DNA of 64,000 nt from Prosthecobacter sp. (GTDB lineage: Bacteria; Verrucomicrobiota; Verrucomicrobiia; Verrucomicrobiales; Verrucomicrobiaceae): positions 54,912-118,911 of the forward strand of contig JAIPJY010000018.1 of assembly GCA_021733925.1 (NCBI GenBank). Direction: 5' to 3'. The number at the start of each line of letters is the position of its first letter. The first letter of the stretch is position 1. A program made the position numbers and the translations under genes. The notes beneath the pieces were generated by a model. That model made no database searches. It was given only the letters and a program-made list of their open reading frames with translations, and was not told the origin of the DNA. Positions 1 to 64,000 of this stretch are shown one piece after another.

Positions 1-920
1 GCGGTGGCTTTGTCTGCGCTGTCGAGACAGTAGGCCTGGCGTGCGGATTCGGGCTCGCGCATGACGTCGAAGGCTTCCGGCGCGCTGAGTTGAAGCTTCG
101 CGGCGAGTTGGTAGCCAGCAACGCGGGCATCAAGTCGCGTATCGCCCGGATGCTGCGTGGCGTGTGCGTGATTCATCTGGTTCAGCAAGGCGAGGCCGTC
201 GCCATCCGCCTGGCGAGTGGCGAATGCGAACTTGTCGCTGGCAAAGAGATCAGGAATGGGTTGCGCCGCACCTGCTTTGATCACGGTGCCCTGATGCACC
301 GCAGGCAGGAATCCTGAGGTAAAACAACCGCGCCCGTTGTAGGGCAGACCGCGAGCATCGGGCAGCACGATGAAGGTGGGCAGGTTGTCGGTGAGATTGC
401 CCAGCGCATACGAAATCCATGCGCCCATGCAGGGAAAACCGGGCAGCAGGAAGCCGTTGTTCATCAGGTAGGCGCTCTGGCCATGCACATTCGAGCGGCC
501 CTGCATCGCCATGAGAAAGGCCATCTCATCCACAAGCTTCGCCTGCTCAGGAAACAAGCTGCTCGCCCAGCGTCCGCTTTGACCGTGCTGCTTGAACTCG
601 AACGGGCTCTTCATCAGCGGCCCCTGCATGCCGGTCGCGCCTTCGATCTTCACCTTCGATCCGAGCTTCTGCCCGTGCTGCTTCGTGAGCATCGGTTTGT
701 AATCCCAGAGGTCCATGGGGCTCGCACCGCCATTCATGAAGAGCTGGATGACGCGCTTCACTTTGGCCGGATGATGAATGCCGCCATTGAATTCCGGTCT
801 CGGCACCGGGAAGCTGGCGGAGGCATCGCGAGCGAGCAGTTGCGACAGCGCGACTCCCGCGAAGCCGCTGCTGATGCCGGCAAGGACCTCTCGCCGTGCG
901 TGAAGTGGAGGGGGGCTCAT
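1..920 (-). CDS. DUF1501 family protein (3' end outside window)
   Basis: About 306 codons are visible; the C-terminus lies beyond the left edge. The start ATG at 920 overlaps the stop of the upstream SGNH hydrolase gene (ATGA), so the two are translationally coupled. The N-terminus has a twin-arginine-like stretch (HARREVLAG) before a short hydrophobic segment, then a DUF1501-type sequence with the early motif QLFMNGGASPMDLWDYKP. DUF1501 proteins belong to the alkaline-phosphatase/sulfatase-like fold and are nearly always encoded beside DUF1549/DUF1553 proteins in Planctomycetes and Verrucomicrobia. The substrate is unknown. Here it is the last visible gene of the IclR-headed leftward operon. 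The family call is firm; the biochemical role is not. Confidence 0.85.
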   Translation of the reverse strand, partial: MSPPPLHARREVLAGISSGFAGVALSQLLARDASASFPVPRPEFNGGIHHPAKVKRVIQLFMNGGASPMDLWDYKPMLTKQHGQKLGSKVKIEGATGMQGPLMKSPFEFKQHGQSGRWASSLFPEQAKLVDEMAFLMAMQGRSNVHGQSAYLMNNGFLLPGFPCMGAWISYALGNLTDNLPTFIVLPDARGLPYNGRGCFTSGFLPAVHQGTVIKAGAAQPIPDLFASDKFAFATRQADGDGLALLNQMNHAHATQHPGDTRLDARVAGYQLAAKLQLSAPEAFDVMREPESARQAYCLDSADKAT

Positions 921-2230
921 TTCTTTCTTCCCCCCAACGCGGACATGACCCGCTTGCCGAGTTCCTGGCTGAGCATCTGGTAGGCCGCTCCTTGCCAGTG
1001 ATAATTGTCTCCGGCCGCCAGTTCGAGTCGTGAAGCCAGGAGGGAATAGCCGTCGATCATATCGATGCCTTCCTCTTTCATCACCTGACTGGAGAGTTTG
1101 TTGAGCCGGATGACGACATCGTTCTTGTCTCCCAGGCTGGTGACCGGTTGGTCCGGTGCAGGCCGGGCGGCGGTGTGGGGAGTGGTGAGGAGGTAATAGA
1201 TCTTTGCCTGGGTTGCGCCCTGCTTGAAGCAGCGCGTCAGCTTGCGCATTCGCTCCAGAACGACGTCGTCGGAGACCTTGTCGGGAGTCCAACCCAGCGA
1301 GTGGAGACCGTTGTTGAAGATGACCACGTCAAACTTGTAACGCCCGGCCATCTCAGTGAGGGCCTCCACGGGCACGTCACCGCCGACGAAGTGGACGCAG
1401 TGGAATACATAAATCTTTTGCTGCAACATCTCCGGGATGAAGCTGCCGCTGTAGCCCATCGAGATGGAGTCGCCGTAAATAAGAACCTTCGGCCAGTCGG
1501 GGTTGTCCATTTTGGGGACGTCGAGCGCCCAGCCTTTGCCCGCGACCGCACCGCGTGGGAATTCGGGCTTGGACTCCCGCTTCGAGACATAGTTGAAGGA
1601 AGAGCCGAACACTTTCACGCCGTGAATCGTCACGGGCATGGTTTTCGCCTTCGGGTTCGCGTTGCGGCCTATCCACATCGGTTCGGCGTTCGGGATGAGG
1701 TTCATGAAGCACGTCTTGCAGGGAATGTCGTCGATGTAGAACGTCGCCAGCCCCTGGCGGACCGCCATGGTGAGGGTGTAGGGCGTGTTGATCTGTGGCT
1801 CCTTCCGTCCGTTCAGGGAGCCGCCGGTCATCAAGATGCCGTTCACCACGGAGTTGACCTGTCGCGCGTAATAGGGGTTGTCGCGGTAGTTGAAGAAGAA
1901 GGAAAAGCCGTCGTCCTGCTCGCTCTGCTTTCGCATCGCGGTGAAGACCGCATCCTGCACCAGCGCATCGAGTGAAAGTGTGACCTGAACGGTGAAATTC
2001 GCCTGATCAGGAAAGGCCTCCGCAGGTACGGCGAACGCAGCGCCGTCCCGCAGCTTGACCGCGCCGTTCACCCTCTCGACGGGTCCCGCTAGCAGCGCGG
2101 ACGGAATGTCATTTCGCGACAAATCCCAAAGTGCAGAATCATCGGCAACGGCGGAGGTGCTGAGGGATGCTATGGCGCAGGCTGCCATAGCCAAACGCAG
2201 GAAGGGAAGGGGGGAGAGGGTGGGATTCAT
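917..2230 (-). CDS. Exported SGNH/GDSL hydrolase with N-terminal LamG-like domain
   Basis: About 437 aa. It starts with a signal peptide (hydrophobic core AMAACAIASLSTSAVA). Roughly residues 30-230 look like a beta-sandwich (LamG/glucanase-like) module. The SGNH hydrolase part follows, with the nucleophile motif YGDSISMGY near residue 252, the NNGLHS block and a C-terminal D-x-x-H (DNYHW). Such proteins are usually secreted carbohydrate esterases. I chose the ATG at 2230; a TTG at 2248 is in frame and would overlap the upstream stop (TTGA), adding MNPPNP. It sits between the DUF1549/1553 gene and DUF1501 in one operon. A second, shorter SGNH enzyme at 18844 shares the GDS and NNGLH blocks. 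Confidence 0.8.
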   Translation of the reverse strand: MNPTLSPLPFLRLAMAACAIASLSTSAVADDSALWDLSRNDIPSALLAGPVERVNGAVKLRDGAAFAVPAEAFPDQANFTVQVTLSLDALVQDAVFTAMRKQSEQDDGFSFFFNYRDNPYYARQVNSVVNGILMTGGSLNGRKEPQINTPYTLTMAVRQGLATFYIDDIPCKTCFMNLIPNAEPMWIGRNANPKAKTMPVTIHGVKVFGSSFNYVSKRESKPEFPRGAVAGKGWALDVPKMDNPDWPKVLIYGDSISMGYSGSFIPEMLQQKIYVFHCVHFVGGDVPVEALTEMAGRYKFDVVIFNNGLHSLGWTPDKVSDDVVLERMRKLTRCFKQGATQAKIYYLLTTPHTAARPAPDQPVTSLGDKNDVVIRLNKLSSQVMKEEGIDMIDGYSLLASRLELAAGDNYHWQGAAYQMLSQELGKRVMSALGGRKK

Positions 2231-2244
2231 GGGATTTGGGGGAT

Positions 2245-5172
2245 TCAATTCACAAACAGGAACTCGTTGCTGTTGATGAGCACGCGGCAGAGCGCCGCGA
2301 GGCCGTTCTTCTGCACATACGCAGTGAAGTCGCGGAGTTCATCCGCCGTCGGATCGCGCAGCAGGATGCGGCGCACGGCATCGGCGGGTGCGGTGAATTG
2401 TTTCCCAAGCTCGCTGCTGAAGTGCAGAACGAAGCTGTTGTTGTAGAGTGCGAGGGACTGCAGCGAGGACGCGGAGAAGCTGCGGCTCGGGGCGAGCAGT
2501 CCGAGGTCGGGAAAGTCGAGCGTGTCCATGAAAGGGTCGGGCACGCCGCGCCACACGAAACGGTAGATGCTGCGGCGATGCTTTGGCAGCGCGGACCAGT
2601 CATAGGTAGCATAGTCGAGCGTGGGCGTGAGCTGCACGGCCGGGCCGGTGATGAACTGCCGCTCGCTGGGGCCACCGACGGTGAGATCGAGCCTGTCCGC
2701 TGCAGCGAGGACGAAGTCACGGTAGCTGTCGGCGTCGAGGCGCAGGCGGTTCATGCGCCAGAGCAGGCGGTTGTCGCCGTCGAGCTTCGCCGCATCATCT
2801 CGGTGCTCGCTGCTCTGGCGATACGCGGTGCTGGTGACGATGAGGCGATGCAGATGCTTCAATGAGCCGCCGCTGTCGCGAAGTTCGCACGCGAGCCAGT
2901 CGAGCAGTTCGGGATGCGACGGCACGCCACCCATGCGCCCGAAATCGCTCGGCGTATCGCAGATGCCGCGACCGAAATGATCATGCCATACGCGGTTCGC
3001 GATACTGCGCCAGGTGAGCGGGTTCTTTTCATCGGCGATCCAATTCGCGAGCGCGGCACGACGCTCGGATTCATTTCCGGCGTGAGCCTTGGTGAAGCGC
3101 GCGGGCAACGCCGTCACCGCACTCAGCGCACCGCTTTCGGCGTCACCCGTGGGCTTGTCGAATTCGCCACGCTTCAACTTGTGCACGACCTTCGGTTTGG
3201 CCAACGTGGTCGGCGTGCCTTTGCTGACGGCGAGCAGCACATCCGCCTTGCTGCCTGCAGCATAGACAAGCGCTGGCGCGGGCAGCTTTTGCATTTCATC
3301 AGCAGCACGAAGGCGCAGGGCATGGGCTGCGAGCGCGAGCCGTTGCGGCTCGCTGCGCTTGTCGGCAGGAATGGCGAGTGCTGCGGAAGCGAGCGCAGGC
3401 ATCGCGGAAGCACGCGCTGCCGGTTCATCGGTTGCCGAGAGCTTGAAGCGGCCCACGAGATGTGCCTGCGGGGCGAGCTGCTTCAGCGAGATGGTGAGCT
3501 TTGCGCCTGCCTTCAAAGTCAGCGGGGCAGCCAGCTCGAACACCGCGTGATGCGACTGGCCCACAGCCGGATGAATGCCCCAGCCCGTGGCGGGATTGCC
3601 ATCAATCGCTGCGGGTGCCGCGTAGCTTGCTTGATTGAAGTCTGCGGTCGCGCGCGAAAATTTCAGCTTCACCGGCGACGCTGCTCCGGCCTCGAAGACC
3701 TGCACCTCAAACTCACTCACCGTGAGATTGCCGTTGTCCTGCCTGCCCGGACCGTCTTTTGGCAATGACTTGTCCGCAATAACATCGAGCCGCAGCGCGG
3801 TGATGCTCGCAAGCGGTGCTGAGGCCGTGATGACATACGTGTCTTTCTCCGGCTTTGCGCCGCTGGAAATGATGACCTCGCCGCTGCGCGAAAGAGTCGC
3901 GCCCTCGGTGCTGATGAAGCTCTCGTATCCCAGCGTCGTCCATTTCACAGCAGCCCCCTGATGCTTCTCCCAATCGGCGACGAGCGCCTCATTTTCCGCT
4001 GTGAGCAGAACGGCCTTGTCCTGTGCCTCGGCCGCCGTGAGCAGCGACTGCCAGCGCTTCCGCTGCTGCGCGACGTTAGTGTCTTCATCAAATGGAATGT
4101 CGCCCTCGATGATGCCTGCGAAGACCGCTTGCAGCGCGTAATAGTCGTCCTGCGTGATGGGATCAAACTTATGGGCGTGGCAGCGCGCGCAGTTCGCCGT
4201 GGTGCTGGTGAAGGCCGCCATCGTCTGCGTCACCAAATCATCACGGTCGAGGTAGTCGAAGTTCATCGGTGCCGTCTGATAGGCACTGTGGTCAAACACA
4301 CCCGCGCCGAGAAATCCGAGCGCGGCGATGAGACGCGGCTCTTCGGGAAACAGGCGGTCGGCGGCGAGTTGCTCACGCACGAACCGCGACCACGGCTTGT
4401 CGTTGTTCAACGATTCGATGACATAGTCGCGATACCGCCACGCATGATCCCGAGGCAGATCGTGGCCACACCCGTGCGTCTCCGCGAAGTGGATCGTATC
4501 CAGCCAGTGCCGCGCCCAGCGCTCGCCATGGCGCGGGGATGCGAGCAGCCGATCCACCAGATGCTCGTAAGCCTTAGGATCGATGTCCTTTTCAAACGCC
4601 TCCACCTCGGCGAGTGACGGCGGCAAGCCGTGCAGATCGTAGAACACCCGGCGAATGAGCGTGCGGCGGTCCGCCTCGGGTGATGGAGTGAGTTTTCGCT
4701 CCGCGAGCCGCGCCCGGATGAAGCGATCGACAGGATGCGCCACGTCAGCGACGTCCGGCAGCTTCGGTTTCACCAGGGGTTTCAGCGACCACCAGTCGGT
4801 GGCATTCGGTCGCGTCTTCACAAGCACGCGCGGATCGGGCGCACCTTGCTTCACCCAAGCTTCCAGCAGTGCGATCTCCGCCGACGGCAGCTTTTCCTTC
4901 GGCGGCATCTGATGATCATCATCCGACCAGCGCACCATCTTGATGAGCAGGCTCTCCTCCGGCTTTCCCACGACGATGGCCGGCCCCGAGTCACCACCCT
5001 CCTCCCAGCCTGATCTCGAATCGAGCGTCAGACCGGCCTTCATTTTCTTCTCGTGCGAATGACATTCGTAGCAGCGCTGCTTCAGCAGGGGCTCGATTTT
5101 GGAAGTGAAGAACTCATCCGCGTGCGCCAACGATGCCGCGAAGATGATCACAACGATGAGAGTCCGTTTCAT
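2245..5172 (-). CDS. PSCyt1-DUF1549-DUF1553 (planctomycete cytochrome) protein
   Basis: 975 aa, exported (N-terminal signal ending near AHADEF). Domain order is PSCyt1 with a c-type haem site CYECH near residue 34, DUF1549 (PSCyt2) around residues 145-360 with a second CARCH site, a beta-rich middle part (about 400-580) that looks like a carbohydrate-binding or discoidin-type insert, and DUF1553 (PSD1) at the C-terminus. These large secreted proteins are characteristic of Planctomycetes and Verrucomicrobia and accompany DUF1501 genes; their reaction is not established. Start ATG at 5172 overlaps the IclR stop (ATGA). The stop at 2245 abuts the SGNH gene. Confidence 0.9.
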   Translation of the reverse strand: MKRTLIVVIIFAASLAHADEFFTSKIEPLLKQRCYECHSHEKKMKAGLTLDSRSGWEEGGDSGPAIVVGKPEESLLIKMVRWSDDDHQMPPKEKLPSAEIALLEAWVKQGAPDPRVLVKTRPNATDWWSLKPLVKPKLPDVADVAHPVDRFIRARLAERKLTPSPEADRRTLIRRVFYDLHGLPPSLAEVEAFEKDIDPKAYEHLVDRLLASPRHGERWARHWLDTIHFAETHGCGHDLPRDHAWRYRDYVIESLNNDKPWSRFVREQLAADRLFPEEPRLIAALGFLGAGVFDHSAYQTAPMNFDYLDRDDLVTQTMAAFTSTTANCARCHAHKFDPITQDDYYALQAVFAGIIEGDIPFDEDTNVAQQRKRWQSLLTAAEAQDKAVLLTAENEALVADWEKHQGAAVKWTTLGYESFISTEGATLSRSGEVIISSGAKPEKDTYVITASAPLASITALRLDVIADKSLPKDGPGRQDNGNLTVSEFEVQVFEAGAASPVKLKFSRATADFNQASYAAPAAIDGNPATGWGIHPAVGQSHHAVFELAAPLTLKAGAKLTISLKQLAPQAHLVGRFKLSATDEPAARASAMPALASAALAIPADKRSEPQRLALAAHALRLRAADEMQKLPAPALVYAAGSKADVLLAVSKGTPTTLAKPKVVHKLKRGEFDKPTGDAESGALSAVTALPARFTKAHAGNESERRAALANWIADEKNPLTWRSIANRVWHDHFGRGICDTPSDFGRMGGVPSHPELLDWLACELRDSGGSLKHLHRLIVTSTAYRQSSEHRDDAAKLDGDNRLLWRMNRLRLDADSYRDFVLAAADRLDLTVGGPSERQFITGPAVQLTPTLDYATYDWSALPKHRRSIYRFVWRGVPDPFMDTLDFPDLGLLAPSRSFSASSLQSLALYNNSFVLHFSSELGKQFTAPADAVRRILLRDPTADELRDFTAYVQKNGLAALCRVLINSNEFLFVN

Positions 5173-5957
5173 GCGCGCAGCCTCCTTTCGATCTCGCCCG
5201 CCGCTTTCATCACCTCGGCCGCCACTGATGCGAAGGTGCTCTTCGGCATCCGCCCGGCGATGCCTGATACCCAGAGCGTCGCCACGAGCACATTGAGCCG
5301 GTCCCGAATGGGAGCCGCCACGCAGTGAATGCCCTCATCCGCTTCGCCCCAGTCGGTCGCGTAGCCTTGTTTCATCACGCGCTCACAATCCGCCCGCAGC
5401 GCCGCCTTGTCCGTGATCGTGCGATCTGTGAACCGCTCCAGCTTGATCCGGGTGATCGTGCGCTCCCGCTCCTTCGGATGGCGGAAAGCCAGCAGCACCT
5501 TCCCCGGGGCATTGTTGTGCAGTGGGAAGCGCAAGCCGATGTTTACGCCGATGCGCACCGCCTGCGTGCTCTCGATCTTCTCGATGATGACACCCTCGTC
5601 CCCAATCGGAATGCCGATCTGCACCGTCTCGCCCACCGCATCCCGCAACGCCCGCATCGCGTCCAGCGAGCCCCCCACCAGGCTTACATCCGCCACCTGC
5701 GGCTGCCCCAGTCGCAGCAGCTTCCCGGTCAGCCGGAAGCGCATTGTCGAATCATCCCGCACCACATACTCCCGTGCGATGAGCGTCTGAATCAGGCGCG
5801 AAGTGGAGTTTTTCGGCCCGCCGATGACCGTGCTGATCTCCGTCAGCGTCATGCCCGCAGGTTGTGCATCCAGCGCCTCCAGGACCGCCAGCCCGCGATC
5901 CAGCGCCGGCGCTTCGACAGCCGCTTCAGGCAATGATTTGGAATGGTTCTGTGCCAT
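5169..5957 (-). CDS. IclR-family transcriptional regulator
   Basis: About 262 aa from the ATG at 5957. Upstream in-frame codons back to 6032 exist, but that stretch is not IclR-like. The N-terminus carries a winged helix-turn-helix (ALDRGLAVLEALDAQPAGMTLTEISTVIGGPKNSTSRLIQTL), followed by the IclR effector domain (VQIGIPIGDEGVIIEKIESTQAVRIGVNIGLRFPLHNNAPGKVLLA). The family usually represses or activates adjacent catabolic operons in response to small acids or sugars. The stop overlaps the start of the downstream PSCyt1 gene, so the regulator is the first gene of its own target operon. An IclR-like inverted repeat lies just in front of its start codon. Confidence 0.92.
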   Translation of the reverse strand: MAQNHSKSLPEAAVEAPALDRGLAVLEALDAQPAGMTLTEISTVIGGPKNSTSRLIQTLIAREYVVRDDSTMRFRLTGKLLRLGQPQVADVSLVGGSLDAMRALRDAVGETVQIGIPIGDEGVIIEKIESTQAVRIGVNIGLRFPLHNNAPGKVLLAFRHPKERERTITRIKLERFTDRTITDKAALRADCERVMKQGYATDWGEADEGIHCVAAPIRDRLNVLVATLWVSGIAGRMPKSTFASVAAEVMKAAGEIERRLRA

Positions 5958-5960
5958 ATA

Positions 5961-5975
5961 TGGAACGTGTTCCGA
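5961..5975. promoter_or_regulatory. Possible IclR operator
   Basis: TGGAACGTGTTCCGA: arms GGAAC/GTTCC around 2 bases, 3 bp upstream of the IclR ATG. The classical IclR site of E. coli has the same TGGAA...TTCCA layout. Its position over the translation start region would suit autorepression of the regulator and the four-gene operon. The assignment rests on one site only. Confidence 0.4.
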
Positions 5976-6061
5976 ATGCTTCACGCTGGATATACCCGCG
6001 ACTGCGGGTTTTCTTGCAAAAGGTCCCGCCAATCATCGAGGATGTCCGTGAATTCCGCGCA

Positions 6062-6853
6062 TTACTTTCCCTCCAGCGGTTCAATGCTCACATCGTCATA
6101 CCAAGTTGCCAGCACCGTTTTGCCATTGCCGCCGACACCGAAGCCGATGCTCGTCTTCGGCGCATCGCCGCAGAGCGTGGTGTAACTCAGCACCGGCTTT
6201 GCGTCGATGAGGACACGCAACTCTTTGCCCCGCACTTCGACAGCGAGGTCGTGCCAAGCCTCTGGCGCAAGGCTGATCTGCTCCTTCTTCGCGTAGTAGA
6301 ACTTGCGGTTCCACTCACCCTTCTTCTTCAACTCCGCCGCCTCCGGCGAATCCTTGGGATGCAAAACATCATTGTCCGCCGCCACGATGTTGTCCGTACG
6401 GATGTGCAGGCTCACGACATTGAAGACCTTTTCCAAAATCGGATTCGGCCCGCGAATGCCGATGGCGGCCATGCCTCCGGCAGGAATCTTGAAGCGGCAG
6501 CTCAAGCGCACGTCCTGACCGACCACGTCGCGCGAGATGCCAGAACCATGCTTCTCCTCCGGGAAATTCTGCCCGCGCAAGGCTCCGTCCACGATCTGCC
6601 ACCACTCAGGCCGCGAATCCTTCGCGCCAACCGGTTTGCCGAGCGGATTCTTCGCATCAATGCCAGCCGCAAGGAACCCGTAGCTCGACCAGTGTTTCGC
6701 CAGCGTGGTGACATCGGAAAAATCATCGGTCCACGAGGCTGTCTTGGGCAAATCCTCAGCACGGACTGCGAACGGTGAAGCGAGCAGACAGGCAGTAAGA
6801 GCCGCGCGGAGTACGACATTCCGCCGAACTGAATCAAAAGGATTGTCGTTCAT
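6062..6853 (-). CDS. Secreted DUF1080/LamG-like protein
   Basis: 263 aa from the ATG at 6853, which places a good signal peptide first (LRAALTACLLASPFAVRAED); an in-frame start at 6892 would put 13 polar residues before it. The rest is a single beta-sandwich of the 3-keto-disaccharide hydrolase (DUF1080)/concanavalin-like type: WTDDFSD near the start, WWQIVDGALRG, a central block of alternating strands, and a terminal TWYDDVSIEPLEGK typical of the last strand. Members are secreted and linked to glycan breakdown. It is divergent from the MocA-type operon (174 bp between starts), so the two may share a control region. Exact substrate unknown. Confidence 0.75.
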   Translation of the reverse strand: MNDNPFDSVRRNVVLRAALTACLLASPFAVRAEDLPKTASWTDDFSDVTTLAKHWSSYGFLAAGIDAKNPLGKPVGAKDSRPEWWQIVDGALRGQNFPEEKHGSGISRDVVGQDVRLSCRFKIPAGGMAAIGIRGPNPILEKVFNVVSLHIRTDNIVAADNDVLHPKDSPEAAELKKKGEWNRKFYYAKKEQISLAPEAWHDLAVEVRGKELRVLIDAKPVLSYTTLCGDAPKTSIGFGVGGNGKTVLATWYDDVSIEPLEGK

Positions 6854-7027
6854 GGGGTTCAGGGTTTGCAGCTGGCTGCCTTTCAGGTTCATAAGCGAAG
6901 AAGGATAATCGTTCTTGGGAGCGAAATCTTCCGCGACTCATCACGGCAAACATGGATGGCAGTGATTTCATCCAGGGATGGATGGGATGATCAAGGACTG
7001 GAATTCACGGCGTACGTATGGGCGACC

Positions 7028-8032
7028 ATGAAACACGTCCTTTCCTTCGCCATCATCCTGCTCGGCCTCGCAGGCTCCGCCTTCGCTCAAGAAACTCTCA
7101 AGCCGCTCCGGGCGGGCATCATCGGCCTCGACACGTCGCATGTGCCGGCGTTCACGAAGCTCTTCAACAAAGGCGAGACGGAGGGCGAGCTGGCGGGCAT
7201 CAAAATCGTGGCGGGCTATCCCGGCGGCACCGACATGCCGGCGAGCAAGGATCGTGTGGCCAAATTCACCGAGCAGATTCGCAGCATGGGCGTGGAAATT
7301 GTGGATTCCATTCCAAAGTTGCTGGAGAAAGTCGATGTGGTGCTCATTGAGAGTGTGGATGGCCGCATTCACCTCCAGGAGGCGCGAGAGGTCTTCAAAT
7401 CGGGCAAGCTGGTCTATATCGACAAACCCGTCGCAGGCACCTTGGCTGAGACCATCGCGCTCTTTGAACTCGCGAAGAAGAGCAACGTGAAGACCTGGTC
7501 CAGTTCGTCGTCACGATTCGGGGCGGATCTCATTGCACTCAAGAACAACCCTGAGGTCGGCGACATCCTTGGCGTGACGACGTGGGGACCGTGCTCCTAT
7601 CAAAGCGGCACGCCGGACCTGTTCTTCTACGCCATCCACGGCATCGAGTCGCTCTTCACGCTCATGGGCACCGGCTGCGAGACCGTCTCACGCACCAAAG
7701 GCCCCATCACCGATCAAGTCACCGGCGTGTGGAAAGACGGACGCATTGGCACCTATCGCGGCATCGTGAAAGGCAAATCCGAGTTCGGCGCGATTGTCTT
7801 TGGCAGCGCAGGCGTCCGCCAAGGCGCCAAAACCATCAGCTACGAGGCCCTGTGCCGCCAGATCGGCAAATTCTTCCGCAGCGGCGAGCCGCCTGTGAGT
7901 GAAGCCGAAACCATCGAGATCTTCACCTTCATGGAAGCCGCCGATGAAAGCATGCGTCAGGGCGGCAAACCAGTCGCGCTGTCCGAAGTGCTCGCCAAGG
8001 CCAAAGCAGAAGCGGCGAAGCTGGTCCCGTAA
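7028..8032 (+). CDS. Exported Gfo/Idh/MocA-type oxidoreductase
   Basis: 334 aa. I chose the ATG at 7028 because it begins a clean signal peptide (MKHVLSFAIILLGLAGSAFAQ); the long upstream extension is not protein-like. The N-terminal Rossmann fold begins RAGIIGLDTSHV (a variant of the usual GxGxxG) and contains YIDKPVAG, the counterpart of the family's EKP motif, near residue 140. These enzymes oxidise or epimerise sugars and sugar acids with NAD(P). It is the first gene of a rightward operon; the next gene starts 25 bp later. The variant glycine motif leaves open a different or weaker cofactor use. Confidence 0.85.
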   Translation: MKHVLSFAIILLGLAGSAFAQETLKPLRAGIIGLDTSHVPAFTKLFNKGETEGELAGIKIVAGYPGGTDMPASKDRVAKFTEQIRSMGVEIVDSIPKLLEKVDVVLIESVDGRIHLQEAREVFKSGKLVYIDKPVAGTLAETIALFELAKKSNVKTWSSSSSRFGADLIALKNNPEVGDILGVTTWGPCSYQSGTPDLFFYAIHGIESLFTLMGTGCETVSRTKGPITDQVTGVWKDGRIGTYRGIVKGKSEFGAIVFGSAGVRQGAKTISYEALCRQIGKFFRSGEPPVSEAETIEIFTFMEAADESMRQGGKPVALSEVLAKAKAEAAKLVP

Positions 8033-8057
8033 GCCAAAACGCAACACGCACCGCACC

Positions 8058-9119
8058 ATGCATCGATCCCTTCTCCTTCTCGGCCTGGTTTTGTCATTCG
8101 TTCTTCCGCATTCGTCACTGGCCGCGGAGCCGCCCAAGGTGACCGTCACCAACATCCGCCGCGTGTTTTACAACGGCGAGCACAACGCCTTCACGGACCT
8201 CGTGCCTTTTCGTGATCATCTGTATCTCTGCTTTCGGAGCTGCCCGGATGGCCACATGGTCTTCAACACCGCTTCAGTCATCGTCATGCGCAGCGCTGAT
8301 GAGGGCGCGACGTGGACGCAGGTGCATTGTTTCGCCGTCAAAGACCGCGATACGCGTGATCCGCACTTCCTTGTCTTCAACGACCAGCTCTTTGTTTACA
8401 CCGGCACATGGTGGAGCGGTCCAGGCAAGATCGAGCCGAAGGAGTATGACATGAACAAGATGCTCGGCTTCGCTGCTTCGTCGGCTGATGGCGCCAAATG
8501 GAGCGAGCCCGAGATGCTGGAGGGCACCTTTGGCCTCTACATCTGGCGCGCAGCCTCGTTCGGCGACAAAGCCTATCTTTGTGGCCGGCGCAAGCCCGGC
8601 TACGAGATCGGCCCGAAAGGCGAGGGTGGTCTCATCCAGTCGCTGATGCTCGAAAGCGAGGACGGCCTTGTGTGGAAGAAGCGCGCCTACTTCAACGAGA
8701 CCGCCGGCGACGAAACCGCCTTCCTCTTTGAAAAGGATGGCAGTCTCCTTGCCATCGGCCGTCACGGTGGTGGCAAAAACGCGTTTCTGATTCGTTCAAA
8801 GCCACCCTTCACGGACTGGAGCCGCCAATCTCTCGACCGCCCGGTCGGCGGCCCGCTTGTGGCGAAGTGGGGGGATCGCATCCTTGTTGGCGGGCGCAAG
8901 ACGACCAAGGAGAAGGGGGCGAAGACCTCGCTTTGCTGGCTTGTGGGTGATGAGCTGCAGGAGTTCGCCGAATTGCCCAGCGGTGGCGACAACTCGTATC
9001 CGGGCTTTGTGGCGCTGTCTGAAAAACGGGCGCTCGTTTCCTATTACTCCAGTCATGAGAAGGACGATGCCGGCAAGACGATCACTGCGGTCTACATGGC
9101 GGAACTCATCCTTCAATGA
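8058..9119 (+). CDS. Secreted sialidase-like beta-propeller protein
   Basis: 353 aa from the ATG at 8058 (signal peptide LLLLGLVLSFVLPHSSLAAE); earlier in-frame codons overlap the preceding gene in a non-coding-like stretch. It has Asp-box-like motifs (SADEGATW near residue 78; SSADGAKW near 145) and repeated beta-strand blocks as in exo-alpha-sialidases and other BNR propellers. The triad of arginines and nucleophile cannot be assigned with certainty by eye, so the substrate may be another acidic sugar. It is second in the operon headed by the MocA-type oxidoreductase, 27 bp before the DUF1549 gene. A second protein of the same general class is encoded at 13158. Confidence 0.7.
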   Translation: MHRSLLLLGLVLSFVLPHSSLAAEPPKVTVTNIRRVFYNGEHNAFTDLVPFRDHLYLCFRSCPDGHMVFNTASVIVMRSADEGATWTQVHCFAVKDRDTRDPHFLVFNDQLFVYTGTWWSGPGKIEPKEYDMNKMLGFAASSADGAKWSEPEMLEGTFGLYIWRAASFGDKAYLCGRRKPGYEIGPKGEGGLIQSLMLESEDGLVWKKRAYFNETAGDETAFLFEKDGSLLAIGRHGGGKNAFLIRSKPPFTDWSRQSLDRPVGGPLVAKWGDRILVGGRKTTKEKGAKTSLCWLVGDELQEFAELPSGGDNSYPGFVALSEKRALVSYYSSHEKDDAGKTITAVYMAELILQ

Positions 9120-9146
9120 CTTGCCGGGCAGGGCCGGACGAATTTC

Positions 9147-10835
9147 ATGAACTTCTGCTCACGATTTCTCATGCTGCCATGCCTCATGGCTGGCGCCGGC
9201 TTGTCGGCGGAAGAAGTCATGCCCCTGCATGCGCAGATCGATGGACTGATGACGAAGGACTGGGCGGCGGCGAAGATCACTCCGGCAGCCCTGAGCACGG
9301 ATGCTGAATTTTTCCGCAGGCTGAACCTTGATCTGAATGGCGTGATTCCGACGCCGACCGAGACCCGGGAGTTCCTGGATGGCCAGCAAGCCGACAGGCG
9401 CCCGCGAGCCATCGACGCCCTCCTCTCACGGCCTGAGTATGCGCTGCACATGGCACGAGTTTTTGACGTGATCCTCGCTGAGCGCCGGCTGCCTGCGGTG
9501 AAGTCGTATGATGTCGCGGGGACGGCCTGGCGTGGCTATCTCGCGGAGTCCTTCGCGGCCAACAAGCCATGGGATGTGATAGTGCGCGAGATATTGGCGA
9601 GCGATGGGAGTGATGAGTCACAGGCGGCGGCGGTGAAGTTTTACATCGCTCGTGACGCTGAGCCGCATCAGCTCACGCGCGACGTGGCGCGTGTATTTCT
9701 TGGCACGGACCTGCAATGTGCGCAGTGCCACGATGATCCCCGGTTCGACGACTACAAGCAGGCGGACTACTTCGGCATCTACGCGTTCGTGAGCCGATTG
9801 TCGTTCTTTCGCGACAACAAGCTGAATCGTTCCTTTGTCGGGGAGAAAGCGGTGGGCGATGTCACCTTCACCTCTGTTTTCGCCGCAAATCAGGGCAAGA
9901 CGGACCCGCGTCTGCCAGGTGGCAAAATGATCGCTGACCCTATAATGGAGAAGGGGAAGGAGTATGTCATGGCTCCGAGCGCCACTGCACGCGGAGTGCC
10001 GGTTTACAGCCGACGCAAACAACTCGCCGCCCAGATGCCGCGTGCGGAGACGCCAGGTTTTTCCAGAAACCTCGGAAACAGACTCTGGGCGTTGATGTTT
10101 GGCCGGGGGCTGGTGCATCCGCTCGACTTGCACCATGCCAAGAATCCGCCATCGCATCCGGCGGTGCTCGCGGCCATCGAGCAGTGGCTGGTGCTGCACC
10201 ACTACGACATCAAGGGATGCCTGCGCGAGATCGCGCTGACTCGCTGCTATCAGATGTCGGGTGAACTGCCCGGCGGGGCCGAGCCTCCGGTGGATGCTTT
10301 TGCTGTTGCGGCCATGCGGGCGCTCACGCCGGAGCAAATGCGCTGGTCCCTGCTTCAGGCGACGGGCCGCATTGAAGCGAATTTTCTTCGCACGCTGGAA
10401 CAGCTCAAAAAGACCAAGCCCGCTGAAGTGGAGGCGAAGCTCAAAGACTGGAGCTGGAGGAAAGACGGCTACGAACTGCTCGAAAAGCAATCAAGCGCCG
10501 TGATCGCCGCCTTTTCACCCCTGCCAGGTACTGATGACAGCAAGGTCGATCCTGTCGTTGATCACACGCTCTTCCTGCTGAACAGCCCGAAGATCATGGA
10601 GCTCGTCAAAGCATCTCCGGGCACCCCGTTTGACCGCTGGGCGGCTATGAGTGATCCGGTGGCGCTCGCCGAGGATGTGTATCTCAGCATTTTTAATCGC
10701 AGACCCATTGCGGAAGAGACGGAGGAGATCGCCCGCCTCATGACAAGCGCCAAGACGCCCAAGGCGCGGGCGGAAGCCCTGCAGCCGCTCGTATGGGGGT
10801 TGCTGCTGTCGGCGGAGTTCCGATTCAATCATTGA
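9147..10835 (+). CDS. DUF1549/DUF1553 protein (short form)
   Basis: 562 aa with a signal peptide (FLMLPCLMAGAGLSAEE). DUF1549 (PSCyt2) spans about residues 25-220 with the signature FFRRLNLDLNGVIPTPTE, and a CxxCH-type site is present as CAQCH near 191. DUF1553 follows, including FSRNLGNRLWALMFGRGLVHPLDLHH and a terminal EIARLMTSAKTPKARAEALQPLVWGLLLSAEF block. Unlike the protein at 2245 it lacks PSCyt1 and the long middle insert. It is followed after 7 bp by a DUF1501 gene, the usual partner. Confidence 0.88.
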   Translation: MNFCSRFLMLPCLMAGAGLSAEEVMPLHAQIDGLMTKDWAAAKITPAALSTDAEFFRRLNLDLNGVIPTPTETREFLDGQQADRRPRAIDALLSRPEYALHMARVFDVILAERRLPAVKSYDVAGTAWRGYLAESFAANKPWDVIVREILASDGSDESQAAAVKFYIARDAEPHQLTRDVARVFLGTDLQCAQCHDDPRFDDYKQADYFGIYAFVSRLSFFRDNKLNRSFVGEKAVGDVTFTSVFAANQGKTDPRLPGGKMIADPIMEKGKEYVMAPSATARGVPVYSRRKQLAAQMPRAETPGFSRNLGNRLWALMFGRGLVHPLDLHHAKNPPSHPAVLAAIEQWLVLHHYDIKGCLREIALTRCYQMSGELPGGAEPPVDAFAVAAMRALTPEQMRWSLLQATGRIEANFLRTLEQLKKTKPAEVEAKLKDWSWRKDGYELLEKQSSAVIAAFSPLPGTDDSKVDPVVDHTLFLLNSPKIMELVKASPGTPFDRWAAMSDPVALAEDVYLSIFNRRPIAEETEEIARLMTSAKTPKARAEALQPLVWGLLLSAEFRFNH

Positions 10836-10842
10836 TCCTTTT

Positions 10843-12093
10843 ATGCGACACAGCACCATCGCCAGCATCACCCGTCGCGAAGCCATCGCACGCACGCTCG
10901 GACTTGCCGGAGCGGCTGCAATGGCACCATCGGCCCTCGCGACATCGCCGCATCGGAAGCAGCTGCTTGTGCTGTTTCTCTCCGGTGGCGCGAGCCAGCT
11001 GGAGACCTGGGACCCGAAGCCTGGAACCAAATTCGGCGGCCCGTTTCGCGCCATCAACACCTCGCTCGATGGTGTGCGCATCGGCGAGCTGCTGCCCCGC
11101 ACGGCGAAGATCATGCACCGGCTCGCCGTGGTGCGCAGCGTGAACTCGAACCTGCCGGATCACGAAAAAGGCCACTACGCGATCCAGGCCGGACGCCTGG
11201 CCCCTGGCTATCCGGTGCTCGGATCGGCTGTGGCGAAGCTGCTGGAACAACCCGGTGATATACTGCCCGGCTACATCACACTGCGACGCGATGGACCGAA
11301 GGCCTACACCGACACGGGCGACGCCGGCTTTCTCGGCGCGAAATATGAAGGCGTGCGCGTCATCAATGGCCTGCCGCCTGACAATCTCATCGTGCCCGCT
11401 GGCATCAATGCCGCCGCGCTCCAGACACGCGATGCCGCACGCCGCGCTGCGGATGAACGCTTTCTCCGCACACATGCCAGGTCACCGATCAACGGCTACG
11501 GCACCACCTTTGACCAGGCCAGCGCCCTCATGCAGAGACGCGAAATTTTTGATCTCAAGGCCGAGTCGCCCAAGGATGTCGAACGCTATGGCCGCCACGA
11601 CTTCGGCCAGAATTGCATGCTTGCACGCCGTCTGCTCGAAGCCGGTGTCCCCTGCGTGCGCGTGGTGCATTTTGACTGGGACGCGCACCAGGACAACTTC
11701 TACTGGCACCAGATGCGCTGCGCGGAGTTTGACCGCACCTTTGTCACGCTGCTTGATGACCTGGAACAGCGCGGCATGCTGGAGCACACGCTCGTCGTTG
11801 TCACCGGAGAGATGGGCCGCACGCCGCAGATCAACAACTTTGGAGGACGGGATCACTGGGGCCGCGCATGGTCCATGGCGATGGCGGGCTGTGGAATCAA
11901 ACAGGGCGTGGTGCATGGCATGACCAACGACCTCGGCACGGAGGTCAAAGAAGACGAGGTCGGCATCGGTGATCTCTTTCACACCTATCTCACCGCGCTC
12001 GGCATTGACTCCAGCGCTGACTACCATCTCAACGGCCAGACCAATCCCGTCGCTGATCCCGCTGCCGGGCCCATCAAAGCCGTGCTGGCGTAA
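10843..12093 (+). CDS. DUF1501 family protein, Tat-exported
   Basis: 416 aa. The N-terminus ITRREAIARTLGLAGAAAMAPSALA is a Tat-type signal. The body is a complete DUF1501 domain: LFLSGGASQLETWDPKPG near residue 45, LAVVRSV, RYGRHDFGQNCMLARRLLEAGVPCVRV, and TGEMGRTPQINNFGGRDHWGRAWSMAMAG near the end. These are the metal-binding-like motifs shared with the alkaline phosphatase superfamily. The gene is coupled closely to the DUF1549/1553 gene before it (7 bp) and a WD40 gene after it (13 bp). The protein probably acts in the periplasm or on the cell surface; substrate unknown. Confidence 0.9.
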   Translation: MRHSTIASITRREAIARTLGLAGAAAMAPSALATSPHRKQLLVLFLSGGASQLETWDPKPGTKFGGPFRAINTSLDGVRIGELLPRTAKIMHRLAVVRSVNSNLPDHEKGHYAIQAGRLAPGYPVLGSAVAKLLEQPGDILPGYITLRRDGPKAYTDTGDAGFLGAKYEGVRVINGLPPDNLIVPAGINAAALQTRDAARRAADERFLRTHARSPINGYGTTFDQASALMQRREIFDLKAESPKDVERYGRHDFGQNCMLARRLLEAGVPCVRVVHFDWDAHQDNFYWHQMRCAEFDRTFVTLLDDLEQRGMLEHTLVVVTGEMGRTPQINNFGGRDHWGRAWSMAMAGCGIKQGVVHGMTNDLGTEVKEDEVGIGDLFHTYLTALGIDSSADYHLNGQTNPVADPAAGPIKAVLA

Positions 12094-12106
12094 ACCACCT
12101 GTTCGT

Positions 12107-13099
12107 ATGCCCGTCTCTCCGGCCAAATCCAAACTCCTGATCGAGCACAAACACGATGTGCCGCTGATGAGCTGCGTCTTTTCGCCAAACGGCAGGCACC
12201 TGCTGGCTGGCGGACGTGATTCAGGAGTCGTGTGCATTGAGGTCGCCAGCGGCAAAAAAACGTTGCTGGCCGGACATGAGAGCTGGGTCGGCGAGATGGC
12301 ACGCGCTGGTGATGATCTGGTGCTCACCAGTGATTACACCGGGTGCGTCATCGCATGGGATTGCAGCGGAGAACTGCCCGCGCTGCGCTGGAAACTCCCG
12401 GCCCACCCCAGCACTGTTCGCGCCCTCGCAGTGAGTGCCGATGGCAGGACCTTCGCCACCGGAGACCGTGATGGCAACGTGCGCCTCTGGCAGAGCGGCG
12501 ATGGCAAAATGATGCGCGAGTTTATCAAGAACGAGCACCCCATCTACGGACTCGCGCTGCACCCCGACGGCAAACGAATCATCACCGCCGACCGCCGGCC
12601 GCAAAAGCCAACGATCCAAGTTTGGGACATCTCCAGTGGCAAGGAGCTGCTGAAAATCGAAGTGCCCGAGCTGTCTGGCTATCGACGGGTGGAAGACATC
12701 GAGTGGGGCGGCATCCGCAGTCTCACGCTTTCGCCAGATGGCAGCCTGATCCTTGTCAGCGGACGGGCAGGCTATGACGGCCCGGCCACCACGCTGATCT
12801 ACGAGACCACCAGCGGCAAACTGCACCGCAAACTCTCCTCCACTCTCAAAGGATTCTGCTACAGCGCCCGCTGTCATCGCGATGGATGGGTCATGACCGC
12901 CAGCGGAGAGCTCGCCAAGGGCGAGTTTCGTGCCTGGAAGACCGATCAGGACCAATCTCTCGCCGACACTGCCACAGCCGGCCCCTGCACCGCGCTCGAC
13001 ATTCACCCCGACAGTTCACGCTTCGCCATCACCCAGGCCATTGGCAAAGGTTCATATCCCGAAACAGGCGTGCTGGCGATCTATGAGTGGCAGGCGTGA
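12107..13099 (+). CDS. WD40-repeat protein
   Basis: 330 aa from the ATG at 12107. It holds about six WD40-type repeats, e.g. CVFSPNGRHLLAGGRDSGVVCIEVASGKKTLLAGH, ALAVSADGRTFATGDRDGNVRLWQSGDGKMM, GLALHPDGKRIITADRRPQKPTIQVWDISSGKEL and SLTLSPDGSLILVSGRAG. No signal peptide is visible, unlike its neighbours. In Planctomycetes and Verrucomicrobia, WD40 proteins often follow DUF1549/DUF1501 pairs, which suggests a scaffold or accessory role for the same module. The gap to the DUF1501 gene is 13 bp. Confidence 0.85.
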   Translation: MPVSPAKSKLLIEHKHDVPLMSCVFSPNGRHLLAGGRDSGVVCIEVASGKKTLLAGHESWVGEMARAGDDLVLTSDYTGCVIAWDCSGELPALRWKLPAHPSTVRALAVSADGRTFATGDRDGNVRLWQSGDGKMMREFIKNEHPIYGLALHPDGKRIITADRRPQKPTIQVWDISSGKELLKIEVPELSGYRRVEDIEWGGIRSLTLSPDGSLILVSGRAGYDGPATTLIYETTSGKLHRKLSSTLKGFCYSARCHRDGWVMTASGELAKGEFRAWKTDQDQSLADTATAGPCTALDIHPDSSRFAITQAIGKGSYPETGVLAIYEWQA

Positions 13100-13157
13100 G
13101 TCATGGTTTACCACAACAAAGCTTGTTCATTGCCGAAAGAGAAAGAAATCTGACCCC

Positions 13158-14345
13158 ATGAAGACCATCCTTTGCATTCTACTGATCTCCGCGCTGCACC
13201 ATGTGCATGCGGCAGAGTCGCTGAGTTTCACGGTGAAGCTTGAAACGGTGCTGAAGCATGATGACGGGAAATTTCTCTGGTTCCATCCCCGTTCAGCGGC
13301 GTTTCCTGGTGGTGTCGTGATGACCATCCAGAAGCACCTCATGGTATCAGACTACTACTCGGGCCTGCATTTCATGACGCGAAAAGGTGTGGACGCCGCG
13401 TGGAGTGATCCCGTCCTGCCACCCGAGCTCGACTGGCAGAAGCAGCCCGACGGCGTGACACTCAGCGTGGCCGATGTGACGCCCGGCTACCATGCGCCCA
13501 CAGGCAAAGTCATCGCCATCGGCTGCCGCGTCCGCTACAGCCCGAAGGGCAGGCAGCTAGATGACGTGAAGCGCTCGCACCAGACGGTGTATGCGGTTTA
13601 TGATCCCAAGACCAGCAGGTGGACGCCATGGCAGGTGCTTGAGCTGCCAGCCGATGAGCAGTTCAACTTCGCCCGCAATGCCTGCGCCCAGTGGCTGGTC
13701 AAGCCCGACGGCACGCTGCTGGTGCCGCTCTACATCGGCACCAGCGCGAAGGATCGCTACAGCACCACGGTCGCCGCGTGCCGGTTCGATGGCGAGAAGC
13801 TCACCTTCATGAACAACGGCAACGTCTTGCGGCTTGATGTCGCCCGCGGTCTGTATGAACCGTCATTGATCGCGTTCGACGGCCGTTACTTCCTCACGCT
13901 GCGCAATGATATGCGAGGTTACGTCAGCGTCAGCGATGACGGGCTGCAATTCAGCCCGCAGAAGCCTTGGACATTCGATGACGGCTCTGAACTGGGCAGT
14001 TACAACACCCAGCAGCACTGGCTGGCCCACAGTGACGGCCTCTTTCTCATCTACACCCGACGTGGCGCGAACAACGACCACATCGTGCGTCATCGCGCAC
14101 CGCTGTTCATGGCCCGGGTGGACGCGGACAAACTCCAGGTCATCCGCAGCAGCGAAAAAGTCGTCGTGCCTGAGCGCGGAGCCGAACTCGGCAACTTCGG
14201 AGCCTGTGCCATCAACGAATCCGAATCGTGGGTCACCGTGTCCGAGGGCATGTTCATGAAGGACTCGAAGGCACGCGGTGCCGAAGGCGCGACCTTCGTG
14301 GCCCGCATCCTGTGGTCGAAGCCGAACAAGCTGTTCAGTCGGTGA
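13158..14345 (+). CDS. Secreted exo-sialidase-like protein
   Basis: 395 aa from the ATG at 13158, which gives the signal peptide KTILCILLISALHHVHAAES. The protein has the layout of a six-bladed sialidase propeller: FHPRSAAFPGGVVMTIQKH early, an AWSDPVLPPEL blade, FNFARNACAQWLVKPDGTLLVPLYIG, YEPSLIAFDGRYFLTLRND and YVSVSDDGLQFSPQKPWTFDDG near residue 265. It closes the operon begun by the MocA-type oxidoreductase (58 bp after the WD40 gene). Its stop codon directly abuts the stop of the convergent esterase gene with no spacer. The sugar released is not determined by sequence. Confidence 0.7.
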   Translation: MKTILCILLISALHHVHAAESLSFTVKLETVLKHDDGKFLWFHPRSAAFPGGVVMTIQKHLMVSDYYSGLHFMTRKGVDAAWSDPVLPPELDWQKQPDGVTLSVADVTPGYHAPTGKVIAIGCRVRYSPKGRQLDDVKRSHQTVYAVYDPKTSRWTPWQVLELPADEQFNFARNACAQWLVKPDGTLLVPLYIGTSAKDRYSTTVAACRFDGEKLTFMNNGNVLRLDVARGLYEPSLIAFDGRYFLTLRNDMRGYVSVSDDGLQFSPQKPWTFDDGSELGSYNTQQHWLAHSDGLFLIYTRRGANNDHIVRHRAPLFMARVDADKLQVIRSSEKVVVPERGAELGNFGACAINESESWVTVSEGMFMKDSKARGAEGATFVARILWSKPNKLFSR

Positions 14346-16244
14346 TCAGTCCGGCTTGTCCGCCAGCGCCTGCAGCTGCGGCACGTCGAAGAATTCGAGC
14401 AGGCCAAAGCAGTACAATTCGGGTTTGTCCGACACCATCCAGTTGTTGCGGAGGATGCCGTGGAGGCTTTCGATGTGCTCCGAGGGTTTCAAAGCGCCGA
14501 GGCTCTGCGGTTCCATGGCTTTGGCAACGAGAGTGACGATGCTGCTGCGCGGACCAATGGTGTGCAGGGCAGCCTTGGATTGGAACTGGCCGTTGGCCCA
14601 ACGCGAGACCGCAGCGACCTGACCTGCTTCGATACCGAGGGCGCGATCACCAACAGTGGCGACCAGCAAGGCGTAAAGGTAGCCACGGCTCGCATTCGAT
14701 TCGCCAAACTGAAACGGATCGACGGCGAGGACGCGCTGACCCGAGGCTAGCAGTGTCTCAATGTCCTTGGCGGCGCTCCTGCGGCCATTGTCGGCGATGA
14801 CGATGGTGGTGCCGGTGGCATTGCCACGGGTGAGTTCAGTGACAGGCACGGTCCAGTCACCGCCCATGCGCAGCTTCCAGAACACGGCTTGGGTGCCGCT
14901 GCGTGTTTCTTCGCCGGTCCGGGAAGCGGTGGGAGTGTAGGAATGATATTTCACGACTTCCGCCAGCTTCCCCCGAGTTGCCTTCGTGGGATCACGCGGC
15001 AGGTCTTTGCCCACAGCCATCGCGAGTTGATGCACGTCGAGATTGTCAGCGGGCAGGGGAACATCGAGTTCGGCATTCTTCTTCACTTCATCGTCTGAAG
15101 GGATTTCCTTGGCGTCGAAACCGGTGTCGCCGGCATAGAAGATGTCGCCGATCATGCGGTAAAACGCCTGACGGTTGTCGATGAGGTAGTTGTGGGTGCC
15201 CGGATCGTAGTTCACATGCGAGCGCAGCTTCTCGGGCTGGCCGTAGAGCTTGAAGATGGGTTCTGCAGCATCGAGCATCGGCTGCAGTGCGTGGCCGGAG
15301 GCGAAGCAGCAGTCGTCCTTCACATTGTAGGTGAGCAGGGCTGCACGACCGCCGAGCATGGCCGTGAGGTGCGTGTAATCGGCGACGGTGGCGAGATCGT
15401 TCGGCGTCTGCTCGGAGTCGCCGAGGTCGGAAGGAAACTCGGCGCGGGTGCGGTAGCTGGAGTAGCCGGCGACTGGATTGCACAAGGTCACGCGCGTGTC
15501 GAGCGAGCTGATGATGATCGTCTGCCAGCCGCCGCCTGAGACGCCGCTGGCCGCCACGCGCGCTGGATCGGCATTTGGCAAAGCCAGCAGGATGTCGAGG
15601 CCACGTGACATCGAGAGATAGAACGGCGCGAGGCCGCTGACGCCGCAGAGATCAAGCTGGTTCATGCGGGCATGCGTGAAGCCGTCAGTCCGCAGCTGCC
15701 CCATGCCGAACCATTCGATGTTCAAGCTGGCGATGCCGCGTTTGGCGAGATTGATGCAGCGAATCTGCTTGTAGGGGGATGCCTTGCCGTTGCCATCATG
15801 ACCGTTGACCGCGAGATGCACCGGCATCTTGGCCTCCACCTTGTCCGGCTGATACAACAACGCGGGAATCCACAAGCCCGGCAGAATTTCATAACGCAGC
15901 TTCCTGATGTGATAACCAGGGCCGCCTTCAATCGTGTCGAGCCACTCGACTTTCGTCTTCGCATCTCGCCACTGCTTTGCCAGCGCACCACGGAAGACGA
16001 TTTTGTCGAGTGCCTCGCGGCGCTTTTGACCGGCAAACGTCTGCCATTCGTCCAGAGTCGTCACCTTCGGCATGCGCGGCACTTTCGGTTCGCAGTAGTT
16101 CTGCGCTTCGGTGGTCGGGAGATCCTTGGGCAGGATCGCGTGCTGCAGCAGAACATCGAGATCCGACGGCGGTGGCGCTGCGGGCTTTTGGGCAAGCGCG
16201 GGCATTCCGACGGCAAGGAGCAACAGGAGGAGGCGAGTCTTCAT
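14346..16244 (-). CDS. Secreted alpha/beta hydrolase, acetylxylan-esterase-like
   Basis: 632 aa with a signal peptide (LLLLLLAVGMPALAQ). The first catalytic part contains HLAVNGHDGNGK (oxyanion region) and the nucleophile elbow ASGVSGGGWQT near residue 240, with LTYNVKDDCCF and a later YDPGTHNY supplying the likely Asp and His. This matches the large acetyl-xylan esterase/dienelactone-hydrolase-like proteins common in Verrucomicrobia. A second half (about residues 420-630) holds another alpha/beta-like segment (IVIADNGRRSAAKDIETLLASGQRVLAVDPFQFGES) without an obvious catalytic serine. It is divergent from the DUF1501 operon at 16346 with about 100 bp between starts. Confidence 0.7.
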   Translation of the reverse strand: MKTRLLLLLLAVGMPALAQKPAAPPPSDLDVLLQHAILPKDLPTTEAQNYCEPKVPRMPKVTTLDEWQTFAGQKRREALDKIVFRGALAKQWRDAKTKVEWLDTIEGGPGYHIRKLRYEILPGLWIPALLYQPDKVEAKMPVHLAVNGHDGNGKASPYKQIRCINLAKRGIASLNIEWFGMGQLRTDGFTHARMNQLDLCGVSGLAPFYLSMSRGLDILLALPNADPARVAASGVSGGGWQTIIISSLDTRVTLCNPVAGYSSYRTRAEFPSDLGDSEQTPNDLATVADYTHLTAMLGGRAALLTYNVKDDCCFASGHALQPMLDAAEPIFKLYGQPEKLRSHVNYDPGTHNYLIDNRQAFYRMIGDIFYAGDTGFDAKEIPSDDEVKKNAELDVPLPADNLDVHQLAMAVGKDLPRDPTKATRGKLAEVVKYHSYTPTASRTGEETRSGTQAVFWKLRMGGDWTVPVTELTRGNATGTTIVIADNGRRSAAKDIETLLASGQRVLAVDPFQFGESNASRGYLYALLVATVGDRALGIEAGQVAAVSRWANGQFQSKAALHTIGPRSSIVTLVAKAMEPQSLGALKPSEHIESLHGILRNNWMVSDKPELYCFGLLEFFDVPQLQALADKPD

Positions 16245-16345
16245 AAGCGGTTATCCACCATTACGCTCGCAGCGGATGGCTTTAGGCACGCGAATCAGTC
16301 CCGGTTTTGCAACATCACCAGCCTTGCCACTGTAGAACTCAAACC

Positions 16346-17800
16346 ATGAACCTCTGGTTGAAACAGCGCAGCGCTCCAGCGCTTTGTCCCGATCGACGTC
16401 GGCTCTTGAAGTCATTGTCTGCGGGCGTCCTCGGTCTGGGATTGCCGGAGTGGCTGGCCTTGCAGGCGAGGGCGGGCAATGCGACCGGCGCCGTGCAAGC
16501 AGGGCAGGCGAAGCGCGTGCTGGTGATCTATGAAGAGGGCGGCATCAGCCAGATGGACTCGTTTGATCCGAAACCGGACGCGCTGCTGGATCACCGGTCG
16601 CCGTTCAAGCCGATCCCGACGAGCGTGCCGGGCACCCACTTCTCCGAGCTCATGCCGCTCACGGCGAAGCAGGCGCATCGGCTCGCCGTCGTGCGCTCGA
16701 TGACATCCGCACCGACAGCGGGTCACAAGGAGTGCTGCCAGGAGTTCTTCAAAGGCTACCGCAACACCAATGCCTTCGACTTTCCCGACATCGGCTCGGT
16801 GGTGACGGAGCTGATGGGCACGGAGCGGCCCGAGATGCCGGGTTACATCTTTTGCCCGGGCATCAACATGCCCAATGCCGTCACCAGCACCGGGTTTCTG
16901 CCCGCGAGCCGCGCGCCGTGGAAGCTCGGCACCAAACAGCTCGGCGAAGACCTCAGCGATCCCGCGTGGAAGGTTCGCTCCCTGGAACTGCAGACAGGGC
17001 TCGGGCGCGAGCGGCTGCTCGAGCGCTATCGCCTGCTGGAGTCGCTCGATGCCGGTGCCATCGCGCAATCGACCGCCGGGCAGTTGATGAAGGGGCACAC
17101 CAAGCATGCGCTGGATCTGCTCACGAGCGACGAGGCGAAGCATGCGTTTGATCTTTCGCGCGAGTCGAACAAGACGCGCGACCGTTACGGGCGCGACCAT
17201 CGCGGCAGCTGCTACTTGCTGGGGCGTCGTTTGATCGAGTCCGGTGTGCGTTATGTCACCGTGACGTGCATCCAGCCGCCGGAGCACGTGAAGCGCCCCG
17301 GCATCGGCCAGCCGAACGGTGTATTTCTCAACTGGGATCATCACGAGGGCATCTACAACAACGGTCCCTGCGGCGGCCCGCAGGGCAGCAGCAATCAAGA
17401 GCGCTACGGTCTGCCGCATCCGGTGATGATGCCAAGTCTGGACCGTTCCTTCAGTGCGTTGATCGAGGACATGCATGAACGCGGCCTGCTGGCCGAAACG
17501 CTCGTGTGTTTCGTCACCGAGATGGGCCGCACTCCGCGCATGAACAAGAACGGCGGCCGCGACCATTGGGCGCGTGCGATGTCCATCGCCTTTGCCGGTG
17601 CCGGCTGTCCCGGTGGTGCCGTCATCGGTGCAACCGACAAAGAAGGGGGCGATGTGACGGATGCGCTCTACACGCCCTATGACTACGCCGAAACGATCTA
17701 CCGCAAACTCGGGTTTAGTGAGAATCAGCGCCTTGAACGGCCCAACGGCGTCGCCGTGCCGCTGTCAGATGGTGGCCGAGCGATTCGGGAGTTGTTTTGA
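16346..17800 (+). CDS. DUF1501 family protein
   Basis: 484 aa from the ATG at 16346 (AAACC before it; the in-frame start at 16307 adds an odd His/Cys-rich leader). The N-terminus CPDRRRLLKSLSAGVLGLGLPEWLALQARA is a Tat-like signal. DUF1501 motifs: VIYEEGGISQMDSFDPKPD, HRLAVVRSM, DRYGRDHRGSCYLLGRRLIESGVRYVTV, and FVTEMGRTPRMNKNGGRDHWARAMSIAFAG. It differs from the other two DUF1501 proteins in having no DUF1549/1553 partner next to it; it is followed by a sugar-isomerase-type gene and an SGNH hydrolase. Confidence 0.88.
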   Translation: MNLWLKQRSAPALCPDRRRLLKSLSAGVLGLGLPEWLALQARAGNATGAVQAGQAKRVLVIYEEGGISQMDSFDPKPDALLDHRSPFKPIPTSVPGTHFSELMPLTAKQAHRLAVVRSMTSAPTAGHKECCQEFFKGYRNTNAFDFPDIGSVVTELMGTERPEMPGYIFCPGINMPNAVTSTGFLPASRAPWKLGTKQLGEDLSDPAWKVRSLELQTGLGRERLLERYRLLESLDAGAIAQSTAGQLMKGHTKHALDLLTSDEAKHAFDLSRESNKTRDRYGRDHRGSCYLLGRRLIESGVRYVTVTCIQPPEHVKRPGIGQPNGVFLNWDHHEGIYNNGPCGGPQGSSNQERYGLPHPVMMPSLDRSFSALIEDMHERGLLAETLVCFVTEMGRTPRMNKNGGRDHWARAMSIAFAGAGCPGGAVIGATDKEGGDVTDALYTPYDYAETIYRKLGFSENQRLERPNGVAVPLSDGGRAIRELF

Positions 17801-17862
17801 AGCATGAGTCTTTGGCCCATGCACGGCAACATATCGTGATGCAGACGCGTTTGGTCTCTCCG

Positions 17863-18840
17863 ATGAAACCAACCGCTTTCTCCCCGTCCCGTCGTCAATT
17901 CCTCGCCACTGCGGGTGCCGCCTCGCTGTCATTGCTGTCGTCGTCGAACGCGGCGACGTTCAAAACGGCGATCCAGAAGGCCAAGATCATCGGCAAGCCG
18001 GAGGAAAAGGGGCTGCGTGAACTCAAAGAGGCCGGATTCGACGGCGTGGAGGTTTCGCATCTTTTTGATGACGAAACGGAGGCCCGGAAGGCGCGTGAAC
18101 TCGTCGAAGGCATTGGATTGAAGGTGCATTCCGTGCTGCGCGGGTGGGCGGAGTTCAACAGCGATGATCCGGGGCAGGTCGCCGCGAGCTACGCGGTGAC
18201 GGAGAAAGCCCTGCGCACGGCGAACTGGCTCGGAGCAGAGACAATCCTGCTCGTCCCATGCCGCGTCGGTGGGCCGACGGTGAAGATGCCGCAGCCGTGG
18301 GAATTCGACATCGAGTTCGACGAGAAGACCGGCCACGTCAGCCGCGTGGTGAAGGGCGACAATACGCCGTTCGAGCGCTACATGATGCTGCAAAACAAAT
18401 CGACCGACGGATCGAAGGAACAGGTGACGAAGCTCATCCCGCTGGCCGAGAAGCTCAACGTGATCATCGGCCTCGAAAACGTCTGGAACAACCTCTGGGT
18501 GCGCCCGGACCTGTACAAGAACTTCGTCGCTTCCTTCAACCACCCGTTTGTGAAGGCCTACTACGACGTGGGCAACCATGTGAAGTATCTCGTGCCCGTG
18601 CACGACTGGATTCACACGCTGGGCGGCCTCATCAAGAAGATCCACATCAAGGACTACGCGCTCGCGCCGGACAACCACAGCGGCAAGTTTGTGCATCCGC
18701 GCGACGGCAGCATCGACTGGCCGAAAATGCGCCAGGCGCTGGATGATGTCGGCTACAACGGCTGGATCACGGTTGAAGACGGCGGCTTGCCGCTGCCAGA
18801 GTTCAACGAGCGCCTCAACAAGATCATCGCCGGAGTCTGA
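17863..18840 (+). CDS. Tat-exported TIM-barrel sugar isomerase/epimerase
   Basis: 325 aa from the ATG at 17863, which starts a Tat signal (SRRQFLATAGAASLSLLSSS). A TTG at 17797 overlaps the previous stop and is in frame but would bury the signal. The rest is an AP-endonuclease-2-type TIM barrel: LENVWNNLW (metal Glu), YYDVGNH (metal Asp), KKIHIKDY and a terminal TVEDGG Glu, the pattern of xylose-isomerase-like epimerases such as hydroxypyruvate isomerase and tagatose 3-epimerase. Export is unusual for a sugar isomerase but typical of this phylum. It probably acts on a product of the neighbouring periplasmic enzymes. Confidence 0.82.
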   Translation: MKPTAFSPSRRQFLATAGAASLSLLSSSNAATFKTAIQKAKIIGKPEEKGLRELKEAGFDGVEVSHLFDDETEARKARELVEGIGLKVHSVLRGWAEFNSDDPGQVAASYAVTEKALRTANWLGAETILLVPCRVGGPTVKMPQPWEFDIEFDEKTGHVSRVVKGDNTPFERYMMLQNKSTDGSKEQVTKLIPLAEKLNVIIGLENVWNNLWVRPDLYKNFVASFNHPFVKAYYDVGNHVKYLVPVHDWIHTLGGLIKKIHIKDYALAPDNHSGKFVHPRDGSIDWPKMRQALDDVGYNGWITVEDGGLPLPEFNERLNKIIAGV

Positions 18841-18843
18841 TTC

Positions 18844-19515
18844 ATGAAACACGCCCTGCTTTTCCTCGCGCTCGCCACCCTCACCACCGCCGCCGACCGG
18901 GTCGTGCCGCGCGAAGGCACCGAGTGGTGCAACATCTGGATGCCGAACGCCAACAAGCACGACCTGCCGCGTGTGCTGCTCATCGGTGACTCCGTGACGC
19001 AGGGCTACGGCCCTGACGTTGAAAAACAGCTCGCCGGCCAGGCCTACGTCGCGCGCCTCGCTACCTCGCGCTGCGTGGGTGATCCCGTTCTGCATGCCGA
19101 GATCGCCGCCGTGCTCGGCGCGGAGACCTTTGACGTGATTCACTTCAACAACGGCCTGCACGGCGTCGGCGCGGTCAGTGAGAAGGAGTATGCAGAGTTT
19201 CTGCCGCATATGCTCGCCCACCTCCGCAAACTCGCGCCCAAGGCGAAGCTGATTTGGGCCAGCAGCACGCCCTCACATGTGAATGGCAAATTCGAGCAGC
19301 TCGACGCACGCAACGAGAACGTGAAGGAGCGGAACCGGCTCGCCGCCGAGTTGATGGCGAAGGAAGGCATCCCCGTGGACGATCTCTACGCGCTCATGCT
19401 GCCGCACCCCGAGTGCTGCGCCGACGGGCTGCACTACAAGGCGGAAGGCAAGGTCATGCAGGGTGCTCAAGTAGCCGCCGAGGTCCTCAAGCTGCTGCCG
19501 CCGCAGTCGAAGTGA
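18844..19515 (+). CDS. Secreted SGNH/GDSL hydrolase
   Basis: 223 aa, with a short signal peptide (LLFLALATLTTAAD). It is a minimal SGNH hydrolase: PRVLLIGDSVTQGYG near residue 42 (nucleophile Ser), HFNNGLHG near residue 100 (oxyanion Asn) and DGLHYKAEG near 198 (Asp-His pair). It lies 3 bp after the isomerase gene, so it belongs to the DUF1501-isomerase operon. It is a paralogue of the C-terminal half of the protein at 917. Likely an esterase trimming acyl groups from glycans. Confidence 0.85.
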   Translation: MKHALLFLALATLTTAADRVVPREGTEWCNIWMPNANKHDLPRVLLIGDSVTQGYGPDVEKQLAGQAYVARLATSRCVGDPVLHAEIAAVLGAETFDVIHFNNGLHGVGAVSEKEYAEFLPHMLAHLRKLAPKAKLIWASSTPSHVNGKFEQLDARNENVKERNRLAAELMAKEGIPVDDLYALMLPHPECCADGLHYKAEGKVMQGAQVAAEVLKLLPPQSK

Positions 19516-19827
19516 CGCGCGTCGCTTCTTCAGGACCGACGCGACGAACGGGACCAATCACTGCCAGAAAATTGCCTTTGCGGGTGCCGGGCCGAAGCGG
19601 CCCTGGACGTTGAACGGAAAAGGGGAGTGATGGGGCTGTGGAACAAGAACCTCGGTCCATGCTTCGACAGCCAGCGGCATTCCTGTGAGTTCATTCGCGA
19701 AAGCTGAAGTGAGCAACCTGCACAAGTTTTGACTTCACCCCCGGTGGCGGATCAGATCCGCCCGATCGTGCAGGGGCTGCAGGAGTCAAAGTTTTGGTTC
19801 ACTCACTGCGTCATTTGTTGAACTGCA
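19516..19827. other. Non-coding region with nested inverted repeats
   Basis: No credible gene. It holds two strong hairpins: 19589-19603 (GGGCCG/CGGCCC, 3-base loop) and 19746-19762 (GGCGGATC/GATCCGCC around one A). Around the second, TTTGACT and AGTCAAA form an outer pair. Neither hairpin has a T-run, so they are not classic intrinsic terminators, though the first could end the upstream operon. Confidence 0.5.
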
Positions 19828-19845
19828 ATGGAGTGTACACCCCAT
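19828..19845 (+). promoter_or_regulatory. ATGGGGTGTACACCCCAT palindrome, copy 1
   Basis: ATGGAGTGTACACCCCAT, one mismatch from the perfect palindrome. It ends 38 bp before the chosen start of the amidase gene. This is one of eight related sites in the window; the half nearest the gene (CCCCAT) is intact, as in all copies. Confidence 0.6.
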
Positions 19846-19883
19846 TGTTGACGTTGCACAGCGACACCATGCTGGTGGTCAAT

Positions 19884-21167
19884 ATGATGAACAACCGTCT
19901 CTGTGGCATGACTCTTGGTGGACTGTTGCTGATAATTATTTTCAATGGCTGTGCCTCACCGCAGCGTCGGCTGAAGCATGCACGTGAGCATGCGTTCATC
20001 AGCTACTGGCCGCCACCGGCGCAGAGCGAGGGACTGCGGCTGGCGGTGAAGGACAACATCGACATGAAGGGCAGGGTGACCTCGGCGGGATCTGAGTATC
20101 TGGCGAAGCACAACCCGCCAGCTGCGCGAGATGCCGCGTGTCTTGCGCTGGCTCGGGAGCGCAATGTGCAGATCGTGGGTAAAACCAATCTCACGGAGTT
20201 TGCGGTGACGGTTTCCGGCGAGAACGTCTATTTTGGTACGCCGAGAAGCCGGCTGGATGGCAAAGGCGATGTGATCCCGGGTGGTTCTTCGAGCGGTTCA
20301 GCGGTGGCGGTGGCGACGCGCATGGCGGACGTGGCGTTTGGCTCGGACACGGGGGGCTCGATTCGTGTGCCAGCGGCCTGCAACGGCGTGTATGGACTGA
20401 AGACAACCTTTGGCTTGGTTTCCACCAAGGGTGTGTTTCCTATCTCGCCCAAGCATCTGGACACGGTGGGTCCGCTGGCACGTAACATCAGCGATCTGGC
20501 CCAGGGGATGGATTTGCTGGAGCGCGGGTTTGCGGGCAAATACCGGGAGGCTGTGGCTGACAAACCACGCGCGCGGCACATCACCATCGGGCGGCTTTAT
20601 GTGAGCGGCACGGATGCGGCAATTGATAAAGCCATCGACGATGAACTGACCGCAAAGCATTTCAAGATTGTGAAACTCAGCAAGGACTTCGAGACGAAGT
20701 GGCACCAGGCGGAGAAGGACGGCAAGGTGGTGGCGCTGGGCGATGCGTGGCTCAATGACCAGCAGTACGCACATCAGAAAGGCGTGAGCCTGCTGACAAA
20801 GCTGGTGCTGGCCAATGGCGAACTGGATTACCACTTCGGCTACAAGGAAGCGGTGAAACGCAAGGCGGCATGGCAGCGTGAACTGCGCGCGGTCTTTAAG
20901 CAGGTGGATTTCATTGCGATGCCGACGCTGAAGAGCCTGCCGCCGAAAATGCCCTACTGGGGTTCGGATGTGATCTTTGAACTGCACGTGTTTGGCATGC
21001 AGAACACGCTGCCGGTGAACTTTGCGGGCAATCCTGCGCTGGCCATTCCAATCTCAATGCCGCCGACGAAAAAAACGATTCCTGTGACCAGCCTGCAACT
21101 TGTCGGACCACGGTTGAGCGAGGCCGCGCTTTTGAATGCGGGCCGCCTGATTGAACTCAAAAACTAA
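19884..21167 (+). CDS. Amidase-signature lipoprotein
   Basis: About 427 aa from the ATG at 19884, preceded by GGTGG; starts at 19869 and 19887 are also possible. The ORF runs open further upstream (19794), but that would translate through the palindromic regulatory site. The N-terminus is hydrophobic with a cysteine (LLLIIIFNGCASP), suggesting a lipoprotein. The amidase-signature family triad is complete: Lys in LAVKDNIDMKG, cis-Ser in GGSSSGSAVAVA and nucleophile Ser in GSDTGGSIRVPAA. These enzymes hydrolyse amides; GatA is the housekeeping relative, but the signal and lack of gatB/gatC nearby argue for a separate envelope amidase. A TPR gene follows after 4 bp. Confidence 0.85.
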   Translation: MMNNRLCGMTLGGLLLIIIFNGCASPQRRLKHAREHAFISYWPPPAQSEGLRLAVKDNIDMKGRVTSAGSEYLAKHNPPAARDAACLALARERNVQIVGKTNLTEFAVTVSGENVYFGTPRSRLDGKGDVIPGGSSSGSAVAVATRMADVAFGSDTGGSIRVPAACNGVYGLKTTFGLVSTKGVFPISPKHLDTVGPLARNISDLAQGMDLLERGFAGKYREAVADKPRARHITIGRLYVSGTDAAIDKAIDDELTAKHFKIVKLSKDFETKWHQAEKDGKVVALGDAWLNDQQYAHQKGVSLLTKLVLANGELDYHFGYKEAVKRKAAWQRELRAVFKQVDFIAMPTLKSLPPKMPYWGSDVIFELHVFGMQNTLPVNFAGNPALAIPISMPPTKKTIPVTSLQLVGPRLSEAALLNAGRLIELKN

Positions 21168-21171
21168 CGCC

Positions 21172-21942
21172 ATGAACCTAGCCTCCATCTACCGAACTTC
21201 CGTCTATGCCGCAGCGCTGCTGCTCACCTGTGGGACGACTCGTGCACAAAGCGCGAGTGAACTGATGCAGAAAGGCGATGCCTATGATCTCAAGTTTCAG
21301 GCGACTGAGGCGCTGCGTTATTATCTGCCGGCGGAGAAACTGGAACCTTCAAATGTGGATTTGCTGGTGCGCATTGCGCGGCAGTACCGGCATTTGATGT
21401 CGGATGCGAGCACTGGTGCGGAAAAACTCAAGATCGGTGCCGTTGCGCTCGACTATGGCGAGCGTGCAGCCAAGCTGGGGCCGAAAGATTCGGATGCGCA
21501 GATCTCACCGGCGATCACCTACGGACGCATGCTTCCCTATCAAGGTAACAAGGAGCAGGTGGCGGCCACACCGCTGATCAAAGCGGCGGCGGACCGCGCC
21601 ATCGCCCTGAATCCGCGCAACGATGTGGCCTGGCATGTGCTGGGAAGATGGCATCAGGTGCTGGCCAATATGGGCGCGCTCAAACACATGCTAGGCGGGC
21701 TGATCTACGGCAAGCTGCCAAGCACCACGAATGAAGCGGCGATCGTGTGCTTTGAACGGGCCATCGCGATCAATCCGCGTCGCCTGCGTCATTACATCGA
21801 GCTGGGGCGCACGTTTGCGCAGATGGGAAAAAAAGCCGAAGCGCGGAAGTATATTGAGAAAGGTCTCGGCATGCCCAACATTGAAAAAGATGATGCCGAG
21901 CTGAAGCTGCGTGGTCGCGAGGACTTGGCGAAGCTGCAGTGA
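21172..21942 (+). CDS. TPR protein resembling RMD/FAM82 family
   Basis: 256 aa from the ATG at 21172 with a signal peptide (AAALLLTCGTTRAQS). It consists of helical repeats: a TPR-like unit around residues 35-65, then AWHVLGRWHQVLANMGALKHMLGGLIYGKLPSTTNEAAIVCFERAIAINP and YIELGRTFAQMGKKAEARKYIEKGL. This order resembles the regulator-of-microtubule-dynamics (FAM82) tetratricopeptide family, which also occurs in bacteria where its role is unknown. It lies 4 bp after the amidase gene and probably forms a two-gene operon with it. Confidence 0.65.
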   Translation: MNLASIYRTSVYAAALLLTCGTTRAQSASELMQKGDAYDLKFQATEALRYYLPAEKLEPSNVDLLVRIARQYRHLMSDASTGAEKLKIGAVALDYGERAAKLGPKDSDAQISPAITYGRMLPYQGNKEQVAATPLIKAAADRAIALNPRNDVAWHVLGRWHQVLANMGALKHMLGGLIYGKLPSTTNEAAIVCFERAIAINPRRLRHYIELGRTFAQMGKKAEARKYIEKGLGMPNIEKDDAELKLRGREDLAKLQ

Positions 21943-21949
21943 ATGATTG

Positions 21950-22110
21950 GGGGGGCGCGGACTTTAGTCCGCAGCAGGTGGCTCTCGCAGGGTAGGTGCT
22001 GTCCACCCTGTGTGTCACATGCAGGGTGGGCGTCGGTTTCGATAAAGCGGCAGGAGAACTTCGGCGCTGAACGTGTTTACGGAGTGCTGCGGACTGAATT
22101 CCGCGCTCCG
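21950..22110. repeat. REP/MITE-like inverted repeat pair
   Basis: The spacer between the convergent TPR and asparagine synthase genes has two related arms in opposite orientation, 21950-21976 and 22084-22110. The second matches the reverse complement of the first at about 22 of 27 positions. Each arm is itself nearly palindromic (GCGGACT TT AGTCCGC in the left arm). Between them lies a hairpin at 22003-22029 (CCACCCTG/CAGGGTGG) that may act as a bidirectional terminator. The layout resembles REP/BIME-type elements; no transposase is encoded. Confidence 0.5.
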
Positions 22111-22120
22111 CATGCTATTG

Positions 22121-24082
22121 CTACGTCTTGCTGGGCGCGGACGTTGGCAGATCCGCGAGAGAGCCATCGATGAAGGTGTGATGCCAGAGCTGCGTGGCGA
22201 CGACGGCTGCGAGGCCCATTTCCACCGAGAGGCGGGGCAGGGAACCGACACGCAGATCACGGAAGGCTTTCCGCCAGTGCCGCACTTGCGCGATGTCGAA
22301 GTAGCCGGTGCGGCGCAGCGATTCCTCGCTGAGCAACTCACTCACGAACTTGGGCTCAGGGTCGATGTGGAAGCTGTCCAGCGGTGCGCGGAATATCACC
22401 TTTTGTCTGCGGGCAATTTCTTTCGGCAGCCAGCGCTCGGCGACGAGGCGCAGCAGATGCTTGTCGCGGAAACCGTGCAGTTTCCATTTGGGGGCGAGCT
22501 TGGCGGTGAAGTCGAACACATCCTCGTCGAGAAACGGATAGCGCACCTCCACGGAGGAGTGCATCGCCACGCGATCTCCCTTGGCTTGCAGAAGGTGACC
22601 GGCCAGTGTGACACGCGCACCGACCCAGAGGCTGCGATTCAGCGGGCTCCATTTCTTGGCACGCTCAAGGTTGATGCCCAAGCCTTCCCAGGGACGTGCG
22701 GTGGCCAGTACTTCGCGCATGGGCTCGCCGTAAAAGCGCAGCTTGGAAAGCGCCAGCACGCCGTAGCTGTCGATCCATGCATTGGGTCCGCCGACGGCGT
22801 CTTCCCACATCTTGCGGCTAGTGGCGGGGTAGTGGGGGACTTTGTTGAGACGGAGAAAGGCGCGGCGTGCCATGTCGCTCAGGCGCAGGCCGGGGATGAC
22901 ATCGAGAGCATTGAAGATCTTGGCGATTTTATACCACGGATAGCCCGCGAGCCATTCGTCCGCGCCTTCGCCCGTGAGCACCACTTTTTGGCCGTTGGCG
23001 TGAACGCGCCGTGCCAGCATGAGCAGTGCGGCGCTGGAGGTGTCGATGACGGGCGCTTCGGCGGCGTGGATCAGCTGGGGGTACATTTCCAGCGCATCGC
23101 TGGTGCGAAACTCCTGCACGATGGGGGGCTTGGTGCCGATGTGCCTTGCGGAAAGCTGGGCGGCGCTGAGTTCATCGAGCTTCGGATCATCCACACGAAT
23201 GGTGTAGGTGTTGATCGACTCGCCTTTGAGCTTGCAGGCCATCGCCACGATCATGCTGGAGTCGAGACCTCCTGAGAGGTAGGCACCCACGGGAACATCG
23301 GCACGCAGGCGCTTGTCCACGGCCTGCAGCAGGAGACTCTCAAACTCATCGACCAGCTTGGCCGGATCCGCCTGGGTGTCTTCTTCGCCTTGATTGGGGA
23401 AATCCATCTCCCAGTAAGTGTGCTCCTGAATGGGATCCGCCTGACCCGGCGTGATCTGCAAGTAGTGGCCCGCAGGCAGAAGCTGGATGCCGGCAAAACA
23501 CGTCGTCGGCCAGGGCATGGCACCGAAGGTAAAGATGTGATCAATGCCATTCAGATCCGCCTGCGGAGTCACCATACCAGAAGCCAGCAGGCCCTTGATC
23601 TCAGAGGCAAACAGCAGCCAGTCGCCCTGCCGCGTCCAATACAGTGGCGAGATGCCGAAGCGATCGCGCCCCAGTGTGAGCTGATGGCGGGGAGCATCAT
23701 ACAAGGCCACGGCAAACTGACCGCGCATGCGCTCAAACATGCCCTCATGACTCTCCTCCCACAGATGCGGGATGATCTCGGTGTCGCAGTGGGTGTGCAG
23801 AACATGCCCGCGTGAAACCAGCTCCGCGCGCTTCTCGGGGAAATCAAAAAACTCGCCATTGTAGACGGTGAAGGCGCTCTGGTCTTCATTGCACATGGGC
23901 TGCTGACCATCGGCCAGACCGACAATGCTCAGACGTCGAGACGACAGTGCAACGCCCGGTCGATGAAGGAATCCTTCTTCATCCGGTCCCCGGTGAATCA
24001 AGGCCCGTGCCATGCGTTCGACCACACCTTCAGACACCGTTCGCCTACCGGCCAGGTCCATCACACCAGCAATGCCACACAT
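22121..24082 (-). CDS. asnB: Asparagine synthase (glutamine-hydrolysing)
   Basis: 653 aa when started at the ATG at 24082, which gives MCGIAGVMDL with the catalytic Cys2 of class II glutamine amidotransferases; the ORF extends to 24121 but that would mask Cys2. The glutaminase domain (about 1-215) includes RGPDEEG, LSIVG and YNGEFFDF. The synthetase domain follows with the PP-loop LSGGLDSSMIVAMA near residue 270 and LTGEGADEWLAGYPWY near 370. It may make asparagine, but clustered copies often amidate secondary metabolites. It is divergent from the PKS operon with 175 bp between starts. Confidence 0.88.
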   Translation of the reverse strand: MCGIAGVMDLAGRRTVSEGVVERMARALIHRGPDEEGFLHRPGVALSSRRLSIVGLADGQQPMCNEDQSAFTVYNGEFFDFPEKRAELVSRGHVLHTHCDTEIIPHLWEESHEGMFERMRGQFAVALYDAPRHQLTLGRDRFGISPLYWTRQGDWLLFASEIKGLLASGMVTPQADLNGIDHIFTFGAMPWPTTCFAGIQLLPAGHYLQITPGQADPIQEHTYWEMDFPNQGEEDTQADPAKLVDEFESLLLQAVDKRLRADVPVGAYLSGGLDSSMIVAMACKLKGESINTYTIRVDDPKLDELSAAQLSARHIGTKPPIVQEFRTSDALEMYPQLIHAAEAPVIDTSSAALLMLARRVHANGQKVVLTGEGADEWLAGYPWYKIAKIFNALDVIPGLRLSDMARRAFLRLNKVPHYPATSRKMWEDAVGGPNAWIDSYGVLALSKLRFYGEPMREVLATARPWEGLGINLERAKKWSPLNRSLWVGARVTLAGHLLQAKGDRVAMHSSVEVRYPFLDEDVFDFTAKLAPKWKLHGFRDKHLLRLVAERWLPKEIARRQKVIFRAPLDSFHIDPEPKFVSELLSEESLRRTGYFDIAQVRHWRKAFRDLRVGSLPRLSVEMGLAAVVATQLWHHTFIDGSLADLPTSAPSKT

Positions 24083-24136
24083 ATGAGGCCAGCTATCGTT
24101 GCGTTTCGGGGTGACAAGCAATCGCTAACTGGTCAG

Positions 24137-24153
24137 GTAGGGTTTTACCCCAT
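24137..24153 (+). promoter_or_regulatory. Palindrome copy 2 (AT-core variant), PKS promoter region
   Basis: GTAGGGTTTTACCCCAT, followed by GGC. It lies between asnB (start 54 bp away) and the PKS gene (start 104 bp away). The same 17-mer occurs at 41873-41889 on the opposite strand. The conserved CCCCAT half faces the PKS gene. Confidence 0.55.
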
Positions 24154-24257
24154 GGCGATGAAGGGGGGGGGCGGGGCTAATGGAGGGGACTGCCGCTGTC
24201 GGTCAGCGGTGCAGACGGACTCATGCAGCGGGCCCGTGAACTTTTTCCCTATCAAAC

Positions 24258-27200
24258 ATGCCCACACTCAAACATTCCTCTTCGTCTCTGCCGCCTGCAC
24301 CGCCAATCTTAAACAAGGAGAGTGTCGCCATCATCGGGATCGGCTGCCGTTTTCCTGGTGGGGTGAATGACGTGGAATCGTTCTGGAAGCTGCTGGAAGA
24401 GGGCCGCGACGCTGTGTGTGATGTGCCGGCTGACCGCTGGAATGTGGAGCGTTTCTATGATCCGGAACCGGGGATCGTCGGCAAGACGGTGGCCAAGCGT
24501 GGGGGCTTCATCGACGGCATCGACCAGTTTGACCCGCAGTTCTTCGGCATCTCGCCGCGTGAGGCGCCTTACATTGATCCTCAGCAGCGTCTGCTGCTCG
24601 AAACCGCGTATGAAGCCATTGAGGATGCGGGTCTGGTGCTGGATCTCGACAAAGGCACGGACATCGGCGTCTTCGTCGGCATCTCGCACAATGATTACCA
24701 GGGCTTGCAGCATACGGCGACGGATCGTGCCGGCATCAGCGCGCATACGCCGACGGGCAGCGCGCACAGCATTGCTGCGAACCGCATTTCCTACTGTCTG
24801 AATCTGACCGGACCGAGCATCGCGATGGACACGGCCTGTTCATCAGCGCTCACAGCCGTGCATGTGGCCTGCGAGCACATCCTGGATGGTCGTTGCAAAA
24901 CGGCGATGGCAGGTGGCGTGACGGTGATGATCACCCCGGATGGATTCATCGGCTTTTCCCAGGCGGGGATGCTTTCCCCTGAAGGCAAATGCAAGGCCTT
25001 CGATGCTTCAGCGAATGGCTTCGTGCGTGGCGAAGGCGCAGGCATGGTGCTGCTGAAAAAACTCTCTGATGCCATCGCGGATGGTGATCCGATCCATGCC
25101 GTGATCATGGGGTCGGCGGTGAATTCAGATGGACATACCAATGGTATCTCGCTGCCGAGTCCGGAAGCGCAATCGCGTCTGGTGCATGATGCATGCGTGG
25201 TCGCTGGTGTCTCTCCAGAAGCCATCGGCTACGTCGAAGCGCACGGCACGGGCACTGCAGTGGGTGACCCCATCGAAGCGCATGCACTTGCTGAGGCTTT
25301 GTGTGCCGAGCGTGCTGAGGACGCACCGCTCGTGATTGGCTCGGTGAAAACGAATCTCGGTCATTTGGAAACCGCGTCTGGCGTGGCTGGGCTCGTCAAA
25401 GCGGTGCTGGTGCTCAAGCACGCACGCATTCCGGCCAGCCTGCATTATGAATCGCCGAATCCGCACATCGACTTCAGCGCGCTGAAGCTGCGCGTGCCCA
25501 TGGCCAGCGAAGAGTTTCCAGACACAGGCACCATGCGACTTGCCGGCGTGAACTCCTTCGGCTTTGGCGGCTCCAATGCGCACGTGATTCTGTCTGAGGC
25601 GCCGAAGCAGGCCCTGCGCGCCCATGTGACTCCTGCCATCAACCGCGCCTGGCCGCTGACGCTTTCCGCACGTTCTGAGAAAGCACTGCAGTCTGCGGCG
25701 TGGGAGCTGAGCACCTGGGTGGATGATCACTCGAAACTGAATGGCAGTTCACCACTGCTGCAAGACCTCACCTACATGCTGGGGGCACGGCGCAATCACC
25801 ACTCGCATCGTCTGGCGTTCACCGCGCGGACACTGGGCGAGATGGTGCAGGAGCTCAGCGCCTTTGCATCGGGACAGCCCGGACCCCGCATGCGCAGTTC
25901 CTTCACTCCCCGGCGCGAGCATGCCGCAAGAGTTGTTTTCGTGATGAGCGGCCAGGGGCCGCAGTGGCAGGGCATGGGCCGCGAACTCATGGAGCATGAG
26001 CCGGTGTTTAAAAAGATGATTGAAGCCTGTGACAAGGCCATGAAGCCATGGGCGAAGTTCTCCTTGATCGATGAACTCAACCGCCCTGAGGCGGAAACAA
26101 AGATGCAGAAAACCGCGATCTCGCAGCCTGCCATTTTTGCCATGCAGATGGCACTGGCAGCTCTGTGGCAGTCATGGGGCATCCAGCCTGCTGCAGTCGT
26201 CGGTCACAGTGTCGGCGAAGTGGCCGCAGCCTGCATCGCAGGCATCCTCACGCTGGATCAGGCGGCGAAGATCATCGTGCTGCGCGGACGTTTCATGGAT
26301 GAATGCGCCGCGGCAGGTGGCACCATGCTGGCCGTGGGCATGAGCCCCGATGAAGCGCGTGCGGTGATCGCCAAACATGACCGAACCGTGAGCATTGCCG
26401 CCTTCAACGGCCCGCGTTCGCTGACGTTGTCGGGCTTGAAGACTTCGCTGGAGGCCATCGCTGCCGAACTGGAAGTGAAGGGCGTCTTTGCGCGCTTCCT
26501 GCAGGTGAGCCATCCATTCCATCATGCGATGATGCAACCTGCAGCGGATGCCTTGAATGCAGCACTCAGCGATTTGAAACCGCAGGCTGCAACGATGCCG
26601 TTTTTCAGCACCGTGACAGGCAAGCGTCTTGATGGCGCCTCCTGCACCGCTGGCCATTGGTCAAGTGGGGTGCGGCAGCCCGTGGAGTTTGCGCAGGCGA
26701 TTGGTGCTGTGGCGGAGTTTGGTGTTGATGTGTGGCTTGAGATCGGTGCGCATCCCGCGCTGGTACGTTCCATGCAGGAATGCCTGGGCGAAGACGCCAG
26801 CAAAGCCACCGTGCTGGGCTCTATACGCCGCGAACGAGAGCATGAATCCTTGCTGGAAACAGCGCTGGATCTGCATCTTGCCGGAGTTGTGCTCGACTTC
26901 CATGCGATCACACCTTCGCGCCGTCATCTGACGTTGCCGACCTATGCCTGGGACAAGAGCCGCTGGTGGAATGAGTCTCCCGAAATGCGCGAAGGCCGTC
27001 TGGCCCCCGGTGGGCGTGGACTGCTTGACATCCGCCTCGCCTGCGCCACGCCGACGTGGATCACGCGGCTGGACAATCGACACATGGCTTTCTTGAAGGA
27101 TCATCGTGTTGAAAACCTCATCATCTTTCCGGCTGCGGGCTTCGTCGAAATGGCGCTGGAAGCCGGGGTGCAGTTGTTTGAGGGCAAAGCTTTTGTCATT

Positions 27201-30200
27201 GAGGACTTCGAAATCCGCAAGCCGCTCATCCTGCCAGATCCGCCTTCCGGCCTGCTGCTGGAACTGACGTATGACCTCAAGGAGCGCACGTTCTCCATTC
27301 AGAGCCGTTTTGAAAGCGGGGCCTCATGGTCCACGCACGTCGTGGGTGCCATGCGCGGCGAGCGCACCGAATCATCCTTCGCTGCATCGACTTGGGAGGC
27401 ATCCAAGCTTCCAGCCGTCGGCCTCGACACCTTCTATGATCACATGAGTGACATGGGACTGCGTTATGGTGAGGAGTTTCGTCCCATTCGTGAACTTTCC
27501 GCCAGTGCCGGCAAATCGGCAGGTCGCGTGTCGCTGAGTGCTGGGATCGCCACGCGTGCCGCCGAGTATCCGTTGCATCCGGTGCTGTTTGATGGCGCGC
27601 TGCAAATCTTCTCCGCAGGTGCGGCGACCGTTGAGGGTCGTACGGCAGGCCTGCGGCTGCCCGTGCGCTTTGCGCGCATCTTGTTCCTGCGCACGCCCGG
27701 TGCATCGAGCCGGGTCTGTGCGGGAGTGAAGGATGCGAATGATGAATTCGTGGAAGGCGGCATTGATCTGTATGATGAAGCTGGCAGGCCTTGTGTCCGT
27801 ATTGACGGCTTCCGCGCCATCAGTGTCGAAGGATCACGCCGCACAGGGAAAAACGGCAAGGGCAGGGACGTGACTTATCACATCGCCTGGGAGGAGCGCA
27901 CGCTCGGTCTCAAGACTGCTGCTCCCGTCCCGGTGGCACTGAGCCGCCTGCATGCTGCAGCACAGCACGCTCTGGATGAAGTGCTCGACATGCGCGGACG
28001 CAACAACCTTGATGCTGCCAGCGCTGCTGGCGACGAGTTGACTGCCGCCCAAGTCGCGAGCGGTCTGCGTGCCATGGGCGCGGATGGTGAATTCACGGCG
28101 AAAACACTTGGCGTGAGCGACTCCATGCAGCGCTCGTTCGTGCAGTTGATGAACAACCTGGTGAAGCAAAATCTGCTGATCCAAAAAGGTGCTGGTTACC
28201 AGACGACACCTGCCTTCACGAAGGCTGCAGATTCGTCAGCGGCGCTGCTCAATTCGTGCATTGGCCTGTATCCCGGCCATATGCCAGAGGCGCTGCTGTG
28301 CGGTGCCACCTGTGCGGAACTCGGCCCCATCATGCGCGGTGAAAAGGAGGCCGTGCAGGTCTTGTTTGCCAGTGGTGGCGCGGATTTGCTCGATCAGTTT
28401 TACGGCGACGGCCTCGTCACAAGCCCTTGGCTCGCGGCCATCGCCAGCGCGGTGGCCGAAGCGGCACGCAGTCTTCCTGAAGGACGCGGGCTCCGCATTT
28501 TGGAAATCGGAGCAGGCACCGGCGGTCTCGCCTCTCAGGTGCTCCCCGGCCTTGAGCGCGGGGTGCATTCCTATGTCTTCAGCGATGTTTCACCCGCCTT
28601 CTTTCCCTCTGCGAAACAGAAGCTGAATTCTTTTGCGGAGGTCGAGTACCAAGTCTTCGATTTGGAGAAGCCCGGCACTGAGCAGGAATTCAAACCCGGC
28701 TCGTTCGACATCATTCTCGGCACCAATGTGATTCATGCCGTGAGCGATGTGCGCAGCGCCCTGCGCAATCTCAATGACCTGCTCGTTCCCGGTGGCAGTT
28801 TGATGTTTGTCGATGTCGCGACGCCGCATTTGTGGCTGAACGCGGTTTTCGGTCTGACCAGCGGCTGGTGGCGTTTTACGGATCGCGATCTGCGCCCAAA
28901 TCATCCGCTGCTGGAGCGTGAGCAATGGCAGAAAGTGCTCGGTGAAACGGGCTTCAGCGAAACCGTTTCGCTCTCCGGTCTGATCCGTTCCCAAGGCGGC
29001 GAAAGCCTCATCGGCCTCATGGCACGCAAGCCATGGAGCGAGCCGGTGATCAGTGCTCCGACGTTGATCGAAGCGCCGGTGGAAAAATCCTGGCTCGTGC
29101 TGGCAGATGCAGGTGGTCTGGGAGATCAGCTCGCGGTGCAACTGCGTGCCAGCGGTGCCACTTGCCGTGTGGCACATCGCGGCAATGCTTTCGAGCCGGA
29201 AGGCACGGATGTCTTTGCTCTGCGTGCCGAGTCGCTGGAAGACTGGCAGCTGCTGCTGAAAGCCTGCGCGGATGAAGTGCCTGAGCGCTTTGTTTACCTG
29301 TGGAGTCTGGATGAGACCGAACCCGTCGCAGGCAAAGAGGCTGCGATGCTGGGAACCGATGGCTTGTTTCACCTGACGCAAGCACTCGAACTTTTCAATC
29401 CAGCGGCCAAGCTGCGCATCGATGTGGTGACACGTGGTGCACAGCCCTTTGGCCGGAACAACCCGGTCTCACTGGCCCAGGGGCCTACCCTTGGCCTGAT
29501 GCGAGTGATTGCCAATGAGCACAACAATTACACCTGCCGTGGCATTGACCTTCCGTGTGAGGCATCCGCCGCAGACAGCGGCATGCTTTGGGCTGAACTC
29601 CAGCAGGAGGATGCCGAACGCGAGATCGCCTTCCGTGGCGAAGCCCGCTATGTGCGGCGTGTGAGCCGTGGCTTGCAGTCGCGTGAGCAGGTTCTTGATG
29701 CCGCTGTGCCGCTGAGGCTTGAATCCCGCGAGCGCGGTCTTCTCGATGCGCTGCGTCTGGTGCCCTTCGCCCTGCCCCCCTGCGGTGCCGGTGAGGTGGT
29801 CATCGAAGTGAAGGCTGCAGGCATGAATTTCCGCGATGTGCTCAAGGCACTGGCTTTGTATCCTGCCGAAACGGCGGATGCGCGTGTCTTTGGCGATGAA
29901 GTCGCCGGGATTGTGAAGGCCGTAGGCAGTGGTGTGACCCATGTGAAGACGGGTGACCGTGTGTTTGGCCTCGCGGTGTTCGGACTCGCGACGCATTCCA
30001 TGGCGCGTGCCGGAGATGTGCGTGTCATCCCTGAAGGTCTGTCATTTGAAGAAGCGGCGACGTTGCCGGTGGTCTTCATGACCTCTTGGTATGCGCTCAA
30101 AACTGTGGCGAATTTGAAAAAGGGTGAGCGCATCCTGGTCCATGCGGGTGCCGGTGGTGTCGGCATGGCGGCGGTGCAGATCGCCCATCATCTCGGTGCG

Positions 30201-31958
30201 GAAGTCATCGCCAGTGCCGGCAGTCCGGCCAAACGCGCGCTGCTGACGACTCTCGGTGTGAAGCATGTCATAGACTCGCGTCGTGGAGACTTTGCCGAAG
30301 CGGTGATGGAGCTCACGAACGGCAAAGGCGTGCATGTGGTGCTGAACGCACTCGCAGCTGAAGCCATCCCGATGGGGCTCTCGTGCCTCGCACAGAACGG
30401 CCGCTTCATTGAGATCGGCAAACGCGACATCTATCAAAACAGCCGCATCCCGCTGTGGCACCTGCGGAAGAACTCATCGTTCCATGTGGTGGCGATGGAT
30501 GCGATCTTCAGCGATGACGAAGAGCAAACCCGCGAGCTGCTGGAAACGATCTCTTCTCTTGTTGAGAAGAAAGCGCTGCATGCGCTGCCGTTCCGCGCCT
30601 TCCCGGCCTGCCGCATTGACGTGGCCTTCCGCCTGATGGCGCAGGGCAGACACACCGGCAAAGTGATCGTGTCATTCCCCGAACCGTTTGTCGTGAGACG
30701 TGGCGAGCCGCTGACTCCGGCCTTTGCGGTGAAGCCGGACGGTTGCTACCTGATCACAGGCGGGTTCGGTGGATTTGGCAAAGTGCTGGCCGAGTGGCTG
30801 GTAGATTGTGGTGCGAAGCATCTGGTGCTCGCCAGCCGCAGCGGGCCTGCCACTCCTGCAGCGGAAGCCTTTCTGGTGAAACTGCGCGCACGCGGGGTGG
30901 ATGTGAAAGTGGTGCTGGCAGATGCCGGCGCTCCTGAAGACATTCATCGGTTGCTGGCGGACATTGCAGCGACCAAGATTCCGCTGAAAGGCGTGTTTCA
31001 TCTGGCGATGGTGATTGATGATGCACCGATGGCATCGCTAACACGTGAGCGGATGCGCACGGTGCTGGCACCAAAGGCGCACGGCGCCTGGATGCTGCAC
31101 GAAGGCACCTTGGGAATGAGCCTGGACTGCTTCGTGATGTATTCGTCCATCTCCAGCATCTTCGGCAACGCCGGACAGGCCAACTACGCGGCGGCGAATG
31201 CTTTCCAGGATTCACTCGCGCATCATCGTGCGGCCATGGGGCTGCCAGCGCTGGTGATCAACTGGGGCGCACTCGGCGGGGAAGGGTATGTGGCGCGCAA
31301 TGAACGTGTGGCTGAATACCTCGCACGTCAGGGCACCACGCCGCTGTCTCCGCGTGAAGTGGTATTTTTGACAGAATCCTTTCTCAATGCTGGTGCCACA
31401 CAGGCCATGGCGATGCGCGTGGACTGGTCGAAATGGCGGCAATCATCTCGCGGTGGTCAGGAGAGCCCCTTGCTGGAGCGCATCTACGCCGCTGGCGTGG
31501 ACGCCCCGGAAACGAGTGGTGCCAAGAGCGACTGGCGGCGCAAGATCGAGTCCGCAGCACCTGCGGACCGTGCGGAAGTCATCGGCCAGGCCGTGCGTGA
31601 TGTCGTAGGCTCAGTGCTGCGCGTCAAACCTGAGGGGCTGCGCTTTGACCAGCCGCTCACCGATCTTGGGCTTGATTCATTGATGGCAGTGGAGATTGAG
31701 AACTCGATTGAAAGCTCCATCGGTGTAGCCCTGCCTCCGGCGAGCCTGATGCGTGCGCGCACCATCGGCCAGATCGCGACATTGATCTCCGAGCACATGG
31801 GAGCTGTGGCTGCTCCCAAAGCGCCTGAGCTGCCCGCAGAACCTATCCCAACGGATGACGTGGATCTGGAGGCGCTCACGGATGAGGAAATTGACCGCCT
31901 TCTCGATGATGCCGAAGTGTCGGATACCCAACCACGGATGCTGGAAACTCAAGCCTGA
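24258..31958 (+). CDS. Highly reducing type I polyketide synthase (KS-AT-DH-cMT-ER-KR-ACP)
   Basis: 2566 aa, one module. KS: DTACSSA with Cys about residue 194, EAHGTGT His about 329, NLGHLE His about 369. AT: GHSVGE Ser about 651; the HPFH box near 752 suits malonyl-CoA. DH: His about 949 in DHRVENLIIFP (the usual Gly of HxxxGxxxxP is Asn) and Asp about 1112 in HPVLFDGALQ. C-methyltransferase: ILEIGAGTGG near 1415. ER: HAGAGGVGMAAVQIA near 1963. KR: TGGFGGFGK near 2165 with IDD (B-type-like) and the NYAAANAF Tyr near 2309. ACP: GLDSLMAVE Ser near 2474. No thioesterase is present. A single fully reducing module implies iterative chain building with methyl branches, a lipid-like product. The stop overlaps the next start (TGATG). 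Confidence 0.93.
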   Translation: MPTLKHSSSSLPPAPPILNKESVAIIGIGCRFPGGVNDVESFWKLLEEGRDAVCDVPADRWNVERFYDPEPGIVGKTVAKRGGFIDGIDQFDPQFFGISPREAPYIDPQQRLLLETAYEAIEDAGLVLDLDKGTDIGVFVGISHNDYQGLQHTATDRAGISAHTPTGSAHSIAANRISYCLNLTGPSIAMDTACSSALTAVHVACEHILDGRCKTAMAGGVTVMITPDGFIGFSQAGMLSPEGKCKAFDASANGFVRGEGAGMVLLKKLSDAIADGDPIHAVIMGSAVNSDGHTNGISLPSPEAQSRLVHDACVVAGVSPEAIGYVEAHGTGTAVGDPIEAHALAEALCAERAEDAPLVIGSVKTNLGHLETASGVAGLVKAVLVLKHARIPASLHYESPNPHIDFSALKLRVPMASEEFPDTGTMRLAGVNSFGFGGSNAHVILSEAPKQALRAHVTPAINRAWPLTLSARSEKALQSAAWELSTWVDDHSKLNGSSPLLQDLTYMLGARRNHHSHRLAFTARTLGEMVQELSAFASGQPGPRMRSSFTPRREHAARVVFVMSGQGPQWQGMGRELMEHEPVFKKMIEACDKAMKPWAKFSLIDELNRPEAETKMQKTAISQPAIFAMQMALAALWQSWGIQPAAVVGHSVGEVAAACIAGILTLDQAAKIIVLRGRFMDECAAAGGTMLAVGMSPDEARAVIAKHDRTVSIAAFNGPRSLTLSGLKTSLEAIAAELEVKGVFARFLQVSHPFHHAMMQPAADALNAALSDLKPQAATMPFFSTVTGKRLDGASCTAGHWSSGVRQPVEFAQAIGAVAEFGVDVWLEIGAHPALVRSMQECLGEDASKATVLGSIRREREHESLLETALDLHLAGVVLDFHAITPSRRHLTLPTYAWDKSRWWNESPEMREGRLAPGGRGLLDIRLACATPTWITRLDNRHMAFLKDHRVENLIIFPAAGFVEMALEAGVQLFEGKAFVIEDFEIRKPLILPDPPSGLLLELTYDLKERTFSIQSRFESGASWSTHVVGAMRGERTESSFAASTWEASKLPAVGLDTFYDHMSDMGLRYGEEFRPIRELSASAGKSAGRVSLSAGIATRAAEYPLHPVLFDGALQIFSAGAATVEGRTAGLRLPVRFARILFLRTPGASSRVCAGVKDANDEFVEGGIDLYDEAGRPCVRIDGFRAISVEGSRRTGKNGKGRDVTYHIAWEERTLGLKTAAPVPVALSRLHAAAQHALDEVLDMRGRNNLDAASAAGDELTAAQVASGLRAMGADGEFTAKTLGVSDSMQRSFVQLMNNLVKQNLLIQKGAGYQTTPAFTKAADSSAALLNSCIGLYPGHMPEALLCGATCAELGPIMRGEKEAVQVLFASGGADLLDQFYGDGLVTSPWLAAIASAVAEAARSLPEGRGLRILEIGAGTGGLASQVLPGLERGVHSYVFSDVSPAFFPSAKQKLNSFAEVEYQVFDLEKPGTEQEFKPGSFDIILGTNVIHAVSDVRSALRNLNDLLVPGGSLMFVDVATPHLWLNAVFGLTSGWWRFTDRDLRPNHPLLEREQWQKVLGETGFSETVSLSGLIRSQGGESLIGLMARKPWSEPVISAPTLIEAPVEKSWLVLADAGGLGDQLAVQLRASGATCRVAHRGNAFEPEGTDVFALRAESLEDWQLLLKACADEVPERFVYLWSLDETEPVAGKEAAMLGTDGLFHLTQALELFNPAAKLRIDVVTRGAQPFGRNNPVSLAQGPTLGLMRVIANEHNNYTCRGIDLPCEASAADSGMLWAELQQEDAEREIAFRGEARYVRRVSRGLQSREQVLDAAVPLRLESRERGLLDALRLVPFALPPCGAGEVVIEVKAAGMNFRDVLKALALYPAETADARVFGDEVAGIVKAVGSGVTHVKTGDRVFGLAVFGLATHSMARAGDVRVIPEGLSFEEAATLPVVFMTSWYALKTVANLKKGERILVHAGAGGVGMAAVQIAHHLGAEVIASAGSPAKRALLTTLGVKHVIDSRRGDFAEAVMELTNGKGVHVVLNALAAEAIPMGLSCLAQNGRFIEIGKRDIYQNSRIPLWHLRKNSSFHVVAMDAIFSDDEEQTRELLETISSLVEKKALHALPFRAFPACRIDVAFRLMAQGRHTGKVIVSFPEPFVVRRGEPLTPAFAVKPDGCYLITGGFGGFGKVLAEWLVDCGAKHLVLASRSGPATPAAEAFLVKLRARGVDVKVVLADAGAPEDIHRLLADIAATKIPLKGVFHLAMVIDDAPMASLTRERMRTVLAPKAHGAWMLHEGTLGMSLDCFVMYSSISSIFGNAGQANYAAANAFQDSLAHHRAAMGLPALVINWGALGGEGYVARNERVAEYLARQGTTPLSPREVVFLTESFLNAGATQAMAMRVDWSKWRQSSRGGQESPLLERIYAAGVDAPETSGAKSDWRRKIESAAPADRAEVIGQAVRDVVGSVLRVKPEGLRFDQPLTDLGLDSLMAVEIENSIESSIGVALPPASLMRARTIGQIATLISEHMGAVAAPKAPELPAEPIPTDDVDLEALTDEEIDRLLDDAEVSDTQPRMLETQA

Positions 31959-33301
31959 TGTCCCAAGACAATCGAGCACGCCTGAAGCAATGGCTGGCCA
32001 GCGGTGAAATCCGCCTGCAGCCGCTGAGCTTCCCGCAGCGCGAGCTGTGGGAGGCGGCCCCTTTGCCCGCCGCTGATGTGTCGAACAACATCTGCGCCCT
32101 CATCCAGGTGCGCGGGATGCTGACACCGCAGGGCAGCGAGGCAGCGCTGCAAAAAGTCGTGGACCGGCAGGAGGTGCTGCGGCTGTCGATCCTGCCTGGC
32201 AAAGAGCAGCCCATGCAGATGATCCGCAGGAGCGCCGCGCCTGCCTTGCGCTTTCATGAGCTCTCCTCGGCACAAGGACAGCCGGAGGCGATCGAAGAAC
32301 TCACACGTGAGATTGCCCGCCAGCCGTTTGATCTGGTGCAGGGGCCGCTCTACCGCGCCGAGGTGTTTCGACGTTCTGCGGATGAGCATGTGCTGGTGCT
32401 GGTGATCCAGCATGCCATTGCCGATGGCTGGACACTGGGCGTGTTTGTACAGGATCTGTTCGCCTCCTACATGCAGGGCGTCAGAGGCAATCACGCCGCT
32501 CTGCCGCCGGTGCCGCAGACCTATTCGCAGTGGGGCGCTGCCGAGCGTGCCTTCTGGCAGCCAGCGGTGCTTGCACCACGGCTTGAGTTCTGGCGTGCGC
32601 ACCTCGCTGGAGCCCCACGGCTCTGGAACACCGCCGTGACTGGCTCACTGCAACGCTGCGTGACACAAGTCTCTGCGGAGCTTGGTCGCTCGGTGCGCGA
32701 ACTGGCACGCCGCAATGGTGCCACGCTGTTCAGCACACTGCTGACCGCATTTCAAATCACGCTCTCAAAGTGGACAGGGAAGGATGACATCGTTGTCGGC
32801 ACGCCGGTGGCAAATCGCAGCACGCAGGCCGCGCGCGAGACGATGGGCTACTGCTCCGGCATCGTGCCGTTGCGGGGTCAGATTGATCGCACGCGTTCCT
32901 TTGCCGAAAGTCTGCGCAGCGTGCATGAGACCACGGTGGAATCATTCGCCAATGCCATTCCCTTTGCCGAACTCGTGCGTGCGCTGGGCGAAGAAACAGC
33001 ACCGGGGCACAATCCGCTCTTTGAAGTGCGGTTTGCGCTGCAAAATCATCCGATTCCCGATGTCTCTGTACCGGGCCTGTCGCTCCAGCTCCGCATGCGC
33101 AGCACGGGCACGGCACGCTTCAACCTCGCCTGTGAGATCAACGAGGAAGGGGATGCCATGGAAGTCGCCTGGCTGTTCCAGCCAAATCAGTTTTCACTCG
33201 CCGACATTCAGCAGGTGGGCCGCATGTATCTCGACGTGCTCGCCGGTGTCTGCCACTCACCCGAAATTTTGACGGCCGTCCTGATGACGACACTGCGATG
33301 A
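31958..33301 (+). CDS. Free-standing NRPS-type condensation domain protein
   Basis: 447 aa, one domain. It opens with the condensation-domain block LSFPQRELWE and has the core motif as QHAIADGW near residue 150: the second, catalytic His and the DG are kept, while the first His of HHxxxDG is Gln. Later blocks DDIVVGTPVANR and NPLFEVRFALQNHP also fit. No adenylation or carrier domain is attached. Because the PKS lacks a thioesterase, this protein may release the chain by ester or amide formation with a free alcohol or amine (inference). It is coupled to the PKS gene at its start and to the desaturase at its end (ATGA). Confidence 0.88.
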   Translation: MSQDNRARLKQWLASGEIRLQPLSFPQRELWEAAPLPAADVSNNICALIQVRGMLTPQGSEAALQKVVDRQEVLRLSILPGKEQPMQMIRRSAAPALRFHELSSAQGQPEAIEELTREIARQPFDLVQGPLYRAEVFRRSADEHVLVLVIQHAIADGWTLGVFVQDLFASYMQGVRGNHAALPPVPQTYSQWGAAERAFWQPAVLAPRLEFWRAHLAGAPRLWNTAVTGSLQRCVTQVSAELGRSVRELARRNGATLFSTLLTAFQITLSKWTGKDDIVVGTPVANRSTQAARETMGYCSGIVPLRGQIDRTRSFAESLRSVHETTVESFANAIPFAELVRALGEETAPGHNPLFEVRFALQNHPIPDVSVPGLSLQLRMRSTGTARFNLACEINEEGDAMEVAWLFQPNQFSLADIQQVGRMYLDVLAGVCHSPEILTAVLMTTLR

Positions 33302-34239
33302 ACACTGCACCTGCCATCACAACGCATTGGGTGAGCCGCTCGGCTTTCCAGATCGTGGTGTTTCTTTTTCTGTTCACCGAAATCGCGCTGGGTGCGGTGC
33401 TGCACAGTAGCGCATCACTCTGGTGGGCCGTGCCGCTGGTGCTGCTGGCCAGTCATCTCATGCATGGGGCGGCGGTGGGTTTTCATGAGGCAACGCATGG
33501 CCTGCTGAGGAAAAACCGGCGCTTCAATGAGTTTGATGGCGTGCTGCTGGGCATTTTAAGTTTCACGAGTTTCAGCCTCTACCGTGCGGCGCATCAAACC
33601 CACCATGCCTACTTTGCAACGGAGCGTGATGAAGAACTCTGGCCCTTCGTTTTCACGAAGGCTCCACGCTGGGTTCGGATCCTCGTCGCTTGCATCGAAC
33701 TCACCCTCGGACTGGTGTACACGCCGCTTTTGTTTCTGCGTTCGTTTCTCCGTAAAGGATCGCCGATTCGCAGTCAGAAGGTGCGCCGCCGTATCTGGTC
33801 TGAACTCGCGCTGATGGTCGTCGTGTGGATCGGGATCATCGCGGCCGTCTCGTACTGGCAGGTGTGGCACTACTTTGTGTGGATGTATCTCGCTCCGGCT
33901 TTTATCGCCGGGAACCTGCAAAGCTGGCGCAAGTATGTGGAGCACGTGGGTTTGACCGGCAGTACCGTGAACAGCGCGACGCGGCACATTGTGGCCGAGG
34001 GTTGGGCTGGAAGGCTGGTGGCCACCACACTGCTGCATGAGCCCTATCATGGCGTGCATCATCTTCATCTGGGCATACCCCACGCAGAACTGCCTCATCA
34101 TGTAGCAGAGATATTGCCGGTGACAGCTGATGAACGTCCACCCTTTCAGAGCTATCGAAGTGCGATGCTGGACGTGTTCCGCAGTCTCGGAGATCCACGC
34201 GTGGGTGCGCAATGGCACAGGAATGCCAAACAAAGATGA
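33298..34239 (+). CDS. Membrane fatty-acid desaturase
   Basis: 313 aa integral membrane protein. It has the three histidine boxes of the fatty-acid desaturase/hydroxylase family: HEATHG near residue 62, HQTHH near 97 and the C-terminal HEPYHGVHHLH near 248, which together bind a di-iron centre. Hydrophobic spans lie at about 17-60 and 175-205, with a shorter one near 130-145. In this operon it most likely introduces a double bond (or hydroxyl) into the polyketide or an acyl partner. It starts inside the stop of the condensation gene and its stop overlaps the next start, so it is tightly coupled. Confidence 0.88.
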   Translation: MNTAPAITTHWVSRSAFQIVVFLFLFTEIALGAVLHSSASLWWAVPLVLLASHLMHGAAVGFHEATHGLLRKNRRFNEFDGVLLGILSFTSFSLYRAAHQTHHAYFATERDEELWPFVFTKAPRWVRILVACIELTLGLVYTPLLFLRSFLRKGSPIRSQKVRRRIWSELALMVVVWIGIIAAVSYWQVWHYFVWMYLAPAFIAGNLQSWRKYVEHVGLTGSTVNSATRHIVAEGWAGRLVATTLLHEPYHGVHHLHLGIPHAELPHHVAEILPVTADERPPFQSYRSAMLDVFRSLGDPRVGAQWHRNAKQR

Positions 34240-35819
34240 AGCGCATGTTCACCGTCGTTTTTGCCTTTGTGTCTGCATTGAGCCTGGCGGCCTGCCAGGG
34301 GCTGCGGAGCGCCAGTCTGGAACAAGCACACGAAGCGTGGCAGGTGATGCAGATGGAAAAACCCGGCACGGAGCCGGCCATGGCTGCATTACTGAAGTAC
34401 GACCATGCCGTGGCCCAGGTGGTGCAGTCCCTCCGCGCCAGAGAAGGATCGGCGGCATGGGGAAAAGAAGTTCTGATGGGTGGTGCTCGCCGCTGGCGGC
34501 TGACGTTTGATGTTCCCGCCGAATCCGATTCAATACGCACGCTGGCGCTGGCGGAGTTCGCACACTGCCAGCCTGCGTCCGAGGTCAAACTTCATGGATT
34601 TGACCGTGTGGTCGAGCATGGCGGCCTGGGTGTACCGGTGGTGCTGGTGCAGGATGATCCGCAGCGCTTGAAGCAGCTGTGTTACCCGCCGAACGGCGAA
34701 TACCTGCCTGCCACGGCGGTGCTGGAGTTTCCGCCCGAAGTTCCTGGGCATGCCACCGAGGCACGGCTGCGATTTTACAATCCGCTGGCGGTGTCAGAGG
34801 TTGCGGTGGGCCGGAATTCCCAGCCACTGGCAGAGAACCTCACGGCCGCGTTGCAAGCCACGCTGAGAGATGTCAGCAGGGAGGAAACCGGGCCGGACAA
34901 ACAACTCGCTTCCGCCTCTGGCGAACATTCGTCACAGTTGTTTTTTCTCAGCCGTTATGACAGGGGCCGGGTGCCGGTGGTTTTCGTGCATGGCATGCTC
35001 TCGGGCCCGGACGTTTGGAAAAACTGCGTCAATGAAATTTACGCCGATGCCGACCTGCGCCATCGTTACCAGCCGGTGTGTTTCAGGTATCCCAGCAAGC
35101 TGCCGGTTCCTGCCTCGGCCGCACGCCTCAGGGAGTTGCTCACACGCGCGCGCAGCAGTCTCGATCCACTTCACGAGAATGCCGGGTTTGGCCGCATGGT
35201 GCTGGTGGGGCACAGCATGGGAGGCCTCCTGGCGCGCATACAGGTCATAGATTCCGGACAGGATTTCTGGCGCGCGTTTTTTGACGTCAGTCCCCAACGT
35301 CTGGAAGAAGATGTCGATGCAAACACACGGCACATGCTGCAGCAGTCGTTGTTTTTTAAGCGCCGCAACGACATCAGCACCATTGTCTTTATCAGCACGC
35401 CGCATCAGGGCAGCGTGCTCGCTGACAACAGCCTGCTCCGCACGCTGGTGCGGACCGCGCTGTTCCTCCCCAAGACGGCAGCGGAGCAGGTGAAAGAACT
35501 CACGGCGCTGCCTGCCTCCTTCATTCATCCCGCGTCACGAAATCTTCATGCCTGGGGCGTGGGAGGTGTTGAAAACCTTGCAGCCAGGCATCCCTTTATC
35601 AAAGCACTGGCCCGGCACCCGGTTGAGGTGCCTTTTCATTCCATCATCGCCACTCGCAGTGCGGTTAACCGCCACGGCAGCAGCGACGGAATCGTGCCCT
35701 ACTGGAGTGCGCATCTGGATGGCGCTGCTTCCGAAACCATCGTGCCTTATTCACACCGCTGCACTGAGAAGACGGAAACGGTGCAGGCGGTGATCAAGAT
35801 CCTGGCAGGTGTTCGATGA
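34236..35819 (+). CDS. Lipoprotein alpha/beta hydrolase (lipase-like)
   Basis: 527 aa from the ATG at 34236 (ATGA overlap with the desaturase stop). A lipoprotein signal ends in SLAACQ. The first 240 residues have no clear family. From about residue 245 it is an alpha/beta hydrolase: VPVVFVHGMLSGPDVWKN (oxyanion), GHSMGGLLARIQ with the nucleophile Ser near 329, and candidate Asp/His in SSDGIVPYWSAH and YSHRCTE near the C-terminus. Related lipases and acyltransferases act on esters at the membrane. It may transfer or cleave the polyketide acyl chain in the envelope. Confidence 0.8.
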   Translation: MKRMFTVVFAFVSALSLAACQGLRSASLEQAHEAWQVMQMEKPGTEPAMAALLKYDHAVAQVVQSLRAREGSAAWGKEVLMGGARRWRLTFDVPAESDSIRTLALAEFAHCQPASEVKLHGFDRVVEHGGLGVPVVLVQDDPQRLKQLCYPPNGEYLPATAVLEFPPEVPGHATEARLRFYNPLAVSEVAVGRNSQPLAENLTAALQATLRDVSREETGPDKQLASASGEHSSQLFFLSRYDRGRVPVVFVHGMLSGPDVWKNCVNEIYADADLRHRYQPVCFRYPSKLPVPASAARLRELLTRARSSLDPLHENAGFGRMVLVGHSMGGLLARIQVIDSGQDFWRAFFDVSPQRLEEDVDANTRHMLQQSLFFKRRNDISTIVFISTPHQGSVLADNSLLRTLVRTALFLPKTAAEQVKELTALPASFIHPASRNLHAWGVGGVENLAARHPFIKALARHPVEVPFHSIIATRSAVNRHGSSDGIVPYWSAHLDGAASETIVPYSHRCTEKTETVQAVIKILAGVR

Positions 35820-35831
35820 ATCCTTGAAACC

Positions 35832-36560
35832 ATGACACAACCCCTGCCAGACTCCCCTGCCGCCGCATCACCAGCCCTCGTCTTCGAGGCCCGGGGCTTG
35901 AAAAAGCAATACGACGACGGCTGCGTCCAAGCGCTGCGTGGCGTGAACTTTCGCATCACGCAGGGCGAGTTTGTGGTGATCATCGGCCCGAGCGGTTGCG
36001 GCAAGACGACGCTGCTGCAGATGCTTGGTGCGCTGGATGTGCCCAGCGCGGGGATCCTGCACTACCGCGACAAATCGATTGCCGATCTGCCTGATCCTTC
36101 GGGTTATCGCGCCCGTGAGATCGGCATCATCTTTCAGGCCTTTCACCTGCTGCCGACCTTCACGGCGGTGGAAAACGTGCAGATGCCGATGTTTGAGACA
36201 GACCGGCCTGCAGCCATGCGAACTGAGAGGGCTGTGGAACTGCTGACTTCCGTGGGACTGGAGCATCGGCTGGATCACTTCCCCTCGAAGCTCTCCGGCG
36301 GTGAAAAGCAGCGAGTCGCCATCGCCCGCAGCCTGGCCAATGGTCCATCGGTGCTGCTCGCAGATGAACCCACCGGGAATCTCGACAGTGAAAATGCGAA
36401 ACACATTCTGGAACTCATCATCCGGCTCAGGCGTGAGAAGAACATGACGCTGGTGCTGGTGACGCATGATCTGAACATCGCGCGTTTGGCGTCACGAGTC
36501 ATAAAGATGAAGGACGGCCTGATCGTGGCCGACGAACAAACACCCCCACCCGCAGCCTGA
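35832..36560 (+). CDS. ABC transporter ATP-binding protein, LolD/MacB type
   Basis: 242 aa. All nucleotide-binding motifs are present: Walker A GPSGCGKTT near residue 54, Q-loop FQAFHLLPTFTAVENV, ABC signature LSGGEKQRVAIARSLA near 157, Walker [13 protein letters not shown] and the switch His in VTHD. The sequence following the Walker A and the LPTFTAVENV motif place it with LolD/MacB/FtsE exporters that work by mechanotransmission. The permease gene starts 1 bp after its stop. Together they probably extract the operon's lipid product from the inner membrane. Confidence 0.92.
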   Translation: MTQPLPDSPAAASPALVFEARGLKKQYDDGCVQALRGVNFRITQGEFVVIIGPSGCGKTTLLQMLGALDVPSAGILHYRDKSIADLPDPSGYRAREIGIIFQAFHLLPTFTAVENVQMPMFETDRPAAMRTERAVELLTSVGLEHRLDHFPSKLSGGEKQRVAIARSLANGPSVLLADEPTGNLDSENAKHILELIIRLRREKNMTLVLVTHDLNIARLASRVIKMKDGLIVADEQTPPPAA

Positions 36561-36561
36561 C

Positions 36562-37677
36562 ATGACATTCTTTACCATCGTTGTGCGCGGCCTGCTGCGA
36601 CGACCCGTGCGCACCGGGCTTACCCTTGTGGGCATCTCCATCGGCATCGCCGCTGTCGTTGCGCTGGTCGGCATTTCGCGTGGCTTTGAGGCCAGCTGGG
36701 CGACGGGCATGAAGGTGCGCGGCACGGATATCGTGGTGAGCAACATGGGCAACGCACTCGCTCCGAAGCCCTTCAGCTCCGAGGTGCGCGACCGCATCGG
36801 GAACTTGCCGGAAGTGGCCTCTGCATGCTCCATCTATGCCGATCTGACCAGCGTGGAGGATGCCTCGATGATGGTGGTGTCCGCACGTGAATGGGGCGGC
36901 TTTTCATGGCAAAATTTGAAGCTGATCTCCGGGCGCATGCCGCATGATGCCATGGAGCCGGCCGTGGTGCTGGGCCAGACCGCTGCCGAGATGCTCAAGA
37001 AGAAAATCGGCGATCCGCTGCAGCTTGAAACGAAAGAGCTGACGGTCACCGGCATCGTCGACGGTGGTGCGATGGTGGAGAACGGCTCGGTGATTCTGTC
37101 CCTGGCGCTCTTCCAAAACATCACCGGCAACGAAGGCCGGATCAACGTCATCGACATCCGCGCCACCCCTGGCATGAGCGAGGATGAGGTGAAGCAGCTA
37201 TGCAATAAGATCGACGCCATTGCTCCGGAAGCGAAGGCCATGGTGGCCGGAGAGCATTTGGGCAACAGCCAGGCGTTTCGCTTCATCAGCGCCATGAGCT
37301 GGGGCACTTCGCTGCTCGCGGTGATCGTCGGTGTGCTCGGGGTGATGAACACGATGCTGATGACAGTCTTTGAGCGAAAGCAGGAGATCTGCATCCTGCT
37401 GGCCATCGGCTGGAAGCCGGGGCGCGTCATTCGCATGATCTTGTGGGAGTCGGCCCTGCTCGGTTTCCTCGGCGGTATCGTTGGTGTGATCATCGGCACC
37501 ATCGGCGTGAAAGTGCTGGAGACGCTGCCCGCCATTCACGGCATGTTGGAGCCGGACTTTAACGCAGAACTGATGGGCGTTGCGGTCGTCCTCTCCGTGG
37601 TCGTCGGCGTCCTCAGCGGGCTGTATCCCGCGTGGCGCAGCTCACGCCTGACACCGAGCCTGGCGATGCAGGGCTGA
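36562..37677 (+). CDS. ABC transporter permease, FtsX/MacB/LolE type
   Basis: 371 aa. Topology fits the family: one N-terminal membrane span (TLVGISIGIAAVVALVGISRGF), a periplasmic domain of about 220 residues (MacB-PCD), then three C-terminal spans (SLLAVIVGVLGVMNTMLMTVF, ALLGFLGGIVGVIIGTIGV, VAVVLSVVVGVLSGLYPAW). FtsX-type permeases move lipoproteins, lipids or drugs outward. Its position between the ATPase and a LolA-like carrier gene suggests a Lol-like route rather than a TolC channel, since neither MacA nor TolC is in this operon. Confidence 0.9.
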   Translation: MTFFTIVVRGLLRRPVRTGLTLVGISIGIAAVVALVGISRGFEASWATGMKVRGTDIVVSNMGNALAPKPFSSEVRDRIGNLPEVASACSIYADLTSVEDASMMVVSAREWGGFSWQNLKLISGRMPHDAMEPAVVLGQTAAEMLKKKIGDPLQLETKELTVTGIVDGGAMVENGSVILSLALFQNITGNEGRINVIDIRATPGMSEDEVKQLCNKIDAIAPEAKAMVAGEHLGNSQAFRFISAMSWGTSLLAVIVGVLGVMNTMLMTVFERKQEICILLAIGWKPGRVIRMILWESALLGFLGGIVGVIIGTIGVKVLETLPAIHGMLEPDFNAELMGVAVVLSVVVGVLSGLYPAWRSSRLTPSLAMQG

Positions 37678-37700
37678 TCTTTTATTTTAACACACCACTT

Positions 37701-38480
37701 ATGAAAACACTTCTCTGGCTGATCTGCACGGCACTCCTCGCGGTCTCCGCCCTTGCGGATGACTCCGCGTCTGACCTTGCTGCCAAACTGGGAGCACTGC
37801 AGCAGAATGGCGCGTCTGTGGTGCGGCTAAAAATGGAGGTGCAGGGCACCGCCAAGTCCACGCTGCAGCTCCAGATCAAGCAACGCCGCACCCGCGCGAG
37901 CACGGAAGTCGTCTATCTGGTGCTGTGGCCTAAAGAGCGGGCGGGAGAGGCCGTGCTGCTGCGCAAAACGGGCGATCAATCCGCCTCCGGCGCGACCTTC
38001 ACTCCCCCAAACACCGTGCGCACTCTCGACAGCTCCCAGATGAAGGAATCACTGCTGGGCAGCGACCTGACATATGATGATGTGGTCGAAAACTTCTTCC
38101 TCTGGAAACAGCAGGCCATAATCGGCACGGAAATCGTGAACCGTGTGAGCTGTGACATCCTCGAATCCAAACCCGGCAGCGGCCAGCATAGCAGCTATGC
38201 GAGCGTGCGCACCTGGGTGGACCGCCGCCGTGACGTCCCTCTCCGCGTCGAGAAATACAGTGCTTCAGGGCAGCTCGTGCGGCGCATCGAGACCACGCGC
38301 GTCGTCACCAATGACAACAAACAAGCCGTCCCTGCGAATCTCACGGTGAACGGCCCAAGGCAGGGATCCGTCACTGAACTGAACGGCTCCAGCATCAAAC
38401 ATGGCGTGAGTTTCAGCGATCGTGAATTCACTCCCGCAGGGTTTATGGAAGTGACCCCGGCACGTTCCGCGTCCAATTGA
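37701..38480 (+). CDS. LolA-like outer-membrane lipoprotein-sorting protein
   Basis: 259 aa from the ATG at 37701, with signal peptide LLWLICTALLAVSALAD. The body is an incomplete beta-barrel of the LolA/LolB-like type: VRLKMEVQGTAKSTLQLQIKQRR, the block ESLLGSDLTYDDVVENFFLW typical of the 'outer membrane lipoprotein-sorting' family, and VRTWVDRRRDVPLRVEKYSASGQLVRRIE. Such proteins shuttle lipidated cargo through the periplasm. It is the last gene of the PKS operon (23 bp after the permease) and is followed at once by a terminator hairpin. The role in carrying the polyketide lipid is inferred from context. Confidence 0.78.
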   Translation: MKTLLWLICTALLAVSALADDSASDLAAKLGALQQNGASVVRLKMEVQGTAKSTLQLQIKQRRTRASTEVVYLVLWPKERAGEAVLLRKTGDQSASGATFTPPNTVRTLDSSQMKESLLGSDLTYDDVVENFFLWKQQAIIGTEIVNRVSCDILESKPGSGQHSSYASVRTWVDRRRDVPLRVEKYSASGQLVRRIETTRVVTNDNKQAVPANLTVNGPRQGSVTELNGSSIKHGVSFSDREFTPAGFMEVTPARSASN

Positions 38481-38497
38481 AGTTTTAAATGCGGAAA

Positions 38498-38523
38498 GGG
38501 GCAGGCTGTTTAGACCTGCCCCC
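38498..38523 (+). terminator. Intrinsic terminator-like hairpin of the PKS operon
   Basis: GGGGCAGG and CCTGCCCC pair perfectly around a 9-base loop, 17 bp after the LolA-like stop. There is no long T-run after it. It would end the PKS transcript and separate it from the convergent lipoprotein gene. Confidence 0.65.
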
Positions 38524-38562
38524 GGCGTATTGGATGAATCAACCGCAGCTGCCGGTGCTCAC

Positions 38563-38937
38563 TTAGCGACGTCTCGGTAAAATCTGGCTGTTCGAATGCC
38601 GCTGCATGCCCGGGGCGTTGTGGCTGTTGCCATGCTGCGGGGAGAAATGCTGATGGTTGCCGCCGTAGTAGTACCTGCCGTTGTGATAGTACCTGTTGCT
38701 GTAGGACTTGCCTTGGTAGTTGTAGTTGCCGGTTTGATAGTTGCCGCCGGAGTAATAGCGGCCGTTGTGATAGTAGGCGTTGCCATTGTAGTTGCTCGGC
38801 AGGATCGAGTAGCTGTTGTAGCCGCCGCCGTAACCACCGCCGTAACCGTTGCCACTTGAATAGCCGGGGCCAACGCAGGAAGACATGCCGAGGCTGAGCC
38901 CCACGGGAAGAAGGAGAAGGAACGGGGTGAGTTTCAT
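38563..38937 (-). CDS. Small Tyr/Asn/Gly-rich lipoprotein
   Basis: 124 aa from the ATG at 38937, which gives a lipoprotein signal (FLLLLPVGLSLGMSSC). The mature part is low-complexity: a GYGGGYGGGYNSY stretch, then the unit YYHNGRYYSGGNYQ repeated as YYHNGRYYYGGNHQ, and a His/Asn-rich tail. No catalytic motif. Such short aromatic-rich surface lipoproteins are common but uncharacterised; roles in metal binding or cell-surface structure are guesses. It lies 40 bp downstream of the DUF3309 gene and may share its transcript. Confidence 0.65.
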   Translation of the reverse strand: MKLTPFLLLLPVGLSLGMSSCVGPGYSSGNGYGGGYGGGYNSYSILPSNYNGNAYYHNGRYYSGGNYQTGNYNYQGKSYSNRYYHNGRYYYGGNHQHFSPQHGNSHNAPGMQRHSNSQILPRRR

Positions 38938-38977
38938 GGTGGAATGGATTGGGTTGAGTTGTGTTCTGCGGGTTGGG

Positions 38978-39121
38978 TTAAATCCGCCCGGTGAGAAGCA
39001 GGACGAGGAGAATGATGACAAGGAGGCTGAAACCGCCGCCCACATAATGGTTGCCGGAGCGGAAGCCGTAACCACCACCTCCAATAAGAAGAATAATAAG
39101 CAGGATGAGGAGGATGTTCAT
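38978..39121 (-). CDS. DUF3309-type small membrane protein
   Basis: 47 aa: two hydrophobic segments (NILLILLIILLIGGGG and FSLLVIILLVLLLTGRI) joined by a Gly-rich turn. This matches the DUF3309 family, one of the short stress-associated membrane peptides widespread in bacteria. The ORF is open further upstream, but only the ATG at 39121 yields the family pattern. A copy of the palindromic site lies 58 bp upstream of this ATG. Confidence 0.75.
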   Translation of the reverse strand: MNILLILLIILLIGGGGYGFRSGNHYVGGGFSLLVIILLVLLLTGRI

Positions 39122-39179
39122 GAAGAAGAGTGGTGAATGCGTTGCGATAACATTTTGGGACTGCCGCTGCCGCAGGGCC

Positions 39180-39197
39180 ATGGGGTGTTCACCCCGT
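39180..39197 (-). promoter_or_regulatory. Palindrome copy 3, upstream of DUF3309
   Basis: On the plus strand ATGGGGTGTTCACCCCGT; read toward the gene, ACGGGGTGAACACCCCAT followed by GGC. It lies 58 bp before the DUF3309 start, in the gap behind the alcohol dehydrogenase gene. Confidence 0.6.
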
Positions 39198-39241
39198 TTA
39201 CACTGCTGCTGCCATGACATCACTGCCCGATGGCGGCGGCT

Positions 39242-40282
39242 TCATTCATTGGTGAGGATGATCTTCAGCGCCCGCTCATTTGCGGCATTGCCAAAGGTTT
39301 CATAGGCGCTCATGACATCACCGAGCATGAACCGGTGGGAGATCAGCTGCTTGGGTTGGAGCTTGCCGGACATGATGGTCTTGAGCAGCAGTTGAGTAGT
39401 CACCGCATCGACCAGGCGAGTGGTGATGGTGATGTTTTGTGACCAGAGTGTTTCAAGATGCAGCGGCACGATTTCGCCATGCACGCCGACATTGGCGATG
39501 TGTCCGCCGGGGGCGATGATGGTCTGGCAGAGATTGAAGGTGGCCGGGATGCCAACGGCCTCGATGGCCACGTCCACTCCGCGACCATAGGTCATCGTCA
39601 TGATTTTGGTCATGGCCCTGCCATCACTGTTGTCGATCAGTTTGGTGGCTCCGAGGTGTTTCGCGGTGTCGAGACGATGCTCATCGACGTCAATCATGAT
39701 GATGTCCGCCGGTGCATAGAGTTTTGCGGTCAGCAGCGTGGCGAGCCCGACAGGACCGGCGCCGATGATGGCCACGGTGTCGCCGGGTTTGACGCAGCCG
39801 TTGAGCACACCGCATTCATAGCCGGTGGGTAGGATGTCGCTGAGCAGGACCATGCATTCATCGTCCGCATGTTCGGGAATGTGGTGCAGGCTCGTGTCCG
39901 CCCATGGGATGCGGACGAACTCGGCCTGCGTCCCGTCAATCGTGTTGCCCAAAACCCAGCCGCCCTGCTCGCAATGGGAGGACATGCCACGGCGGCAGTA
40001 CTCGCACTTAGCGCAGGAGGTGATGCAGGAGATGATGACGCGATCCCCCTTGCGGAAGCGGGTGACACTCGTTCCCGTCTCTTCAATGATGCCGATGCCT
40101 TCGTGGCCCAGGATTCGGCCCTCGGTCACTGTCGGCACATCTCCTTTGAGAATGTGCAGGTCGGTGCCGCAGATGGTGGTCTTGGTGATGCGCACAATGG
40201 CATCTGTGGCCTCCTTCAGCACCGGCTTCGGCATGTCCTGAAGTGCTTTCTTTCCCGGTCCATGATAAACGAGAGCATTCAT
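39242..40282 (-). CDS. Zinc-dependent alcohol dehydrogenase (MDR family)
   Basis: 346 aa from the ATG at 40282 (MNALVYHGPG); the ORF extends to 40330 but the extra 16 residues are polar and atypical. Catalytic zinc ligands are visible in CGTDLH and GHEGIG; the structural zinc site is present as the cysteine cluster CAKCEYCRRGMSSHC. The NAD site is IIGAGPVGLATLLTA near residue 172. It resembles bacterial class III/adhC-like alcohol dehydrogenases that use NAD. A palindromic site lies 214 bp upstream. Confidence 0.9.
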   Translation of the reverse strand: MNALVYHGPGKKALQDMPKPVLKEATDAIVRITKTTICGTDLHILKGDVPTVTEGRILGHEGIGIIEETGTSVTRFRKGDRVIISCITSCAKCEYCRRGMSSHCEQGGWVLGNTIDGTQAEFVRIPWADTSLHHIPEHADDECMVLLSDILPTGYECGVLNGCVKPGDTVAIIGAGPVGLATLLTAKLYAPADIIMIDVDEHRLDTAKHLGATKLIDNSDGRAMTKIMTMTYGRGVDVAIEAVGIPATFNLCQTIIAPGGHIANVGVHGEIVPLHLETLWSQNITITTRLVDAVTTQLLLKTIMSGKLQPKQLISHRFMLGDVMSAYETFGNAANERALKIILTNE

Positions 40283-40676
40283 GCTATTGGGCATTGTTTT
40301 AGTGTTCTGACTGCTCGTGAGTTTCGACAAACCAGAGATTCATTCGGAACCGCCTGACACTTTGGTGAAGATATCCGTGATGGCCTTGTGTATGAGATCG
40401 CCGTAGAAGGAGCTTGTTTTTTGGCAGGCCGTTGCGCGTGTGAATGAGCTTGATTTTCCTGGCTCAAGCGATAGGCGAGGAATCCATGTGGCTGCCATGG
40501 GGTGAACACCCCAAATGCAAAGCTACCTGCTCCTCAAACCAAGGCTGCACATCCAGATCTGGATGTGCCAGCAGGCAGATGTTCATCGCCAGCACCGACT
40601 CAGGAGACCAGTCTTCCGCAGCTCTCGCTGTGGCGGTCTCAGGCTGAGAAAGTGTCTTCATGCGCAGCGGGTGAAA
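40283..40676. other. Intergenic region with one palindromic site
   Basis: 394 bp between the alcohol dehydrogenase and the eRF1-like gene. Apart from the palindromic site at 40497-40514 I see no gene I would support. A 65-codon minus-strand reading (40464-40661) overlaps that site and has no family resemblance. GATCTGGATGT near 40556 forms a small inverted repeat with ACATCCAGATC just before it. Confidence 0.5.
40497..40514 (-). promoter_or_regulatory. Palindrome copy 4, upstream of alcohol dehydrogenase
   Basis: Plus strand ATGGGGTGAACACCCCAA; read toward the gene, TTGGGGTGTTCACCCCAT followed by GGC. It is 214 bp from the chosen start, farther than the other copies, so a longer leader or another small gene may lie between. 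Confidence 0.55.
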
Positions 40677-41105
40677 CTAGTGCAGTGTGATGACCGAATT
40701 CGCTTCTTTGAAATGATCGCGCACATGGGCGGCGATCTGGCGATCAGTCATTTTTTCTGCGGTCTCGACATCTACAACGAAGCCTTTGGGCATGGCTTGT
40801 TCGAGTTCCTTGACCAGCTGACCCTTGGCCTCGCCAGGGCCGAAAACGAGCAGACCCTCGGCATGGCGAACGCACGCCACCACCTCCTCGTAGTAATGAT
40901 GTAGCTCCGCCGTGAATTTGCGCTGCGTGACGTCATCGGCTTCGACTTTCAGAGATTCAAATGAAGCGGTGGAGCGTTCGCCATGAATGCGTCCCGGCTG
41001 GCGGTCCGCGTCTGACAGGATTATTTTGAGTTCTTCGCCTGCGCTGGATTCCAGCACAATGACCGCTTTCCGATGGTCGATCCACAAGCCGATGTTTGTT
41101 TTCAT
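40677..41105 (-). CDS. eRF1-like 'translational machinery' family protein
   Basis: 142 aa, soluble. The opening NIGLWIDHRKAVIVLE and the later LLVFGPGEAKGQLVKELEQ match a widespread bacterial family annotated as host/translational machinery protein, with a fold like the central domain of eRF1/Pelota. Function in bacteria is unknown; it often sits among stress genes, as here. It is 20 bp downstream of the gene at 41126 and probably in one transcript with it. Confidence 0.7.
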   Translation of the reverse strand: MKTNIGLWIDHRKAVIVLESSAGEELKIILSDADRQPGRIHGERSTASFESLKVEADDVTQRKFTAELHHYYEEVVACVRHAEGLLVFGPGEAKGQLVKELEQAMPKGFVVDVETAEKMTDRQIAAHVRDHFKEANSVITLH

Positions 41106-41125
41106 AAGGGGGGCGTGCAGCCGGG

Positions 41126-41833
41126 TTAGAAGGACTCCTGCAGGCGGTTTTTGTCCGTGCGTTCCTGGATCGATTCCGTCCAGAGGAACATGGATTTGAC
41201 GACATCAATGAAGCCCATGAATTTGTTATTCTCCTGCTGGAGCTCGACGGCTGCGTGCTGGTACTCCTCCTCGCTGTCCATGGAGCTGCCTTTTTGTGGC
41301 GGCGGGCGTGAGAGGCGGATCAGCAGTTTTTGCACCTGCTCATCGACCTCCTCGCTGGAGTTGCTTTTGAGCAGTTCGAGTTTGATGTGCAGCGCATCGG
41401 CGCAGTTGTGAATGACTTGCAAATGCGCTTCCAAGATCTTGGCAATGGCCGCCCATTCTGTCTGAGCTGAGGCATTCAGACCCACAGCCTGGCCTTGCAG
41501 TGCGTGGAGGGTCTGCTCCAGCCGGGTGTCTTCGATTTGCAGTTTCGTCCAAGTTTGCAGTGCTTTCTCATGACGATTCGTATCGTGGCTTTGGATGCCA
41601 TCCTGCACCTCGCTCACAAAGTAGTGGATCCGGCACAAAATTCTCTCCACCAGATCCCAATGATGTCCCCAGGCGTTGTTCCAGTCGCAAGGTGAGCCGT
41701 ATTCGGTGCCCAGACCCCGGCCACGCTGCAGCACGTGAATCAATTGCTCCTCCAGTTCGGTCAAACGATCTGCATCTGTCCGGAGTCCGATTTCAAGCCG
41801 GGCGAGTATGTGGGTTTTGGAATGCGTCATCAT
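41126..41833 (-). CDS. Unknown helical protein
   Basis: 235 aa, mostly predicted helix with a charged C-terminal part (DSEEEYQHAAVELQQENNKFMGF). No signal peptide, membrane span or motif that I recognise. Two adjacent ATG codons (41833, 41830) could start it. The palindromic site lies 39 bp upstream. Its downstream neighbour is the eRF1-like protein, so it may belong to the same stress response; that is context only. Confidence 0.6.
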   Translation of the reverse strand: MMTHSKTHILARLEIGLRTDADRLTELEEQLIHVLQRGRGLGTEYGSPCDWNNAWGHHWDLVERILCRIHYFVSEVQDGIQSHDTNRHEKALQTWTKLQIEDTRLEQTLHALQGQAVGLNASAQTEWAAIAKILEAHLQVIHNCADALHIKLELLKSNSSEEVDEQVQKLLIRLSRPPPQKGSSMDSEEEYQHAAVELQQENNKFMGFIDVVKSMFLWTESIQERTDKNRLQESF

Positions 41834-41872
41834 GATTTGCCAATTTATGGCCCCGGATGACCGAACACTGCC

Positions 41873-41889
41873 ATGGGGTAAAACCCTAC
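41873..41889 (-). promoter_or_regulatory. Palindrome copy 5 (AT-core variant)
   Basis: Plus strand ATGGGGTAAAACCCTAC, the exact reverse complement of the copy in front of the PKS gene. Read toward the gene at 41126 it is GTAGGGTTTTACCCCAT followed by GGC, 39 bp before its start. A TAAATT hexamer lies between it and the ATG. Confidence 0.58.
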
Positions 41890-41904
41890 TTTGGATTTGC
41901 GCGG

Positions 41905-43119
41905 CTATTCATGGCGCAGCGCGTCGATCGGATTCAGCTTCGCCGCCCGGCGTGCGGGCATGTAGCCAAACATCACGCCGACAATGGCTGAAAAGACAAA
42001 CGCGACCACATTGATCTGCGTGTTGAAGTTGAAGGGTACTTTGATGACCTGTGCAAGGCCGTAACAGAGGCCGAAGGCGAGAATGATGCCGGCGATCCCC
42101 CCAATGCAGGAGAGCGTGACGGCTTCGACAAGGAACTGCAGCAGCACCTCGCTCGCGGTGGCTCCGATCGCGAGGCGGATGCCGATTTCACGCGTTCGTT
42201 CCGTCACTGAAACAAGCATGATGTTCATGATGCCGATGCCACCGACCAGCAAAGACACGCCTGCCACCGCCGCCAGCAGCATGGTCATGAGCTGCGTGGT
42301 GGAACCGAGGGTTTCGGCAATCTGGCGCGTGTCGAAGATGTTGAAGTTGTTGTCCTGATTGCTTTGCAGGTTCCGCCGTTGGCGCATGATCTGCGTGATC
42401 TCGGCAATGAGCGCGATGCTGTCCGTTCCTTCCACGGCGGAGATGGAAATCTGATTGATGTCGTTTGAGGACGTTCTGCCAATCAACCGCCGCTGCAAGG
42501 TCGAGAGCGGCATGATGATGGTGTCGTCCTGGTCTCCCATGCCCGCCTGGCCTTTGGTGGCCAGCAGGCCGATGACCTCGATCGAAGCGCGGCCGATGCG
42601 GATGCTGGCTCCGATGGGGTTGTCGGTGCCAAACAACTCCACACGGACCGTGTTGCCGATCACGCACACGGCGCCGCCAGAGCGCAGATCAGCGTCCGTG
42701 AAGAAGCGGCCTTCAGCAATGGTCCACTTGTTGATCTGGAAATAAACGGGCGTGGTGCCTGTGATGGTGCTGGCGCGGGCATTGTTGAGATAAATGGTGC
42801 TGAGCGAGGCCGTGCGCACTGGCGCGATGGCTGCGATGCTCGCGATCTGCTCGCCGAGAATGACGGAATCCATTTCCGTGAAGTGAGGCACGCCTGCGGA
42901 TGAGCCGCGCGAACCGAAGCCCGCCCCTGGACGCAGCGTGAGCAGATTGCTGCCGAGGCTGGAAATCTGCTCCTTAACCGCGAGTGTGGCGCCTCCGCCC
43001 AGCGTGACCATCGTGATGATGGACGCCACACCGATGAAGACGCCCAGCACGGTCAAAAAGGCACGCGTCAGATTGCGGCTGATCTCGCGTATGGCGATGG
43101 CGAAGGCATTCCAGATCAT
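41905..43119 (-). CDS. MacB-type ABC transporter permease
   Basis: 404 aa with the MacB/FtsX layout: N-terminal span (AFLTVLGVFIGVASIITMVTL), a periplasmic domain of about 230 residues, then three C-terminal spans (MTMLLAAVAGVSLLVGGIGIMNIMLVSV; TLSCIGGIAGIILAFGLCYGL; VVAFVFSAIVGVMFGYMPAR). It ends in the typical KLNPIDALRHE. Its start overlaps the ATPase stop. Together with MacA- and TolC-like genes upstream it forms a tripartite exporter of drugs, peptides or lipids. Confidence 0.92.
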   Translation of the reverse strand: MIWNAFAIAIREISRNLTRAFLTVLGVFIGVASIITMVTLGGGATLAVKEQISSLGSNLLTLRPGAGFGSRGSSAGVPHFTEMDSVILGEQIASIAAIAPVRTASLSTIYLNNARASTITGTTPVYFQINKWTIAEGRFFTDADLRSGGAVCVIGNTVRVELFGTDNPIGASIRIGRASIEVIGLLATKGQAGMGDQDDTIIMPLSTLQRRLIGRTSSNDINQISISAVEGTDSIALIAEITQIMRQRRNLQSNQDNNFNIFDTRQIAETLGSTTQLMTMLLAAVAGVSLLVGGIGIMNIMLVSVTERTREIGIRLAIGATASEVLLQFLVEAVTLSCIGGIAGIILAFGLCYGLAQVIKVPFNFNTQINVVAFVFSAIVGVMFGYMPARRAAKLNPIDALRHE

Positions 43120-43811
43120 GAGCGTTGGGTGTCCGAGGCCACGAGGCCGTCTTTGATCACGATGGTTCGTCTGGCGCAGGCGGCGACGTCCTCCTCATGA
43201 GTGACCAGCAGAATGGTGATGCCACGATCCACGTTCAGCCGCGTCAAGATCTCGACCACATCCTGAGTGGTCACGGAATCGAGATTGCCCGTCGGTTCAT
43301 CCGCAAACAGTGTGCTTGGTTCCGTGACGATCGCACGTGCGATGGCCACACGCTGCTGCTGGCCTCCTGACAACTCACCCGGCGTGTTGTTGAGCTTGTT
43401 CGGCAGTCCGACAGAGTTCAAAGCTGCGGTCGCCTTCTCCTGACGCTCCTTCCTGGCCATGCCACGGTAGAGAAGAGGCAGTTCCACATTCTCCAGCGCG
43501 CTTGTTCGCGGCAGCAGATTAAAACCCTGAAAGACAAACCCCAGCGCATAGCGCCTCAGCAGTGACCGCTGGTTTGAGTTCAGTGTCTCCACCTCGATGC
43601 CTTCGTAGCGGTAGCTGCCTGTCGTCGGGGTGTCCAGACAGCCGAGCAAGTTCATGAGCGTCGATTTTCCCGACCCGCTGGGCCCCATGATCGCCACGAA
43701 CTCACCCCGGTGAATCGTCAGATCGATGCCCTTGAGCGCCTGGAACATGGCATCGCCAACCCCATAGGTCTTCGTCAGGCCGCGCAGTTCGATGAGTGGC
43801 GGCTGGTTCAC
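43116..43811 (-). CDS. MacB-type ABC transporter ATPase
   Basis: 231 aa. Walker [10 protein letters not shown] near residue 42, Q-loop [20 protein letters not shown], signature [16 protein letters not shown], Walker [13 protein letters not shown] and switch His VTHEED are complete. The [16 protein letters not shown] stretch is diagnostic of MacB-like exporters. Unlike E. coli MacB, ATPase and permease are separate proteins here. Starts and stops overlap (ATGA) with both neighbours, so the four pump genes are one operon. Confidence 0.93.
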
Positions 43812-45109
43812 GGGGTGGTCGTGTTGGTGCGTGTGATGACCTGCAGTCCTTCGGTCAGGCCTTCGCCGGAGATTTCGGTGTGGCGGCCGTCGCTGATGCC
43901 GGTCTTGACGGTCATGGCTTCGGCGGCTCCGGCGCGCAGCACGTAGATGCGTGCGGTGGGTTTGACCTTTCCTTTTGGGTCGGAGGCCTCGGGACGGCTT
44001 CGATTGCGAGTGGGCATGGGGATGAGGCTTTGCACGAAGGATTTCTTCGCGGTGCCCCTCTTGACTGCGGTGTCGGGATTGAAGCGCAAGGCGCTCGTGG
44101 GCACGAGATACACCGCTTTGCTTTCCGCCACGCTGATGTCGGCGGTGGCCGTCATGCCGGGGCGCAGACTGAGGTCATCATTGCTGACTTCGAGGTCGGC
44201 CTCGTAGGTCACCACATTCTGCGTCACTGCAGAACCATATGAGACCACCGTCACGATCGCGGTGTAAGAGCGGTCCGGCCAGGCATCGACGGTGAAGGTG
44301 GCCTTCTGGCCTTTTTGCACGCGGCCGATGTCTGCTTCAGCAATGGTCACCTTCAGAATCATGCGCTCCAGTTTTTCGGCAATCACAAACAACTGGGGCG
44401 CGGTGAAACTGGCGGCCACGGTTTGTCCGGGTTCAATGCTGCGGCTGAGCACGATGCCGTCGATGGGCGATTTGATGATGGCTTTCTCGAGATCGTTTTC
44501 GTTGATGCGCACCTGCGCCTCCGCCGTGCCGACTCCGGCCTGAGTGTTCAGCAAGTCAGCCTTCGCGCGTTCTGCGGTGGCGATGGCGCTGTCGATCACG
44601 GCTTTGGACGGCACCTGCCCGCCGCTGATGCGCTGAAGCTCCTGCTGCCGGGCGAGGAGCGCGGCGCTTTCCTTCACGGTTGCCTCGGCGAGCGCGACTC
44701 TTGCCAGGGCGGCTTTGACCGTTGCGCGATTGCTCTCGGTCTGCTGCGTGAGTTTGCTGGTGTCGAGCCGCACGAGCGGCTGGCCCTTGCTCACGCGGTC
44801 ATTGATGTCGGCAAAGACTTCGAGTGTGATTCCGGAGAGTTCGCTGCCGACGGTGACTTCGTTGGTCGGTTCGAGATTGCCGGTGGCGGTGATGACGAGG
44901 CTGATGTCTCCGCGCTTGAGGGGTTCGGTCACATAGGTCGGCACCTGACGTTTGGCTGCCTGGATGCGGCTGCGCCAAAACCATGCTCCACCACCGAGTG
45001 CAAGGACGAGGAAGCCGAGGATGAGGTTGCGTTTGAGATGTCCCTGTGATCCGCCGGCCTGGATGGTTTTGGCGAGATCGGCGGGAGCCAGTGGCTTGGA
45101 GGATTTCAT
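43808..45109 (-). CDS. MacA-like periplasmic adaptor (HlyD family)
   Basis: 433 aa. A single N-terminal membrane anchor (LILGFLVLALGGGAWFW) is followed by the membrane-fusion-protein pattern: TGNLEPTNEVTVGSELSGITLEVFADINDRVSKGQPLVRLD (lipoyl half), a coiled-coil hairpin of about 80 residues, GIVLSRSIEPGQTV (second lipoyl half), and beta-barrel/membrane-proximal domains. This is the adaptor linking MacB to TolC. It begins 1 bp after the TolC-like gene's stop and overlaps the ATPase start. Confidence 0.92.
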   Translation of the reverse strand: MKSSKPLAPADLAKTIQAGGSQGHLKRNLILGFLVLALGGGAWFWRSRIQAAKRQVPTYVTEPLKRGDISLVITATGNLEPTNEVTVGSELSGITLEVFADINDRVSKGQPLVRLDTSKLTQQTESNRATVKAALARVALAEATVKESAALLARQQELQRISGGQVPSKAVIDSAIATAERAKADLLNTQAGVGTAEAQVRINENDLEKAIIKSPIDGIVLSRSIEPGQTVAASFTAPQLFVIAEKLERMILKVTIAEADIGRVQKGQKATFTVDAWPDRSYTAIVTVVSYGSAVTQNVVTYEADLEVSNDDLSLRPGMTATADISVAESKAVYLVPTSALRFNPDTAVKRGTAKKSFVQSLIPMPTRNRSRPEASDPKGKVKPTARIYVLRAGAAEAMTVKTGISDGRHTEISGEGLTEGLQVITRTNTTTP

Positions 45110-45110
45110 G

Positions 45111-46520
45111 TCAGTGGGAAGACCAGCCGCCGCCGAGTGCTTTGTAGAGCTGAATGCAGGCGTTTGCGCTTTGCGCAGTGGTGGTGACTTCCTGCTGCTC
45201 CAAAGTCAGAAGCGTACGCTGTGCATCGAGAGAGACGAGGAGATCGACCTGTCCGGCCTCATACTGCCAGGCGGCCAGCTTGACGGCTTCACGCGCCGCT
45301 GCAGAGGCGGTTTCGACGATGCGGTGCTGTTCGGCGTAGCGCCGCACGGCGGCGAGCGCGTTCTCCACTTCCGCGAGCGCGTTGAGCACGGTGGCCTCAT
45401 AAGCAATGAGCGCCTGCCTCTCGCGTGAACTCACCGCGCGGATGTTTTGACGAATGCGGCCTGCATCGATCACCGGCGTGGCAAGGCCGCCAAGCAGGCT
45501 GGCAATGGCTGATTCAGGCGAGAAGATGTGCCCCTGCTTCAAAGCCTCGATGCCAATGGAGCCAGTCAGGTTAAGCGAAGGCAGCCGCGCACGCCGTGCC
45601 GACTGTGTGCGTGCAAACGCCGCCTCCAGGACGTGCTCTGCGGCGCGAACGTCGGGCCGCTGGCGCAGAGCTTCGGCAGGGACACCGGTGGCCATGTCTG
45701 TCATCATTTCCGGCACGCGGTGTGGGGCGGCCAGTCGTGAATCAAGCGCGCCGGGCGTGCGACCCGAGAGCAAGGCAAGCTGGTTCTGGTTCTGGACAAC
45801 ACTCAGTTGCAAAGCGGGGATGGAAGCCCGTGCCTGCTCCAGCGTGCTGATGGAGCGCTGGGTGTCCAGCGCGTCACCAGTGCCTGCCTGCTCGCGCCAT
45901 TGGGTGAGCCGCACCGTATCACCTCGTGTGCCGAGACTGCGCCGCACGACGGCCAGTTGCCATTCCGCCGAGCGCAGGGCCACATAAGCGCTCGCAACAT
46001 CGGAGACGAGGGAGACCTGGGAGCCGTAAAAGTTTTCCGCGATCTGATTGAGGTCAGCCGTGGCTGCTTTGAGCGTCTGATATTGCTTCCCAAACAGATC
46101 CACCTGCCAGCTCATATCAAAAGAGGCTTTGTAGGATTCCGTGGTAAAGGTGGTGCCGATGGTGCGGCTCTGCGTGCGTGCGCCACGCCCGGATTGATTG
46201 GCGTATAGGGATGGCAGGAGGTTTGAAACCTCCCCGCCACGGCGTGCGCGGTACTCAGTGATTTTTTCCAACGCGGAGCGCACCGTGGGGCTGGATCGCA
46301 GTGCATCTGAGATCAGGCCATCCAGCACCGGATCATGAAAGCGCCGCCACCATGCGGCCAGCGCTGCGGGATCGAGCGGCCTGACTGTGGAAGAACCTTG
46401 CTGCCACTTTCCGGGCACAGGCACGGCATCCTCGGCCAGCTCGTGCGGACCTTTGCCGACACAGGAAGCGAGAATGAGCAGTGGTACTGCGAGGAGGATG
46501 CGGGTGCTGTTAAAGATCAT
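45111..46520 (-). CDS. TolC/NodT-family outer-membrane efflux lipoprotein
   Basis: 469 aa. A lipoprotein signal (LLAVPLLILASC) and the NodT features are present: WWRRFHDPVLDGLISDAL, a two-fold repeat of long helices with beta segments, QRPDVRAAEHVLEAAFARTQSARRARLPSLNLTGSIG near the middle and LVSLDAQRTLLTLEQQEV near the end. It forms the outer-membrane channel of the pump. It is the first gene of the operon; a palindromic site lies 98 bp upstream in the divergent promoter region. Confidence 0.92.
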   Translation of the reverse strand: MIFNSTRILLAVPLLILASCVGKGPHELAEDAVPVPGKWQQGSSTVRPLDPAALAAWWRRFHDPVLDGLISDALRSSPTVRSALEKITEYRARRGGEVSNLLPSLYANQSGRGARTQSRTIGTTFTTESYKASFDMSWQVDLFGKQYQTLKAATADLNQIAENFYGSQVSLVSDVASAYVALRSAEWQLAVVRRSLGTRGDTVRLTQWREQAGTGDALDTQRSISTLEQARASIPALQLSVVQNQNQLALLSGRTPGALDSRLAAPHRVPEMMTDMATGVPAEALRQRPDVRAAEHVLEAAFARTQSARRARLPSLNLTGSIGIEALKQGHIFSPESAIASLLGGLATPVIDAGRIRQNIRAVSSRERQALIAYEATVLNALAEVENALAAVRRYAEQHRIVETASAAAREAVKLAAWQYEAGQVDLLVSLDAQRTLLTLEQQEVTTTAQSANACIQLYKALGGGWSSH

Positions 46521-46618
46521 TCATCGTCTCCGGCAGAAAGACGGCACATAGGACATAGACTCCCGGTGTTCTGATGGCTTTGGAGCTGGCACCTTCGGCC
46601 CATGAATCAAGTTTGCCT

Positions 46619-46636
46619 ATGGGGCGTACACCCCAT
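46619..46636 (+). promoter_or_regulatory. Palindrome copy 6, divergent promoter region
   Basis: ATGGGGCGTACACCCCAT: 16 of 18 positions are symmetric. It lies between the TolC-like gene (98 bp from its start) and the stress-protein gene at 46703 (66 bp from its start), and could serve either or both. Confidence 0.6.
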
Positions 46637-46702
46637 CGCAAGAGAGGACGTTCGGCGTAAGGTGTGGTTGAGCAGGCGATCAAAAACGGCCTTGTAATAC
46701 TG

Positions 46703-47155
46703 ATGAAGACAGACACTCCTGCAGATGCCCTCGTGGTGGTATCCAAGTCCCATGACGAAGCCGAATCCTGTGCCCGGGAATTCAAGCGCAGTGTCTGTGA
46801 CATGAAGCAGCTCGCCTTCGTGGGGTGTGACCATACTACGGGAGTGCCTGTGGCGTGCTGCAGTAAGATGATGGGCCGCGTGAAGTGCTGGGGGGCTCTC
46901 GGAGCTTTCTGGGGCGGGGTCTGGGGATGGTTGTTTGGCTCCACGTTTTTTCAGAACGAGGGGATGGGTCCGCTGAAGGTGGCGGAGCCGCTGGTAGGTT
47001 GGATGGTGGGCGCGCTGGAAGGCGCTGTCATCGGTGGTGGTCTGATTGCCGTGTTGGCCTGCCTCTACAGCCTGAGCAGCAGGAAGAACGGCATCGTAAA
47101 GTGCGAAACGGCGCTGAAGCCGGATGATCATCGTGAAGGCCCACGGCAAGGCTGA
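46703..47155 (+). CDS. General-stress-type membrane protein, C-terminus apparently frameshifted
   Basis: 150 aa from the ATG at 46703. It matches a common bacterial stress-associated family with two Gly-rich hydrophobic segments: DMKQLAFVGCD, MGRVKCWGALGAFWGGVWGWLFGSTFF and PLVGWMVGALEGAVIGGGLIAVLACLYSL, then KCETALKPDD. Homologues continue with an IxxHG-type strand; here that sequence (IVKAHGKAEEHAG) is present in another frame from about 47130, while the actual frame gives HREGPRQG and stops. A small insertion or deletion near 47129 is likely, possibly harmless as only the last residues change. The convergent P-type ATPase ends 18 bp away. Confidence 0.7.
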   Translation: MKTDTPADALVVVSKSHDEAESCAREFKRSVCDMKQLAFVGCDHTTGVPVACCSKMMGRVKCWGALGAFWGGVWGWLFGSTFFQNEGMGPLKVAEPLVGWMVGALEGAVIGGGLIAVLACLYSLSSRKNGIVKCETALKPDDHREGPRQG

Positions 47156-47173
47156 GGAGCACGCCGGATGCTT

Positions 47174-49048
47174 TTATAGATCATGGATGACCTTCGGCGG
47201 GAAGGCTGCACGCAGGGCGTTGAGCACGGCGAGAATGTCGATGATCTCCTGCGCGATGGCTCCGCTGACGGGTGGGAGATGGCCGGTGGCGGCGAAGGCC
47301 ATGCCGATGAGGCTGAGAGCCATGCCGCCAACGGCGCTTTGCAGGGCGATGACTCGCATGCGACGGCTGATGTGCATGAACTCGTCCACTTTCTTGAGCG
47401 AGTTGTCCATGATGACGACTCCGGCGGCCTCAGCGGTGACGTCGCTGTTTTGGCCGATGGCCATGCCGACGGTGGCGGCCATCATGGCGGGGGCGTCGTT
47501 GATGCCGTCGCCCACGTAGAGTGTCTTGGCCTTGGCAGTTTCGGCACGGACGATGGCGAGTTTTTCCTCGGGGCTTTTTTGCGCGTGGACCTCGGTGATG
47601 CCGACTTGCTCCGCGAGGTAGCGAACTTCGGATTCGCGGTCGCCGGAGATGATCATGACACGATCAAAATGATGCTTTGGCGCGAGGTGATTAACGAAAC
47701 TGCGGCTCTCGGCGCGGGGCGCATCGCGGAAGCGCAAGGCGGCGGCGTAGTGGCCGTCAAGAACGACGACGCATTCCAGTCCGCCAGCGATGGGTGGAAG
47801 TTGATCGGTGCCGGGGAGCTTCTGCGGGATGAGTTTGTTGCGGCTGGTGATCTGGAGCTGATGACCGGAGACGGTTCCGAGCAGCCCTTGGCCGGGTTGC
47901 TCGCTGACGTCACTGGCTTCGGGCAAAGTGAGTCCCTGCTCCTTGGCGGCGGCGATGATGGCGCGTGAGAGAGGGTGCTTTGAGTATCGCTCCAGGCTGG
48001 CAACGAGGGTGAGCACTTCTTTTTGATCCAGGCCAGTGGCGATGAGCTGCTCGGTGAGCTTGGGCTCGCCGTAGGTGAGTGTGCCGGTCTTGTCAAAAAT
48101 GGCGGTGCGGCATCCGGCGATCTGTTCGAGCACGACGGGGCTTTTGACGATGATGGCGCGACGTGCGCAGAGCGAGATGGAGCTGATGATGGCGATGGGA
48201 ATGCCCAGCAGCAGCGGGCAGGGAGTGGCGATAACGAGCACGGCGAGAAAGCGCAGGGAATCGCCACTGAGAAACCAGGCGAGCAGGGCGACAACGAGCG
48301 CGACTGGCGTGTAGATGGCTCCGAGCTGGTCGCCGAGCCGCTGGAGCTGCGGGCGCTTGCTCTCGGACTCGCGCATGACTTCCATGATCTTCGCATAGCG
48401 TGAATCGGCTGCGAGTTTCGACGTTCGGATGGTCAGCGCGGTTTCGCCATTGACGGCACCGGAGATGACAGTGGAGCCGGTGGTCTTGGTGATCTGGAAT
48501 GGCTCGCCAGTGAGGTAGGACTCGTCCATGACGCCGTGGCCTTCGGTGACTTCGCCATCGGCGGGGCAAATCTCATGCGGGTAGATGACGAGTGTGTCGC
48601 CGACGGCGATCTCCGCCAAAGCGACATCCGTGATTTCTGCACCGGCTTTGCGGTGCGCTATAGAGGGCATGCGTTTCGCCAAAGCTGCGAGCACGGATGA
48701 TGCGCTGCGCAAGGCGTAGCTCTCCAATGCCTCGCCGCCTGCGAGCATGAGAACGATGATGGAGCCTGCGAGGTATTCGCCAAGCAAGACGGAGGTGATG
48801 ATGGAGACACCGCCGAGCAGGTCGGAGCCAAACTCGCGGTTCAGCAGCTTGCGCAGCAGATCGTAGAGCATCGGCAGCCCGCCGATGATGAGTGTGATGA
48901 GCAGCGGCAGGTGCTGCGCATTCAGCGATGCCTTGAGTGCAAATCGCAGCACGAGATGCGTGACAATGCCGATGAGGGCGAGCGCGGCGATCAGCGTCGG
49001 TTTTCGCTGCCAGAGCACTGAAAGGAGCGAAGGAGGGGCTTTGTCCAT
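47174..49048 (-). CDS. Heavy-metal-type P-type ATPase (TPC motif)
   Basis: 624 aa. P1B-like core: actuator TGEP near residue 175, membrane motif ATPCPLLLG near 273 (TPC in place of CPC), phosphorylation site DKTGTLTYGEP near 318, HP motif SKHPLS near 360 and hinge GDGINDAP near 520. There is no N-terminal metal-binding domain (no CxxC or His-rich stretch) and the protein starts directly with membrane spans. TPC-type P1B pumps are a minor, poorly defined subgroup, so the metal cannot be named. It is 10 bp downstream of the DUF2231-like gene and likely co-transcribed from the palindrome-bearing promoter. Confidence 0.87.
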   Translation of the reverse strand: MDKAPPSLLSVLWQRKPTLIAALALIGIVTHLVLRFALKASLNAQHLPLLITLIIGGLPMLYDLLRKLLNREFGSDLLGGVSIITSVLLGEYLAGSIIVLMLAGGEALESYALRSASSVLAALAKRMPSIAHRKAGAEITDVALAEIAVGDTLVIYPHEICPADGEVTEGHGVMDESYLTGEPFQITKTTGSTVISGAVNGETALTIRTSKLAADSRYAKIMEVMRESESKRPQLQRLGDQLGAIYTPVALVVALLAWFLSGDSLRFLAVLVIATPCPLLLGIPIAIISSISLCARRAIIVKSPVVLEQIAGCRTAIFDKTGTLTYGEPKLTEQLIATGLDQKEVLTLVASLERYSKHPLSRAIIAAAKEQGLTLPEASDVSEQPGQGLLGTVSGHQLQITSRNKLIPQKLPGTDQLPPIAGGLECVVVLDGHYAAALRFRDAPRAESRSFVNHLAPKHHFDRVMIISGDRESEVRYLAEQVGITEVHAQKSPEEKLAIVRAETAKAKTLYVGDGINDAPAMMAATVGMAIGQNSDVTAEAAGVVIMDNSLKKVDEFMHISRRMRVIALQSAVGGMALSLIGMAFAATGHLPPVSGAIAQEIIDILAVLNALRAAFPPKVIHDL

Positions 49049-49058
49049 GCACTAGGTA

Positions 49059-49538
49059 CTAGTCGAGGTCTTTGCTGACGGCAGTCGGTTTGATAGCGTC
49101 TGGCCTGATTTCTGTGTGTCGGATTTGGCCGCCCATGTTGGCCGTCCATGCCATCAAGCCGCTCACGGTGAATGAGGCAATCACCATCAGGGCTGCGAAC
49201 CAGGCTGGAACGGCTTTTCCGTGCCGCAGCGCGAGCAGTCCGATGAGCGCTATTAGACCCAGCACGCCGATGCTGGCAAATGCAACGCCAGCAGCTTCTT
49301 CATGCTGCTCGATGATCGATTCAGAAACACCCGGCAGCCCTTCAACACCCTCTTCAGCGGGTTCCCCCGTGAGGTCAACGGGGATGGTCATGAGTGCGAC
49401 GAGGACGAAGACGCCGAGTGCTGTTTTCTTCAGCTCGGTGCTCCTCTGCCAGATGCCGTAGGCGAGCAAGCCCAGGCCAAAGGCGGTGCCGAGAACGGGA
49501 ATGTGATTGAGGACGAGATGCAGGTGGTTGAGTGTCAT
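49059..49538 (-). CDS. DUF2231-like small membrane protein
   Basis: 159 aa with four hydrophobic spans (about 10-30, 38-55, 85-103, 112-131). The opening NHLHLVLNHIPVLGTAFGLGLLAYG resembles the DUF2231-type families whose early histidines may bind haem or metal. A loop GEPAEEGVEGLPGVSESIIEQHEEAA is exposed. It is the first gene of a pair with the P-type ATPase and has a palindromic site 41 bp upstream. Role unknown, possibly supporting the pump. Confidence 0.65.
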   Translation of the reverse strand: MTLNHLHLVLNHIPVLGTAFGLGLLAYGIWQRSTELKKTALGVFVLVALMTIPVDLTGEPAEEGVEGLPGVSESIIEQHEEAAGVAFASIGVLGLIALIGLLALRHGKAVPAWFAALMVIASFTVSGLMAWTANMGGQIRHTEIRPDAIKPTAVSKDLD

Positions 49539-49579
49539 GATGGATTAGATCAGCTTGCGGTGAGACGTTTCGTTTCAAC

Positions 49580-49597
49580 ATGGGGCGTACACCCCGG
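49580..49597 (-). promoter_or_regulatory. Palindrome copy 7, upstream of the DUF2231-like/P-type ATPase pair
   Basis: Plus strand ATGGGGCGTACACCCCGG; read toward the gene, CCGGGGTGTACGCCCCAT, 41 bp before the ATG at 49538. It sits in the gap behind the AI-2E transporter gene. Confidence 0.6.
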
Positions 49598-49626
49598 TGA
49601 TTTTTTCTTTGAGGCGATCTCCTCCT

Positions 49627-50685
49627 TCATTGGATTCCCAGCTTGTCATCAGACCGGCTGCGCCAGGTTTCCAGCAGCACGGTGGTGATGGTGAGCACCA
49701 CGGGCCCCAGGATGAGCCCGGCGGGACCGAAGAGCATCAGGCCACCCACCACGGAAATGAAGGCGAGCACGGTGTGCAGCTTGAGCAGATTGGCGACAAG
49801 GACGGGACGCAGGAGATTGTCAACCGTGCCAACGACGAGCATGCCCCAAAGGATCAAGATGAGGGCTTTCCCCCAACTGCCTTCCAGGGCTAGGAACAGC
49901 GCGGCGGGAGTCCACACCACGAAAGCGCCGAGCATGGGGACCACGGAGAGAATGGCCATCACCATGCCCCACAGCAGAGGAGCGGGCAAACCCAGCCACC
50001 AAAACATGAGCCCGCCCAAAAGTCCCTGAATGAGGGAAACAACCAGCGTGCCATAGACGGTCGCCCGAATGGTGTCACGAACGCGGAGAAAGAGCGTCTC
50101 CGTTTCCTCTCTGGAAAGCGGAGAGAGATGGTGCAGCGAGGCGAGTACGCCGCGCCGATCCCGCAAAAAGAAGAACAGCAAATAAAAGATGAGGCCAAAG
50201 CTGACCACCTGAATCATGGAGCCGCTGACAAAGGCCCCGGCTTTGGTGCTGAACCAGGTCGCGAGTGATTTCACCATGCCGGGCAGATCCAGTTCACGCT
50301 CGATCTTTTCGGCCACAGGTGCCAGACGCGGCTGCGCGTCGATGGCTCGCCGCCATTCGCCGGAGGCAACCTTGGTTTCGATGAGCTGAGCTCCCTGAGC
50401 GGCCTGGCCAACAAGGTTTTGACCGACAAAGACCACAGGGACAACGACGATGAATGCGATCACGACCACCGCGATCATGGCCGACAGGCCAGGATGACTG
50501 AGCTTCGACTCGAGCCATTTTTGAAACGGTGTGAAGAGCACGGACAGGGCAATCGCCCAGGTCAGTGCGGGCAAAAAAGGCTCCGCCAGCAAATAACAGA
50601 GGTTGATGCCTGTCACGATGGCGGCGATGAGCACGAGCGTCCGCAGCCGGAAGGCTTCGTGTGAATGCCAAGAGGGTGGAGTCAC
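49627..50685 (-). CDS. AI-2E family transporter (PerM/YdiK type)
   Basis: 352 aa, GTG start at 50685. Typical architecture: two spans near the N-terminus (LVLIAAIVTGINLCYLL; LTWAIALSVLFTPF), a third (AMIAVVVIAFIVVVPVVFVGQ), a large soluble part, then a cluster of spans with the family sequences TVYGTLVVSLIQGLLGGLMFWWLGLPAPLLWG and LVVGTVDNLLRPVLVANLLKLHTVLAFISVVGGLMLFGPAGLILGPV. Family members export signalling molecules or act as Na+/H+ antiporters; a specific substrate cannot be inferred. No palindromic site lies directly upstream of it. Confidence 0.9.
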   Translation of the reverse strand: MTPPSWHSHEAFRLRTLVLIAAIVTGINLCYLLAEPFLPALTWAIALSVLFTPFQKWLESKLSHPGLSAMIAVVVIAFIVVVPVVFVGQNLVGQAAQGAQLIETKVASGEWRRAIDAQPRLAPVAEKIERELDLPGMVKSLATWFSTKAGAFVSGSMIQVVSFGLIFYLLFFFLRDRRGVLASLHHLSPLSREETETLFLRVRDTIRATVYGTLVVSLIQGLLGGLMFWWLGLPAPLLWGMVMAILSVVPMLGAFVVWTPAALFLALEGSWGKALILILWGMLVVGTVDNLLRPVLVANLLKLHTVLAFISVVGGLMLFGPAGLILGPVVLTITTVLLETWRSRSDDKLGIQ

Positions 50686-50749
50686 GTTGCTAATCCTTCG
50701 TTTGTTTGGCCGCAGCCGCGGAGGGCATCAACGATCTGCACCTTGGGGA

Positions 50750-50962
50750 TCACGAGTCCTGAATGACGAATCCGACTTTGAGGGTGACCTGCCAGTGCTG
50801 CACCTGCCCCTTGTCGATGTTGCCTCGTGTTTCGGTGACCTGAAACCAGCTGAGCCCCTTGATGGTCTTGTGGGCACGCTTGAGCGCCTTGTTGACGGCA
50901 TCCTCAATGGTGGTGGTCGAGGTGCCGGTGAGTTCGATGATCTTGTAGACGTGGTCTTTCAT
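50750..50962 (-). CDS. Dodecin (flavin-binding)
   Basis: 70 aa from the ATG at 50962, the normal length. The sequence HVYKIIELTGTSTTTIEDAVNKALKRAHKTIKGLSWFQVTETRG...QVTLKVGF is a clear dodecin, including the Trp of the flavin-stacking site. Dodecins form dodecameric shells that store or buffer flavins. The ORF is open far upstream (to 51535) because a PEP-synthase fragment happens to be in frame; the ATG, and a palindromic site 36 bp before it, define the real gene. Confidence 0.92.
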   Translation of the reverse strand: MKDHVYKIIELTGTSTTTIEDAVNKALKRAHKTIKGLSWFQVTETRGNIDKGQVQHWQVTLKVGFVIQDS

Positions 50963-50998
50963 GGCGACAAATCTAGGCGCTGGAGGAGGCCTGCCGCG

Positions 50999-51016
50999 AT
51001 GGGGTGTACACCTACT
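50999..51016 (-). promoter_or_regulatory. Palindrome copy 8, upstream of dodecin
   Basis: Plus strand ATGGGGTGTACACCTACT; read toward dodecin, AGTAGGTGTACACCCCAT followed by CGC, 36 bp before the ATG. The site also marks the left border of the PEP-synthase fragment. Confidence 0.6.
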
Positions 51017-51049
51017 CCACGCGTCACTGGTGATGTCCCAGAAGTGCTG

Positions 51050-51535
51050 GCGGATAAGGGGCTTCTCCATCTCGGCCTGCACGCGCAGACCTTCGTCGAT
51101 AGTGCGGCAGAAGGGGATCATCACTTTGAGATTGGTGAGGCCCATGTCCTCCCGCACGCGGCGCACAGCCTGGCATTCGAGGGCGAATCCTGCCTGATAG
51201 CGCGGGTGGTAGTAGCGTGATGCCCCTCGAAATCCGATCATGGGGTTTTCTTCCACCGGCTCATAGGCTTTGCCGCCTATGAGGTTCGCATACTCGTTGG
51301 ATTTGAAGTCGCTGAGGCGCAGGATCACATCCTGCGGATAAAACGCCGCCGCCAGCATGGCCACACCTTGCGCGAGGCGATCGACGAAGAACTGCGGTTT
51401 GTCGGTGTAGGTGCTGGTGAGCTTTTCAATCTCGGCTTTGGCGGCCTGATCCGCGAGCTTGTCAAACTCCAGCAACGCGAGCGGATGCACCTTGGTGCGC
51501 GGGCGCCGCAGGTCTTTGATGTTGGTCTGCTGCAC
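51050..51535 (-). pseudogene. ppsA: Internal fragment of phosphoenolpyruvate synthase
   Basis: About 150 codons match the C-terminal TIM-barrel region of PEP synthase: KVHPLALLEFDKL, FFVDRLAQGVAMLAAAFYPQDVILRLSDFKSNEYANLIGG, YEPVEENPMIGFRGASRYYHPRY, LECQAVRRVREDMGLTNLKVMIPFCRT. These correspond to the conserved substrate-binding segments of the full enzyme, which is normally about 800 aa. Both ends are missing: the N-terminal ATP-binding and swivelling domains, and the last part of the barrel including the usual catalytic Cys region. The left boundary is placed by eye near 51050, where similarity ends after VQAEMEK. It is a non-functional remnant in frame with dodecin. Confidence 0.8.
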
Positions 51536-51559
51536 GTCAAAGGGGAGGCTGCCTTCATT

Positions 51560-53095
51560 ATGGGCACCGACGCGGAGTTCCTCATCAAGGCCAAGCTCGG
51601 TGAGGAAGCCGTGAGCCAGGAGACTCTGGCTGCGATGCTCGGTGAGCGCGGAGTGAAGCTGGCGGTGCTTATCCTCGACTGCTGCCGTGAGGTGCCAGAC
51701 CAGCGCTGGCTGGCCAGTGAAAATCGCACCCGTGGTCTGCGTGGCAGCGAAGCGCCTGCTCTGGCCCCGCCGCCCTACATTCTCATCGGTTTCGCGACCA
51801 GTTCAGGACGCCTGACCAATGATTCATTGCGCGAGACGGACGCCAATGGACCGCTCGTTGTCGCCCTGCAAAAGCACTGGAATGACGGATTGGAATTTGA
51901 TTCGTTGTGGAAAGCCGTGGCTCGTGATGTTTTCACCGCCTCTCGCAGCACGGAGCAAGGCCGGGCGGAACTACAGATGCCTTCGAAGTACGGGCAGACG
52001 ATTCATGATTTCTATTTTGTCACCACTCGGGCCAGTATCGCGCCGATCCAGCCCGCTGAGGAGCAGGCTAAAATGTCAGCGAAGACCGAAGTGCCTGCTG
52101 CGACGATTTCCGATGCCGATGGCAAACCAAAACCAGCCGCAGCAGTAAAGCCACCCGCCGCCAACGGCATCTGGGAAATTGTAAAAATTGACGAACGTGA
52201 CTACGTGTCGGCGGAGAGCATCCGCAACTTTTACGCCACAGTCTATGACTTTACGACCTTCCGCCTCCGCGAGGGGCAATTCTGGCTAGGCTCCGCCAAG
52301 CTCATCCTCAAGGCGGAAATTGGCTCGCATGAAATCCACATCAACAACATCAAATTACATCTCTGTTTTCCGATGGCAGAGCTCAGCGGCAGAGTATTTT
52401 TTTCACGCCTCGATTTGACCAAGGTGATCGACCCAGTGCTCTATCCCAGCCACATTCACAATGCTGAGTATTTTGACACGGTGGTCATTGACCCCGGTCA
52501 TGGGGGTAGTGATGCAGGCGCACGCGGAGCACATGGCGATGAGAAAGATCTGGCGCTTGCAATGGCGCTGTCTTTGCAAAAAGCGCTTATACAGCGCGAA
52601 TTTAAGGTGGTGTTGACGCGAACGACAGACACGTTTGTTTCTCAGGAAGATCGGGGAGGAACGGCAAATGCCACTGCCAAAAGCATCTTCATCAGCCTTC
52701 AGTTTAACTCGGGGGCCACCGAAGCGAGCGGCATCGAAACACTTGCTCTAACGCCGCAAAGTGCATCAGCCACGATGAGTCGCGATGGCAGTTACAACAG
52801 TAACGGCTTCAGGGGCAATCGACAGGACTCTGCCAACATTTCGCTCGCCGTAGCCGTTCACGCGAGCGTTATCAGCCGTTTTAAATTCATCGATCTCGGC
52901 ATCAAACGTGGAGAGATGACCATACTCCGTGACTGCGTCCATCCCAGCGTTCTCTTTAGAGGTGGTTTTGTCACTTACAAGGCTGAGGGTGAATTGGTAG
53001 CTTCCGACACCTATCGCCAACAGGTCTCTGCCGCCATTGGAGATGCGGTGTTGAACTATCGTAAAGCGCTCGAATCAGCGATGGCCAAAAAATAA
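51560..53095 (+). pseudogene. 5'-truncated caspase (C14) - N-acetylmuramoyl-L-alanine amidase fusion
   Basis: About 511 codons from the first plausible ATG. The frame is open upstream to 51368, but only as antisense of the ppsA fragment. It begins inside a caspase-like domain: TDAEFLIKAKLGEEAVSQETLAAMLGERGVKLAVLILDCCRE, with the catalytic Cys region, yet the preceding half with the catalytic His (GHG-type) is absent. A linker and an AMIN-like beta domain follow, then Amidase_3: DPGHGGSDAGA and the GDEKDL Glu are kept, but the usual His of SIHxN is Gln (SLQFNSG) and the catalytic Glu near the end is Arg (VLFRGGFVT). It is therefore probably inactive. The 3' half looks more AT-rich than its neighbours. 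Confidence 0.7.
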
Positions 53096-53402
53096 TAACA
53101 AAGCAAACTGGGACGCGTCCGGCCTGGATCATCAAGAATGTAAGGCTTTCTATGAGTGGCTCATAAAAAAGAGTGTGAGCCCACCCGTATCGGCCCCAAG
53201 ACCGCCTGTCGCCTGCACCTGCAAAAATTGAAAATGAAAGGGGCAGATTTTTCGGCATAAACTCCCCAGCGGAAAACTTCCGCCCCCTTGCAATTCGAGG
53301 CATGAAATGCTTCCTCTCTCCTCTGCGCTCAGTCTCACCATGCAGATTGTCTTTAAAAATGGATGGGATCACAGTGAATCACCGACTTCACCGCAACTCC
53401 GG
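53096..53402. other. Intergenic, nothing identified
   Basis: 307 bp between the caspase-amidase remnant and the convergent D-lactate dehydrogenase gene. Only short open frames without family resemblance are present; no hairpin with a T-run was found. Confidence 0.4.
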
Positions 53403-54434
53403 CTACTTCGCGAGACCCCGCTCGTCCACGCCGAGTGCTGTGCCGGGAAGAAAGTCCACTCCCGTGGCAAAGCGCAGAAAATTCGTGATTGTCACGCGGG
53501 CGATCTCGCTGAGCGCCTCATGAGTGAGGAAGCCCTGATGCGCCGTGATGAGCACATTGGGAAAATTGATCAGCAGAGACAGCTCGTCGTCACGCAGCAT
53601 CTGGCCGGACAGATCCTCAAAGAAGATGCCTTCCTCCTCCTCATACACATCCAGCGAGACGCCTCCGACATGGCCGGATTTCAGCGCGGCAATGAGCGCC
53701 TTGGTGTCGATCAGCTTGCCACGGCTCGTGTTGACGATGAAAACACCCGGCTTCATCTGCGCGAGTGTATGCTCGTTGAGCATGTGGCGCGTCTCCGGCA
53801 GCAGTGGAACATGCAGAGAGACGATGTCGCTCACCGCCAGCAGCTTTTCGAAGTCCACATAGCGCACACCGTTGGCCGCAGCCCAGTCAGAGGCTTGGTT
53901 TCGATCATGCACGAGCACCTCCGCTCCAAAGCCACGAAAAATCTGCGCGGCAATACGCCCGATTTTCCCAGTGCCAATGATTCCCACCGTTTTGCCATGA
54001 ACATCAAAGCCCGTCAGCCCATTGAGCGAGAAGTTCAATTCACGCACCCGATTGTAGGCCCGATGGATTTTTCGGTTGAGGGTGAGCAGCAGCGCGACGG
54101 CGTGCTCGGCCACAGCATGCGGCGAGTAGGCCGGCACTCTCACGACACTGAGGCCAAGCTCACGCGCAGCAGGGACATCCACGTTGTTGTATCCGGCACT
54201 TCGCACCGCCAAAACCCTCACTCTGTGCGATGAGAGTACTTTGAGGCAATTGCGGTCCGCCTGATCATTCACAAAGAGACACACAGCTTGAGCTCCCGCT
54301 GCTGCGGGTGCCGTTTCCGCGCAAAGCCGGAAGTCATGAAAGCGCCACGTCATGCGCTCCGCACCCTCAGCCTTCAAAAGGTACTCCCGGTCATAAGGTT
54401 TGGTGTCGAAAACGGAAATGGTGATGGCGGGCAT
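53403..54434 (-). CDS. ldhA: D-lactate dehydrogenase (D-2-hydroxyacid dehydrogenase)
   Basis: 343 aa. NAD site VGIIGTGKIGRIAAQIFRGFG near residue 150. Catalytic Arg lies in NTSRGKLID, Glu in the DVYEEE region and His in ITAHQGFLT near 303. The family motif RSAGYNNVDVPAARELGLSVVRVPAYSPHAVAEHAVAL is strongly conserved. The length and EEEEGIFFEDLSG block match LdhA-type fermentative D-lactate dehydrogenases, which reduce pyruvate to D-lactate with NADH. It is divergent from thrS with 188 bp between starts, where a short GGGGA/TCCCC hairpin (near 54537-54549) is visible. Confidence 0.92.
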   Translation of the reverse strand: MPAITISVFDTKPYDREYLLKAEGAERMTWRFHDFRLCAETAPAAAGAQAVCLFVNDQADRNCLKVLSSHRVRVLAVRSAGYNNVDVPAARELGLSVVRVPAYSPHAVAEHAVALLLTLNRKIHRAYNRVRELNFSLNGLTGFDVHGKTVGIIGTGKIGRIAAQIFRGFGAEVLVHDRNQASDWAAANGVRYVDFEKLLAVSDIVSLHVPLLPETRHMLNEHTLAQMKPGVFIVNTSRGKLIDTKALIAALKSGHVGGVSLDVYEEEEGIFFEDLSGQMLRDDELSLLINFPNVLITAHQGFLTHEALSEIARVTITNFLRFATGVDFLPGTALGVDERGLAK

Positions 54435-54622
54435 GGCTTGGTGAACTGCTGGGGCTGCTGATCAATGAGAATTGCGGAATCCGACACAACAATAGGGGCG
54501 ACTGTCCGGCGGTCTGTACAATGAAGTGCCCCGGGTGGGGAAAGTCCCCGCTGCTTAAGAAATCGTAATCATCTTGAATCTCGCTGCGTCCTGAGGCATG
54601 GACACTCCCCCACTTTACAACC

Positions 54623-56584
54623 ATGTCCGAAGCCCGCAAGACCCTCGAAGAACGCGCTCAGATGTCTGACATCGATCGCCTGCGCCACTCCTGTGCCCAC
54701 GTGATGGCCACCGCCATCCTGCGCCTGTGGCCAAATGCCCAGTTTGCCTACGGCCCACCGGTCGAAAACGGCTTCTACTACGACTTTGACCTCCCAGATC
54801 ACCGCATCACCCCGGATGACTTCGAGAAGATAGAGGCCGAGATGAAGAAAATCTCGAAGGAGAACCAGAAATTCGAATGGAAGGGTGTCAGCCGAGACGA
54901 AGCCATCGCGCTGGCGAAATCCGGCCGTCTGGGTGGTCTGACGGAGCGTCCGGGGAATCCGAGCACGTTCAAACTGGACCTGCTGGAAAAGATTCCTGAA
55001 GGCGAGCAGATCTCGACCTTCCAGAACGGTGACTTCATCGACCTCTGTGCCGGACCCCACGTGGGCTACAGCGGCAAGTGCAAGCACGTCAAAATCATGT
55101 CCGTGGCGAGCGCCTTTTACATGGGTGATGACACCAAGCCGCAGCTGCAGCGCCTGTATGGCACGGCTTTCCCGACGAGCGAAGAACTCGCGAAGCATCT
55201 CGAACAACTCGAAGAAGCGAAGAAGCGCGACCACCGCAAGCTGGGCAAAGAATTGAAGCTCTTCCACATCGACGAAGAAGTGGGGCAGGGGCTCATTCTC
55301 TGGACGCCGAATGGTGCGATCCTGCGTCAGGAACTGCAGAATTTCATCAGCGAAGAGCTGCGCAAGCAGGGCTACAGCCAGGTCTTCACGCCGCACATCG
55401 GCAAGGTGGGTCTGTACAAGACCAGCGGTCACTTCCCTTATTACAAGGACAGTCAGTTCGCGCCGGTCATTGAAAACGACGACCTCGCGAAGGTGATCAA
55501 GGAAGGCTGCGGCTGCTGTGAAGTCATGGAGCGCCTCGGTGCCGTGTCTGCCCGCATGCGCCAGCAGCTCAATGAGCGTGCCGGCAAGGAAGTCATCACC
55601 GAAGATCGCGTGCTGCCGGATGACAAGCTGCTCGACGGTTTCCTGCTGAAGCCGATGAACTGCCCGCATCACATCAAGATTTACGACAGCCAGCCGCGCA
55701 GTTATCGCGACCTGCCGGTGCGCCTCGCCGAATTCGGCACGGTGTATCGCTGGGAGCAGAGCGGTGAGTTGAACGGCATGACACGCGTGCGTGGCTTCAC
55801 GCAGGATGACGCGCATCTCTTCTGCACCGAAGATCAGGTGGCCAAGGAAGTGCTCGGATGTCTCAGCCTCGTGAAGATCGTGCTGAATACGCTGGGCATG
55901 CATGACTATCGCGTGCGTGTGGGTCTGCGTGATCCGGACAGCAGCAAGTTTACGGGTAATCCTGAGCAGTGGGACAAGGCTGAAGCTGCCTGCCGCGAAG
56001 CTGCTGCTACGCTGGGCGTGCCGTTTACGGAGGAGCCGGGGGAAGCCGCGTTCTACGGACCGAAGATTGACTTCGTCATTAAGGATGTCATTGGCCGCGA
56101 ATGGCAGCTGGGCACCGTGCAGGTGGACTACGTCCTGCCCGTGCGCTTTGACCTGACCTACAACGGCGCTGACAACCGTCCGCATCGCCCGGTGATGATC
56201 CATCGTGCGCCGTTTGGCAGCATGGAGCGCTTCTGCGGCGTGCTCATCGAGCACTTCGCCGGTCATTTCCCGACCTGGCTTGCGCCTGAGCAGGTGCGCA
56301 TCCTGACCATCAGCGAGAAGGTGGACGCCTTTGCGGATGAGATCTATGCGCAGCTTAAGGATGCCGGTCTGCGTGTGTCATTGAACAATGATGCTGACAA
56401 GATTGGGGCGAAGATTCGTTTGGCCCAGCTCGATCGTATTCCTTACATGCTTGTTCTTGGTGAGAAGGAAGCGGCTGCGCAGTGCGTCGCTGTCCGTCAT
56501 AGCAAGAAGGGCGATCTTGGCGTGAAGCCGATTGCGGAGTTCCTTGCTGAGATTGCGGCGGAGGTGAAGGAGCGGAGGCTGTAG
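54623..56584 (+). CDS. thrS: Threonine-tRNA ligase, TGS-less with a core insertion
   Basis: 653 aa. It charges tRNA-Thr. The N-terminal TGS domain is absent: the protein enters the editing (SAD) domain almost at once, with HSCAHVMATAI near residue 23 and the zinc-type DLCAGPH near 140. The class II catalytic core follows (GHFPYYKDSQF, KPMNCPHH, VRGFTQDDAHLFC, HRAPFGSMERF), then the C-terminal anticodon-binding domain. Compared with the usual continuous KDSQF-KPMNCPHH region, about 55 extra residues (279-336), including a CGCC cluster, are inserted between these two motifs. Its length equals normal enzymes because the insertion offsets the missing TGS. Confidence 0.93.
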   Translation: MSEARKTLEERAQMSDIDRLRHSCAHVMATAILRLWPNAQFAYGPPVENGFYYDFDLPDHRITPDDFEKIEAEMKKISKENQKFEWKGVSRDEAIALAKSGRLGGLTERPGNPSTFKLDLLEKIPEGEQISTFQNGDFIDLCAGPHVGYSGKCKHVKIMSVASAFYMGDDTKPQLQRLYGTAFPTSEELAKHLEQLEEAKKRDHRKLGKELKLFHIDEEVGQGLILWTPNGAILRQELQNFISEELRKQGYSQVFTPHIGKVGLYKTSGHFPYYKDSQFAPVIENDDLAKVIKEGCGCCEVMERLGAVSARMRQQLNERAGKEVITEDRVLPDDKLLDGFLLKPMNCPHHIKIYDSQPRSYRDLPVRLAEFGTVYRWEQSGELNGMTRVRGFTQDDAHLFCTEDQVAKEVLGCLSLVKIVLNTLGMHDYRVRVGLRDPDSSKFTGNPEQWDKAEAACREAAATLGVPFTEEPGEAAFYGPKIDFVIKDVIGREWQLGTVQVDYVLPVRFDLTYNGADNRPHRPVMIHRAPFGSMERFCGVLIEHFAGHFPTWLAPEQVRILTISEKVDAFADEIYAQLKDAGLRVSLNNDADKIGAKIRLAQLDRIPYMLVLGEKEAAAQCVAVRHSKKGDLGVKPIAEFLAEIAAEVKERRL

Positions 56585-56607
56585 GACGGGGAACCTTTAG
56601 ACAGGAC

Positions 56608-56639
56608 AACAAGGTCAAGGCTCGATGCTTGACCTTGTT
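56608..56639 (+). terminator. Terminator hairpin after thrS
   Basis: AACAAGGTCAAG pairs perfectly with CTTGACCTTGTT (12 bp stem, 8-base loop) 23 bp after the thrS stop. Only a few T residues follow, but the strength and position support a transcription end. Confidence 0.7.
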
Positions 56640-56665
56640 ACATCATGATTCGCGTTCATTATTGA

Positions 56666-57097
56666 ATGCGAATGAAGGCTTTTTTTCGTGAATGGGGACG
56701 GCGACTGGATGCTCGAATGAGCATGTTTGTGATCATTGTCGCTCTTTTGAATTTGTTTGTCATGCTGCGGGATGGATTTGATCACTCCAAACCGGGACTT
56801 TGGTTTTTGCTTTTCGCATCCATCCTGCTGCCGGCGCTTTTGTTCAAACGCGCATGGCGTCTCAATTTTTCTTGGGACGATGACCCGCCGCCAGCTCCGC
56901 TCACATCGGCTCAGCTACGGCAGCAGCGGATTCTTGCTGTGGCCGATACTGTAGATGGCCTGCCTGATGGAATGACACTGGGCCACCTGTGTGAAAAGCT
57001 GGATGAGAAGCAGCTTAGAAGGTTGTTGCATCAGTTGAATCAAATCCGGCCAGGGAATCGACATCTGCGAGACGTGGTCCAGCAGTTTGTCGGTTGA
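56666..57097 (+). CDS. Unknown protein with two membrane spans
   Basis: 143 aa. Hydrophobic spans are at about residues 19-35 (MFVIIVALLNLFVMLR) and 45-62 (LWFLLFASILLPALLFK). The C-terminal 70 residues are soluble, with a helical segment (TLGHLCEKLDEKQLRRLLHQLNQIRPGNRHLRDVVQQF). I do not recognise a family. It starts just after the thrS terminator and is convergent with the MYG1-family gene, 21 bp away. Confidence 0.6.
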   Translation: MRMKAFFREWGRRLDARMSMFVIIVALLNLFVMLRDGFDHSKPGLWFLLFASILLPALLFKRAWRLNFSWDDDPPPAPLTSAQLRQQRILAVADTVDGLPDGMTLGHLCEKLDEKQLRRLLHQLNQIRPGNRHLRDVVQQFVG

Positions 57098-57118
57098 TTG
57101 GAACTGCCCGATGGCTTT

Positions 57119-57970
57119 TTACACTCTAGCCAATCCCAGCAGCTCCTTCACGCGTCCGATTTCCGCCGCCGAGGTCTTCGCCACAAAGCCGCGCGCATGG
57201 GCGAAATGGACGTCGGGTTGTTTGTCGATGCGGGTGAAGTCGTAGAGAGGGTTGTCGTTGTGGCGGGAGAGGCCGTAGCCGGAGCCGCGGCGGTCGGGGT
57301 AGATGAGGGCGGCGACGGTGGTGGCTTTGCCGATGGTGGCAAGATAACGATCAATGCCAGCGGAGGGCTCGTCGGGCATGGGATCGGTGCGGGGGAGGAA
57401 GAGGATTTCGTGGTCGTCCACGGTCCAGATTTGCGCCTGCTGGGCGATGTAGTCGAGGCGGGTGCGGAGTTCGCGCAGGTATTCGAGGAGATCGGCGCCG
57501 ATGTAGCTGAGGATTTCCCAGAGGGGCTCGCCGGGATCGAGGCGCTTGGCTTTGGCGAAACGACGCAACACTGTGATGTCGATGGGGGAGTTGAGCTTGT
57601 TCATGGTGTTGCGGTCCACACCAAGCCACTTGGCGGTGACGTTGGGGCCGCGGGTGTCGAACCATTCGGCGGGCTCCAGCCAGTCGCAGAACTGGCGGGC
57701 ATCTTCATATACGCCGAGATGCTGGAGCACGAGGCTCAGAGCGCACACTGGCGGGTGATCGGCAGGGAATTGATGGTGGTCGAAGTTGTTGCGCTCCGGG
57801 GCGTGCTCACCACCGACATCGACGACGGCAATCGTGGGGTCGGCGAGATCCTCTGGAGTGGGCTCGCGGCGGACGATGGGCACGCGATGCACGGCGGCGA
57901 GGAGGCTGCAGGCGAGGAGTTCGTCTTTATGTGAGCCGCCGGGGTGGGTGAGGATGAGGGAAAGAGACAT
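57119..57970 (-). CDS. MYG1/UPF0160 family metal-dependent hydrolase
   Basis: 283 aa from the ATG at 57970; the ORF extends to 58060 but without family resemblance. Signature motifs LILTHPGGSHKDEL near the N-terminus, VVDVGGEHAPERNNFDHHQF near residue 45 and the later EPAEWFDTRGP fit the MYG1 family, related to DHH phosphoesterases. The Asp and His residues in THPGG, DVGG and FDHHQ form the expected metal site. Eukaryotic MYG1 is an RNA exonuclease; bacterial roles are untested. It is the last of three leftward genes. Confidence 0.8.
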   Translation of the reverse strand: MSLSLILTHPGGSHKDELLACSLLAAVHRVPIVRREPTPEDLADPTIAVVDVGGEHAPERNNFDHHQFPADHPPVCALSLVLQHLGVYEDARQFCDWLEPAEWFDTRGPNVTAKWLGVDRNTMNKLNSPIDITVLRRFAKAKRLDPGEPLWEILSYIGADLLEYLRELRTRLDYIAQQAQIWTVDDHEILFLPRTDPMPDEPSAGIDRYLATIGKATTVAALIYPDRRGSGYGLSRHNDNPLYDFTRIDKQPDVHFAHARGFVAKTSAAEIGRVKELLGLARV

Positions 57971-58066
57971 GAGGGACTGGAGCGGAGCGCAGGTGGTCAA
58001 GAGGTCAAGGAATAGTCTAAACAGCATGGTGCGCAGTCTGGCCCAGTTTGACTGCTTCAACTCCGT

Positions 58067-58717
58067 CTATTGCTGTGTTGCGTCGCGTTGAATCACCGGC
58101 TTTACATAACCCTCGATCTTGTAGCTCCTGCGGGTCTCTTTGCCCTTGAGAGTGGTGATCTCTTCAAACTCCACCGACAGCCAGCCGAGCAAACGGGTGC
58201 CAGCTTTGAGCTGATCGCTTTTCATCCGAAATGCTTTCTTGGTGATGCGCCACTCTAGCTTTTCACCTGGAATGGTCATGGGATAGGTGGCTTCAAAGGA
58301 GCAGGTGATCTGCTTCTTTTCGTCGAGCTTCACCTTCAGCATGCTCGCATAGGCGGGCATGCCACCGGTGATCACCAGATCGACTCCTTGTCCGCGCTGG
58401 GTCGCTTCACAGAAGGACATGAGGTGCTCTCCTTGGTGGGTGGAGATGCAGCTGGCCGTGTGCTCGATCTTGCTGACCGTTTTGCGGTTTGCCGGGCCTC
58501 CGGCAATGGTGTCTTCCAAATGACCGTCATCATGCTCGATGATGTGCCAGGGATAGGACGACTGCTTGGATCTGAAAAAATCGGAATCGAGGCTGCTATC
58601 GAGCACGGCAGAGGCACTCAAGGCATCGACGCAGCGATCCTCAGTGGTCTGTGCTTTTCCGACCATCCAGAACCCGACGCAGCAGGTGAAGCATGCTGCT
58701 GCGAATCGGGTTCTCAT
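58067..58717 (-). CDS. Unknown exported protein
   Basis: 216 aa with a signal peptide (FAAACFTCCVGFWMVGKAQ). The rest is a beta-rich domain with three cysteines and no motif I recognise; a KLEWRITKKAF...GWLSVEFEEITTLKGKETRRSYKIEGYVKPV stretch near the end suggests a small sandwich. It lies between the saccharopine-type dehydrogenase gene (21 bp upstream) and the MYG1-family gene, probably in one transcript. Confidence 0.6.
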   Translation of the reverse strand: MRTRFAAACFTCCVGFWMVGKAQTTEDRCVDALSASAVLDSSLDSDFFRSKQSSYPWHIIEHDDGHLEDTIAGGPANRKTVSKIEHTASCISTHQGEHLMSFCEATQRGQGVDLVITGGMPAYASMLKVKLDEKKQITCSFEATYPMTIPGEKLEWRITKKAFRMKSDQLKAGTRLLGWLSVEFEEITTLKGKETRRSYKIEGYVKPVIQRDATQQ

Positions 58718-58738
58718 ATGAGCGGGGGTGGGAGTGGA

Positions 58739-59947
<1,209 letters not shown>

Positions 59948-60251
59948 TTTGAAAATGACGAATGTGGAATGACGAATGCCGAAAATGGCGGGAGGGCGAG
60001 TGTAGCATTCATGGGGGGAATGCAAGCGACGGAAATGGTGGGAGGAGGTCAGGGGCTGCGAGGCCGAGAGGGGCAAGGCCTGAGGAAGTGGGAGAGGAGC
60101 GAAACTTTTTCCTGTCTGGCTGGCCATGGCGGGCGGCAACCACGGAGTCTAGGACTGCTTTCTTCCAACCTCACCGGCACTTGCCATTTCTCCGCGTTTC
60201 CGCTTTCATGCAGAAATTGCAATGCAATGCAAGTGATCTGCACCGACTAAA
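59948..60251. other. Intergenic with short direct repeats
   Basis: 304 bp. AATGACGAATG is repeated at 59954-59964 and 59968-59978 just before the saccharopine-type gene start. The rest is purine-rich with no gene, RNA or terminator that I can support. Confidence 0.45.
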
Positions 60252-60542
60252 ATGAAATCGAACATGGAAGAGTTGTTCCAAACTTTGCAGAAGCGTCGAC
60301 GCCCGGAGGATGTGGCGGAAATGATTGCTGAGAAATTCGGTGATGAACTGAACAAGACTGAACGCGAGATGCTCGACAAAGCTGCAGCCGGCTCGTTGAA
60401 GCGCATGTTCCACTCCTTCACTTTGAGGTGGAAGACTTTCGCTTACCCATTCCTCCTGAAAGGCAGGTCCGAAAAGGACTGGAGTTGTTCAGGCAGGCAG
60501 GTTCCTGGTCGGCCTCAGAATGTTCATGCCCGGAAAAAATAG
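60252..60542 (+). CDS. Unknown protein, probably N-terminal part of a frameshifted gene
   Basis: 96 codons. The first 56 or so (MEELFQTLQKRRRPEDVAEMIAEKFGDELNKTEREMLDKAAAGSLKRMFHSFT) look like an ordinary helical domain. The remaining ones (RWKTFAYPFLLKG...) have the character of out-of-frame translation and overlap the next reading frame, which continues with EVEDFRLPIPPERQ. A one-base slip near 60424 would join the two into one protein of about 465 aa. No family recognised. Confidence 0.5.
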   Translation: MKSNMEELFQTLQKRRRPEDVAEMIAEKFGDELNKTEREMLDKAAAGSLKRMFHSFTLRWKTFAYPFLLKGRSEKDWSCSGRQVPGRPQNVHARKK

Positions 60543-61657
60543 AGGCTCTTATTCGCGATCTAGGGCACACCATCAAAAAAGAGTTCGAAAAGAGCGATTT
60601 CAAGAATGACCGCTTGAACACTCAGCAGCGCCAGAAAATCGGCCTCGACCTTTCGCGCAGGCGTTACAACAAGCTGTTTCGCTTTCTTCGGAGGTTTGAA
60701 GCGAAATTAAAAACGTATCTTCGGGAACAAAAAAAATATGAATTTACCCGGCTGGGAAAGTCAGGGCTTGCCGTTCATCTTTCATGGGAAGACTTTTTTG
60801 CTGGTGCAAACAGTGCGATGTTTATTGCCTATTTTTCGGCGCGCTGCAACACGCGCAGCATCTTCACCAATGAGAGCCAGCAACGGCCATACGATGAAAT
60901 CGCGGACATGCTTTTTCAGAGGTGCGTCCGAGAACCCGGGAGAGCCAATTGGTGGGCTGTGGCTCATCTGCATCCTGACCGCGCGGTTCTGGAACGCCTG
61001 AGTGATGAGCAAAAGGGAAAACTTCTCGGGATCTGGCTTTCCAAGCTGCACGGTATCGCGGAACTCCTGGGTGAAGTGTGGAGAACGAGCAAAATTGAAC
61101 GTTCGACAATGATCGTGCGGCGCGGGAATGATTCGAGCACCTGGAACAATACTGCGAACGCATGGAATCGTACCCGGCAGGCCTGGATAGCGTTGCTTCA
61201 CAGCATGGGCATGGAAGAGGAACTGGATGCGCTTTGTTTTGGGAAGGTGCTTCGCCTGATGGCTGCGGATGTTGCGGCCTGGCATCGGGCCAGTGGCAAT
61301 GAACTTGATCCAGACTCCCAAGTGTGGGCTGAACTCCCGCTGCCATGGGAGGTTTTGGCGGGGCAGGCAGACTGCACGCGAAAGCAGGTGGAAGAGGTGT
61401 GCCGCAAACATCGGGTGGATCCGATCAAACGAGGCTGGATAGCTCCTCCACCAACTCGACATGTGGAAAAATTTCGGCCGACACCGGAACTTGTGCATGG
61501 CGTGGCGGTTTCCAGCCCTCAACTGGCGCAGATGCTGAAAAAGGCGGGTTGGTTTTCCGGGAAATGGTCCGCCGCCTCGTTGGAAGTTGCTGATAACATC
61601 GCGGTGCAACGAGACGCTCATGGCTTCGCCTTAGGTGCAAGTGAGGTTAAAATTTGA
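60428..61657 (+). CDS. Unknown 409-aa protein (GTG start or frameshift product)
   Basis: 409 aa from a GTG at 60428. Long helical protein with a lysine/arginine-rich middle (KKEFEKSDFKNDRLNTQQRQKIGLDLSRRRYNKLFRFLRRFEAKLK) and aromatic-rich later parts (WNNTANAWNRTRQAWIALLHSMGMEEELDALCF). No membrane span, signal or recognised domain. It overlaps the preceding frame by 115 bp. Either it starts at the GTG by coupling, or it is the remainder of the gene begun at 60252 after a -1 shift. Codon use and composition look similar to the neighbours but somewhat more AT-rich. Confidence 0.55.
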   Translation: MEDFRLPIPPERQVRKGLELFRQAGSWSASECSCPEKIEALIRDLGHTIKKEFEKSDFKNDRLNTQQRQKIGLDLSRRRYNKLFRFLRRFEAKLKTYLREQKKYEFTRLGKSGLAVHLSWEDFFAGANSAMFIAYFSARCNTRSIFTNESQQRPYDEIADMLFQRCVREPGRANWWAVAHLHPDRAVLERLSDEQKGKLLGIWLSKLHGIAELLGEVWRTSKIERSTMIVRRGNDSSTWNNTANAWNRTRQAWIALLHSMGMEEELDALCFGKVLRLMAADVAAWHRASGNELDPDSQVWAELPLPWEVLAGQADCTRKQVEEVCRKHRVDPIKRGWIAPPPTRHVEKFRPTPELVHGVAVSSPQLAQMLKKAGWFSGKWSAASLEVADNIAVQRDAHGFALGASEVKI

Positions 61658-61690
61658 CGAACTTCTGCGGTGATGAGACTGTCTCCGATC

Positions 61691-61763
61691 TCTAGTGTAG
61701 CTCAGTGGTAGAGCGGTCGGCTCTCGGTCCGACTGGACGCAGGTTCGAGCCCTGTCACTAGGG
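61691..61763 (+). tRNA. tRNA with an 8-base anticodon loop (CTC?)
   Basis: A complete cloverleaf is visible: acceptor stem 61691-61697 with 61756-61762, D stem GCTC/GAGC (61700-61703, 61711-61714) with loop AGTGGTA, anticodon stem GTCGG/CCGAC (61716-61720, 61729-61733), five-base variable region, and T arm GCAGG-TTCGAGC-CCTGT. The anticodon loop is CTCTCGGT, eight bases instead of seven. Reading after C32-U33 gives CTC (Glu), or UCUC as a four-base anticodon, but the body resembles tRNA-Asn. No CCA is encoded after the discriminator G. Identity is uncertain. Confidence 0.75.
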
Positions 61764-61800
61764 ACCTTTGCATCACGTCTTTACCAATGGTGCTCTCTCA

Positions 61801-62709
61801 TCACGCCTTCACTGGCTGCGCAGCGAGGAGGTCGGTGAGGAGGCCGCTGGAGGAGGCGGGCATGAGGGTGACGGTGGCTTTGCCGTTGATGATTTTTTGG
61901 GCTTCGAGGACGTCGAAGACGGCCTGGGCGACGTCGGGGTCGTTGGAGATGTCGCGGAGGGCGTTGCCGACGATTTCGGGGCGCACGGCTGCGGCTTTGG
62001 CGAGTTCGATGGCGGCGGTTTTTTCGGCGGTGCTGGTGATGACGCTGACCTGATTGACGCCGTCCTGCTTGATGGCGGAGGTGACCTGACGGAGGCGGTT
62101 GACGACCTTGCTTTCGATCTGCTTGATCATCATGGCATCGCGGAAGTGGACCTTGCGGATGTATACGCTGCCGAGCTTGTAGCCCCATTCATGGGACTTG
62201 GGCGTGACTTCGTTGCGCACGGTGTCGCTCATGACGTGGCGGTTCACGAGCATTTTGGCGAGCGGCAGATTGCTGAGGCAGCGGACGGTGGAGTTGCTGA
62301 CGTTGGCGGAGAGGGAGCCGCGAGGGTCGGTGTTTTTGAAGAGGAAGGAGACGGGGTCGCTGACGAACATTTCATACCAGATGCCGATGCCCATGGGAGC
62401 GCCTTCTTCGGAATTGACCGGCTGGCTGCGCAGGTACATCTGGTCCAGACGCAGATCGACGATGTGGCATTTACCGAGCCAGTTGACCAGGAATGCGGCG
62501 GGGCCGAGTTTTGCGGGCAGGAAGTGCAGGCCCGGTTCGTCAAGGGTGCCGACGACTTTGCCAAAGAGCAGGTACACCTGGCTGCGGCGCTCCTGCACGA
62601 CGGCATAGAGACCGATGATGCGCCCGATGGAAAGGATGAGCGGCACCGCAATGCTGCAGCCGATGAATGTGACTGCGGCGGCGAGAAGGAAATGGGAGAA
62701 AGCGTCCAT
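61801..62709 (-). CDS. SPFH/band-7 domain protein (second of pair)
   Basis: 302 aa from the ATG at 62709 (MDAFSHFLLAAAVTFIGCSIAVPLILSIG), giving an N-terminal membrane anchor. The band-7 (SPFH) domain covers about residues 40-235, with LFGKVVGTLDEPGLHFLP and VYIRKVHFRDAMMIKQIESKVVNRLRQV. A short helical tail follows. SPFH proteins form large membrane rings and interact with proteases such as FtsH. It lies 35 bp downstream of another SPFH gene, as with the HflK-HflC pair, but is not close enough in sequence for those names. Confidence 0.82.
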   Translation of the reverse strand: MDAFSHFLLAAAVTFIGCSIAVPLILSIGRIIGLYAVVQERRSQVYLLFGKVVGTLDEPGLHFLPAKLGPAAFLVNWLGKCHIVDLRLDQMYLRSQPVNSEEGAPMGIGIWYEMFVSDPVSFLFKNTDPRGSLSANVSNSTVRCLSNLPLAKMLVNRHVMSDTVRNEVTPKSHEWGYKLGSVYIRKVHFRDAMMIKQIESKVVNRLRQVTSAIKQDGVNQVSVITSTAEKTAAIELAKAAAVRPEIVGNALRDISNDPDVAQAVFDVLEAQKIINGKATVTLMPASSSGLLTDLLAAQPVKA

Positions 62710-62744
62710 AAGAAGTTCCTGGTTCTTGGTTCTTTGTGCTTGGT

Positions 62745-63734
62745 TTAGTCGCGGCGGGTTTCGACGAAGACCTGGCTGGCCTTGTCGAAGAGGGCGAGGC
62801 GGACATTGCGCACGTAGGAGCGCAGGGCGGCGGTGCCACGGGTTTTCAAATCGAGGAGCTGGGAGGCGAGGCACTTGAGGGGCTCGACTTCGGCCTGGGC
62901 TTTGAGCGTTTCGATTTCGACGGCTCGCTGGGACTGCACGATCTTCTGATCTGCGCTGGCCTGGGCGAGGCTGATGTCTGAGGAGACCTGATTGTAGGCG
63001 GTGTTGATGGCGGCGAGGGCGGACTCGACTTCATGCGGTGGGTCGATGCCGGTGATCAGGGAGGCGTCCAGCACGATGCCGTAACGAGCGGAGGAGCTCT
63101 GGCACTCGTGGTCCATGTGCTCGTTGAGATCGCGCATGTTTTTGCGGATGTCGTTGATGGAGATGCCGATGGTGGAGGCGGCGGCGGAGTGCTCCGGATC
63201 GGCAGCGGGATCAGGCGGTGCCTCAAAGGTGGCGATGCGCTCGCGCAGGACGCTGACGAAGTAGCCCATGACGTGGGCGTAGGCGTTCTTCACGCCGAAG
63301 ACGAAGGCGTAGAGATTGCGGTCGGAAACGCGGAAGCGGATCTGGCCATTGAGTCCTACGTTGAGCTGATCCTTGGTGACGGCATCGAGGATGCTGCCGG
63401 AGCTGTTGGCGGAGGGATCATCGGGATCCCAGGCCATGTTCACAGTGCTGGTGGCGATGTCCACTTTGTAAACCTTTTCCCAGGGCCATTTGAAATAGGG
63501 GCCACCCGGCTGGATGACGCGGACCTGAGGGTAGTCGTAGCGCAGTTTCTGATCGGCGGTGAGATGCTCGGCGACGGGGTCATCAATCGTGCGCAGATTG
63601 CCGACGCGTTGCGCACGGCCGAAGCTGGTTTTGACCGCGCGTTCGTTTTGGTTCACCGTATAAAATCCGGCGATCAGGTAACGCATCAGGAACCAGACGA
63701 GGAATCCAACAAAACAGCCAAAGGCAGTGGACAT
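62745..63734 (-). CDS. SPFH/band-7 domain protein (first of pair)
   Basis: 329 aa from the ATG at 63734 (MSTAFGCFVGFLVWFLMRYLIAGFYTV), a membrane anchor followed by NERAVKTSFGRAQR, the usual entrance to the SPFH domain. RVIQPGGPYFKWPWEKVYKVDIATST and KDQLNVGLNGQIRFRVSD are typical SPFH strands; the following helical part (AEIDISLAQA... type, here SSDISLAQASADQKIVQSQRAVEIETLKAQAE) is coiled-coil. The protein probably assembles with the second SPFH protein encoded just downstream into a mixed membrane complex. No gene is visible between its start and the right edge (266 bp). Confidence 0.83.
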   Translation of the reverse strand: MSTAFGCFVGFLVWFLMRYLIAGFYTVNQNERAVKTSFGRAQRVGNLRTIDDPVAEHLTADQKLRYDYPQVRVIQPGGPYFKWPWEKVYKVDIATSTVNMAWDPDDPSANSSGSILDAVTKDQLNVGLNGQIRFRVSDRNLYAFVFGVKNAYAHVMGYFVSVLRERIATFEAPPDPAADPEHSAAASTIGISINDIRKNMRDLNEHMDHECQSSSARYGIVLDASLITGIDPPHEVESALAAINTAYNQVSSDISLAQASADQKIVQSQRAVEIETLKAQAEVEPLKCLASQLLDLKTRGTAALRSYVRNVRLALFDKASQVFVETRRD

Positions 63735-64000
63735 AGGAGGGATAGGTTGCTGGCGGAGACTCCGAGGGAAAGCCGGACATGCCAACTACAAAGGTGCGGC
63801 CGCGTTGGAATTCGGCGGAGGACGGGCACGGGTGATTTGAGCTGAAAATTGCAAACTGAGAACACAGGCATCCCATAGGTGGATGCATTTTTGAAGTGAA
63901 GTGCGCTGACTGAGGGCGGGAAGCGGCTTGATTTGGAGTGCGATGTCTAAAACAAAACACACACCAGCCACTCAGCCAGCACGTCACCACATCAATGTTC

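Follow-up and report, generated by a model that had tools for sequence, protein, structure and literature searches.

The general stress regulons of SigB in Bacillus and of EcfG in Alphaproteobacteria include CsbD and other small stress proteins, and the DevR/OsdR system has a haem-binding GAF sensor kinase. To our knowledge, little is known of how Verrucomicrobiota, a phylum plentiful in soil and in water, control survival under stress. Two-component response regulators with a 16-nt palindrome include DevR/DosR in Mycobacterium and OsdR in Streptomyces, the OsdR palindrome being AGGGCCGATCGGCCCT (PMC5069765); the counterparts here would be a candidate response regulator and TGGGGTNNNNACCCCA. 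A literature search by titles and abstract openings, mostly outside subscription journals, found no regulon like the one described below, and six spellings of the motif returned no paper.

The window, a stretch of 64,000 nucleotides from a Prosthecobacter sp. contig, contains eight palindromes, probably operator sites through which a NarL/FixJ-type activator governs a two-component stress regulon that is wide in Verrucomicrobiota. A preliminary description had listed the eight, and all were found at its coordinates. All were intergenic, as described, by gene calls and orthologue-based starts, and all had the CCCCAT half-site oriented toward the gene. They differed in sequence and were not identical copies: spacing was TGGGGT-N4-ACCCCA in six and N3 in two (24137 and 41873). 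The palindromes were confirmed as real and above chance. With at most three mismatches allowed, GGGGTNTNCACCCCAT matched the window 15 times, palindromes being counted on each strand; 100 shuffles averaged 4.6 matches and never exceeded 11. A weight matrix trained on 163 sites, all from other genomes, scored precisely the eight sites at 15 bits or more (next-best window match 7.5 bits). The best background score was 13.2 bits, in 447,583 bases from 23 other loci of the same genome (16 picked blind, the paralogous regulator locus L369, three weak matches and three from the rest of the window's contig; L351, L352 and those own loci that had been collected for their strong sites were left out). 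Chance palindromes or a dispersed repeat were ruled out by the background scan, the direction and the promoter spacing.

The nearest likely start lay 24, 105, 59, 203 and 40 bp beyond ACCCCA for sites 1 to 5, 99 bp for site 6 (28/67 bp if its other side is read), 42 bp for site 7 and 37 bp for site 8; these values correct the earlier ones (36-104 bp for seven of eight). The N4 operator at 19828-19845 (+ strand, 23.6 bits, and 26.6 bits on the other strand, with the matrix from other genomes) stood in the promoter of an amidase (19869-21167) and a TPR gene, and ATGGAGTGTNCACCCCATTG was retained upstream of the amidase/TPR orthologues in loci L350 and L190. The N3 operator at 24137-24153 (+, 34.0 bits) stood in the promoter of the PKS operon (24258-37677, +; PKS, condensation protein, fatty acid desaturase, hydrolase and ABC/MacB genes by Pfam). 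This gene island was orthologous in genomes G021 and G047, and the site was present in its promoter in all three (own genome, L350 of G021 and L190 of G047).

The N4 operator at 39180-39197 (-, 29.7 bits) was upstream of genes at 38978-39121 (47 aa) and 38563-38937, 59 bp from the ATG (59, 59 and 61 bp in counterparts L121, L122 and L114); an NCBIfam search of the 47-aa gene, called DUF3309 earlier, gave no match. The N4 operator at 40497-40514 (-, 32.6 bits) faced a decayed dps copy and then an alcohol dehydrogenase gene (39242-40294). Only remnants of dps persisted in the window genome, and the gene was full-length in G021 and G047; loci L122 and L191 had a full-length gene at this place, that of L122 matching Dps. 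The site assigned earlier to the alcohol dehydrogenase really belongs to the promoter of the decayed dps, so that the alcohol dehydrogenase gene is now 203 bp away. The N3 operator at 41873-41889 (-, 34.4 bits) preceded a gene pair (41126-41833 and 40677-41105), and the site was conserved in L121 and L122 and of N4 type in L191. A two-way N4 operator at 46619-46636 (24.6 bits on +, 21.6 bits on -) lay between 46664/46703-47155 (+) and an outer-membrane efflux/MacAB operon (46520-41905, -); in L122 the orthologue of 46703 has a variant site upstream. The weakest, the N4 operator at 49580-49597 (-, 15.1 bits), preceded 49059-49538 and a P-type ATPase target (47174-49018, -; Pfam E1-E2_ATPase), and its core was identical in L121 (12/12). 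The operator at 50999-51016 (-, 18.4 bits) preceded its target dodecin (50750-50962, -; Pfam Dodecin, start from orthologue alignment) and an AI-2E transporter gene (49627). It fell within a long listed ORF; the dodecin orthologue alignment begins at 50962, which puts 37 bp between the site and the likely ATG. It was also present in L121 and L114.

Two directional operator forms were recognized across genomes, RGTNGGGT-N3-ACCCCATGG (about half of the sites) and ATGGGGT-N4-ACCCCATGG. A TAnnnT box started 23-24 nt downstream of the operator in 58 of 185 non-redundant sites, and at other offsets in 0-4 sites, apart from offset 0, where the motif itself supplies the T. The 185 sites remained from 221 after reduction by flank similarity, with sites less than 45-50 bases from a locus end dropped, and nearly all the loci behind them were fetched because they held sites or the regulator. 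The spacing of the box would place the operator near -43, the position of a class II activator. The N3 and N4 spacers left the position of the -10 unshifted. Boxes were poor in the window, with TAnnnT at offsets 22-24 in two of nine readings (eight sites, one read in both directions) and one more at 26. An RNA element or 5'-UTR hairpin was rejected because the palindrome precedes the -10-like box and should stay untranscribed from its own promoter; Rfam at gathering thresholds found only a tRNA in the window.

Fourteen sites of the own genome were tested for conservation, and 12 aligned to G021; counts for G047 were unused because most promoters were unalignable there. The core was identical at 144/144 bases in the 12 orthologous promoters, beside 198/324 identical bases (61%) in their ungapped 5' flank, a pattern that speaks for purifying selection. 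The preliminary description had named a lack of conservation upstream of orthologues as grounds against a regulon; the core was kept while the flank diverged. Equal frequency inside genes, also named there, was refuted: the 40 loci fetched held 90 directional exact sites, and four of these were inside called genes. Of 17 exact sites in the own genome, one was clearly intragenic, one overlapped a gene's 3' end and one was in a doubtful short ORF. The promoter-linked regulon of fixed orientation proposed earlier is supported by these sites, which were mostly intergenic, directional and kept in their core upstream of orthologues. Targets or site neighbours encoded CsbD, BON, PRC-barrel, OmpA, Gly-zipper, Usp, transglutaminase-like and SpoIIAA-like proteins, and further Dps, dodecin and P-type ATPase; by these assignments the predicted targets include many stress and envelope genes, plus the PKS operon. 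An ECF sigma gene (L063, 8531-9082) adjoined one Usp cluster only.

The likely regulator is a NarL/FixJ-family response regulator of about 225 aa in a multi-kinase operon, with a receiver domain (PF00072, E 8e-27) and a LuxR-type HTH (GerE, PF00196, E 5e-19; L121:113-790). It was encoded with HisKA_3 kinases, PAS kinases and lone receivers, and with KaiB/KaiC in two examined genomes; two kinases had RsbU_N similarity. A site was ahead of the first kinase of the operon in L208 (5658), L120 (11846), L114 (16180), L209 (8936) and L196 (11297), and the nearest site before the kinases of L116 was 423 bp away. The operator thus often appears on the regulator's own operon, which suggests autoregulation. 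By the exact pattern GGGTN{3,4}ACCCCATSG, used for all genome-level counts, at least five sites occurred in 21 of 28 family genomes with the regulator or the kinase HK2 and in three of 40 without (p = 8e-9; the genomes are related, and p values overstate independence). For the regulator alone, seven of 24 genomes with it had fewer than five sites, and seven of 44 without it had at least five. Seven operon-bearing genomes had fewer than five exact sites; genome G011 had none, and 15 with the shortened GGGTN{3,4}ACCCCAT. Among named genomes, sites were found in 20 of 25 Verrucomicrobiota regulator loci (at least 59% identity), beyond three near-kin loci, in three of nine below 59% identity, in one of 43 in other phyla, and in none with reversed sequence. 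Intact orthologues of the regulator, HK2, the PAS kinase and KaiC were not found in the window's own assembly, with its 17 exact sites, which is a serious weakness of this candidate; a paralogous regulator locus there (C11:9.9-12.5 kb) was disrupted. The paralogous response regulator (44-48% identity, in most genomes searched) was rejected as the regulator, being also present in zero-site genomes.

That the same operator and regulon are served by a binder of another family, with the kinase/response-regulator operon merely one more target, is unlikely. The own genome, G041 (five sites) and G048 (eight sites) have sites without the operon, the operon bears the operator as any target would, and two further HTH genes, LysR-type (L062, L114, L121) and OmpR-type (L124, L126, L128, a response regulator), are each repeatedly found next to sites, in three genomes. 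However, NarL-type genes, lone receivers included, were near sites in seven of 10 clustered genomes, more genomes than any other kind of HTH gene seen; sites accompany the NarL-type gene in most named Verrucomicrobiota loci and are rare below about 59% identity; and sites of NarL-family DevR/OsdR have a similar 16-bp geometry. The LysR-type gene adjoined metE/metF-like genes (by eye), and its own-genome frame was fused to part of an aldolase, which argues against it as the binder. Two regulators, one for N3 (GTAGGGT-TWC-ACCCCAT) and one for N4 (ATGGGGT-GNNC-ACCCCAT), are a somewhat unlikely alternative: the forms differ in left arm as well as in spacing and each of the 12 pairs aligned to G021 retained its form, but the right arm and the distance to the -10 are common to the two forms, which are found together in clusters and near the same regulator and replace each other at the 41873 promoter (N3 in three copies, N4 in G047).

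It is highly improbable that an alternative (ECF-type) sigma factor uses the right half as its -35 and TAnnnT as its -10, with the palindrome incidental, although the spacing to the box is fixed and ACCCCATGG is conserved on the promoter side. A search free of the left arm (ACCCCATGG-N20/21-TAnnnT) gave 29 matches in four whole genomes and none in the reversed control. Exact GGGT was present at the N3 or N4 place in 25 of 28 distinct matches read, a near match in one and neither in two (one of the 29 loci, L400, was read at a neighbouring site and left out); a first count, 45 of 55, was biased by locus choice and was repeated on whole genomes. The left arm, present unprompted, is therefore integral to the operator, is retained in orthologues, and has two spacer lengths that leave the -10 in place; a sigma-factor promoter, which needs no dyad, was rejected on this count. 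The same kind of dimer acting as a repressor over the -35 region and lifted under stress is quite unlikely. The site would abut or overlap that region, but the -35 appears poor in itself, as is typical of activator-dependent promoters, and a stereotyped -10 spacing would be expected of an activator touching RNA polymerase and be needless for a repressor.

Computation established the operator and its direction, how far it stands from the -10-like box, that it is conserved and that it co-occurs with the regulator; the activator reading would join these as follows. Under an inducing stress, the phosphorylated NarL/FixJ-family regulator would bind as a dimer and cover about -52 to -35, where the downstream half of the operator adjoins a degenerate -35 region (TGGC); it would activate a sigma-70-type promoter with the TAnnnT box 23-24 nt further on. 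In one target class the ATG is 35-38 nt after the operator, at the expected transcript start, so that these mRNAs probably have little or no leader. The operon of the regulator, carrying the operator, would be autoregulated. A wider picture is put forward tentatively: an ancient, phylum-wide general stress response in which a multi-kinase phosphorelay (KaiB/KaiC-linked in some lineages) feeds one NarL-family activator that reads both N3 and N4 at one and the same place in the promoter, with many leaderless mRNAs and PKS in some lineages, and in which the regulon of the window species outlived or separated from its original regulator. New relative to the preliminary description are the fixed distance to a -10-like box, the existence of two geometries, regulon members beyond the window and a candidate regulator; given an operator, a promoter architecture, a target list and one candidate, a single protein and a single 18-mer would suffice to test the question. 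That a PKS operon is linked to the site suggests a condition under which the polyketide product could be made. The site recurs before stress genes in many related bacteria, and its probable binding by a signal-controlled activator would make it part of a shared stress-response circuit.

By analogy, the operator geometry and the regulon resemble those of DevR/OsdR: both regulons hold universal stress proteins as well as an alcohol dehydrogenase, and both have stress genes near the regulator gene. The N4 form has the same length and outer G/C triplets as the OsdR palindrome, but its inner bases differ, and the one-base-shorter N3 form is additional here. The kinases here are of HisKA_3/PAS types with KaiB/KaiC nearby; a GAF domain was found in none of eight kinases scanned, but is present in one further kinase, L111:11679-14441, which follows a site at a distance of 82 bp. 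Profile matches of the candidate regulator were 180 bits to VraR, 137 to DesR, 128 to NarL and 115 to DevR, which places it nearer the first three and does not point to DevR orthology. Its best solved-structure match was also VraR (5hev, 7ve6, 4gvp), of the VraR/LiaR group for cell-envelope stress, and envelope genes are among the targets here, but VraR/LiaR kinases and targets differ from those described. Compared with the SigB and EcfG regulons, which likewise hold CsbD, the present one would have an operator and a response regulator in place of a sigma-factor promoter.

All eight palindromes of the preliminary description (19828, 24137, 39180, 40497, 41873, 46619, 49580 and 50999) were located in the window, and the downstream half-site CCCCAT, which it had called invariant, was present in 8 of 8 when read toward the gene. 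The spacer between GGGT and ACCCCAT had four bases (N4 form) in six sites and three bases (N3 form) in two (24137 and 41873). The simple pattern matched the window 15 times, against a mean of 4.6 and a maximum of 11 in shuffled sequence. A weight matrix was built from 163 sites that all came from other genomes, relatives among them. In the window it scored at least 15 bits at exactly the eight sites, and the next position had 7.5 bits; over 23 further loci of the same genome (447,583 bases), not picked for strong sites, its maximum was 13.2 bits.

The window lies at the end of contig C11 of its assembly (7.3 Mb, 127 contigs, 93% complete), in which the directional pattern GGGTN{3,4}ACCCCATSG had 17 matches and the reversed pattern none. 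Across 68 genomes of the family the same pattern occurred 0 to 33 times per genome (at least once in 46), with reversed controls at 0 to 2 per strand. The preliminary description proposed a promoter-linked regulon, and two results agreed with this. Sites were not equally frequent inside genes: in 40 loci from ten genomes, the directional pattern GGGTN3-4ACCCCATS occurred 90 times and fell within called genes only 4 times, as counted with a crude caller that missed some genes, and the next called start was 35-40 bp away in 24 of the remaining 86 (many loci being orthologous). Conservation before orthologous genes was found as well. Fourteen promoters of the window's genome were compared with their orthologues in G021, of which 12 aligned; in these, 144 of 144 core bases were identical (12 core positions in 12 promoters), and 198 of 324 (61%) in the 27-base 5' flank, compared ungapped. 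Two sites fell outside the 12: 24138, a conserved site that the script misplaced by one base, and 46620, which aligned poorly. At the PKS promoter the site was found in three genomes; G021 and G047 have orthologous PKS islands. AT-centred GGGT...ACCC palindrome pairs, 63 bp apart, occurred in three genomes (C8:56116-56194 of the window's genome, or L066 10117-10195; G047:C234:57429-57506; G048:C156:34235-34312), and may represent either another use of the site or a different element.

Operator anatomy was read from 221 sites, reduced to 185 (98 N3 and 87 N4) by dropping similar flanks. Counted from the T of CCCCAT, a TAnnnT hexamer started at 23 nt in 43 sites and at 24 nt in 15; other offsets had 0-4 sites each, save offset 0 with 10, because the motif supplies its own T there. 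The ATG peaked at offsets 35-37 (12, 23 and 15 sites), with smaller peaks at 27 (17), 24 (11) and 6 (11), and the consensus directly downstream of CCCCAT was GGC. With the hexamer assumed to start at -12, the palindrome would span about -52 to -35, centred near -43. In the window itself, TAnnnT stood at offsets 22-24 in only 2 of 9 readings. The left arm was RGT(A/C)GGGT in the N3 form (centre mostly TWC) and ATGGGGT in the N4 form (centre varied, GAAC most frequent); the two forms shared their right arm and their distance to the -10-like TAnnnT box. Four whole genomes (G021, G042, G045 and G052) were searched without requiring the left arm, with ACCCCATGG-N20/21-TAnnnT, which matched 29 times, and 0 times when reversed. 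Of the 28 distinct matches read, 25 had an exact GGGT in the N3 or N4 position, so the left arm is a part of the element, and recognition by an alternative sigma factor is made less likely.

Outside the window, genes behind or adjoining sites in the same genome encoded PRC-barrel, Gly-zipper, OmpA-domain, CsbD, BON, transglutaminase-like, SpoIIAA-like and Usp proteins, 3-keto-disaccharide hydrolase, and ice-binding and autotransporter proteins; a Pfam scan of 20 such neighbours gave no family for 5. Dps was a target in G021. Judged by family names, these targets look like a stress and envelope regulon. Within the window, dps gene remnants lie at 40302-40470 (minus strand), between operator 40497 and the alcohol dehydrogenase gene, and the gene is full-length in the relatives G021 and G047. 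In the open frame just upstream of dodecin, a fragment at 51064-51382 (minus strand) matches the PEP-utilising enzyme C-terminal domain, perhaps a decayed gene. PSCyt2/PSD1 and DUF1501 genes lie at 9147-10835 and 16307-17800 (plus strand). A tRNA-like gene at 61690-61766 (plus strand; Rfam, 53 bits) has a four-base anticodon, ctcg, according to ARAGORN, and an anticodon loop of 8 nt by eye.

In protein clustering of site-rich loci, a NarL-type response-regulator family and HisKA_3 kinases recurred, each in 7 of 10 genomes, and a LysR-type gene and an OmpR-type response regulator in three genomes each. One LysR-type frame, L062 3171-4421 (contig C69 of the window's genome), joins a LysR-type N-terminal part to a class I fructose-bisphosphate aldolase C-terminal part; its counterparts in L114 and L121 were called as genes of 312-318 aa. 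The order in locus L208 (G037) was HK1, HK2 (both kinases), PAS kinase, two receivers, KaiC, KaiB, PAS kinase and the candidate NarL-type regulator, and a site lay 99 bp ahead of HK1. Sites also preceded kinase genes in L120, L114, L209, L196 and L111, and the nearest site in L116 was 423 bp from the kinases. Pfam confirmed that the response-regulator operon contains KaiB and KaiC homologues, at 10129-12281 of L208 (G037:C631) and 7629-9778 of L116 (G034:C67). Among the 68 family genomes, 24 had a regulator orthologue (at least 57% identity) and 27 had HK2 (E 1e-30), one of them, G019, with only a 34% match. At least five sites were found in 21 of 28 genomes with the regulator or HK2 vs. 3 of 40 without (Fisher p = 8e-9), and in 17 of 24 with the regulator vs. 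7 of 44 without (p = 1e-5). The exceptions were seven genomes with the regulator or HK2 and fewer than five sites, and three with neither: the window's own (17 sites), G048 (8) and G041 (5).

The association was also seen in named Verrucomicrobiota genomes. A regulator profile scan of named genomes gave at least 80 matches, and the best 80 loci were scanned at a threshold of 16 bits with a matrix built solely from sites of the window's family. Among these 80, sites occurred in all three near-kin loci (L270-L272), in 20 of the 25 further Verrucomicrobiota loci whose regulator had at least 59% identity (some may belong to the window's family), in 3 of 9 Verrucomicrobiota loci below 59%, in 1 of 43 from other phyla, and in no locus when the sequence was reversed. 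Twelve of the 25 had titles naming another order or class, and ten of these had sites: Opitutaceae (two), Opitutales, Lentisphaerae (two), Methylacidiphilaceae, Kiritimatiellae, Limisphaerales, subdivision 3 and Spartobacteria. The two without were one Opitutia and one Pedosphaera locus.

The window's genome, at 93% completeness, had no intact orthologue of the regulator or HK2 and none of the PAS kinase (best match 39%), and no KaiC match was obtained in a search run without a positive control. Contig C11 carries a paralogous NarL-type response-regulator gene in two pieces (locus L075 9898-12511), a receiver (12116-12511) and an HTH tail (9904-10074), separated by a gene that looks GH13-like by eye. 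A different regulator may serve the sites of this genome. We think that the regulator operon either was missed by the assembly or disappeared recently from the genome, because the 12 sites aligned with G021 are undecayed.

Spellings of the motif gave no match anywhere in the papers searched, and among the papers listed for Verrucomicrobia with regulon or stress terms none concerned such a regulon, judging by titles and the starts of abstracts. Solved structures matched the regulator profile in the order VraR, DesR, NarL and DevR; the best NCBIfam model was MctR, far below its cut-off (194 vs. 300 bits). The functionally nearest described system that we know of would be DevR/OsdR. For OsdR, a 16-nt palindrome, AGGGCCGATCGGCCCT, is reported, and its regulon is predicted to include universal stress proteins and alcohol dehydrogenase (PMC5069765).
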